Assembly (NCBI GenBank): GCA_025454835.1
Contig: JALONQ010000037.1
Location: 1-34,205, forward strand
Reading direction: 5' to 3'
Source: Bacteroidota bacterium
Lineage (GTDB): Bacteria > Bacteroidota > Ignavibacteria > UBA10030
DNA: 34,205 nucleotides
In this document: one piece after another, positions 1-34,205 of the stretch
Numbering within the stretch: the first letter of the stretch is position 1
Layout: each line of letters starts with the position of its first letter
The notes under the pieces: model-generated
What the model was told of the DNA's origin: nothing
The model's input: only the letters and a program-made list of their open reading frames with translations
Databases searched by the model: none
Translations under genes and position numbers: made by a program

Positions 1-139
1 AGAGTCTCAAAGCGAAATATCGAACTTAGCACCTTTCCATTCTTTCTTTTGCTGTTTTCTTGCTCTTTGCCGTTTCTCACTTGCTGTTTCATCCCGGCGT
101 CATTTGTTGTCCATCAGGAACCTGATGGCCAGCTCATAG
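1..139. repeat. Direct repeat, copy 1 (duplicated 3' end of aroQ plus downstream DNA)
   Basis: Positions 1-139 repeat at 219-357 with a constant offset of 218 and only about five mismatches. The second copy includes the last 40 bases of aroQ. In copy 1 the corresponding minus-strand reading frame (100-139) still ends with LAIRFLMDNK and a stop, against LAIRFLTENK in the real gene. Copy 1 is therefore a detached gene tail with its downstream flank and no gene body. The 79 bases between the copies (140-218) are purine-rich and show no gene. Confidence 0.9.
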
Positions 140-218
140 TCCGTCGGCAAGAAGAAAATGGGAAAACGCAAACAGCAAGAAAGAAACAAAAGAGCAAACG
201 GAAAACGACAAGGCGAGC

Positions 219-357
219 AGAGTCTCAAAGCGAAATATCGAACCTAGCACCTTTCCATTTTTTCTTTTGCTGTTTTCTTGCTCTTTGCCGTTTCTCACTT
301 GCTGTTTCATCCCGGCGTCATTTGTTTTCCGTCAGGAACCTGATGGCCAACTCATAG
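219..357. repeat. Direct repeat, copy 2 (3' end of functional aroQ plus downstream DNA)
   Basis: This is the partner of 1-139. The part from 318 to 357 encodes the C-terminus of AroQ on the minus strand and the rest is the region downstream of its stop. Both copies contain a pyrimidine-rich run (TCTTTTGCTGTTTTCTTGC) on the plus strand. The duplication most likely arose as a 218-bp tandem duplication that kept only one complete gene. Confidence 0.9.
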
Positions 358-743
358 CCCTTCAACCCGGCCCCGGCGAAGACCGCCCGGCACACCGGCG
401 ACGTCACGCTCTTGCTCCGGAATTCCTCCCGCGCGTGGATGTTCGAGATGTGGACCTCGATCACCGGGATCTTCAACGCCGCGATGGCATCTCGGATCGC
501 GTACGAGTAGTGCGTGTACGCTCCCGGATTGATCACCACGCCGGCCATCATGCCGTCCATGCACTTGTTGAGCGCGTCGATGAGCGCCCCCTCGTGGTTC
601 GACTGCAGGAACTCGAGCTTGACGTCGGGGAACGCCTTCTGCAGGTCGTTCTCGAGGTCCCAGAGCGAGCGGGTTCCGTAGATCTCAGGCTCGCGTTTGC
701 CCAGGAGGTTCAGGTTCGGTCCGTTAAGAACAAGAATGCGCAT
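318..743 (-). CDS. aroQ: 3-dehydroquinate dehydratase, type II
   Basis: This enzyme converts 3-dehydroquinate to 3-dehydroshikimate, step three of the shikimate pathway, in the cytoplasm. The 141-residue length is typical for the dodecameric type II family. Visible signatures are NGPNLNLLG at residues 7-15, the catalytic loop with Tyr22 (EIYG), the NPGAYTH motif at 72-78 and the EVHISN motif with His98, which is the conserved catalytic histidine position. The ATG at 743 starts directly at MRILVLNGPNLN, as in other members, so the start is secure. No Shine-Dalgarno is seen. The gene stands alone on the minus strand. Its last 13 codons lie inside a direct repeat that is present a second time at 1-139. 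Confidence 0.97.
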   Translation of the reverse strand: MRILVLNGPNLNLLGKREPEIYGTRSLWDLENDLQKAFPDVKLEFLQSNHEGALIDALNKCMDGMMAGVVINPGAYTHYSYAIRDAIAALKIPVIEVHISNIHAREEFRSKSVTSPVCRAVFAGAGLKGYELAIRFLTENK

Positions 744-920
744 AGTCGAAGGGGAACTTATGGAGATGGGAGGTGAGGGGTGAAAGGTTGAGTGAAGGTT
801 TCAAATAGCACAAGATCCCAATAGATACCGGATTTCAATGAAACCTCCAACCAGCCGCTTAATCAAATCGGGAAAACAAAGAAACCTCCTCAACACTTGG
901 CACCTTCAACCTTCCTCCTG
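744..920. other. Intergenic spacer with imperfect inverted repeat, no gene
   Basis: The spacer between the aroQ start and the phosphatase-tail relic. It contains GGTGAAAGGTTGAGTGAAGG near 776-797 and a roughly complementary CACCTTCAACCTTCC near 901-915, so the stretch could fold into a long imperfect hairpin. The aroQ promoter should lie here, but I cannot point to convincing promoter elements. Confidence 0.45.
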
Positions 921-1055
921 CTATTGGACCTTCACCGCCACGAGCGTTCTATCATCATGCGCGCTCTGCTTGCCCGCCCATGCGGCTACGTCGGCAAAGA
1001 TGCCGTTCGGGATCTGGTCGGCGGAGCCGTGTCCGTGGATTTCGTCAGCATTCGC
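921..1055 (-). pseudogene. Relic: C-terminal tail of a second SpoIIE/RsbU-type phosphatase gene
   Basis: The minus-strand frame ending at the TAG at 921-923 reads HGHGSADQIPNGIFADVA and on to AHDDRTLVAVKVQ. It aligns without gaps to the last 38 residues of the complete phosphatase encoded at 2015-4453 (constant offset 1094, stop codons aligned). I count about 12 nucleotide differences over about 117 aligned bases, and about seven of these are synonymous. Homology fades upstream of about 1035-1040 and the frame runs into the 28-bp tandem repeats. No catalytic domain remains, apart from the terminal DD metal-ligand motif. It is best read as the remnant of a once-coding paralogue rather than a gene. 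Confidence 0.8.
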
Positions 1056-1060
1056 TTCCC

Positions 1061-1200
1061 GTCGGCTTCGACTCACGCTCAGCCTGACGTTGGCTTCGAC
1101 TCACGCTCAGCCTGACGTCGGCTTCGACTCACGCTCAGCCTGACGTCGGCTTCGACTCACGCTCAGCCTGACGTCGGCTTCGACTCACGCTCAGCCTGAC
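1061..1200. repeat. 28-bp tandem repeat array, five units
   Basis: There are five back-to-back units of 28 bp, each built around TTCGACTCACGCTCAGCCTG with boundary bases GAC/GTCGGC. They are nearly identical; unit two has GTTGGC instead of GTCGGC. There are no spacers between units, so it is not CRISPR-like. The 28-bp period is not a multiple of three, so the array cannot encode a protein repeat in one frame. Confidence 0.95.
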
Positions 1201-1229
1201 GTCATCCCGAGCGGGAGCCGAGGGATGAC
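1201..1229. repeat. Short palindrome between the two 28-bp arrays
   Basis: GTCATCCC at 1201-1208 pairs with GGGATGAC at 1222-1229, giving an 8-bp perfect stem with a 13-base loop. It directly follows the last repeat unit and appears to be part of the same repetitive DNA. Confidence 0.8.
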
Positions 1230-1286
1230 GGGACACGTTGACGATCGATCCTGTCGCCTCCGCTCAGGGCAGGCCGCTCATCTGAC

Positions 1287-1377
1287 GTTGGCTTCGACTC
1301 ACGCTCAGCCTGACGTCGGCTTCGACTCACGCTCAGCCTGACGTCGGCTTCGACTCACGCTCAGCCTGACGTCGGCT
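1287..1377. repeat. 28-bp tandem repeat array, three units plus a partial unit
   Basis: Units at 1287-1314, 1315-1342 and 1343-1370 have the same sequence as the array at 1061-1200, followed by the first seven bases of a fourth unit. The stop codon of the neighbouring GIY-YIG gene lies only seven bases beyond the truncated unit. Related but diverged phrases of the type CTTCGACTCACGCTCAGGGT occur at 1757-1790 and around 23665-23692. Confidence 0.93.
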
Positions 1378-1383
1378 GAGGTT

Positions 1384-1713
1384 TCACTCGGGGTCGATTC
1401 CATCTCTCCGCAGAGGCGTACTCCGAGACTGGTTCTGGCATTGCGACAGACTTTTGAGCAGCCGTGCGTCTCCGTCGATGAGCGCTTGCTTCTTGGCGTG
1501 CGACCAGCCCTTGAGTCGCTTCTCGGCGGCAATGGCATCTTCGATGCGGTCGAAGAACTTGTACCACACCAACCGCACCGGAAGCCGTGAGGCAGTGTAC
1601 GCGGTGTCCTTGTAGCCGCGCATATGTTCACGAAGTCGCTCCCACAAACGAGCGGTCACTCCGACATAAAACGACCCGTCGGCACAAAGCAGGATGTATA
1701 CCCATCCTCCCAT
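1384..1713 (-). CDS. GIY-YIG nuclease domain protein (UPF0213/YhbQ type)
   Basis: A small single-domain GIY-YIG protein of 109 residues. The first strand contains VYILLC (Tyr6) and the second FYVGVT (Tyr16), matching the GIY and YIG halves of the motif. An Arg-rich helix follows (residues 22-32), then the conserved Glu64 in AAEKRLKGWSHAKK, which is the metal-binding glutamate of the fold. Members are small nuclease-like proteins of uncertain cellular role, sometimes linked to DNA repair. The start at 1713 gives MGGWVYIL, the usual beginning. The last 20 or so residues are unlike the family and run to the edge of the 28-bp repeat array, so the natural C-terminus may have been altered by the repeat. 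Confidence 0.88.
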   Translation of the reverse strand: MGGWVYILLCADGSFYVGVTARLWERLREHMRGYKDTAYTASRLPVRLVWYKFFDRIEDAIAAEKRLKGWSHAKKQALIDGDARLLKSLSQCQNQSRSTPLRRDGIDPE

Positions 1714-2014
1714 AGGCCCCCCTTGGAGTATGGTCCGTCTGGATCCGGTCCCGTCACCCTTCGACTCACGCTCAGGGTGACGTCCCCTTCGGCTCCCCCT
1801 TCGCTTGCGCTTAGGGCAGGCTGCTCAGGGTGACATCGTCCCGAGCCTTCCAGCCGTCGAACTTGTTCAACGAGCAGTCAGGCAGGCTCCGTCGAGGGAC
1901 GTCCCCTTCGGCATCATTCGGTGTGACGTCATGCCGAGCCTGCCCGTCGATTGAAGTGCTGACTCGGTCAGGCGGGCGGGAGTCGAGGCAGGGGTTGCGC
2001 ACACCTCACATCTG
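1714..2014. other. Repeat-rich intergenic spacer, no gene
   Basis: About 300 bases between the GIY-YIG and phosphatase genes. They hold diverged relatives of the 28-bp unit (1757-1782 and 1797-1838, TTCGACTCACGCTCAGGGTG type) and several short inverted words such as GTGACGTC/GACGTC. Short open frames on both strands have no family resemblance and are explained by the repeat composition. I see no convincing promoter. Confidence 0.6.
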
Positions 2015-4453
2015 CTAAAGCACCTTCACCGCCACCAGCGTTCTGTCATCATGCGCGCTCTGCTTGCCCGCCCATGCGGCCACGTCGGCGAAGATGCCGC
2101 TCAGGATCTGGTCGGCGGATCCGTGCCCGTATCTGGCGATGGAGGCTGCCAGCCGGTCGTCGCCGAACTCTTCGCGCCCACGGTTCATGGCCTCGGAGAT
2201 GCCGTCGGTGTAGAAGACGAACACATCTCCAAAACGGCAGTCGAACACCGTCTCCTGGATCGACCCCTCGAATGCGGGACCGGGGTCCATACCCAGCGCC
2301 AGGCCGGTGGAGTTGAGCACTTCGGCTTTCGCCATGCCGTTGCGGAAGAGCATCACGGGATTGTGGCCCGCGCGCGCGAGGGTCATCGTGGCGCGTTCCG
2401 GGTCGTAGACGCCGTACACGATCGAAATGAACGCGCCCCGTTCCACGTTCTCGTAGAAATGCCGGTTGACAGAGGTCAGCACGGCGGCAGGAGATGCGGT
2501 CGTCCGGGCGATGGCCCGCAGGAACCCCTTCGTCAGCGTCATGAAGAACGCCGCCTGCGTCCCCTTGCCCGACACGTCGCCGACGGCGATGCCCCACCGA
2601 CCGTTCGGCAGGGGAATGAAGTCGAAGTAGTCCCCGCCGACCTCCTGCGCCGGCTCGCAGCGCGACGCGACGTCGAGTCTGGGGATATCAGGACGCTTCT
2701 TGGGCAAAAAGGACATCTGCACCGTCCGGGCGATGGCCAGCTCGTGCTGCAGCCGCTCGCGTTCGGTGATGTTGCGCGCGAACGCCGGCGTGATCGCGTC
2801 GAAGTCGGTCAGCTCCTTCTTGCGGAACTGCGCGGCGAGTCCGCTCAGCACGATGGCGGCGAACAGCACAATGAGCCCGAGGGCAGAACTCTCGAAAGCG
2901 CCCGCGACGTGCAACAGCGCTCCCTGCTTGGCCACGCCGTAGACGAGCACGGCCAGGGATCCGGCGACGGCGTCGAACCGCACCATCGTCAGGACAAAAA
3001 CGATCGATGAAGCCAGAACGAGCAACGGCGCTCCCCACCAGGGATCGATCTCCGAGGAACGCGAGACGGCGAGGCCGAGTGCCGTGATCAGGACCAGGAG
3101 CGTTGTCGACCTGAGGCGGCGCCGCAGCCACGAGACCAGAAAGAGCACGAAGAATGCGGCCAGATATGTCGACGCGTAGAACGCGTGCGTCACGGCATAC
3201 GCCGCCGGACTGAACACCGCGAGGCCCTGGAGCATCGGCTCGTCGGCCCCGTTCGTGGCGATCGGCAGCCAGCGGCTGATGGTGCTGACGACGCCGAGGT
3301 CGACCGCATAGCCGAGCACGCCCAGCGCCGACCCGACGACGACGCTCACGCCGATGCGCGAATGGATGAAGTGGCCGTTCACGATGAGGTCGAGCGGCAC
3401 CATCTTTTCGGGCCAGGCTTCGCGCACCACCGATTCGCTGACGGCCCATGTGATAACAAGCCCGCCGCCGTAGAAGATAGACGACATCAGCAGGGGGAAG
3501 AAGAAATCCCACGTTTCCCGGCCGGCGAGCGTGAACGAGAGCTCAAACGCGATGATGACCGCCGCCGCGATGCCCATGAGCCAGGCCATCCGGAATCCGA
3601 TCTCGTACGCGCGGAACCGGCGGAACGAGATGACGATCATCGTGATGACCAGACCCACCCACATCGTAATGACGATGATGGCCTGCCAGTTGCCGCTTTC
3701 GGGACGTTTGAAGCTGTCGGGGACCACGACTTCGGCCTCGGCGCGCGTGACAACGTTGCCGGCGACCCGGACGGTCAGCCGCACTGGATCTGCGGAAACC
3801 TCGTTCGCGAGCATCCATTGATATTCGTGGTCGATCCGGGACCGTTGTTCGATGCGTCGAGGGGTCCAGGCGGAGTCGTCGACGATCGTGCGGGGAGCGA
3901 TGCCCGTCAGCGGTTCGAGGCCGTCGAAGCCGGCCAGCAGGAACGATTGCGCCAGCGTACGGGCGGAGTCGGCCGAGACGCTGGGAATGGCGAGCGAGTC
4001 GGCGGTCGAACGCGTGAAGCCGAGCAGGCGTCCATGTCCGTCGAGCGTGACCGTGACCTCGCCGGCCAGCCATTGGCGGACCGCGTCGAGCTCTCTCTCC
4101 GTCGAGTTGTTGCGGATGGTGATGTTCTCGTCGCCGCGACGCGTGAAGCGGACCTGCCACGCGTACGCCGGCAGTCCGGACCTCAGAAGTTCGTTGCCGC
4201 GGGCGAGGCCATGGGTTGTCTGCAACTGCCGGACGAGCATCTTGCGCGGGACGAGCGAGACGCGTTCGCTGAGTCCTTCGACCGCGATGTCCTGCGCCGC
4301 AGCCACCGTGCGGGCCCGATGGAGCGCCTGGTCGTATGTGACCGAGAGCGCGATGCCGGCGTTGGGTTCGGCGGAGGGGGCCAGCAGAACGGTTGCGGTC
4401 AGCGCGACGGCGCCGAGAAGGACATAGGGGAGGAGGCGAAGGAAGCGGGACAT
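2015..4453 (-). CDS. Membrane-anchored PP2C-type serine phosphatase (SpoIIE/RsbU family)
   Basis: An 812-residue protein, by family a regulator of the partner-switching type that dephosphorylates an anti-sigma-factor antagonist. A signal/anchor helix (about residues 8-25) precedes a roughly 225-residue extracytoplasmic part. About eight hydrophobic segments follow between 257 and 542, then a linker with the hallmark ELAIARTVQMSFLPKKRPDI (571-590). The PP2C domain runs from about 595 to 812. Metal-ligand aspartates are visible in GGDYFDF (D608), GDVSGKG (D626), YTDGISEA (D750) and AHDDRT (D802/D803). The start is the ATG before MSRFLRLLPYVLL; no Shine-Dalgarno. No sigma-factor, STAS or kinase gene lies nearby, so the target is unknown. 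The large N-terminal half suggests sensing of an envelope signal. A relic of a second copy of its 3' end lies at 921-1055. Confidence 0.93.
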   Translation of the reverse strand: MSRFLRLLPYVLLGAVALTATVLLAPSAEPNAGIALSVTYDQALHRARTVAAAQDIAVEGLSERVSLVPRKMLVRQLQTTHGLARGNELLRSGLPAYAWQVRFTRRGDENITIRNNSTERELDAVRQWLAGEVTVTLDGHGRLLGFTRSTADSLAIPSVSADSARTLAQSFLLAGFDGLEPLTGIAPRTIVDDSAWTPRRIEQRSRIDHEYQWMLANEVSADPVRLTVRVAGNVVTRAEAEVVVPDSFKRPESGNWQAIIVITMWVGLVITMIVISFRRFRAYEIGFRMAWLMGIAAAVIIAFELSFTLAGRETWDFFFPLLMSSIFYGGGLVITWAVSESVVREAWPEKMVPLDLIVNGHFIHSRIGVSVVVGSALGVLGYAVDLGVVSTISRWLPIATNGADEPMLQGLAVFSPAAYAVTHAFYASTYLAAFFVLFLVSWLRRRLRSTTLLVLITALGLAVSRSSEIDPWWGAPLLVLASSIVFVLTMVRFDAVAGSLAVLVYGVAKQGALLHVAGAFESSALGLIVLFAAIVLSGLAAQFRKKELTDFDAITPAFARNITERERLQHELAIARTVQMSFLPKKRPDIPRLDVASRCEPAQEVGGDYFDFIPLPNGRWGIAVGDVSGKGTQAAFFMTLTKGFLRAIARTTASPAAVLTSVNRHFYENVERGAFISIVYGVYDPERATMTLARAGHNPVMLFRNGMAKAEVLNSTGLALGMDPGPAFEGSIQETVFDCRFGDVFVFYTDGISEAMNRGREEFGDDRLAASIARYGHGSADQILSGIFADVAAWAGKQSAHDDRTLVAVKVL

Positions 4454-4593
4454 GGGGAGAGAGAGTAGACAGTCGTCAGTCGCCGGTCGTCAGTAGCGGA
4501 AGTCAGGATGCTGGGGGAGAAAATGGGGAATGGTCAACAGGACAGCGGGACGCTGCAGAGCACTGAGAGACTTTCTGCGTCCTGCAGATCCTT
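4454..4593. other. Short intergenic spacer upstream of the phosphatase gene
   Basis: Contains a GTCGTCAGTCG/CGGTCGTCAG repeat around 4470-4495, a type of word that recurs near 18640-18660, and a CTGCAG pair at 4550-4586. The phosphatase promoter should be here, but no motif is convincing. Confidence 0.4.
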
Positions 4594-5061
4594 CTATTCG
4601 GCCCTCTCCGGAGTTCCAGTACCGCCAGGATCTTGTGAGGGAACGTTACCTTCAGGTTCGTTCGTCGTCGCTGGATCCGCGGTCTCAGTTTCGACAGGCG
4701 ACCCCGCCGATCCCTGAGAAGGCGCGACGGCGAGGGCTGATGTCTCCGCGACGGTCTGCTCGTGCGCTGCTGCCGCAATGCCGGCGGCCCGCAGGGCCTC
4801 CTGGGCGGCTTTCGAGAGTTCTTCTTCGATGAACTCCCGGACGGCGGGCTTCAAATAGACCTCTTCGACGCCCACTTCGGCAATGGCCTGGGCGACGACG
4901 GAACCCCTTTTGGTCGGCGCCAGCTTGCGGTTCACGACGATGAGCCGCTCAGCCTTGAGCACACAGTATCCGCCGTCAAAATCCCCCTTCTCATAGCGGA
5001 TCGTGATACCCGAGCGGTCGGCGAGTTCTTCGAGTTCTTTGAGGATCTGTTCGGCGGTCAT
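4594..5061 (-). CDS. Conserved hypothetical protein with disordered C-terminal tail
   Basis: A 155-residue protein that I cannot assign to a named function. Residues 1-80 look like a folded alpha/beta domain: an amphipathic helix (AEQILKELEELADRSG), then strands with ITIRYEKGDFDGGYCVLK and LIVVNRKLAP, and a second helix. From about residue 95 the sequence becomes Ala-, Glu-, Pro-, Gly- and Thr-rich and is probably disordered. The frame is open to 5184, but the extra N-terminal residues there are low-complexity Pro/Cys/Ser sequence derived from repeat DNA, so I place the start at the ATG at 5061. No signal peptide is seen, so it is probably cytoplasmic. It sits between the LamG lipoprotein and phosphatase genes on the same strand, with no clear functional link. 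Confidence 0.75.
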   Translation of the reverse strand: MTAEQILKELEELADRSGITIRYEKGDFDGGYCVLKAERLIVVNRKLAPTKRGSVVAQAIAEVGVEEVYLKPAVREFIEEELSKAAQEALRAAGIAAAAHEQTVAETSALAVAPSQGSAGSPVETETADPATTNEPEGNVPSQDPGGTGTPERAE

Positions 5062-5123
5062 GACAGGGAATTTACCTGAAGGTGCAGGGAATAACAAGGA
5101 TGGGCATTGGGAGAAGCAAGGAG

Positions 5124-5247
5124 AGTAAGCAGTATGCAGGTACGGGCACGTTGTTGGCAGGTTGAGGTCGTGTGACAAGAACAATCTGATCTTTGTCGCT
5201 GGATCTCTGCCTGACCATTCCCGAAGGGACCTGCTTACTGACTACTT
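5124..5247. repeat. Family A palindromic repeat, copy 1
   Basis: The left arm AGTAAGCAGTATGCAGGTAC (5124-5143) matches the reverse complement of the right arm at about 16 of 20 positions. The right arm ends CCTGCTTACTGACTACTT near 5247. A core with AACAATCTGATC and TGTCGCTGGATCTC is shared with the other copies. The right arm overlaps the 3' end of the lipoprotein gene and contains its TAG stop (5242-5244). The other copies are at 8843-8964, 18484-18607 and 23540-23732, all in the same orientation. Confidence 0.88.
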
Positions 5248-5997
5248 TCTTCCTTCGACCCACTTTGGAACTTGCTCTGCACTACCTCTGCCCAAATACG
5301 CCCACGCTGCGGTGTTCACCGAATCCTTGGCGTAGATGCCGCTTCCTTCCGAGAACGGGTTCCATGAGAAGAGCCCATCGGACACCGCCAGGGGGTTTGC
5401 GGAGACCACACGGAACACTTCCGCCGAGTCGAGCGCGCGTCTCCAGATGGCGAGATCGTCGACACTGCCGGCGAATGCATCACGCACCGAGAGAACATGG
5501 CGTCCCATCGCCGTCGAGTTGACAGCGCCGGTGTTCAGGGCGAACGGTACGCCCGTGACGTTGCCGACCGGTCGTCCGTTGACGAACGCCGTGATGCGCG
5601 ACGACCCGACGTCGAACGTGAAGGCCACATGGGTCCATGTCCCCGCGCGTGCCGTGTCGAAGGCTGCCATGAATGTTCCGCTACCGACGCTTCCTCCGGC
5701 CGTCCAGCGCCCGTCGACGATCCCAATGAAGAATCCGCGGCCGTCGCTCGCATCTTCACGCGACAACAGAAGCCTGCCACGCGAGACGGAATCGGGTCGT
5801 ACCCATGCGGCCACGGTAACGGCCGGTACCGGCAGGACGCCGAGGGAGTTGAGACACGCGATGTCGTCGATACCGTCGAAGCGGAGCGCGAAGTCAGCAC
5901 GCTGCGCAACGGGCCCCGCTGGGTCGCTGCAGGAGAGAAGGAGAAGAAGCGGGATCGAGTGGCGAAGCATCCGGTCACGAACGATGTGGAGTCGCAT
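5242..5997 (-). CDS. Lipoprotein with LamG/concanavalin-like domain
   Basis: The likely start is the ATG at 5997 (MRLHIVRDRMLRH), which puts the lipobox LLSC about 22 residues in; ATG 5970 is an alternative. The frame is open further upstream to 6093 without signal-peptide character. After a short Ser/Pro linker comes a LamG-like jellyroll of about 200 residues (ALRFDGIDDIACLNS, then VTVAAWVRPDSV, then GTWTHVAFTFD, ITAFVNGRPVG, and FAGSVDDLAIWRRALDSAEV), the usual order of strands in Laminin_G_3. Such domains bind carbohydrate or mediate adhesion; no catalytic residues are expected. It is predicted to be tethered to the envelope by lipidation of the Cys. The TAG stop lies in the arm of a family A repeat, so the last few residues (EGRK) are partly repeat-derived. 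Confidence 0.85.
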   Translation of the reverse strand: MRLHIVRDRMLRHSIPLLLLLSCSDPAGPVAQRADFALRFDGIDDIACLNSLGVLPVPAVTVAAWVRPDSVSRGRLLLSREDASDGRGFFIGIVDGRWTAGGSVGSGTFMAAFDTARAGTWTHVAFTFDVGSSRITAFVNGRPVGNVTGVPFALNTGAVNSTAMGRHVLSVRDAFAGSVDDLAIWRRALDSAEVFRVVSANPLAVSDGLFSWNPFSEGSGIYAKDSVNTAAWAYLGRGSAEQVPKWVEGRK

Positions 5998-6268
5998 CGG
6001 GGCTTTCAAGTTGTTTGACGATCGGGCGCGGCTTGAGGGATGGTTCGGCGCCAGGTTCGACCAGCACGTGGCATTTCTCGGGAACTTCGGCAAGCAGGTT
6101 CAACCACCCCCGCCCCTCCGCCGGAGGCCCAACATAACTCACGCGAAGCGTGAAATAGATTTCTTCAAGGAGGGGATCATGAGAGGTCCAGAAGCGCGCA
6201 CAGATCCTGCATCTGACCACGGCTCACGGCTCTCTGACGTCTGGCCTCTGACCTCTGCTCCTGCCCTC
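5998..6268. other. Intergenic spacer with short hairpins, no supported gene
   Basis: Holds two small palindromes, CCTCCGCCGGAGG at 6116-6128 and CACGCGAAGCGTG around 6140-6152, and a CTCTGAC-rich stretch at 6225-6260. A minus-strand frame of 81 codons crosses most of it, but its translation looks like read-through of repeat DNA, with no signal peptide or known motif. I do not call it a gene. Confidence 0.5.
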
Positions 6269-7795
6269 CTACTGTCCCTCCAACCTCTCCACCTCCCGCT
6301 CCAGCCGCCCTCTCAGGTTCATTTCCCAATCGTAGTCTTCGTACCCCAGAGCTTGCTCGAACGTGCGCTTGGCGTCGTCTTTCTGCCCGAGCCTGGCTTG
6401 CGCGCGGCCGAGGACGAGCAGTGTGTGCGGGATGACCCAGATCTCGCGACGGGGGCGGAGTTGCAAAACCCCGGGAGCTTCGGCCAGCACGGTGCTGTCG
6501 TCGTGGCACTGGTAGGCCGTTTGCACCACGCCGTAGATCGCTTGCGACTGGCGCTCCGCGTCGCCCGACGCCAGATGTGCGGCAGAACGGTAGATCGCCA
6601 TGGCGTGGTCGCGGTTGCCGCGTTGTGCCTCGTTCGCCGCGATCACAAGGGCGATATCGACCGCGGTCATCGGGTTCGCCAGGAGTCGCTGTGCTCGTCG
6701 CCAGTACACTGACTCCCACGGGCGGTCGGAGTCGGTGACCGGCTTCATGCGCTTCCAGGTGCCCGCGGCCTTCGTCCGGTCGCCGAGCAGTTCGTACGAG
6801 ATGCCGAGCCGGTAATAGACGAAGTTGCCGACGTTCTCCTTGTTCTCGGACCGTTCGATGAATTGCTCCCAGTGGTATGCGGCCTTCGAAAATGTTCCCT
6901 GCGTGTAGTACGCAGACGCGAGAGTGCTGTGCGCAAACTCGGCGCCGATCTTGACCTGGGCCTTCTCATTGATGGCGATGGCCCGCTCGCCGACGGCGAT
7001 GGCGCTGTCGATCCGGTCACGGCGCAATTCCCAGTTCGCATACGTCACGAGGAACAGAGAATTCGTCGGATACCGGTCCATCACGCGGCGCAGGTAGAGC
7101 TCGGCCTCGTCGTAGCGCTCTTCGAAGAAGCAGAACTGGGCGTAGTAGAATGACGCTTCGGTGCGGGTGTAGATGCCTCCGTCGGCGGCGGCCTTCATCA
7201 TCGCCAGGCCCCCTTCGAGGTCGCCGGAAAAACCGATGAGGTTCAGAACCCACGAGAACGAGCGGGGGATCTTGGAAATGAGGTAGGAGAAGAGGCCGAA
7301 CCCGAGTTGAGCGTCGACCGAAAAGTTGGGTCCCGTCGCGGCCTCCCTGAGCAGGCTGTAGCCTTTTCGGCCGTCCCACACGCCGGCGAGCACACTCCCG
7401 TTGCGCTGGTAGGCGAGTCCACGGTAGCCGTACGCGCCGCCGAGAAAGAATTTGGCGGTGAGGTCTTTCGGATCGCGGTCGACGAGCGTCTCGGCCTTGT
7501 TGATCACGATGTCGGACAGCTCGAAGAAGCGTTTATAGGCCGCTTCATCCTTCGAGAGCTGATAGACGTAGAAATGGACCATGCTCTTGAAGAACCATCC
7601 GCGCGGGTCGTCGGGTGCGAGACGAATAACCTCGTCGAATGTACTCTCTGCTTCGTCGATCTTGAGATCGTACAGCCGGTCGATACCCTGGATGGTGAGG
7701 GTGTGGACGCGGGCCCAATCGACGTTCTGACCGTGAAGGATCGCCGGGGCGAAGAACAAGATGTACAGAAGATATTTCGAAGTGCGAATGGCCAA
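6269..7795 (-). CDS. Secreted tetratricopeptide-repeat protein
   Basis: About 508 residues from the preferred start. A TTG at 7795 gives MAIRTSKYLLYILFFAPAIL as a clean signal peptide ending near HGQ. An ATG at 7900 overlaps the PAP2 stop (ATGA) and would add 35 residues, but these come from a palindromic, intergenic-looking stretch and would make an implausibly long n-region. The mature part is alpha-helical with TPR-like units throughout, for example IDEAESTFDEVIRLAPDDPR, YDEAELYLRRVMDRYPTN, and a C-terminal unit with KDDAKRTFEQALGYEDYDWE. It is probably a periplasmic or surface scaffold. No enzymatic motif is visible. It follows the PAP2 gene closely and may be cotranscribed with it. Confidence 0.85.
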   Translation of the reverse strand: MAIRTSKYLLYILFFAPAILHGQNVDWARVHTLTIQGIDRLYDLKIDEAESTFDEVIRLAPDDPRGWFFKSMVHFYVYQLSKDEAAYKRFFELSDIVINKAETLVDRDPKDLTAKFFLGGAYGYRGLAYQRNGSVLAGVWDGRKGYSLLREAATGPNFSVDAQLGFGLFSYLISKIPRSFSWVLNLIGFSGDLEGGLAMMKAAADGGIYTRTEASFYYAQFCFFEERYDEAELYLRRVMDRYPTNSLFLVTYANWELRRDRIDSAIAVGERAIAINEKAQVKIGAEFAHSTLASAYYTQGTFSKAAYHWEQFIERSENKENVGNFVYYRLGISYELLGDRTKAAGTWKRMKPVTDSDRPWESVYWRRAQRLLANPMTAVDIALVIAANEAQRGNRDHAMAIYRSAAHLASGDAERQSQAIYGVVQTAYQCHDDSTVLAEAPGVLQLRPRREIWVIPHTLLVLGRAQARLGQKDDAKRTFEQALGYEDYDWEMNLRGRLEREVERLEGQ

Positions 7796-7900
7796 TTGCG
7801 AAATTGCAGACACGATAGTACGCAGAGACCGGAATTCAATGTGCTTCCTTTCCACCGCCTCCTTCCAATTCGCATTTGTCAATTCGCGATCCGCAATCAT
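7770..7900. repeat. Imperfect palindrome between the PAP2 and TPR genes
   Basis: CAATTCGCATTTGTCAATTC near 7866-7885 and GTGCGAATGGCCAATTGCG near 7786-7804 are approximately complementary, so the DNA from the PAP2 stop to the TPR signal peptide can fold back on itself. Its lower GC than either gene and its word pattern (AATTCGC) mark it as spacer-type DNA. This is the reason for doubting the ATG at 7900. Confidence 0.5.
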
Positions 7901-8820
7901 CCCTGACTCCCCTTAGCCCTCTCCCAGAAATCCTGGAACAGATCTCCGCTCCATACCGTGAACGCGAAGAACGCGACGCCGCCGAGGAGATCGACGACAT
8001 AGTGATAGCGCAGATAGACCGTGGCGACGATGAGGAATGTGGCGAGGACCGCGACGATCCACTTCGCCGGCAGATTGTAGCGGAAGGCCAGCAGAACGCA
8101 CAGCAGGGTCATCTGCGTGTGTCCGCTCGGAAAGACGTCGCGTTGTACGACCGACGCCGGGTCGGGATGCCCCTTCGGAAGCGACTCGCCCGCGTTGATG
8201 AAGTCGCGCATCCATTCTGTGTTGAGCAATCCGGGCAATTCCGTGTTGAGCGTGTGAAAGTCATGAAGCGTGAATCGCGGTCCGATGGCCGGCATGAGGA
8301 AGTAGCCGAGATACGACAGGTAGAACCCGAACACGATGAGGAACGCGGCATGGTCGAACTCGCGCACCGGATACCGGCGGTAGATCTGGACTCCGACGAT
8401 GATGAACAGGAGGTAGTAAGAAAAATACGCCGTCTGCAGGACCTCCGTCAGCACCGGATGGGCGAACTGGTACATCCAGACGGTCGGGTCGGTGCCGAAC
8501 ATCCAACGGTCGATCGCGATGAAGACCTGGTCGTAGTCCACTGGGTGGATCGGCCGGACCATAAAATAGAGCTGTTTGAAGACGCCGAGGACGATGGGAT
8601 AGCAGTACCATCGATGGACGTGACGCCAGACGCTGAGAGGCCGTCGCTCCGCCATCCACGCCAGACCGATGATGGCCGCCATGACGGCGAGGTCGACGAC
8701 GACCAGCAAGGCCCAGTGCTCCACGCGCGCCGAGAAGATGAGGCAGAGCGCCATCAGGAACGCGAGGAACCCGATGGAAACAACATCCAGAGGCGTCAGG
8801 AGAGTGCGGAGGCGATGCAT
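7897..8820 (-). CDS. PAP2-superfamily membrane phosphatase, Aur1/IPC-synthase-like
   Basis: A 307-residue polytopic membrane protein with about six to seven transmembrane segments. The catalytic signatures of the PAP2 superfamily are visible: FPSGHTQ (Ser232-Gly-His234) and YLRYHYVVDLLGG, in which His273 and Asp277 keep the H-x3-D spacing of motif C3. A GPRF motif at 180-183 precedes them. The spacing and the GPRF...SGH...YHYxxD pattern recall the PAP2_3/Aur1-like branch rather than undecaprenyl-diphosphate phosphatases, so it may act on a lipid head group (phosphatidate, or phosphoinositol/ceramide-type transfer). The substrate is not determined. The start is the ATG at 8820. Its stop is four bases from a possible TPR start. 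A family A repeat lies just upstream. Confidence 0.87.
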   Translation of the reverse strand: MHRLRTLLTPLDVVSIGFLAFLMALCLIFSARVEHWALLVVVDLAVMAAIIGLAWMAERRPLSVWRHVHRWYCYPIVLGVFKQLYFMVRPIHPVDYDQVFIAIDRWMFGTDPTVWMYQFAHPVLTEVLQTAYFSYYLLFIIVGVQIYRRYPVREFDHAAFLIVFGFYLSYLGYFLMPAIGPRFTLHDFHTLNTELPGLLNTEWMRDFINAGESLPKGHPDPASVVQRDVFPSGHTQMTLLCVLLAFRYNLPAKWIVAVLATFLIVATVYLRYHYVVDLLGGVAFFAFTVWSGDLFQDFWERAKGSQG

Positions 8821-8842
8821 GAGACAGCGAGAGATATCATGG

Positions 8843-8964
8843 GCAGTATGCAGTAAGCAGGTACATTCGGGACCAGTCAGGAAGATGTCCCATGAAAACG
8901 ATCACACAATCATGTCATTGGACTTCAGCCTGCCCATCGCCTGAGGGTGCCTGCTTACTGCCTA
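8843..8964. repeat. Family A palindromic repeat, copy 2
   Basis: The left arm GCAGTATGCAGTAAGCAGGT begins at 8843 and the right arm ends GCCTGCTTACTGCCTAG near 8964; the arms are complementary at about 16 of 18 positions in the inner part. The core has CACAATCATGTCATTGGACT, matching the orientation of the other copies. It lies between the PAP2 start and the next palindrome, which begins where this one ends. Confidence 0.85.
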
Positions 8965-9073
8965 GAAGCGGTCTCAAAAACCCAGAATTCACAAAAACAA
9001 GCGTTTCACGCAGCGACCGCAGCGGAAGCAACGATCGCAGCGGTAAGAAACGAGCACCTTGAGACTGCTTCTA
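8963..9073. repeat. Palindromic element downstream of mgtE (family E)
   Basis: TAGAAGCGGTCTCAA at 8963-8977 and TTGAGACTGCTTCTA at 9059-9073 form terminal inverted repeats of 15 bp with one mismatch. The interior (9010-9046) contains short GCAGCGACCGCAGCGG-type words. It starts nine bases after the mgtE stop codon (in the direction of transcription) and abuts family A copy 2, so two unrelated palindromes are packed head to tail. Confidence 0.88.
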
Positions 9074-9082
9074 CTCAGGTTT

Positions 9083-10486
9083 TCACAGCCATTGCAGCAT
9101 CGCCGTTGCCAGCGACAGGAAGACCGTGATGCCGATGATGTCCTGGAACGCCGTCTCGAACGGACCGGCGGTAATGGCCGGGTCGAAGCCGAGTGAATGC
9201 GAGATCATGGGTGTCGCAGTGCCGACCATGCCCGAAAAATTGATGGCGATGAACATGGACGTGCCGACCACCGCGCCGAACAACGGGGTCCCGTGCCAGA
9301 ATCCTGCGATGAGGCCGAGCACGAGGCCGCACGCCGCGCCGATGATGAGCGTCACAATGAGCTGCCGCCGCAGCGGGAGCCACCACCGTTTCGTGTCGAC
9401 CTGGCCGGTGGCGATGCCGCGCACGATCATGGCCGCCGACTGCAGGCCTGTATTGCCCGAGATGGCCGAGATGATCGGCATGAAGGAAGCCAGGAGGATC
9501 ACTTGCGAGAGGGTCTTGTCGAAGACGTGCACGACGACGCCGGCGATCAGCTGCAGCAGAAGCGTCATCATCACCCACGGCAGGCGCATAAGGGCCATGC
9601 GGGTCGGAGAGCGCTGGCCGACGGAGACGCTGTCGGTACCGGCCATGCGGGCCACATCCTCATCGTGTTCCTCTTTCAAGACGTCGACGACGTCGTCGAT
9701 GGTGATGCGTCCGAGCAGTTTGCCGGCGGTGTCGGTGACGGGGAGCGAGACGATGTCGTACTTCGAAAAGATGCGGGCCACTTCTTCCTGGTCGACGTCG
9801 GGCGTCACGCTCCTATAGTCGGCGTTCATGATCTTGTACACGCGTTTGTTGGGCGCGTGCAGGAGCAGGTCGGGAAGCTGGACGGCCCCGATGAAGAGCC
9901 CGCTCTCGTCGACGACGTAGACGTTGTAAACGTGCATTTTCTCCTTCGCCAGCTTGCGGACGACGCGGATGGCCGCCTTGACCGTGTCGGTCTTCGACAC
10001 GACGGCCATTTCCTTGGCCATCAGACCGCCGGCCGTGTTCTCGTCGTAGCGGAGGAGTTCCTCGACCTGTGACGAGTCCGCAACGTTCATCGTTTCGAGG
10101 ACACTTTCGGCCTTCTCGTCGGACAGCTCGCCGACGACATCGGCCGCATCATCCGAATCCATCTCGCCGACGATCTCGGTCAGGCGGTCCTGGGCGAGAT
10201 TGGCCAGGATGTGCTCGCGCGTCGGCTCGTCCAGGTCGAGCACGGCCGCCGACGCCACCTCGTTCGTCAGCATCCCGAAGACGTAGAGGGCATCCGCCAT
10301 TTCGAGGCGGTTGAGGATGTGCGCGATGTCGCCCGGGACGAGGTCCTGGATGATGTTCAGGACGAGGTAGTCGGACCGCGACTTGACGAGATCTTCCAGG
10401 TCGCGCAAGAGCTCATCGTCGACCTCCAGCGTCTCTTTCTGGGGGACCGTCGTCTCGTCGATGGGGGTGTCGGTATCCTGTGCCAT
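9083..10486 (-). CDS. mgtE: Magnesium transporter/channel MgtE
   Basis: This is the cytoplasm-gated Mg2+ channel that imports Mg2+ across the inner membrane. All parts of the 467-residue family architecture are present: an N domain of helical repeats (about 25-150), a pair of CBS domains (about 150-275, starting at TAGGLM), a plug-helix region and five transmembrane helices from about 300 to 467. The family motif SGNTGLQSA (343-351) and the pore-lining FDPA near residue 434, with the conserved aspartate, are visible. The ATG at 10486 (MAQDTDTPIDE) is the only sensible start. The gene is flanked by palindromic elements on both sides and does not seem to be in an operon. Confidence 0.96.
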   Translation of the reverse strand: MAQDTDTPIDETTVPQKETLEVDDELLRDLEDLVKSRSDYLVLNIIQDLVPGDIAHILNRLEMADALYVFGMLTNEVASAAVLDLDEPTREHILANLAQDRLTEIVGEMDSDDAADVVGELSDEKAESVLETMNVADSSQVEELLRYDENTAGGLMAKEMAVVSKTDTVKAAIRVVRKLAKEKMHVYNVYVVDESGLFIGAVQLPDLLLHAPNKRVYKIMNADYRSVTPDVDQEEVARIFSKYDIVSLPVTDTAGKLLGRITIDDVVDVLKEEHDEDVARMAGTDSVSVGQRSPTRMALMRLPWVMMTLLLQLIAGVVVHVFDKTLSQVILLASFMPIISAISGNTGLQSAAMIVRGIATGQVDTKRWWLPLRRQLIVTLIIGAACGLVLGLIAGFWHGTPLFGAVVGTSMFIAINFSGMVGTATPMISHSLGFDPAITAGPFETAFQDIIGITVFLSLATAMLQWL

Positions 10487-10527
10487 GTTGAGGTCCGTGA
10501 TTGCGATGAAATCGTCAGCCCGGAATA

Positions 10528-10622
10528 TTCAACCGCGAATGCACGCCAATTGACGCGAATGGTTTGGAAGGTCCATTCTCATGTGATCATTCGCGTACAT
10601 TCGCGTTCATTGGCGGTTCGAA
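10528..10622. repeat. Palindromic element at the rsmA 3' end (family B)
   Basis: The left arm begins TTCAACCGCGAATGCACGCC (10528) and the right arm is ATTCGCGTTCATTGGCGGTT with CGAA after it, ending at 10622. The arms are complementary over about 30 bases with several mismatches. The right arm overlaps the end of rsmA and contains its TGA stop (10607-10609), so the last five codons of rsmA (DSNRQ) are repeat sequence. Confidence 0.88.
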
Positions 10623-11494
10623 TCCTTTCCTGCTTGGAAAGTACTCTTTCTTGCCTCGATATCCTTCGTCAGCCCCACGAATTCCTCCGGCGTCAGCTCC
10701 TCCGGCCGCCGGTCGGCGACGGGGCCGAGTTCGGCAATGATCTCCTTCGGAATGCCGGCATATCCAAGGCCGTTCCGCATGGTCTTCCGCCGCTTGCCGA
10801 ACGTCCCGCGGACGACCGTTCGAAAGAGCACATCGTCGATCTCGGGAAGATCGTGCCGCAGGTCAAGCCGGACCACCGCCGAATCGACGTCGGGGCGGGG
10901 GTAGAAGCAGTTGCGAGACACGCCGAACAACCGCCGGGGAACGGCGTAATACCGGGCGAAGACGGACAGGATGCCGTACTCCTTCGTCCTCGGCTTGGCC
11001 ACCAGGCGGGCCGCCACTTCGGCCTGGACCATGAGCGTCGCGTCGCTGATCAAGTCGCGTTGATCGAGCACCCAGAACAGAATGTCGCTCGTGATGTAGT
11101 AGGGGATGTTGCCGACGACGCGTAGCAACGGGCCCCTTCCAGAACTCATTCCATGAGCTTTTCGCGCGGTGCCCGCGGAGAAGGCGGCGAACGCGACGTG
11201 TTCGTTGTGGAAGGTGCCTGTCAACAGATCTCCCGCACTCACCTTCAGAATGTCTCCCTCGACGATCGTCACCCGACCGGCGAACTCTTCTTGCAGTCGC
11301 TCTACGGCCCGCCGATCCAACTCCACCGCCGTGAGCCGGCACGCATCCGCGAGAAGCCGCGTCAGTGCGCCAGGTCCTGGTCCGATCTCGACGACGTGAT
11401 CGTCAAGCTTCAGCTCCAACGAAGCCACGATCTTCCGCAGGATGTTGTCGTCCTGGAGAAAGTTCTGGCCGAGATGTTTGCGAGGAGAGATCAA
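10607..11494 (-). CDS. rsmA: 16S rRNA (adenine1518-N6/adenine1519-N6)-dimethyltransferase
   Basis: RsmA/KsgA dimethylates two adjacent adenosines in the 3'-terminal hairpin of 16S rRNA during late small-subunit assembly. The family pattern is clear: LGQNFLQD (residues 8-15), SAM motif I VVEIGPGPGALT (34-45), VELD (57-60), the GD of motif III near 80 and the catalytic NIPYYIT (129-135), then the C-terminal FGKRRKTMRNGL. The 295-residue length is longer than usual because of about 28-30 extra residues (92-121) just before NIPYYIT. The extra DNA, 11131-11218, has inverted-repeat ends. The stop codon lies in another palindrome. The gene is divergent from the polysaccharide locus. Confidence 0.95.
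   Translation of the reverse strand: MISPRKHLGQNFLQDDNILRKIVASLELKLDDHVVEIGPGPGALTRLLADACRLTAVELDRRAVERLQEEFAGRVTIVEGDILKVSAGDLLTGTFHNEHVAFAAFSAGTARKAHGMSSGRGPLLRVVGNIPYYITSDILFWVLDQRDLISDATLMVQAEVAARLVAKPRTKEYGILSVFARYYAVPRRLFGVSRNCFYPRPDVDSAVVRLDLRHDLPEIDDVLFRTVVRGTFGKRRKTMRNGLGYAGIPKEIIAELGPVADRRPEELTPEEFVGLTKDIEARKSTFQAGKDSNRQ
11131..11218. repeat. In-frame palindromic insert within rsmA
   Basis: GGCCCCTTCCAGAA at 11131-11144 and TTGTGGAAGGTGCC at 11205-11218 are inverted repeats matching at 11 of 14 positions. A second imperfect palindrome lies inside (GCTTTTCGCGCGG against CCGCGGAGAAGGC). The segment coincides with about 28-30 residues that have no counterpart between the DILK region and the catalytic NIPYYIT of ordinary RsmA proteins, and it keeps the frame open. 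The translated insert (TGTFHNEHVAFAAFSAG and on) has no recognisable motif. Confidence 0.65.
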
Positions 11495-11802
11495 AGGGTG
11501 TAGAGAGGCGTGAGTATGGAGTATGGAGACTGAAGCGCGTTCGGACGTCGGGAATCTGAAGGGAGCTGTGGTGGTCAGTGATCAAAGAAGGGATTTCCAA
11601 TGTGTCCGCTTTCCCATTGACCACCCGCCTGCCTCACTGTCGTTCGTTCGGCGGGCAGGTTCACTATTCACCATTCACCCTCACTGATGTCTCGTCCTTC
11701 GCTGCCTTCTCGGCACGGAATACACCCAATTTACATACGAAAACCCTCATTCCGCACGCTCTGCGTATTGCTTCTCCCTCAAAATCACCGCATTTTCGAC
11801 AT
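11495..11802. promoter_or_regulatory. Divergent spacer between rsmA and the polysaccharide locus
   Basis: About 308 bases that must hold the promoters of rsmA (minus) and of the long plus-strand locus. It contains an imperfect inverted pair (GTGGTCAGTGATC near 11571 and CCCATTGACCAC near 11613-11624) and a hairpin CCTGCC...GGGCAGG near 11629-11660. The 60 bases before the GT2 start are AT-richer than the surroundings. No -33/-7 Bacteroidota or sigma70 consensus is convincing. An open frame runs from 11578 into GT2, but its translation has no family resemblance. Confidence 0.4.
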
Positions 11803-12759
11803 ATGGCAAAAGTGACCAAGAGATCGGCACAGCCGCGGGTTTCCGTGGTCATTCCTCTTCTGAATGAGGAGGAATCGCTCCGGGAATTGCATCAGCGCCT
11901 GAAAGCGGTCTTCGCCCGCATGAAGTCGACGTACGAACTCGTGTTCGTGGACGACGGAAGCACCGACGGCTCCTTCAAGGTCCTGAAAGAGATCCATGCG
12001 GCCGACCCGAACGTTAAGGTCATTCGCTTTCGCAGGAATTTCGGGAAATCCGCCGCCCTCTCGGTGGCCTTCCGTGAAGTGGTGGGGGAATTCGTCATCA
12101 CGATGGATGCCGACCTCCAGGACGACCCGGACGAGATCCCGGGCCTCATCGAAGCGATGGGAGACCGATACGATCTGATCTCGGGCTGGAAGAAGAAGCG
12201 CCACGACCCAATTTCGAAGACGATCCCGTCGAAGTTCTTCAACTTCGTTACCAGCAAGATGACGGGTATCGACATTCACGACTTCAACTGTGGACTCAAG
12301 GCCTACCGGCGCGATGTGGTCAAGAGCGTGCATGTCTACGGCGAGTTGCACCGCTACATTCCGGCGCTCGCGCACTGGACCGGCTTCCGGGTGGGGGAGA
12401 AGATCGTGCAGCACCACGCCCGCAAGCACGGGCACACGAAATTCGGCCTCAACCGGTTCTTCTACGGATTTCTCGACCTTCTGACGGTGCTCTTTACGAC
12501 GCGATACATCCGCCGTCCGCTGCACCTGTTCGGCATCTGGGGCATCGTCTCGCTCGCCATCGGTATGCTCATCGACGGCTGGCTTTCCATCGAGTGGTTC
12601 CTCGGCCTAACGTCGCTCAGCAACCGCCCGCTCTTCCTTCTCGGCTTCCTGCTCATCATCGTCGGCGTCCAGTTCATCTCGATCGGTCTGCTCGGCGAAA
12701 TGATGTCGCGTCACGAGAAGGACGAGGACACGTATTCGATCAAAGAGATCCTGAAGTAA
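11803..12759 (+). CDS. Family 2 glycosyltransferase, DPM1/GtrB-like (polyprenyl-phosphate sugar transferase)
   Basis: 318 residues. The GT-A domain starts with VSVVIPLLNEEESL (13-26). VFVDDGSTDGS (47-57) binds nucleotide, and MDADLQDDPDEIP (101-113) is the DxD-type metal site typical of dolichyl/undecaprenyl-phosphate mannose or glucose synthases. Two transmembrane helices follow at about 242-262 and 276-297. The enzyme should load a sugar from NDP-sugar onto a polyprenyl phosphate at the inner face of the cytoplasmic membrane. That donor suits the GT39-like enzyme at 15445. The ATG at 11803 is chosen because upstream in-frame sequence is intergenic in character. No Shine-Dalgarno. First gene of the rightward locus. 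Confidence 0.92.
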   Translation: MAKVTKRSAQPRVSVVIPLLNEEESLRELHQRLKAVFARMKSTYELVFVDDGSTDGSFKVLKEIHAADPNVKVIRFRRNFGKSAALSVAFREVVGEFVITMDADLQDDPDEIPGLIEAMGDRYDLISGWKKKRHDPISKTIPSKFFNFVTSKMTGIDIHDFNCGLKAYRRDVVKSVHVYGELHRYIPALAHWTGFRVGEKIVQHHARKHGHTKFGLNRFFYGFLDLLTVLFTTRYIRRPLHLFGIWGIVSLAIGMLIDGWLSIEWFLGLTSLSNRPLFLLGFLLIIVGVQFISIGLLGEMMSRHEKDEDTYSIKEILK

Positions 12760-12778
12760 TCTACTCGACGAAGAGCAG

Positions 12779-12971
12779 ATCGCGCAGTGGCGCAGAGAAC
12801 GCAGAGGTCTCAGAGCCAGAGGCCCAATACAACTGCCGCGAGGCGGCAACCTCCTTTTCTGATTGAAGCGCCCTTATGCCATCGCAAAGAGGTTTAGATT
12901 ATCGCTTCGCGATAGAGTCGTGGGCCTTCGGCTCTCTGCGAACTCTGCGCTCGTTGCGGCTCTGCGTGCAC
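12779..12971. repeat. Long palindromic element after the GT2 gene (family C)
   Basis: The left arm (12781-12825) contains CGCAGAGAACGCAGAGGTCT and CAGAGCCAGAGGCCCA. The right arm (12919-12971) contains GTGGGCCTTCGGCTCTCTGC and CTCTGCGCTCGTTGCGGCTC. They are imperfectly complementary over about 45 bases. Between them are two perfect small hairpins, TGCCGC-gag-GCGGCA near 12833-12847 and TATCGC-ttc-GCGATA at 12900-12914. The element begins about 20 bases after the GT2 stop and ends about 20 bases before the GT9 start. Confidence 0.85.
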
Positions 12972-12990
12972 ATCTTCTACCCTTAGCCTC

Positions 12991-14091
12991 GTGGCCCTTC
13001 CCCGTTGCGACCTGAAGACCGACTGCCGCCACTTTCGAGGCGACGTTCCGTGCCGTCCGCACAAGGAGCACGGCGTCCACTGCGTGGACAAGCGCGGCGC
13101 CGTCTGCGAGCACTACGACCGCATCCGCACGCGCATCCTGATCATCAAGCTCGGCGCCCTCGGCGACGTCATCCGCACGACGCCGCTGTTGACGAAGCTG
13201 CGCGAGGTCTATCCCGGCGCCTTCATCACGTGGCTCACCGCGTCACCCGAGGTCCTGCCGTCGCTCGTCGACGAGGCGCTGCCGTACACGCTGCCGTCGG
13301 TCGTGCAGCTCCGGTCGCGTCCGTTCGACCTGCTGCTGAACCTCGACAAGGACCGCGACGCAAGCGCCCTCGCCGCTCAGATCACGGCCAAAGAGAAGAA
13401 GGGCTTTCTCCTGAAGGACGGCGTCATCGTCCCGGCGAACCCGGAGGCGGAGCACAAATACCACACCGGCATTTTCAACGACGTCAGCCAGGCCAACCGG
13501 AAGTCGTACCCGCAGGAGATCTTCGAGATCTGCGGCTTCGAGTTCAAGGGGGAGAAGTATCTGCTGAACCCCCCGCCGAAGCCGGATCGTCCCTGGAAGC
13601 TGGACCGGAAGAAGAAGGTGGTCGGTCTCAACACCGGCTGCGGCGGACGTTGGACGTCGCGACTGTGGGCCGACGACCGCTGGGTCGCGCTGGCGAAGGC
13701 GCTGAAGAAGAAAGGCTACGAGGTCGTCCTCCTCGGCGGCGAGCAGGAGCACATCAAGAACCTGGCGCTCGCGCGGAGGTCGAAGGCGAAGTACTTCGGC
13801 CATTTCCCGCTCGACCAGTTCATGTCGCTCGTCGACGCCTGCGACCTGGTCGTGACGGGCGTGACGATGGCGATGCATTTTACGATCGGCCTCGGCAAGC
13901 GGATCGTCCTGTTCAACAACATCTTCAACAAGTACGAGTTTGAGCTGTACGGACTGGGAGAGGTGCTCGAGCCCTCCAAGCCCTGCCAGTGCTTCTACCG
14001 TCCCACCTGCATCAATCGCGACTACCGCTGCATGGAGCACCTTGCCGTGCGCGACGTGGTCGATGCCTGCGTTCGCCAGCTTCCGCGCTGA
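12991..14091 (+). CDS. Family 9 glycosyltransferase with cysteine-rich termini
   Basis: A 366-residue heptosyltransferase-type GT9. The core begins RILIIKLGALGDVIRTTPLL (48-67), the N-terminal signature of the family. The donor-binding half has VVGLNTGCGGRWTSRLW and VVLLGGEQE. LVDACDLVVTGVTMAMHF corresponds to the usual D-x-x-V-T/H-x-x-x-H helix. An unusual feature is an N-terminal extension with five cysteines (6, 12, 21, 31, 39) plus His, and a C-terminal segment with five more (332, 334, 340, 347, 360), suggesting a metal or Fe-S site. The start is GTG at 12991; there is no in-frame ATG upstream of the core, and the extension reads as real protein. It probably transfers a sugar to a lipid-linked acceptor at the inner membrane face. 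Four bases separate it from the next gene. Confidence 0.88.
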   Translation: MALPRCDLKTDCRHFRGDVPCRPHKEHGVHCVDKRGAVCEHYDRIRTRILIIKLGALGDVIRTTPLLTKLREVYPGAFITWLTASPEVLPSLVDEALPYTLPSVVQLRSRPFDLLLNLDKDRDASALAAQITAKEKKGFLLKDGVIVPANPEAEHKYHTGIFNDVSQANRKSYPQEIFEICGFEFKGEKYLLNPPPKPDRPWKLDRKKKVVGLNTGCGGRWTSRLWADDRWVALAKALKKKGYEVVLLGGEQEHIKNLALARRSKAKYFGHFPLDQFMSLVDACDLVVTGVTMAMHFTIGLGKRIVLFNNIFNKYEFELYGLGEVLEPSKPCQCFYRPTCINRDYRCMEHLAVRDVVDACVRQLPR

Positions 14092-14095
14092 CACC

Positions 14096-14992
14096 ATGGT
14101 CGCTGCGACCTGCCCGCTCTGCGCCAGTCGTGAGTCGGTTGAATTCCCGATCTTCTACGAGTTCCGCGGCGACCGCTTCGAGGCCAGCGAATGTCTGGCG
14201 TGCGAGTTCGTCTATCTGAGTCCACGACCGACGGACGCGCAGTTGGCGCAGCTGTACAGCGACGAGTATTTTCTGCACGACGGGGCCGATTGCGGCGCGC
14301 ATTCGGCGACCGATTACGAAACGGCCGCGCAGAAGGGGTCCGTGAAGTTCCCCGAGATCCTCGGGTCGATCAAGCGGTATCGGCCGTCGGGACACTTCTT
14401 CGAGATCGGCTGCGGGATGGGCTACTTTCTCGACTTCGCACGGCGGAACGGGTATGAGGTCAGCGGTATCGAGTATGCGGCGCTCGGGACGAAGGTCTGC
14501 CGAGAGCGTTTTGGTCTGGAGGTCACGCAGAGCTCGTTCGAGCAGTACCCCGAGAGGGCGGCGGCATACGACGTTGTCTTCATGGGAGACGTCTTGGAAC
14601 ATCTCGTCGACCCGCTGGCAATGCTGAAGAAGGCGGTGCGCATGCTGAAGCCCGGGGGCATCATGGCCGTCGAGGTGCCCTCGATGTTCAATTCACTGAC
14701 AGGCCGATTGGCTGTTGCGGGCTACCGCATCCTGCGCACGCGCAAGAAGATGCCGATGCCGCCGTACCATGTGAATGAGTTTCTGCCGGCGACGCTGTGG
14801 GCGGCTCTGCTCGGAGCAGGGTGCAAGGAGCAAAAGATCATTCAGCGCATCCGTCCGCCGCACATGATCACCCTGCGCGGGTCGTTCGCGGAGAAGGCGA
14901 TCAAGAAGGGCCTTCATTATCCGAACTATGTGTTGACGAAGGGATTGGGGATATTCGGGGACCGGTTGTTGGGGATCGGGGTGGTGAAGTAA
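14096..14992 (+). CDS. SAM-dependent methyltransferase with N-terminal zinc-ribbon-like motif
   Basis: 298 residues from the ATG at 14096, four bases after the GT9 stop, so coupled translation is likely. A CPLC...CLAC pair (Cys6, Cys9, Cys33, Cys36) forms a probable zinc-binding knuckle, as in sugar C-methyltransferases and related polysaccharide-cluster enzymes. The class I Rossmann fold follows: motif I FFEIGCGMGYF (101-111), acidic strand GIEYAA, and FMGDVLEHLVDPLAMLKKAV with the post-II helix and LKPGGIMAVEVPS. The substrate is most likely a nucleotide sugar or glycan of this locus. The frame is open upstream to 13940 inside GT9, but that part is a shadow. Confidence 0.9.
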   Translation: MVAATCPLCASRESVEFPIFYEFRGDRFEASECLACEFVYLSPRPTDAQLAQLYSDEYFLHDGADCGAHSATDYETAAQKGSVKFPEILGSIKRYRPSGHFFEIGCGMGYFLDFARRNGYEVSGIEYAALGTKVCRERFGLEVTQSSFEQYPERAAAYDVVFMGDVLEHLVDPLAMLKKAVRMLKPGGIMAVEVPSMFNSLTGRLAVAGYRILRTRKKMPMPPYHVNEFLPATLWAALLGAGCKEQKIIQRIRPPHMITLRGSFAEKAIKKGLHYPNYVLTKGLGIFGDRLLGIGVVK

Positions 14993-15444
14993 TGAGGTAG
15001 CGGGTCGTGGGGATTGGGGAGCGGGGATTGAGATGAAGGTGGAGGAGGCTTCTGAAGGAGAGAGGATGGAGCTGGGAAGAGGTGAATGCGGCAGATGGAT
15101 CCCTATTCATGCGCGCCGTTGGAACACCTTTGTTCCCCGGAGGTCCCTAGAGATCCCCTCCTCAACGAGGAGGGGTAGGGGTGGTCGTAGGATCTGATGA
15201 TTCAGTACCCCGTTGACCTGCGAAGCTCGTCACGACCGCGGGTTGAAGCCAGGACGTGGTACGCCGAGGATCCGCCGATGTTGCGGAACGCACGTGGGGA
15301 GTAGAGGAGTTCGTGCGGAATTCAGGTACGCGGTGAAGTCTAGTGTGGTGTGACAAGTCCCCAGACGATATCCATCGGGATTCGTGCTTAGGATTTCGCG
15401 CTTGTTTCGTATCTACTATTTCGCATTTCGATATTCTCTGACGA
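14993..15444. other. Intergenic region of 450 bases with a perfect hairpin, no supported gene
   Basis: At 15155-15175 CCCCTCCTC-aac-GAGGAGGGG forms a perfect 9-bp stem with a 3-base loop. It is followed by TAGGGGTGG rather than a T run, so it is not a standard terminator. The next 170 bases (15180-15350) have no coding signal I can defend on either strand. 15385-15440 is AT-richer, with TTTCG words (GGATTTCGCGCTTGTTTCG), and may contain the promoter or another decayed palindrome upstream of the membrane transferase. It separates the first three glycan genes from the rest. Confidence 0.5.
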
Positions 15445-16998
15445 ATGGCCCGCAGCACAAAACAAAAATCTGCTCCTTCCACCTCGCTGATGCCGTACGC
15501 CGAGTCGTTGGTCGAGCACCGGTACGCTCCCGTGGCGTTGGCGGCGCTGTACTTTGTCGTGATGGTCTGGATCGCGCTGAAGTACCACGTCGTCGGCGAC
15601 TATGGGGACATCCTCGAGGGAAAGCTGCCGATCGAGGATTTCCACGGGCCGCTCTACCCGCTCGTGCTCGCGGCGGTGAGTCTCGTAACGAGCGACCTGT
15701 TCCACGCCGGCGTCGTGCTCTCCGTGCTATCAGCGGCGGTCGTGTTGTGGGGCGTGTATGAGACGGTCCGCCGGCTGGTCCGCGCTGATGTGGCGGCGAT
15801 GGCGGTGCTGTTCGTGGCGGTGAATCCGACCTTCGTGCAGTACTCGTACACGGCCGGCACGGACATGTTCTTCTTTGCGCTCGTCATGACGGCCACATGG
15901 GCGTTGCTGAAGGACGCAGAACGCCGCTCGAGCGCGCTCGTGGTCTCGGCGCTGCTGTTCGGGCTGGCGTACCTGACGCGGTACAACGGCATCTTCGCGT
16001 TGGCGGGCGTTCCGGCGGCCATCCTGCTGGCCGATCCCCACGGTCACCCGTGGAAGGAACGCGCTCGGACGGCGGGTCTGTTCGCCGGCGTCTTTCTCCT
16101 GACGATCGCGCCGTGGGGCATCTACGCGCTGGTCGAGAAGGGGAACTTCTTCTACAATCGCAACTACCTCAACATCGCGTACGAGATGTTCGGACGCGGC
16201 AAGGTGGGGTGGGACGCGTACTGGTACGGGGCGGCGAGCCAGTATCAGTCGTTGACGCAGGTGATCCTCGCCGATCCCGGGGCGTTCATCGCGACGGTCG
16301 GGGGGAACATCGCCGACCATCTCGTGGGCGACCTCGGCAAGCTCGTCGGCTGGCCGACCGGCATCCTGGCGGTCATCGGAACGGCGTTGCTGTTCCGCGA
16401 GCGTCCGGACCGCCGACTGCTGACGTTGTTGCTCATCGGGGCGTCGTTCTTCGCCCTGCTGCTGCTCGTCTTCTACGGCGAGCGTTTCTCGCTGTATCTG
16501 TTGCCCCTCTACGTCGTGCTGGCGTTGCGCACCCTCACCTGGCCCGCGTTGGCGGCGTGGCGCCTCTGGGGGACCGTCCAGATCGGCGGCGTGGCGGCGG
16601 TCGTGCTCGTGCTCTGGCAGTTCGCCGAGAGCAGGTCGTTCAACCGCGAGCAGATCGACTCCGGTCCGGCGGAGGTGGTCCAGGTGGGCCGTTGGTTCGA
16701 GGCGAACCAGCCGTCCCCGAAGCCCGGAACGATCGTGGTGGCCCGCAAGCCCCACATCGCGTACTATCTCGGTATGACGCTGGAGATGTTCCCTCCGGTG
16801 ACGACGCAGGAGGAACTGTTTGACGCCCTGCGCCGCGTGAACGCCTCGTATCTGTACTACAGTCCAATGGAAGCCGGTCTGCGCCCGCAGTTCCAGTACT
16901 TGCTGGATCCCGCCAGGGCCCCGTCTGGCTTGCGGCCCCTCGTATCCACCGCCGTGCCGCCGGCGGTCCTCTACCGTGTGGAGTTGAACCAACCATGA
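15445..16998 (+). CDS. Membrane glycosyltransferase of the PMT/ArnT (GT39-like) superfamily
   Basis: 517 residues with about ten transmembrane helices in the first 400 and a soluble C-terminal domain. The first periplasmic loop carries acidic residues (VVGDYGDILEGKLPIEDFHG), the place where the family has its catalytic aspartate, and LYPLVLAAV starts the next helix. Proteins of this type take a sugar from a polyprenyl-phosphate carrier on the outer face of the inner membrane and transfer it to lipid, protein or glycan. The GT2 at 11803 could make its donor. The start is the ATG at 15445, without Shine-Dalgarno. The stop overlaps the following ATG (ATGA), so the two genes are translationally coupled. 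The exact acceptor cannot be told from sequence. Confidence 0.85.
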   Translation: MARSTKQKSAPSTSLMPYAESLVEHRYAPVALAALYFVVMVWIALKYHVVGDYGDILEGKLPIEDFHGPLYPLVLAAVSLVTSDLFHAGVVLSVLSAAVVLWGVYETVRRLVRADVAAMAVLFVAVNPTFVQYSYTAGTDMFFFALVMTATWALLKDAERRSSALVVSALLFGLAYLTRYNGIFALAGVPAAILLADPHGHPWKERARTAGLFAGVFLLTIAPWGIYALVEKGNFFYNRNYLNIAYEMFGRGKVGWDAYWYGAASQYQSLTQVILADPGAFIATVGGNIADHLVGDLGKLVGWPTGILAVIGTALLFRERPDRRLLTLLLIGASFFALLLLVFYGERFSLYLLPLYVVLALRTLTWPALAAWRLWGTVQIGGVAAVVLVLWQFAESRSFNREQIDSGPAEVVQVGRWFEANQPSPKPGTIVVARKPHIAYYLGMTLEMFPPVTTQEELFDALRRVNASYLYYSPMEAGLRPQFQYLLDPARAPSGLRPLVSTAVPPAVLYRVELNQP

Positions 16999-18488
16999 AT
17001 ATCGTCATCGTCAGTACCGCGTATCCGTTCCGCGGGGGCATTGCGCACTACGTCGCGCTCCTGTATCGGCGCCTCGCGCAGCGGAACAACGTCAAGGTCG
17101 TCACGTTCACCCGTCAGTATCCGTCGTTCCTGTTCCCCGGCACGACGCAGGAAGAGACGGGCGGAAGCGAACTGCTCCGCATCCCGGCGGAGCGTCTCGT
17201 CGATTCCGTCAATCCGTTCACCTGGATGTCGGCCGCGAAGAAGATCGCGGCGACGAAGCCTGACGTCCTCGTCTTCAAATACTGGCTTCCGTTCTTCGGT
17301 CCGTGCTTCGGGTACATCGCCCGCAAGGTGAAGAAGCTGACAGGCGGCCATACCCGCACGATCCTCATCGCGGACAATATCATTCCGCACGAACGGCGGG
17401 TGTTCGACAAAGTGTTCACGAACTACGCCATGAAGTCGGCCGACGCCGTCATCGTCCAGTCGGCCTCCGTCGAGCGTGAGCTGAAGCACCACTATCCGAA
17501 CAAGCCGTACCGAATGGTGCCGCACCCGATCTACGAGATCTTCGGCAACGCCATCGGCAAACGCGAGGCTCGCGACCGCATCAAGGTCCGCGACGCCAGG
17601 ATCATGCTGTTCTTCGGCTACATCCGGCCGTACAAAGGGCTCTCGACGCTGTTGAAGGCCATGCCCGAGATCGCCAAGCGCACGCGCGCGAAGCTGCTCG
17701 TGGTGGGGGAATGCTACGGCGACGAGCAGGAGTACCGTAAGCAGATCAAGGACCTGAAGCTGGAATCGTCCGTCGACTTCCGGGCCGAGTATGTCTCGCC
17801 CGAGGACGTCAATCTCTACTTCTCCGCCGCCGACCTGATCGTTCTACCGTATTCGTCGGCGACGCAGAGCGGCATCGTGCAGATCGCGTATCAATTCGAC
17901 AAGCCGGTCGTGGCCACGAACGTCGGCGGTCTCGCCGAAGTGGTGGTCGACGGCAAGACGGGCTACATCGTGAAGCCCAACGACCCGAAGGAACTGGCGG
18001 ATGCCGTTAACCGCTATTTCGAACAGCGAAAGGAAGGGGACTTCGTTCGCAACATCCACGACGAGAAGCGGAAGTACTCGTGGGACCACCTGACGAAAGC
18101 CATCGTGGAATTGGGCAGGCAGCCGGAGGGGGGGAAAGGTGGAAGTGAAAAAGGAGAAGGCAAGAGCGGGAAGGAGGAAGGCCGGAGGGGAGGGCGGTTC
18201 AAAGGGGGTCGCGGCAACGAAGGCGGGCGATGGAAACAGCGCCTGCCGCACGAGCACGAACACGGGGGATTGCCGCGGAGCCAGACACGGCCGCACGAGC
18301 CGAAGCACACACCGCAAGGTCCTCAGCCGCCGCAAGCGCAGGGACCTCGGCCGGGTGCAGTCCCGCCGGGTCCGGGTCAGCCTCGTCCGGAAGGGGGAGC
18401 CAAGCGTGGCCGACGTCGAGGGTGGCGGGGTGGACGGGGGAGGAGAGGCGGAAAGCCGCAGGGCCCTGGAGGAGGCCAAGGTGAGTAA
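16995..18488 (+). CDS. Family 4 glycosyltransferase with Arg/Gly-rich C-terminal extension
   Basis: 497 residues, of which the first 376 or so form a complete GT-B enzyme. The N-terminal domain begins MNIVIVSTAYPFRGGIAHYV. The donor domain has MLFFGYIRPYKGLSTLLKAM (204-223), LLVVGECYG, LIVLPYSSATQSGIVQIAY (281-299; equivalent of the E-x7-E region) and VVATNVGGLAEVV. Residues 377-497 are abnormal for the family: Gly/Arg/Lys/Glu-rich, then His/Pro/Gln-rich, then RGRRRGWRGGRGRRGGK, probably disordered and strongly basic. The stop TAA (18486-18488) lies inside the left arm of a family A repeat. The gene overlaps the upstream membrane transferase by four bases. It is a cytoplasmic sugar transferase; the role of the tail is unknown. 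Confidence 0.88.
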   Translation: MNIVIVSTAYPFRGGIAHYVALLYRRLAQRNNVKVVTFTRQYPSFLFPGTTQEETGGSELLRIPAERLVDSVNPFTWMSAAKKIAATKPDVLVFKYWLPFFGPCFGYIARKVKKLTGGHTRTILIADNIIPHERRVFDKVFTNYAMKSADAVIVQSASVERELKHHYPNKPYRMVPHPIYEIFGNAIGKREARDRIKVRDARIMLFFGYIRPYKGLSTLLKAMPEIAKRTRAKLLVVGECYGDEQEYRKQIKDLKLESSVDFRAEYVSPEDVNLYFSAADLIVLPYSSATQSGIVQIAYQFDKPVVATNVGGLAEVVVDGKTGYIVKPNDPKELADAVNRYFEQRKEGDFVRNIHDEKRKYSWDHLTKAIVELGRQPEGGKGGSEKGEGKSGKEEGRRGGRFKGGRGNEGGRWKQRLPHEHEHGGLPRSQTRPHEPKHTPQGPQPPQAQGPRPGAVPPGPGQPRPEGGAKRGRRRGWRGGRGRRGGKPQGPGGGQGE

Positions 18489-18607
18489 GCACTAAGCAGG
18501 TTCCTGCAGGCCCGGTCAGGCGGACGCCGATGGGCACAGATCAATCTGTTCTTGTCATCGGATATCGACCTGCTCGTGCCCTGACTGTACCTGCATACTG
18601 CCTACTT
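18484..18607. repeat. Family A palindromic repeat, copy 3
   Basis: The left arm AGTAAGCACTAAGCAGGTTC (18484-18503) and the right arm GTACCTGCATACTGCCTACT are complementary at about 16 of 20 positions. The core has CAGATCAATCTGTTCTTGTC and ATCGGATATCGACC, closest to copy 4. The left arm carries the stop codon of the preceding GT4. Confidence 0.9.
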
Positions 18608-18692
18608 CTCTTGATCTAGCTCCACGCTTCAGTCTGTCGACTGACGACGGACGACTGTCGACTCTCATTAGACCTTCGCTTCCTTTTCACCC
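18608..18692. other. Short spacer with GTCGAC repeat words
   Basis: Contains two GTCGAC sites (18636-18641 and 18657-18662) separated by GACGAC words, similar in flavour to 4470-4495. It could form a weak stem. No promoter or Shine-Dalgarno is evident before the next gene. Confidence 0.4.
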
Positions 18693-19502
18693 ATGCACTA
18701 CGACCCTATCAAATTCTCCATCGGCAACGTCGTCCGCAGGTCGGTTCTCCTGCGCCGGCTCTTCTATACGGTGCTCGGATTGTTGTTCCTCCGCGAATGG
18801 CATGTCAAGCGGGCGGTCCGGCGTTTGCTGGGGAACCGGAGCGTCGCGCAGGACGTCTATGATGCCGGCAGCGGGTTCGGACAGTACTCGTACTACATCG
18901 CCCGGCGCTATCCGAACGTGAAGCTGTTGTCCGTGGACGTGAAAGAAGAACAGATCGACGACTGCCGGAAGTTTTTCGCGGAGCGGGGGATCACAACGTG
19001 CACGTTCGCCGTCGAAGACCTCACGAAGGTCGCGCATCAGGACCGCTTCGACATCGTGTTGTCCGTCGACGTGATGGAACACATCGCGGACGACGTCACA
19101 GTGTTCGCGAACTTCCACCGTGCTCTGCGCCCCGGCGGGCGGCTGTTCATCAACACGCCGTCGGACCTGGGCGGCTCGGATGCGCACAGTCCGGACGACG
19201 CCTCGTTCATCGAAGAGCATGCGCGGAACGGCTACAACGTGCAGGAGATGCGGCAGAAGCTGACGTCGGTCGGGTTCGAAGTGGAGAGCATCCGCTACAC
19301 CTACGGCCCCTTCGGCAGCGCCGCGTGGCGCGCTGGCATCAAATGGCCGATGCTGATGTTGAACGTGTCGAAGCTCTTCTTCGTGATCCTGCCGTTCTAT
19401 TATGTGGTCGCGCTCCCGTTCGTGCTCCCGCTGATGTGGCTGGATGTGGCGGTGGAGAACCGGCGCGGGACAGGGCTGAATGTGGTGGCAAAGAAGAACT
19501 GA
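18693..19502 (+). CDS. SAM-dependent methyltransferase with C-terminal membrane segments
   Basis: 269 residues. After about 50 basic and hydrophobic residues comes a class I methyltransferase core: motif I VYDAGSGFGQYS (55-66), LLSVDVKEEQIDDC, and IVLSVDVMEHIADD with LRPGGRLFINTPS. Two hydrophobic stretches near the end (about 225-255, LFFVILPFYYVVALPFVLPL) suggest association with the inner membrane, as expected for an enzyme acting on a lipid-linked glycan. The ATG at 18693 follows a family A repeat. The stop TGA is followed at once by another palindromic element. No Shine-Dalgarno. Confidence 0.9.
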   Translation: MHYDPIKFSIGNVVRRSVLLRRLFYTVLGLLFLREWHVKRAVRRLLGNRSVAQDVYDAGSGFGQYSYYIARRYPNVKLLSVDVKEEQIDDCRKFFAERGITTCTFAVEDLTKVAHQDRFDIVLSVDVMEHIADDVTVFANFHRALRPGGRLFINTPSDLGGSDAHSPDDASFIEEHARNGYNVQEMRQKLTSVGFEVESIRYTYGPFGSAAWRAGIKWPMLMLNVSKLFFVILPFYYVVALPFVLPLMWLDVAVENRRGTGLNVVAKKN

Positions 19503-19503
19503 A

Positions 19504-19628
19504 CGAGGCGTTGAGGATTGTCGATTTTCGATCGTCGATTGTCGAATATCGGAAAGCAACTGCCGATCGTTGATCGAACTGGATAATCGACATTCGTCAA
19601 TCGCCACTCGACAATTCCCCTCGATCCT
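19504..19628. repeat. Palindromic element between methyltransferase and GT4 (family F)
   Basis: GAGGATTGTCGATTTTCGAT near 19512-19535 and the complementary AATTCCCCTCGATCCTC near 19613-19628 bound an AT-richer stretch full of TCGA and ATCG words (GTCGATTGTCGAATATCGG, AATCGACATTCGTCAATCG). The complementarity is imperfect, but the ends (GAGGAT/ATCCTC) match. It starts just after the stop of the methyltransferase and ends just before the TTG start of the next gene. Confidence 0.7.
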
Positions 19629-19631
19629 CCC

Positions 19632-20981
19632 TTGAGATCTGTCCTCATCATCTCCTACTACTTCCCTCCCTCCGGAGGGCCCGGCGTTCAGCGGGTGCTG
19701 AAGTTCGTCAAGTACCTGTCGTCGTTCGGGTGGCGGCCGGTGGTGCTGACGGTGGAGAACGGCGACTTTCCCGCCCGCGACGAGTCCCTGCTGAAGGAGA
19801 TCCCGCCGGACGTCAAGGTGTATCGGACGAAGATCTTCGAGCCGTATGCCGCGTACCGCAAGCTGACGGGCAAGCCGCCGGGCGCGGCGGTGGATGTGGA
19901 GAACATTCCGCAGGGAACGAAGAAGCATTCGCTCATGGAGCGCGTTGCGGGGCTCGTGCGGGAGACGTTCTTCATCCCCGATGCCCGTGTCGGGTGGCTG
20001 GCCACGGCGGTGCCCGAGGCGATGCGCATTGTTCGGACGGAAGGCATCGACGCCATCTACACCTCCTCGCCTCCGTACACGACGGCCCTCATCGGCCGCG
20101 AAGTGAAGCGGCGGACGCGACTTCCCTGGATCGCCGGCTTCCGCGATCCGTGGACGGGATTCCTTTCCGCTCCCGACCGGTGGTTCGTTCCCGACGCGAT
20201 CGACAAGTGGCTCGAGAAGCGGGTCTTCACCGAGGCCGACATGCTCGACTGCGCGTGGCAGGGGATCATCGACGATTTCGCGGCGAAATTTCCCGGCGAG
20301 AACATCCACAAGTGCGTCCATCTGCCGAACGGATTCGACCCCGACGACTATCCGACGTTCGAGCGTCCGCCGAACGACCGATTCACGACGACGTACACCG
20401 GCTCAATGTACGGAAAGCGGAATCCGCAGACATTCTTGCGAGCCGTCGAGGCGGCTGTTGTGGCGGGAGAGGTCGACCCGCAGAAGATCCGGATGAAATT
20501 CATCGGACGCTTCGGCGGCGACGTCAAGGAGATGCTCAGAGCATCGCCGCTCGCTCCGCAGATCGAGCAGGCGGACTACGTGCCGCACGAGGAGAGCGTC
20601 CGACAGTTGCTGGTCGCGGACCAGCTGCTGCTCGTGGTGGATGAATCGAAGGACAGCCGCGCGATCGTGCCGGGCAAGGTGTTCGAGTACCTCGGCGCGC
20701 GTCGTCCGATCCTTGCGCTGGCCGACCCTGAAGGCGCGGCCGCCGGCATTGTGCGCGACACGAAGGCGGGCGTCGTCGTTGCGAATCAGGACGTCGAGGG
20801 CATCCGGCGCGCGTTCGTTGAGTGTTACCGGAATTTTCTCTACCATAACCCCGGCCCACCGTCGGATTCCGACGCCATCCGCGCCTACGAACGGCGTGAA
20901 GTGACGCGCCGGTTGGCCGAATTGCTGACCTACATCCGCCTCCGCAGCGCCGAGACGGAATCCCGTCGCGCCGACGCGTGA
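19632..20981 (+). CDS. Family 4-like glycosyltransferase
   Basis: 449 residues with a TTG start that gives MRSVLIISYYFPPSGGPGVQ, a classical N-terminus for this GT4 subgroup; the upstream DNA is a palindrome, so an earlier start is unlikely. The N-terminal domain contains YTSSPPYTTALIG and AGFRDPWTGF. The C-terminal domain has YTGSMYGKRNPQTFLRAV, a FIGRFGGD strand, and GKVFEYLGARRPILALADPEG, where the donor-binding Glu sits. It is a cytoplasmic transferase adding a sugar to the growing glycan. The last bases overlap a possible GTG start of the YfhO-like gene, so coexpression is likely. Confidence 0.9.
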   Translation: MRSVLIISYYFPPSGGPGVQRVLKFVKYLSSFGWRPVVLTVENGDFPARDESLLKEIPPDVKVYRTKIFEPYAAYRKLTGKPPGAAVDVENIPQGTKKHSLMERVAGLVRETFFIPDARVGWLATAVPEAMRIVRTEGIDAIYTSSPPYTTALIGREVKRRTRLPWIAGFRDPWTGFLSAPDRWFVPDAIDKWLEKRVFTEADMLDCAWQGIIDDFAAKFPGENIHKCVHLPNGFDPDDYPTFERPPNDRFTTTYTGSMYGKRNPQTFLRAVEAAVVAGEVDPQKIRMKFIGRFGGDVKEMLRASPLAPQIEQADYVPHEESVRQLLVADQLLLVVDESKDSRAIVPGKVFEYLGARRPILALADPEGAAAGIVRDTKAGVVVANQDVEGIRRAFVECYRNFLYHNPGPPSDSDAIRAYERREVTRRLAELLTYIRLRSAETESRRADA

Positions 20982-21016
20982 CGGGCGCCGCTGATCACCG
21001 ACCGGTCTTCCATCCC

Positions 21017-23551
21017 ATGAGCACGCCCCAGAAGCCGCGCGCCTCCCGCAAGCCTTCGCGGGAGGACCGACCCCTTGTGCCCGAACGCTACCGCCACGTC
21101 GTGGCGATCGCCGGGCTCGTCCTTGCCATCTTCATCTTCTTCTTTCCCGTCATCTTCGGCGGTAAGACCTTCGTCGGCCCCGATTCCATCGCCTCGCACA
21201 GCTTCGATACGCTGCTGATGGACGCGAAGGAGCAGGGCATCTTCCCGCTCTGGAACCCGTACATCTTCGGCGGCATGCCGGCGTACGGAAGTCTCTCCGT
21301 GACGGGCGACCGCTGGTACGACATGACCGGCTGGCTGTGGAACAAGCTGGCAGGGACGTTCGGGACGCTCTTCGGCGGCGGCCAGGTCACGTGGGTCGTC
21401 TTCTACTACATCCTGTTCGCTGCGGGCATGTATCTGCTGGCGTTCTCCAAGGTCCGCAACTCGCTCGCGGCGTTCGTGGCGGCGTTCGGCGCGACCTTCT
21501 CGATGTTCATCATCATCTGGATCATGGTGTCGCACAACACCAAGATCGCGACGATGGCGCCGTTCCCGCTCCTGCTGTATGTGGCCGACCGCCTGCGCGA
21601 ACGGTTCCGCTGGCTCTGGGCGCTCCTGGCCGTGGTGTTGCTGCACTTCATGTTCATGCCGAGCCACGTGCAAATGATCTTCTACGCCGCGCTGGCGTTC
21701 GGCGGTTACTATCTCATGCTGGCGTGGCTGGCCATCCGACACGGCGAGCCATGGAAAGGGGTCGTTCGGTCGGCGGGCGTATTGGCGATCGCGGCGGCGT
21801 TGGCGTTCGCGATGGATTCGGACCGCTATCTTTCCGTCCTCGAGTACAATCCTTCCTCGATCCGCGGGTCGGCACCGCTCATCCCGCCGCCGGGCAAGGC
21901 GGAAGAAAAGACGCAGGCGGGCGGGCTCGACTACGACTACGCCACGCAGTGGTCGCTGGCTCCGGGCGAGATGATGACGTTCTTGGTGCCGACGTGGTAT
22001 GGGTTCGGCCATCTGGAATACGACGGCCCCCTCACGCGCGGTCCGATGCGCTTCAACGGCTATTGGGGTCCGCAGCCGTTCACCGATGCGGCGCAGTACA
22101 TGGGCATCGTGGTCCTCGTGCTGGCGATCGGAGGGCTCATTCGGAAGCGGCGCGACCCGTTCGTGCTCTACCTGGGGGGGATGATCGTCTTCTCGCTGCT
22201 CGTTGCGTTCGGGAAGGAATTCCCGCTCCTGTACGACGCGATGTTCTCGTACGTGCCGATGTTCAACAAGTTCCGCGTGCCGTCGATGATCCTGGTGCTC
22301 GTCCAGATCTTCGTGCCGCTGCTGGCGGCGTACGGCGTGGCGACGTGGATGGGAGACCGGGACCATACGTGGAGCGACAAGGTCGAGCAGAGGTGGAAGC
22401 GCGCGACGCTCGGTCTCGGCGCCGCGGCGGTCTTGGCTTTCATCGGCCGGGGGGCGGTCGAGACGGTCTACCAGAGTTTCTTCCCGCTGTCGGAGGTCGG
22501 GCCAAGACTCGGCCGCCAGTTCGGCCAGGTGCAGATGCAGGTCGTGGCGGAATTCTACCAGAAGGTCGTCGACTACGTCGTGGTCGATATCATTCTGGCC
22601 CTGGTCTTCTGCGCGGCGCTCGCCGCGGCGGTCTGGTTCTACGGTCGCCGGGCGATCGGGGTGAACGCGTTCGCGGCGATCCTCATCGTGGCGGCCGGCG
22701 CCGACCTGTGGCGTATCAACATGCGCGTCATGGACCCGCAGCCGCAGCGGAACCACGAGGCGATCTTCGCGGCCCCCGACTACGTGCGATTCATGCAGCA
22801 GGACAGTTCGTTGTTCCGGACGCTGACGTTCCAGCAGGGGCAGCTGCCGTATGACAACACGCTCGCGTACTGGCGCATTCAGAGTGCGTACGGCTACCAG
22901 GGCGCGAAGATGCGTTCGTACCAAGACATGGTCGAGGTGGCCGGGCTCTACAATCCGCTCGTCTGGCAGATGATGAACGTGAAGTACATCATCTCCGACC
23001 AGTACGACAGCACAGCGTTGTTCGAGCAAGTGTTCGACGGCCAGACGTTCGACGTCTTCCGCTTCCGCGGAGCGCTGCCGAGGGCATTCTTCGTGAACCG
23101 GTTCGAAGTGGCGTCGGCGGAACAGACGCTCAACCAGATCGCGAACGGGGCGTTCGATCCACGCGACCTGATGTATGTTCTGAACGATCCCGGCGCACGC
23201 GTCGATCCGCCGGCAGCAGGGGCGAGCGTCGAGGTGACGGAATTCGGTATCCAGCATCTGAAATTGAAAGCAACGGCCACCGGCAACAACCTGCTCTTCC
23301 TGAGCGAGACGTACTACCAACCGGGTTGGAAGGCGACGATCGACGGGAAGGAAGCGGAGATCATCCGGGCGAACTATCTGTTCCGCGGGCTCGTCGTGCC
23401 TCCGGGCGAGCACACGATCGAGATGCGGTTCGAGCCTTCCGGCTTTGTGTTGGGCAAGAACCTGAGCCTGGCGGTGAACCTGCTGGTGATCCTCGGCTTC
23501 GGCGTGGTGGGGTTCTTCGAGTGGCGCGGGAGAGCAGCAAGTAAGCAGTAG
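21017..23551 (+). CDS. YfhO-family multi-pass membrane protein
   Basis: 844 residues from the ATG at 21017 (MSTPQKPRASRKP). A GTG at 20978 that overlaps the GT4 stop would add 13 residues and cannot be excluded. A basic N-terminus is followed by about eleven to thirteen transmembrane helices, with FVGPDSIASHSFDTLL and FPLWNPYIFGGMPAYG in the first periplasmic loop; this acidic loop and the W-N-P-Y-x-F-G-G-M-P motif are characteristic of YfhO (PF09586). The last 200 residues form a periplasmic beta-rich domain ending in a final helix. In other bacteria YfhO-like proteins are linked to glycosylation of lipoteichoic acid and other polymers. Here it could be a polyprenyl-phosphate-sugar-dependent transferase or take part in polymer assembly. 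The stop TAG lies in a family A repeat. Confidence 0.9.
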   Translation: MSTPQKPRASRKPSREDRPLVPERYRHVVAIAGLVLAIFIFFFPVIFGGKTFVGPDSIASHSFDTLLMDAKEQGIFPLWNPYIFGGMPAYGSLSVTGDRWYDMTGWLWNKLAGTFGTLFGGGQVTWVVFYYILFAAGMYLLAFSKVRNSLAAFVAAFGATFSMFIIIWIMVSHNTKIATMAPFPLLLYVADRLRERFRWLWALLAVVLLHFMFMPSHVQMIFYAALAFGGYYLMLAWLAIRHGEPWKGVVRSAGVLAIAAALAFAMDSDRYLSVLEYNPSSIRGSAPLIPPPGKAEEKTQAGGLDYDYATQWSLAPGEMMTFLVPTWYGFGHLEYDGPLTRGPMRFNGYWGPQPFTDAAQYMGIVVLVLAIGGLIRKRRDPFVLYLGGMIVFSLLVAFGKEFPLLYDAMFSYVPMFNKFRVPSMILVLVQIFVPLLAAYGVATWMGDRDHTWSDKVEQRWKRATLGLGAAAVLAFIGRGAVETVYQSFFPLSEVGPRLGRQFGQVQMQVVAEFYQKVVDYVVVDIILALVFCAALAAAVWFYGRRAIGVNAFAAILIVAAGADLWRINMRVMDPQPQRNHEAIFAAPDYVRFMQQDSSLFRTLTFQQGQLPYDNTLAYWRIQSAYGYQGAKMRSYQDMVEVAGLYNPLVWQMMNVKYIISDQYDSTALFEQVFDGQTFDVFRFRGALPRAFFVNRFEVASAEQTLNQIANGAFDPRDLMYVLNDPGARVDPPAAGASVEVTEFGIQHLKLKATATGNNLLFLSETYYQPGWKATIDGKEAEIIRANYLFRGLVVPPGEHTIEMRFEPSGFVLGKNLSLAVNLLVILGFGVVGFFEWRGRAASKQ

Positions 23552-23732
23552 GCAGGTACCATTCGGGTCCGATCAGGCGGATATCCAAGAAAACAGATCA
23601 TCTGTTCTTGTCATCGGATCTCCACCTGCACACAGCCTGTGAGTTCCTGCTTGCCCCTCGACTCCCCTTCGACTCGCTTCGCTCGCTCAGGGTCGCTCGG
23701 GGCCCCGAGCCGCGCCGAGGGGCTGCCTACTT
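23540..23732. repeat. Family A palindromic repeat, copy 4 (interrupted)
   Basis: The left arm AGTAAGCAGTAGGCAGGTAC (23540-23559) contains the TAG stop of the YfhO-like gene. The core (CAGATCATCTGTTCTTGTCA) matches copy 3. The right arm is split: TTCCTGCTT ends at 23652 and CTGCCTACTT resumes at 23723, with about 70 bp of a different palindrome in between. Joined together, the halves restore about 16 of 20 matches with the left arm. Confidence 0.85.
23653..23723. repeat. Palindrome nested in family A copy 4
   Basis: GCCCCTCG at 23653-23660 and CGAGGGGC at 23716-23723 are perfect 8-bp terminal inverted repeats. The interior has CTTCGACTCGCTTCGCTCGC and AGGGTCGCTCGGGGCCCCGA, related to the TTCGACTCACGCTCAGG words of the 28-bp arrays at the left end of the window. 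It interrupts the right arm of the family A element, so it arrived later. Confidence 0.8.
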
Positions 23733-23785
23733 CTGCTGAATGACCTTCGACGTCTTATTGGTTTGGAGACTGGAGTCTTCCTCAC

Positions 23786-25762
23786 ATGTGCGGTATCTGT
23801 GGAGTTCTCGAATACGGTGTAAGCCATCCGCGCGTCGACGAGCGCACGCTCGTATCGATGACGGATGCCATTGTCCATCGCGGTCCGGACGATGCGGGGA
23901 CGTACGTGTCGCCGAGAGGGAACGTCGGCTTCGGATTCCGGCGTCTGGCCATCGTGGACCTCTCGCCCGCCGGCCATCAGCCGATGACCACGCCCGACGG
24001 CAACGTGACGATCGTGTTCAACGGCGAGATCTACAACCACGCCGTCCTCCGGAAGACGCTCGAAGCGAAGGGTTACCGCTACCGTTCCCGCTCCGACACG
24101 GAGACCATCCTTTATTGCTACCAGGAGTACGGCCTCGACTTCGTCCATAAGCTGTTGGGGATGTTCGCCATCGCCCTGTGGGACGAGTCGAAGCAGCGGC
24201 TCGTGCTCGTGCGAGACCGGATCGGCATCAAGCCCCTCTATCATACGGTGCGCGACGGTCGCTTCGTGTTCGGGTCAGAGATCAAGGCGATCCTGAAGCA
24301 CCCGGGCGTGCCGAAGGTGTTCAACGAAAATGCGCTCGAGCACTATCTGACGTTCCTGATCCCGCCCGTGCCGCTGACGCTGTTCAAGGGGATCCACAAG
24401 CTTGAGCCGGGGCACAGGATGGTCGTGACGGCCAACGGCGACGTGACGAACGAGCCATACTGGGACCCGCTGCCCGCTGGCGATCAACCGACGATCGATT
24501 TTGACGGCAGTCCGATCGCACGCTCAGCGATCGCGGGCCTTGCTCCGAGGCAGACGGAATCCGAGGTGATCGACACGATCCGGACGCTGCTCCGCCAGTC
24601 GATCAAGGACCGGATGATGAGCGATGTGCCGTTCGGCGTATTCCTGAGCGGCGGCATCGATTCGAGCACGAACGTGGCGCTGATGGCGGAGTTAATGGAC
24701 CGGCCGGTGGACACGTTCTCGGTGGGGTTTCGCGACCTGGAGAAGTACAACGAAATGGGCTACGCCCGGCAGGTCGCGACGCAGTTCAAGACGAACCATC
24801 ACGAGGTCATCATCGACCAGAAGGATGCGTTCGAGTTCCTGCCAAAGCTCGTGTGGCACCAGGACGAACCGCTGGCCGACCCGGTATGCATTCCGCTCTA
24901 CTTTGTGTCGAAGCTGGCCCGGGACAACGGGACGATCGTGGTGCAGGTGGGTGAGGGGAGCGACGAACAGTTCGCCGGGTATTCGTGGATGAAGCGGGAG
25001 CTGGCGTTCCATGCGTCGCTGTGGCGCATGTTCAACTTCCTGCCCGGATTTCTGCGGAAAGCGACGTATGCCGTCGCCGGTCCGGCTCTGCGCAAGCGCG
25101 GTTCGCATCTGATGCTCGACTACGTGCGCAAAGGGGCCGAGGACAACGAGCTCTACTGGAGCGGCGCGATCAACTTCACCGAGGAACACCGACGGTCGCT
25201 CATGGCGCGCCGGATCGATGGATCGGGACCGCACGACGCGGTGCGTCGATGGCACGGGGAGGCGCTGGATCGTCTGCCGAACGCGGACTACCTGCAACGC
25301 ATGATCTGGCTGGAATTCCGGCAGCGGCTGCCGGAACTGTTGCTGATGCGCGTCGACAAGGTCTCGATGGCCACGTCGATCGAGGCACGCGTACCGTTCC
25401 TGGACCATCGCATGGTGGAGTACACCATGCGGCTTCCGGTCGGGCTCAAATTGCGCGACGGCATTACGAAATACATTCTCAAGAAGGCGGTCGAAGGCAT
25501 CATACCGAACGAGATCATCTACCGCCCGAAGCAAGGCTTCGCCGCTCCCGTAACCGAATGGATCCGCGAACCATGGTATCCGTTCGTGCGGGACCTGTTC
25601 GAGCGTTCGGCCCTCGTACGGCAGGGCTACTTCAACCGCACCTACATCGATTCGATCCTGGCCGCCCACCGGTCCGGCCGTCGCGACGGCGGACAGCTTG
25701 TCTGGAACCTCGTCAACCTGCTGGTCTGGTATGACGCTTGGTTCGAGCAGGCATCTTCCTGA
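23786..25762 (+). CDS. asnB: Asparagine synthase (glutamine-hydrolysing), polysaccharide-cluster type
   Basis: 658 residues starting MCGICGV, so the catalytic Cys2 of the class II glutamine amidotransferase domain becomes N-terminal after Met removal; this fixes the start. The glutaminase domain (about 1-210) contains IVHRGPDDAGTY, FGFRRLAIVDLSPAGHQP and NGEIYNH. The synthetase domain carries FLSGGIDSST (about 285-295), the PPi loop that binds ATP, and VGEGSDEQFAGY, plus EARVPFLDHRMVEY near the end. Housekeeping AsnB makes asparagine; paralogues in glycan loci are proposed to amidate uronic acid or other carboxylated sugars. Location among glycosyltransferases favours the second role, but sequence alone does not decide it. 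Confidence 0.93.
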   Translation: MCGICGVLEYGVSHPRVDERTLVSMTDAIVHRGPDDAGTYVSPRGNVGFGFRRLAIVDLSPAGHQPMTTPDGNVTIVFNGEIYNHAVLRKTLEAKGYRYRSRSDTETILYCYQEYGLDFVHKLLGMFAIALWDESKQRLVLVRDRIGIKPLYHTVRDGRFVFGSEIKAILKHPGVPKVFNENALEHYLTFLIPPVPLTLFKGIHKLEPGHRMVVTANGDVTNEPYWDPLPAGDQPTIDFDGSPIARSAIAGLAPRQTESEVIDTIRTLLRQSIKDRMMSDVPFGVFLSGGIDSSTNVALMAELMDRPVDTFSVGFRDLEKYNEMGYARQVATQFKTNHHEVIIDQKDAFEFLPKLVWHQDEPLADPVCIPLYFVSKLARDNGTIVVQVGEGSDEQFAGYSWMKRELAFHASLWRMFNFLPGFLRKATYAVAGPALRKRGSHLMLDYVRKGAEDNELYWSGAINFTEEHRRSLMARRIDGSGPHDAVRRWHGEALDRLPNADYLQRMIWLEFRQRLPELLLMRVDKVSMATSIEARVPFLDHRMVEYTMRLPVGLKLRDGITKYILKKAVEGIIPNEIIYRPKQGFAAPVTEWIREPWYPFVRDLFERSALVRQGYFNRTYIDSILAAHRSGRRDGGQLVWNLVNLLVWYDAWFEQASS

Positions 25763-25783
25763 TCGGTCCACCGAGAACCCATC

Positions 25784-26632
25784 ATGGATGCGCCTCAAGG
25801 TTCGTCAGACTCCGAGACGAAGTCCCGCACACGCAGTGTTTGGGGTGCCTCACCAGCCGGATCGACGCACGCCCCCGGTCTCACGCCGGGTACGAAGGAA
25901 TTCTTCGAGCAGGCGCGGGAACGACGAAGTTCGGACGAGCTTCCCTTCCTCCGGGAATTGGTCCCTTTCGGATCGTGGCAGGGAAGGCGGGTCCTCGAGC
26001 TCGGTTGCGGAGCCGGGTTCGACGCCTACGAGTTCTGCGCGGCCGGGTGCGACTACACCGGCATCGATATCACACCCGAGAACCCTGAACGGGTCGCAAC
26101 GCATCTCGGGTTCTACGGCTTTCGGCCCACCGTGCTGGTAGCCGACGCCGAGCAGCTGCCGTTCGGCGAGAAGGAATTTGACGTCGTCTTCTCGAACGGC
26201 GTCCTGCACCACACCCCCGACATGTCGGCTTCGTTCCGGGAAGCGCACCGGGTGCTCAAGCCCGGCGGCGAGTTCTGGGTCATTCTCTACCATCGGCATT
26301 CGATCTTTCACTGGGTTTCGCTCTTCCTGGTCCAGCACCTGGTGATGCTCGGCTTCCTGAAGATGCCGTTCCGTCACCGGTTGGCGCGCATCGAATTCAC
26401 GACGGCTGACGTCCATCCGCTCGTCAATGTGTACAGCCGGAGCGAGGTCGCCGGGATCCTCGAACGCGCCGGATTTGCGGTCCGCGACACATGGGTGCGG
26501 AAGCTGACGCCGGAAGATCTGCCGAACCTGCCGGTGTTGCGGTCGTTGTGGCGGATCGTGCCGCGTCGCTGGTTGGATCTCCTTGGGCGAAGGTGGGGAT
26601 GGTACGTCATGGCGCGAGGCGTGAAGGCCTGA
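25784..26632 (+). CDS. SAM-dependent methyltransferase (Methyltransf_11 type)
   Basis: 282 residues. The first 40 are polar and probably flexible. The core starts at VLELGCGAGFDAYEF (70-84, motif I), with YTGIDITPEN (motif II), VADAEQLPFGEKEFDVVFSN (motif III and post-III) and AHRVLKPGGEFWVILYH. The C-terminal half has an amphipathic or membrane-associated segment (FHWVSLFLVQHLVMLGF). The ATG at 25784 follows the AsnB stop by about 20 bases and the stop precedes the flippase ATG by three bases, so these three genes probably form one transcription unit. Predicted to methylate a sugar or lipid carrier in this pathway. Confidence 0.9.
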   Translation: MDAPQGSSDSETKSRTRSVWGASPAGSTHAPGLTPGTKEFFEQARERRSSDELPFLRELVPFGSWQGRRVLELGCGAGFDAYEFCAAGCDYTGIDITPENPERVATHLGFYGFRPTVLVADAEQLPFGEKEFDVVFSNGVLHHTPDMSASFREAHRVLKPGGEFWVILYHRHSIFHWVSLFLVQHLVMLGFLKMPFRHRLARIEFTTADVHPLVNVYSRSEVAGILERAGFAVRDTWVRKLTPEDLPNLPVLRSLWRIVPRRWLDLLGRRWGWYVMARGVKA

Positions 26633-26635
26633 GCC

Positions 26636-27901
26636 ATGCGCTTCGTCCACAGTGCCTCGATCACCCTCCTTGCCCGCGGCCTCGCGTTGCCGATCGGCAT
26701 TGCGTCGAGCGTCATCATTGCTCGAACGTTGGGTCCCGAAGGACGCGGCATCCTCGCGTTGTTGGCGGTGTATCAGGGCCTCGCGATCCAGTTTGGCACG
26801 GTTGGATTCAACGCATCAGTCACATATTTCCTTTCCCGCGAGCCGCAACTTCACCGGCCTATCATCGGAACAACCGTGTCTACGGCAATCGTCGCCGGCG
26901 TGATCTCAGGCGTTCTGATCGCACTCGCCGCTGGTGTCTTTCCAACCGCCCTTCTGGGGAGCGTTTCATACGGCTGGCTGCTGATTTCGTTGGCGGCGCT
27001 CCCTTTCATGTTCCTGCAACAGTTCCTGCAGAACGTCCTGTTGGCTCGACAGCGCATCGTTGCGTACAACGGAGTCGATCTCTCCAATCGGTCACTGCAA
27101 CTTGCGGCCCTAGCCGTGTTGCTGCTCTGGATTGGTGAAGGCGCGCTTGCGGCCGTGTGGGCGATCAGCGTGGTCGGCGTGCTATCGGGAGTCATCGCCA
27201 TGGGCACGACCTTCTACCGTGAGCCTGTCAGTCTCCGACCAGATGGCGCAACGTTCAAACGTATGACGACCTACGGACTGCGACTGTATGCCGCGAGCGT
27301 GTTGATGTTCCTGGTCTTCCGTGTGCAGGTGGTGCTTGTCAATGCCGTCGCAGGAGAATCGGCAGCAGGCATCTACGCTGTCGCATTCCAACTGGCGGAT
27401 CTCATCTATCTGCTGCCAGTCACGCTTGGCACATTGCTCTTTCCGCGGATTTCCATGAATGCGCGGGACGATGGACAGACGACGGCAAGGCTATTTCGTG
27501 TCACCATGGTGGCGATGCTCCTGTTGTGTGGCGCAATGGCCATGGGTGCAGAATGGATCATCACGCGCCTGTACGGAGAATCATTTGCTGATGCGACGGA
27601 GACGATTCAATGGCTCTTACCGGGTGTGTTCACGTTGTCGCTCGTAACAATTCTCAACAACGATCTAACCGGTCGCGGCATTCCATGGGGGATGGTGGTG
27701 ATTCCCGCAATTGCATTGCTCTTCGTCGGATCATTGTCGTCCGTGTTGATTCCCGGTCTTGGGATCAACGGTGCTGCCATGAGTGCCTCGGCGGGTAACT
27801 GCCTGATGCTGTTCCTGACCTTGCGACTCTTCTCAAGACGGGCTGACCTGAGGATCTCTACGATTGTTCTACCCCGGAGGGATGACTTTCGGATTCGCTG
27901 A
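26636..27901 (+). CDS. Wzx-type polysaccharide flippase (oligosaccharide/MATE-like)
   Basis: 421 residues with about twelve predicted transmembrane helices and the N-terminal signature ARTLGPEGRGILALLAVYQG of lipid-linked oligosaccharide flippases (Polysacc_synt family). It should move the undecaprenyl-diphosphate-linked repeat unit across the inner membrane. The start is the ATG at 26636, three bases after the previous stop. Base composition changes in this gene: sampled lines have about 57 % GC or less, against about 65 % in the genes before it, so it and the next two genes may have a separate origin. There is no separate Wzy polymerase that I can recognise in the window. Confidence 0.9.
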   Translation: MRFVHSASITLLARGLALPIGIASSVIIARTLGPEGRGILALLAVYQGLAIQFGTVGFNASVTYFLSREPQLHRPIIGTTVSTAIVAGVISGVLIALAAGVFPTALLGSVSYGWLLISLAALPFMFLQQFLQNVLLARQRIVAYNGVDLSNRSLQLAALAVLLLWIGEGALAAVWAISVVGVLSGVIAMGTTFYREPVSLRPDGATFKRMTTYGLRLYAASVLMFLVFRVQVVLVNAVAGESAAGIYAVAFQLADLIYLLPVTLGTLLFPRISMNARDDGQTTARLFRVTMVAMLLLCGAMAMGAEWIITRLYGESFADATETIQWLLPGVFTLSLVTILNNDLTGRGIPWGMVVIPAIALLFVGSLSSVLIPGLGINGAAMSASAGNCLMLFLTLRLFSRRADLRISTIVLPRRDDFRIR

Positions 27902-28004
27902 ACTCTTCCCAAGTCTGAGAAGGGTCTCTGCTCTCGTGTTGGGTGCGGTTGAATATTGCCGGGCATTGGCGTACCATACTTTGTAACCATTGTGGAGGTC
28001 CAGA
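27902..28004 (+). promoter_or_regulatory. Spacer with strong Shine-Dalgarno upstream of the beta-propeller lipoprotein
   Basis: GGAGG at 27994-27998 stands six bases before the ATG at 28005. It is the clearest ribosome-binding site in the whole window; other starts examined have none. The preceding sequence TTGAATATTGCC...TACTTTG (about 27951-27983) could be part of a promoter but does not fit a consensus well. Confidence 0.65.
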
Positions 28005-29372
28005 ATGAATCGTCACCAGGTTGTTGCGACCGCCTCCTTCGTGGCGTTGATTCTTGCGCTCTTTTCCTGTGAGACACCGGTACAGCAACAAGTTGCCGCT
28101 GACCAGACCACGGGCCTGTTCTCGGTTTCGATGGCCAAGTCGTCCATTCCGTCTGAAGTGGCCCGTATCACCGCGTTGCTGACACGACCTTCGAGCGCCC
28201 CCATCCGGGATTCGCTGTCGCTCCCTTCGATCGCTCCCGATACCGTCGTTTGGACGCTTCGACAGATACCTGTCGGAACCTGGGAGGTGTTGCTCCAGGC
28301 ATTCGATAGTAGCGGCCTGTTGCGCTACTCCGGCTCTGCGATCGTCGGTATCATGCAGGATCGAACAACGCAAGCGACAATCATCATGCAGCCAGTGGGT
28401 TCGGGTGTAGGTTCGCTGCAGCTGTTTGTGGTCTGGGGACAAGGAAGGAAGCAGTGGCATCTGCCGACGACGAACCCGGTCGTTCAACAGACGCTCGGCA
28501 CTTATGATGCAGACCACTATTGGCTGCAGAAGTGTTGGGTTCTCAAGGATGGCGCGACGTACAAGATGTACTACCACACGGGGGTAGGGAGCAATCAGGA
28601 GATCGCGCTGGCCACGTCCACAGACGGGAGTGCCTGGACGAAGCAGGGTGTCGTTATTCCGAAGAACGCAAGTATCGCTTGGATGTCCATGGGATCCAGT
28701 TGTCCTTCGGTGCTCAAGGTCGACGGTCTCTACAAAATGTGGTTCAACGGCAAGGGGATTCGGATGGATGGAGGCATCCCCGTAGAGACACCGCACAACG
28801 GTATCGGGTTCGCTCAATCTGCCGACGGTGTCTCTTGGAGCATCAATGGATCTCAACTCATCCCCCTGGATTCGACGCTTGTCGCCGTCTTTGCCCCGTC
28901 GGTATTCCACGACGCGGGTCAGTACCATATGTGGTATACGATCGGACGAAGAATACCTGCGACACTGTTCGCACCAGAGCGCACCGGCTTTGCTGTAATC
29001 TACGCGCGATCGAGCGATGGTCTGACTTGGCACTCGCAGCAAGAGATCAGCCTCTCGAATTCTTCTTCACCCTGGCAATCCGATGGCATCGTGACCCCAT
29101 ATGTCTATCGCAACGAAAGCGGATGGGTGATGTACTTCACGGGCGCATCGAACGGTCATCTGCGGATCGGTCGGGCGCAGTCCTCCGACGGAGCGTATTG
29201 GGTGCAAAGCTCTGCCGATCCCGAGTTCAGTCTGGTGCACGCTGCACCGTGGCAGATCACCCAAGTAGCCTATCCCTCCGTGATCGAGGAGAACGGAGTC
29301 GTGAGAATGTGGTTCTCCGGCTTGAACGCTTTTCCAGAGCGCTGGCAGATTGGGTATGCCGAGAAGCAATAG
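28005..29372 (+). CDS. Lipoprotein with five-bladed GH43/GH32-like beta-propeller
   Basis: 455 residues from the ATG at 28005, chosen for its Shine-Dalgarno; GTG at 27990 is in frame but lacks one. The N-terminus MNRHQVVATASFVALILALF is followed by a lipobox Cys, so the protein is probably lipid-anchored. Residues about 30-140 are a beta-rich linker or domain. From about 160 there are repeated blades of the type DGATYKMYYHTGV...IALATSTDGSAW, DGLYKMWFNGK...GFAQSADGVSWS, QYHMWYTIG...IYARSSDGLTWH, WVMYFTGAS...RAQSSDGAYW and VVRMWFSG...IGYAEKQ. The pattern Y/W-x-M-x-Y-F/T-G then IGxAxSxDGxxW is typical of GH43/GH32-like propellers. The catalytic acids cannot be assigned with confidence. It may bind or trim glycan outside the cell. 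Confidence 0.85.
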   Translation: MNRHQVVATASFVALILALFSCETPVQQQVAADQTTGLFSVSMAKSSIPSEVARITALLTRPSSAPIRDSLSLPSIAPDTVVWTLRQIPVGTWEVLLQAFDSSGLLRYSGSAIVGIMQDRTTQATIIMQPVGSGVGSLQLFVVWGQGRKQWHLPTTNPVVQQTLGTYDADHYWLQKCWVLKDGATYKMYYHTGVGSNQEIALATSTDGSAWTKQGVVIPKNASIAWMSMGSSCPSVLKVDGLYKMWFNGKGIRMDGGIPVETPHNGIGFAQSADGVSWSINGSQLIPLDSTLVAVFAPSVFHDAGQYHMWYTIGRRIPATLFAPERTGFAVIYARSSDGLTWHSQQEISLSNSSSPWQSDGIVTPYVYRNESGWVMYFTGASNGHLRIGRAQSSDGAYWVQSSADPEFSLVHAAPWQITQVAYPSVIEENGVVRMWFSGLNAFPERWQIGYAEKQ

Positions 29373-29402
29373 TTGAATCCGATGCGTTTTTTGTCGAATC
29401 TG

Positions 29403-29432
29403 CAGGCCTCCGCAAGGAGGCCTGTGTGTTTT
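29403..29432 (+). terminator. Rho-independent terminator after the beta-propeller gene
   Basis: CAGGCCTCC (29403-29411), loop GCAA, then GGAGGCCTG (29416-29424) make a perfect 9-bp GC-rich stem with a tetraloop. It is followed by TGTGTTTT (29425-29432). It lies about 30 bases after the stop and is the clearest textbook terminator in the window. Confidence 0.9.
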
Positions 29433-29448
29433 CCTGACCGTCGCCACT

Positions 29449-30282
29449 ATGACCACATCGTTGAGTATTAAGGACTACCTGGAGCAGGTGCCCGAGAATC
29501 TGTACGGACATCGAAACAAACTGCAGTTCGTGGCCAAGGCCATTCTGGATTGGAAGTCCCAAACGGGGCGCGAGCCGAAGATCCTGGACGTCGGATGCGG
29601 CACAGGCGCGGTGATTACTGTTCATCTGGCTCGCCTGCAATTTGATGTCACTGGGATCGACACGGATGCACCCTCGATTGCGCGGGCGCAACACCTATTT
29701 TCCGGCGATCGTGTCACATTTCGCAACGCAACTATAGAACAAGAAACGGGCCCTTACGACGTGGTTCTGCTCACCGAGGTATTGGAGCATTTGTATGATC
29801 CGGCGTCGTTGGTGCGAACGATCAGGAGCAAGATGTCGGATGATGGGCTTCTGATCGTAACGGTCCCGAACGGCCACGGTCCTTTTGAGCTGGAAAAATG
29901 GCTTTGGCGAAACCTGCGGATGGACGAGATCTGGACTCGATGGGCTGTTCAACTACTAAAGCGACTGCGACATGGACGCAGTGCGGCTGAGGCCTATTCT
30001 CGCTCGCTCCCTGAGAATTCACTTGATGAGTCGCCCCACGTCCAGTTCTTTACCCCATCCAGCATGACCCGACTCCTTAACGGAAATGGATTCAACGTCA
30101 TCTCCGTTGGTAAGAGCAGCCTTGTTGCAGGTCCTTTTTCGTCCTTGCTTCTGCCCTCGTGGCAGGCATTTTTCAGAATCAACACGGCCTTAGGCTCCGT
30201 CGCTCCCCGCTTCATGGTCAATGGCCACTACTATGCCGCACATGCCATCAAAGTAGCGACGCAGAAAAGGGAAGGCTATTGA
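29449..30282 (+). CDS. SAM-dependent methyltransferase (UbiG-like Methyltransf_23)
   Basis: 277 residues. The core has motif I ILDVGCGTGAVITVHLA (near 45-61), TGIDTDAPSIARAQ (motif II), YDVVLLTEVLEHLYDPASLV (motif III region) and MSDDGLLIVTVPNGHGP. The C-terminal part is longer than the minimal fold and could bind a lipid-linked or nucleotide-sugar substrate; HVQFFTPSSMTRLL is a common feature of glycan-cluster methyltransferases. The ATG at 29449 lies 16 bases after the terminator hairpin. Codon use and GC are lower than in the genes to the right. The stop overlaps a TTG start (TTGA), so translation of the small next gene is probably coupled. Confidence 0.9.
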   Translation: MTTSLSIKDYLEQVPENLYGHRNKLQFVAKAILDWKSQTGREPKILDVGCGTGAVITVHLARLQFDVTGIDTDAPSIARAQHLFSGDRVTFRNATIEQETGPYDVVLLTEVLEHLYDPASLVRTIRSKMSDDGLLIVTVPNGHGPFELEKWLWRNLRMDEIWTRWAVQLLKRLRHGRSAAEAYSRSLPENSLDESPHVQFFTPSSMTRLLNGNGFNVISVGKSSLVAGPFSSLLLPSWQAFFRINTALGSVAPRFMVNGHYYAAHAIKVATQKREGY

Positions 30283-30698
30283 GTTCCCTCACCATTTTCC
30301 TCCTCTCCGGACGTCCGGACGCTGTCTCCAAAGCGGCCAATGCGACAGCCGCGTGGAGCTCCGTCGACGTGCGGCCGTTCGAAGAGAAATGGATCACCTC
30401 GCCGTCCAAGGTGCGCGCTCAGCTCAAGGGGACCGATTCGCCGGTCGTGGCGTTCGGCTGCAAAGACCTGGCCCTCCAGCGCTTCCAAGTGGCCCTGAAG
30501 CTGTATCTGCTCCTCTATTCGCCGCGCGAGCGCTATCTCGTGGACGAATCCGCCCGCGTCGTTCCGGTCACATGGCCACGCTTTCTCCTTCTCGACCTGC
30601 CACGGTTTGCCGTTGAGATCGCGGCCAGCGTGGTCGTGCTGCTGCACGCGGCCTTCCGATTGCGCGGACTTCGCCAGCGGGCGGAGGGACGAGGATGA
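30279..30698 (+). CDS. Small conserved-looking membrane-associated protein, function unknown
   Basis: 139 residues from a TTG at 30279 that overlaps the preceding TGA. I do not recognise it. Residues 1-60 may form an alpha/beta domain (LTIFLLSGRPDAVSKAANAT, then SPVVAFGCKDLALQRFQ), with LKLYLLLYSPRERYLVDESA in the middle and WPRFLLLDLPRFAVEIAASV leading into a hydrophobic helix (about 104-126). The C-terminus is Arg-rich, consistent with a cytoplasmic side. High GC shows it belongs to the right-hand block. Its stop overlaps the ATG of the GT4 (ATGA), which suggests that it works with that transferase, for instance as a membrane anchor or accessory subunit. This role is an inference from position only. 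Confidence 0.7.
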   Translation: MSSLTIFLLSGRPDAVSKAANATAAWSSVDVRPFEEKWITSPSKVRAQLKGTDSPVVAFGCKDLALQRFQVALKLYLLLYSPRERYLVDESARVVPVTWPRFLLLDLPRFAVEIAASVVVLLHAAFRLRGLRQRAEGRG

Positions 30699-31877
30699 AG
30701 GCGGCATTCTTCCGGACCGACTTCTACGGGGCGGTCAACGTCGGCGGTTCGTTCTCGCATGTCAAGGGGTTCCTCGACGGGCTTCGCGCGCTCGGCCATG
30801 ACTATTTCGCCATCTCGTCGGGCGCCCTTCCGGTGGACAAGGATGCGCGCCTGTATCCCGTGCCGTATTCACCGCTCTACCGCAATCTCCCCGAGATCCT
30901 GTCGCTGGCATACAACCTGACGCTCGAACGCGTCGCGCGTCCGATCATGCAAGCCGAGCGCCCCGACTTCATCTACCACCGCCACAGCGAGTTCAACTAC
31001 GCCACGTCGGTCCTGAAGCGCGAGTTCGGCATCCCGCTCGTGCTGGAGTGCAACGGGTCCGAGGTCTGGATCAAGAAGAACTGGGGCAAGGTCTATCTGG
31101 AGCCCCTTCTCCGCTGGGCGGAAGAAGTGCAGTTTGCCGAGGCCGACGTGATCACGGTGGTCTCTGACGTGATGAAGCAGCAGCTCGTCGACCTCCGTGT
31201 TCCCGCGTCGAAGATCGTCGTCAATCCTCGTCAATCCCAACGGGGTCGACACGGGACTGTTCAGACCCGGGCTCGATGGCGGGCCTGCGCGGAATCGCTT
31301 CGGAGTGGAAGGCAAGTTCGTGGCCGGGTTCGTCGGCACGTTCGGCGCCTGGCACGGCGTGGACGTGCTGGCCAGGTCGATCAAGCGCGCGGCGGAGCTG
31401 GTGCCGAACATTCACTACCTCGTCGTTGGAGACGGGGCCCTGCGCGGCGAGGTGGAACGCATCATCAAGGAGGACGGGGTCGGCGAACACGTGACCTTGA
31501 CCGGGTCGGTGGCGCACGACGACATCCCGTCGTTCCTGGCGGCGTGCGATGTGCTCCTTTCGCCGCACGTGCAGAATGCCGATGGAACGGTCTTCTTCGG
31601 GTCGCCCACCAAGCTGTTCGAATACATGGGCATGGGCCTGCCGATCATCGCCAGCGGCGTGGGGCAGATCGGCGACATCATGCAGGACGGCGTCAATGCG
31701 CTGATGATGCGTCACCGCGACCATGAGCACCTGGCCGAACTACTCGGGAAGTTGTCGCGTGATCCCGATCTGAGCCGGCGTTTGGGACAAAAAGCCCGCG
31801 AGGACGCCGAATCGAAGTACGCCTGGCGCATCAACGCGTCGCGGGTGATCGACGCGGTGAAGGTCCGTTTGAAATGA
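30695..31877 (+). pseudogene. Family 4 glycosyltransferase, frameshifted by a 10-bp tandem duplication
   Basis: The first frame (from ATG 30695) encodes MKAAFFRTDFYGAVNVGGSF through SDVMKQQLVDLRVPASKIVV. The second frame, ending at 31877, continues with NPNGVDTGLFRP, FVGTFGAWHGVDVLARSIKR, the donor-site FFGSPTKLFEYMGMGLPIIA and on to the C-terminus. The junction is an exact duplication of TCGTCAATCC (31218-31227 and 31228-31237). Removing one copy restores KIVVNPNGVDTG, the standard GT4 motif, and an intact protein of about 390 residues. Either the gene is broken, or it is switched by slippage, or the assembly carries an error. The first frame alone would run to 31726 with nonsense after residue about 180. 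It is coupled to the small protein upstream (ATGA). Confidence 0.9.
31218..31237 (+). repeat. Exact 10-bp tandem duplication inside the GT4 gene
   Basis: TCGTCAATCC occurs twice in immediate succession. The ten extra bases shift the frame by +1. The identical copies and the perfect restoration of the NPNGVDTG motif when one is removed show that this is a recent event or a sequencing or assembly error. Confidence 0.95.
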
Positions 31878-31974
31878 ACCACAAAGAACACAAGAGCCCT
31901 CGAACGGGTCAAGGGAACACACCATGTCAAACGACCCGCTTTTCATCCTTTGTGATCTTTGCGTTCTTTGTGGC
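31875..31974. repeat. Palindromic element after the GT4 gene (family D)
   Basis: The left arm TGAACCACAAAGAACACAAG (31875-31894) starts exactly at the TGA stop of the GT4 and the right arm ATCTTTGCGTTCTTTGTGG (about 31956-31974) is its imperfect complement. The interior (31895-31946) has inverted words such as CGAACGGGTC/GACCCGC. The right arm ends about 15 bases before the ATG of the lyase gene. TGAACCACAAAG-type palindromes are a recurrent intergenic type in many bacterial genomes. Confidence 0.87.
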
Positions 31975-31988
31975 TACGTTCTCTTTCC

Positions 31989-33989
31989 ATGCTCGCCCGA
32001 CCTACCGCTAAGAAATCCCTGACCGACTGGCGCAACTGGATCCGCTACCGCCAGGTCCGCACGCGCTGGTGGCGCCATGTCGCCGGTCCACGCGCGGCCT
32101 CGTTAACGGACGCAGACTTCAAGCGTCTGATGGGGCTGCCGGAGAGCGACGACGAGGCGATGCGCGTCTTCCACGAACGTCTCCGTCTTCGCTTCTTCTT
32201 CCATCCCCGCAACCGCAAGGATTTCTTCCTCAACGTCCTTACCTCGCTGCAATCGTTTGACGACGTTCTGCGCGAGGCGGACGAGACGGTCGAGGACAAG
32301 TTCGATACGCTCGGCTCCGGTTTGGTCGGTCTGGGCTGGCCGATCGACTGGCAGAAAGACTTCAAGAGCGGCTATTCCTGGCCGATGTCGGCGTCGCATC
32401 AGCTCGACGTGCTGCAGTTGGACCGTCCGACCGACGTCAAGGTGCCGTGGGAGGTGAGCCGTTTCCACCAGGTCTGGTGGCTGGGAAAGGCGTACTGGCT
32501 CACGGGTCACGATCAGTACGCGCAGAAATTCCGAGCGCTCATCGACTCGTGGATCGACGCCAATCCGCTCGACCGTGGCGTCAATTGGCTCCTCGCGATG
32601 GAGACAGCCATCCGGGCGTGCAACTGGGTCGCGGGATACGCCTTCTTCTGCGAAGCGCGCACGATCCCTGCGTCATTCTGGGTCCGGTTCTTCCGCGTGC
32701 TGTATCAGCACGGCCTGTTCATCGAGCACAATCTTGAATACGCGTTCGTCCGGGGGAATCATTTCCTCTCCAACGTCACGGGACTCATGACGCTCGGGCT
32801 CGTCTTCAAAGAGCACGAAGACGGCCGGCGTTGGTACGAATGGGCGACGAAGCAGCTCGAAGTGGAAATGGGCCGGCAGGTCTACCCGGACGGGGTCGAT
32901 TGGGAGAAATCGACGTCGTACCAACGCCTGGTGCTCGAGCTGTTCACGGTCCCGACGCTGCTGGCCGAGCGGAATGGACATGTCTTCTCGCCGGAGTATC
33001 TGAAACGGTGGCAGTCGATGTTCGGGTTCGTGGCCGCCTATCAGCGCCCGGACGGAACGATCCCGCTCGTCGGCGATGCGGATGACGGCCGTCTCTTCCG
33101 ATTCCGCCGCGATGACGACATCAACGACCTGCGTCATATTCTGGCCGTCGGGGCGATCCGGTTCGACGATCCCTCATTGCGCGATGCCGCTGGAGGGCTT
33201 TCGCAGGATGCGTTGTGGTACTGGGGCGGCGAGGGCTTCGAGAAGCTGCGGTTGATCAAGGAATCAGCACCGGCGCCTGCGTCGCAGTCGTTCCCCGAGG
33301 GCGGGTTCTACGTCCTGCGCAGCGCCAATGCCCACGTCTTCTTCGACGCCGGAGACATCGGTTTGGGGGGCAAGGGAGGGCACGGCCACAATGACACGCT
33401 GAGCTTCGAGCTCTGGATCGACGGCGCGCCGCTCATCGTCGATCCCGGCACGTACGCGTACACGTCTGACGTGAAGCTGCGCCAGGCTCTGCGCGGCACC
33501 GCGTCGCACAATACGGTGATGGTGGACGGCGTGGAACTGGCAGAGTTTTCGGGCTTGTGGAACATCGCCAGCGACCCGACCAGGGTCGAAGTGGAGGAAT
33601 GGACAATTGAAGAACGGGCGACGATGGTCGTCGCCATGCATCGGGCGTGCGAGCGGCTGCACCTTCCCGTTCGTCATCGCCGCCGCATGGTCCTGGATCA
33701 TGCGAACGACCGGCTGTTCATCGAAGATGTGTTGGAGGGGGAGGGGTGGCACACCGCGATCGCATCGTTCCATCTCGCGCCGGCGGTGAAGGCCCGGGTG
33801 GCGAACGATCGGATGGTGGAACTGTCGGTCGGCGGAAGATCATACTGGCTCGAGCTGTCCGCCGGCCGTGTGCGCGTCGAGTCGGCGGTCTTTTCGCGCT
33901 CATTCGGAAAGAAGGAGCCGACATCCGTCGTGCGCGTCGAGCTGTCGGGATCCGAACCGATAACACTACGGACGGTGATCGGGCGATAG
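31989..33989 (+). CDS. Heparinase II/III-family polysaccharide lyase
   Basis: 666 residues from the ATG at 31989; a longer frame from 31959 runs back into a palindromic repeat and is not preferred. The N-terminal (alpha/alpha)-type domain (about 90-400) has NWLLAMETAIRACNWVAGY and LEYAFVRGNHFLSNVTGLM, with the conserved N/R/H residues of the Hepar_II_III_N family, and WEKSTSYQRLVLELF with the candidate catalytic tyrosine. The C-terminal beta-sandwich (about 420-666) carries GGHGHNDTLSFELWIDGAPL with the conserved His, and VDPGTYAYT. No signal peptide is visible at this start, so export is uncertain. Members cleave uronate-containing polysaccharides by beta-elimination; in synthesis loci they are thought to trim the product or clear it from the periplasm. 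Confidence 0.92.
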   Translation: MLARPTAKKSLTDWRNWIRYRQVRTRWWRHVAGPRAASLTDADFKRLMGLPESDDEAMRVFHERLRLRFFFHPRNRKDFFLNVLTSLQSFDDVLREADETVEDKFDTLGSGLVGLGWPIDWQKDFKSGYSWPMSASHQLDVLQLDRPTDVKVPWEVSRFHQVWWLGKAYWLTGHDQYAQKFRALIDSWIDANPLDRGVNWLLAMETAIRACNWVAGYAFFCEARTIPASFWVRFFRVLYQHGLFIEHNLEYAFVRGNHFLSNVTGLMTLGLVFKEHEDGRRWYEWATKQLEVEMGRQVYPDGVDWEKSTSYQRLVLELFTVPTLLAERNGHVFSPEYLKRWQSMFGFVAAYQRPDGTIPLVGDADDGRLFRFRRDDDINDLRHILAVGAIRFDDPSLRDAAGGLSQDALWYWGGEGFEKLRLIKESAPAPASQSFPEGGFYVLRSANAHVFFDAGDIGLGGKGGHGHNDTLSFELWIDGAPLIVDPGTYAYTSDVKLRQALRGTASHNTVMVDGVELAEFSGLWNIASDPTRVEVEEWTIEERATMVVAMHRACERLHLPVRHRRRMVLDHANDRLFIEDVLEGEGWHTAIASFHLAPAVKARVANDRMVELSVGGRSYWLELSAGRVRVESAVFSRSFGKKEPTSVVRVELSGSEPITLRTVIGR

Positions 33990-33998
33990 GAGTTGTAT

Positions 33999-34205
33999 CT
34001 CAGATCTGCGCAGATCCATTTCTTCCGCGTCATCAGCGTTCCCGCTTCTGGATTCCAAAGCGAACGCAGATAACGCAGAAAAAGGGGATGATCGCTGATC
34101 TCAGATCTTCGCAGATCCATTTTGTCTGCGTCATCAGCGTTCTCGCTTCTGGATTCCAAAGCGAACGCAGATAACGCTGAAAAAGGGGATGATCGCTGAT
34201 CTCAG
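33999..34205. repeat. 101-bp tandem repeat, two units and start of a third, running off the window
   Basis: Units start at 33999 and 34100 and a third begins at 34201 (CTCAG). The units differ at a handful of positions. Each has a stem: TCATCAGCGTTCCCGCTT against AAAGCGAACGCAGATAACGC. It begins ten bases after the stop codon of the lyase. It is truncated by the window end, so the total copy number is unknown. No gene is seen. Confidence 0.92.

Follow-up and report, generated by a model that had tools for sequence, protein, structure and literature searches.

Small palindromic elements have been reviewed in enterobacteria, Neisseria, pneumococci, Caulobacter/Brucella and Rickettsia (PMC2229807). 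In the account given there, YPAL (RU-2) elements of Yersinia are intergenic palindromes of about 168 bp, not A+T-rich, with termini lacking TA; they are mobile as judged by filled and empty sites, their expression with upstream genes is reported, and their targets span or adjoin a dyad symmetry, with target duplications of 3-26 bp (PMC2229807). ERIC (IRU, RU-1) is described as an intergenic repeat, 127 bp long, whose ends are inverted (PMC2229807; PMC2759123), with TA termini and a target duplication (PMC2229807). REPs are given as 20-40 bp long, one end carrying a tag (PMC3733652), and Rickettsia palindromic elements (RPE) as palindromes of 105-146 bp (PMC2229807). The TAACTGA repeats of the Beggiatoaceae are described as direct repeats that lie for the most part immediately ahead of start codons, some of which overlap the stop codons of upstream genes (PMC4679880), and intergenic heptanucleotide elements are described in Geobacter metallireducens (PMC2700814).

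The window analyzed here, a whole stretch of 34,205 nucleotides from an uncultured bacterium with Ignavibacteria as its closest named matches, contains four copies of a palindrome of about 124 bp. The best reading of this family is that it is akin to YPAL- and ERIC-type elements in behaviour and not in sequence, and it adds to the described systems a palindrome family strongly tied to gene ends. As with YPAL, it is a multi-copy intergenic palindrome in the 100-200 bp range (here 23 copies) with filled and empty orthologous sites (at the gene level, 9/9 empty in a congener, genome G001), but its sequence and phylum are different; the inverted repeats of YPAL are described as internal, whereas in this family conservation peaks at the ends, and duplications like the 3-26 bp ones given for YPAL were not detected. 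ERIC is similar in length, intergenic position and inverted ends, whereas the present family has neither TA termini nor a detected target duplication; sequence kinship with ERIC was tested only via Rfam on the window, where no family matched.

GTAG REP/BIME sequences with RAYT are likewise palindromic and extragenic with GTAR at the outer ends, whereas the 124-bp element is a single palindrome that carries GTAR at either end, and the two local Y1 genes adjoin other palindromes. RPEs, also palindromic and of similar size, alter proteins and are noted for inserting in frame within genes, whereas the arms of the 124-bp element carry stops in two frames and its copies lie at gene ends. The likeness to the heptamer repeats is that the arms open with two 7-nt units and in places overlap a stop codon; the Beggiatoaceae repeats are described as direct and before starts, whereas the heptad arms here are inverted and behind stops.

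Copies in the window

The sequence was re-examined, and four copies with common arms were present where the sequence-only reading had placed them. The copies, the adjoining genes and their stop codons are as follows.

5124..5247, minus strand: copy 1, 124 bp; the minus strand is the better family match; minus-strand genes on both sides
5242..5244, minus strand: stop codon TAG of the gene at 5242-5997 (Laminin_G_3/ConA-like lectin domain), within the arm of copy 1
7897-8820, minus strand: PAP2 gene, start 24 nt from copy 2
8843..8965, plus strand: copy 2, flanked by the minus-strand MgtE and PAP2 genes
9083-10486, minus strand: MgtE gene, stop 117 nt from copy 2
18484..18607, plus strand: copy 3, 124 bp
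18486..18488, plus strand: stop codon TAA of the glycosyltransferase gene at 16995-18488, within the left arm of copy 3
23540..23732, plus strand: copy 4, enlarged; its right arm holds another repeat
23549..23551, plus strand: stop codon TAG of the YfhO-like gene at 21017-23551, within the left arm of copy 4
23655..23723, no strand assigned: secondary insert of 69 nt, a CTTCGACTCGCTTCGCTCGCTCAGGG-type repeat that splits the right arm of copy 4

Pfam assigned the glycosyltransferase to PF13692 and YfhO to PF09586, in agreement with the earlier gene names, and placed the lectin domain in the gene that ends in copy 1. Copy 4 is longer because of the 69-nt repeat in its right arm. The earlier statement that three of the four arms contain a stop codon was verified for all three stops, and holds for the window; genome-wide the proportion falls to 9/23 copies (7/23 with a stricter gene threshold). 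A single orientation for all copies had also been claimed and was not upheld, copy 1 scoring 105.9 bits on the minus strand vs 74.7; orientation means little for a palindrome.

Family size and architecture

A first covariance model (R1) folded poorly at the consensus level and gave way to a second (R2) with the structure written by hand. The genome copy count comes from model scores for 150 of the 605 candidates of a first look. The model gave 46 matches in this genome, the best reaching E 4e-29, and 23 genome places; in a control of 400 kb of the same genome, outside the known copies, the best match was no better than E 2.3. The family, far beyond chance, consists of near-perfect palindromes of about 124 bp, each made of two inverted halves of about 60 nt. 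The 3.2-Mb genome yielded 23 copies, plus a half copy on C40, not the several hundred projected from the window. The four copies on one 34-kb contig are an excess (P about 1e-4) and represent local clustering. An independent search with the arm, allowing up to 3 mismatches, gave 38 matches, all inside the 24 elements (reversed control, 7).

The consensus arm is AGTARGC-AGTARGC-AGGTAC. It contains stops in two of the three frames whichever base R stands for, as had been stated for the arm; read inward, these are the TAR triplets at arm positions 3 and 10. A 7-nt period is present in the intergenic DNA of this genome. Mean pairwise identity among copies was 63%. The terminal inverted repeats, some 20 nt long, were the most conserved part: conservation was about 0.86 over the outer 20 nt and fell to about 0.6 in the middle 40 nt. 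Inside the right half lay another conserved block (0.83), an unevenness that decay from a single master does not predict.

Position relative to genes and stop codons

Genes were called with our own codon model, not a standard annotation, and the flank counts were unchanged when the copy loci were omitted from the training set. A gene 3′ end bordered all 23 copies (20 in tandem gaps, three convergent, none divergent). The copies were not scattered at random with respect to stop codons: 21/23 had a stop in the arm itself or no more than 33 nt away, copy 2 of the window being one of the two with the nearest stop further off. All nine stops inside elements were one of the two arm stops, with none deeper, where the open frame would place it (chance 0.026).

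As the null for placement, 310 gaps were drawn from 400 kb of this genome's sequence; within them 20-26% of intergenic bases and 49-53% of random gap positions lay within 33 nt of a stop. Closeness to stops exceeded both (P 5e-11 and 9e-5, respectively) and was only marginal (P 0.03) once 20 nt ahead of each start had been set aside as a guard. For the absence of copies from divergent gaps, P was 0.008 weighted by bases and 0.12 weighted by gaps. The stop was closer than the start in 16/18 tandem copies (P 0.0013); five copies did not enter this test: the three in convergent gaps, the second member of a tandem pair, and one for which the downstream start is called inside the element. Closeness to stops may largely follow from short tandem gaps and avoidance of start signals. 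Orientation relative to transcription was unbiased in the tandem copies (nine of 20 in the same direction, 11 opposite).

Congener sites and relatives

Orthologous sites in the congener, of which the DNA is only about 65-75% identical, were compared by gene, and base by base only at the YfhO stop. The element was absent from 9/9 readable sites, and the family model gave no match on the congener loci holding these sites. The empty sites sought were thus found, and the sites are not filled in all relatives. A histidine kinase/response regulator pair is separated by a 214-nt gap here vs a 4-nt gene overlap in the congener. At the YfhO stop the congener reads GCGGCG-TAA vs GCAGCA followed by the arm here, the congener stop standing directly after the codons aligned before the arm. 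Together with the placement described above and the nine stop codons supplied, these sites support the proposal of the sequence-only reading, a non-autonomous element that sits at the 3′ ends of genes and is able to cap a reading frame.

The family is nearly private to this species. Model matches turned up in three of 97 further genomes from the order, with 36 candidates in each genome scored: G023, in a contig 99.95% identical to that of this genome; G029, with one copy; and the congener, with a weak look-alike. The G029 copy, the sole copy found outside this species' DNA, lies in a gap called divergent, about 92 nt from a start, which counts against the proposed reading. At the class level, 5/391 genomes, this one included, matched the model, a weak negative with the best nine candidates per genome scored. 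The arm, searched with up to 2 mismatches in 395 genomes from across the phylum, this one among them, matched 38; the other 37 had 1-4 matches each, no more than chance (the reversed control matched about 52 other genomes), and this genome was the only arm-rich one (16 forward, 16 reverse). No matches were found to the exact arm pattern in viral contigs, or to copy 3, as sole query, in plasmids and phages. The 7-nt intergenic period was not shown to be general in relatives, being clear in 1/31 loci (L043); of 55 loci of named relatives, these 31 offered sufficient intergenic DNA (0.8-2.5 kb per locus).

Proposed origin of the copies

With a probability of roughly two in three, the four copies belong to a species-specific, non-autonomous family of mobile DNA palindromes of about 124 bp that is tolerated at gene ends. 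A near-perfect palindromic master would have seeded copies at many sites, probably once the lineage had parted from the congener, and early enough for the copies to drift to the present mean identity. Movement would have been as DNA, by an enzyme that may be missing from this assembly or unrecognized in it. The copies that survive follow gene 3′ ends, mostly in short co-directional gaps and none in divergent gaps of this genome, with selection on insertions as the probable main cause of the bias.

Tolerance at gene ends may come partly from the two-frame stops in each arm, which offer a simple reason for it. If the element inserted on or just before a native stop, the protein would end within a few codons, with no long fused tail, because the consensus arm read inward stops two of the three frames; since the long tail is spared, such an insertion would be nearly harmless. 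In nine of the 23 places the stop codon now comes from the element.

Alternative mechanisms

Two Y1_Tnp genes in the genome scored above the family cut-off, and the arm ends carry GTAG or GTAA. A Y1/RAYT (HUH) transposase could have acted on single-stranded hairpins to give a REP-type product with GTAR at the outer ends as its tag, and single-strand transposition would fit the absence of target duplication. This origin is unlikely: the sequence-only reading had suggested a search for a RAYT/Y1-type or other transposase with matching ends, and neither Y1_Tnp gene lies beside the family, both adjoining other palindromes (by eye), and no transposase with matching ends was found in this assembly. 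A RAYT may still exist in another strain or have dropped out of the assembly. The consensus halves, on inspection, form no hairpins of their own and the tag falls within the paired stem; the element is also three to six times the size of a REP.

Terminal inverted repeats of about 20 nt, dispersal and a length of about 124 bp would also suit a classical MITE, for which a DDE insertion sequence would be the source and the arms the terminal inverted repeats. We regard this as improbable, since the inverted repeat spans the entire element, no arms bound a longer autonomous unit in this genome (all 38 arm matches being in known copies) and target duplication was unconvincing at fixed or variable length. 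An autonomous partner may exist in an unsampled strain. A search for target duplications had been suggested, and the flanks of the 23 copies showed no convincing excess over mispaired flanks, a test that is weak because the copies are old. Of about 1,100 combinations of fixed length (2-11 nt) and offset, the best were a 2-nt match in 5/23 copies vs 0.95 expected and a 3-nt match in 3/23 vs 0.23, neither convincing; at variable length the mean longest match was 4.5 vs 4.1, with a maximum of 4.7 in the mispaired sets. Inverted repeats in the flanks were not in excess, and the empty congener sites were too diverged to read.

The sequence-only reading had offered a conserved 3′-end RNA element as its other explanation. 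A bidirectional terminator, an attenuator or an mRNA-stabilizing hairpin maintained by selection would account for copies at 3′ ends, and when three window copies were folded as DNA against 200 shuffles, two were steadier than all of them (z −4.2 and −3.9; third copy, z −2.2). Other long palindromes of these genomes are similarly placed, some with a terminator-like core hairpin (by eye). Even so, such an element is very unlikely. Helix cells paired in 83.6% of cases across copies vs a shuffle mean of 83.9%, that is, with no compensatory change, and the left and right halves were no more alike within a copy (identity 0.600) than between copies (0.617). Uncompensated arm mismatches and halves that do not match their own partners point to a decaying DNA insertion rather than a selected RNA structure, which these two results reject. 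The lack of orientation bias relative to genes, the empty orthologous sites, the negative Rfam search and a scan in which none of 14 terminator-like sites fell within the four window copies also stand against it.

Integron attC sites, such as the Vibrio repeats of about 125 bp, are palindromes of similar size directly after genes, sometimes with the gene stop inside, and have the core-site consensus GTTRRRY/RYYYAAC; this pair occurs in 0/23 copies, and the copies are dispersed with no cassette arrays, so that attC was rejected.

Other long palindromes

Three further long palindromes lie in the window, with no strand assigned.

10527..10623: GCGAATG-type arms, a different family; overlaps a gene 3′ end; the type also occurs in the congener
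12783..12966: CGCAGAG-type repeat arms; 23 nt past a stop
19501..19626: GATTGTC heptad arms; at a gene stop

The most interesting lead is the wider pattern of palindromes at gene ends, which is unproven. Tentatively, and with the odds against it, the 124-bp family may be a member of an undescribed class of palindromes with arms that are inverted arrays of 7-9-nt units around variable cores; they would lie at gene 3′ ends in tandem gaps, would be exchanged over time and would be served by one mechanism that reads architecture or the gene end and not sequence. If so, orthologous gene ends of congeners would bear palindromes unrelated in sequence, and built-in stops would make gene ends reusable landing slots; the origin of the palindromes, the choice of gene ends and the turnover of bacterial 3′ ends would then become testable. 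Other repeat families had too few copies in the 400-kb sample to serve as controls for the 3′-end bias. Among the other long palindromes in both congeneric genomes many have arms of 7-9-nt repeats, and none lies in a divergent gap. In a few cases, among the 41 gaps available for this comparison, unrelated palindromes share one orthologous slot between the congeners; the congener gap orthologous to 19501..19626 holds a palindrome of other sequence, with CACGAAG arms. The arm units of the proposed class are AGTARGC in the 124-bp family and GCGAATG, CACGAAG, CGCAAAG, GAATAGA and others elsewhere.

Architecture and copy number of the family

The window is the complete contig C18 of the source genome (3.2 Mb, 47 contigs); the closest proteins to its glycosyltransferase in named genomes are from Ignavibacteria (best identity 63%). 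The four palindromic copies located by the sequence-only reading were borne out, with arms and core common to all four (forward-strand coordinates):

5124-5247, copy 1, with the stop of a lectin-domain gene in an arm
8843-8965, copy 2
18484-18607, copy 3, with the stop of the glycosyltransferase gene in an arm
23540-23732, copy 4, with the stop of a YfhO-like gene in an arm and an additional 69-nt repeat in the right arm

In an alignment of 14 genomic copies the element is a nearly end-to-end palindrome of about 124 bp, composed of two inverted halves of ~60 nt. The consensus of the left half is AGTARGCAGTARGCAGGTAC..TCAGG....CAGGCGGA.GTC...CAAAGATCA, and the right half is its mirror, terminating in GTACCTGCYTACTGCCTACTT. 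Mean pairwise identity is 0.634. Conservation is ~0.86 in the outer 20 nt on the left, 0.75-0.86 on the right and ~0.6 in the middle 40 nt, with a further conserved block (0.83) inside the right half. This unevenness is unexplained by pure decay from a single master, and hints at ends that are important for movement or at several source copies with differing interiors.

A covariance model (R2) was built from the 14 aligned copies and run on 150 of 605 candidates from the source genome, which gave 46 matches, i.e., 23 places each found on both strands. When as many as 3 mismatches were allowed, the arm pattern matched 38 times (7 times for the reversed control), and all 38 matches fall in the 23 copies and in one half copy on contig C40. 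In a 400-kb sample of the same genome, chosen once the copies were known and containing none of them, nothing scored better than E 2.3 against the family model. The projection of several hundred genomic copies from the window is wrong: 23 were found with R2, plus the half copy from the arm search. The presence of 4 of the 23 within 34 kb has a P of about 1e-4.

The repeat that splits the right arm of copy 4 resembles in style a 28-nt unit (CTTCGACTCACGCTCAGCCTGACGTCGG) present in two arrays at window 1028-1405. A second palindromic insert (CCTGCCTGCCGA..CGGCAGGCAGG) lies in the arms of the family copies L111 (C44:74475) and L119 (C3:107745); these are palindromes nested within palindromes. The window ends (33997-34198 and 1-363) carry direct repeats, one of 101 nt in tandem and one of 145 nt, which may be why the assembly breaks there.

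Orthologous sites and distribution

Genes flanking three of the window copies are retained in the congeneric genome G001; an extra gene is present at the YfhO site, and the lectin-domain gene is missing at the copy 1 site. Empty orthologous sites were sought in G001, and the element was missing at all nine readable sites; the family model gave no match on the G001 loci that hold them. The element is absent at the glycosyltransferase and copy 1 sites and at the 3' ends of the quinolinate phosphoribosyltransferase (nadC), a succinyl-CoA ligase-type gene and an NAD-dependent epimerase, the copy 1 and epimerase sites having one comparable flank only. Comparison of orthologous gaps added sites behind pyruvate:ferredoxin oxidoreductase, a DUF58 gene and a histidine kinase. 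The YfhO-like gene ends in GCGGCG-TAA in G001, whereas in the source genome GCAGCA is followed directly by the arm and the stop is at arm position 10. The cleanest site is the histidine kinase/response regulator pair, which overlaps by 4 nt in G001 and is separated in the source genome by a 214-nt gap containing the element and a nested repeat.

At the level of the order, 3 of 97 other genomes gave matches (36 candidates scored per genome). The match in G023, a genome that is 55% complete and belongs to another genus, is on contig C183 (L159), of which 2,220 bases are 99.95% identical to contig C3 of the source genome; the stretch is probably a misbinned contig. G029 has one copy, between genes called divergent, where the source genome has a different sequence; it is the sole exception seen to 3'-end placement. 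G001 has a weak look-alike with a terminator-like core.

Position relative to genes

Gene calling used a codon model trained on the source genome; a second training set, from which the element loci were left out, gave identical counts. The flanking gaps of the 23 copies are tandem (20) or convergent (3), never divergent. A location at gene 3' ends, with arms supplying the stop, had been proposed. The location held, a stop being inside an arm or within 33 nt in 21/23 copies, but the stop is inside the arm in only 9/23 (19/23 and 7/23 under a stricter threshold). In the two remaining copies the stop is farther away: 117 nt for window copy 2 and 213 nt for the second copy of a tandem pair. Stops inside arms occur at either of two spots, 5-6 nt or 12-13 nt into the arm; none of the 23 copies has the neighbour's stop any deeper. 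Orientation relative to genes is even (9/20 tandem copies same, 11/20 opposite), strand scores being nearly equal for several.

The null model comprised 310 gaps in 400 kb of the source genome. A stop is no more than 33 nt away for 20-26% of intergenic bases and for 49-53% of random gap positions; for the excess of copies near stops, the two weightings give P 5e-11 and 9e-5. Divergent gaps account for 12-19% of bases and 7-9% of gap draws, and absence from them has P 0.008 weighted by bases and 0.12 by gaps. With 18 tandem copies each placed randomly within the gap that holds it, sparing the 20 nt before the start, the mean stop distance was 11.8 nt observed versus 23.8 expected (P 0.03). Since closeness to stops is marginal with this guard, selection against damage to start signals in short gaps may be the source of much of it. 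A target preference is possible.

The 15-nt flanks are purine-rich on both sides (69-70%, read toward the element; positions from 21 of 23 copies). At L110 (G000:C3:168998-169120, source genome) the downstream minus-strand gene stays open across the entire element, and a hydrophobic N-terminal stretch (LYLLTAYFLLASSLLAQ) would be encoded in part by the arm; by eye, the element may supply a piece of signal peptide.

Search for a mover and for RNA structure

No convincing target duplication and no excess of flanking inverted repeats were detected around the 23 copies, and an arm-pattern search of the source genome found no longer unit bounded by family arms. The exact arm pattern had no match in viral contigs, nor had copy 3 as query in plasmids and phages. 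A transposase with matching ends was sought; the source genome has two Y1 (HUH-type) transposase genes, and the palindromes beside both are of other kinds. One, at L192 (G000:C30, near 5231-5413), adjoins a GTAG-tagged GC-rich palindrome; by eye, the two look like a REP/RAYT pair with no relation to the family.

The alternative of a conserved 3'-end RNA element was not supported: there is no compensation, 83.6% of alignment cells pair (83.9% in shuffles), two-sided changes are as rare as in shuffles, and the halves of one copy (left/right 0.600) are no more alike than those of different copies (0.617; left-left 0.611, right-right 0.661). The copies inherited the palindrome and then decayed independently. 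A scan of the region gave 14 terminator-like sites, none of them inside the four window copies.

The nearest known system in behaviour is the Yersinia palindromic sequence, YPAL (PMC2229807); PMC2700814, PMC2267715, PMC3733652 and PMC4679880 provide further comparison. A search of an open-access collection gave no description of the family, nor of palindromes with inverted repeat arms at the 3' ends of genes.

Other long palindromes outside genes

The window and the 400-kb sample contain 20 long palindromes outside genes (15 tandem, 5 convergent, 0 divergent) by a scan insensitive enough to list copy 2 alone of the four known window copies. A stop is overlapped or within 33 nt in 15/20, and many, not all, have arms of differing 7-9-nt repeats. 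In 372 kb of G001 there are 22 (20 tandem, 2 convergent, 0 divergent), 13/22 with a stop overlapped or within 33 nt; recurrent arm types include GCGAATG, CACGAAG, CGCAAAG and GAATAGA. Ordinary terminators are likewise palindromes at gene ends. Intergenic DNA has a 7-nt period (lag 7, 0.294 versus ~0.267 at most other lags in the source genome; 0.287 versus ~0.261 in G001), clear in only 1 of 31 loci of named relatives.

Of 41 orthologous gaps, 3 reached a palindrome score in both genomes, 2 in the source genome alone, 3 in G001 alone and 33 in neither (P 0.017), a rough table as the score misses several family copies, e.g., window 18484, L109, L119 and L124. One of the three gaps scoring in both genomes may hold a terminator common to them. 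In the nadC gap and in the one that follows window 19502, the two species have palindromes of dissimilar sequence. A wider pattern of unrelated palindromes at gene ends is offered as a lead.

Heptads of the GCAGTAG/GCAGTAT/GCAGGAA kind form inverted arrays with unrelated cores at L213 (G117:C55:8815-9007) and L214 (G150:C76:34119-34163). Both loci are from genomes in other taxonomic families of the class and lie in tandem gaps adjoining a stop by codon-model gene calls.
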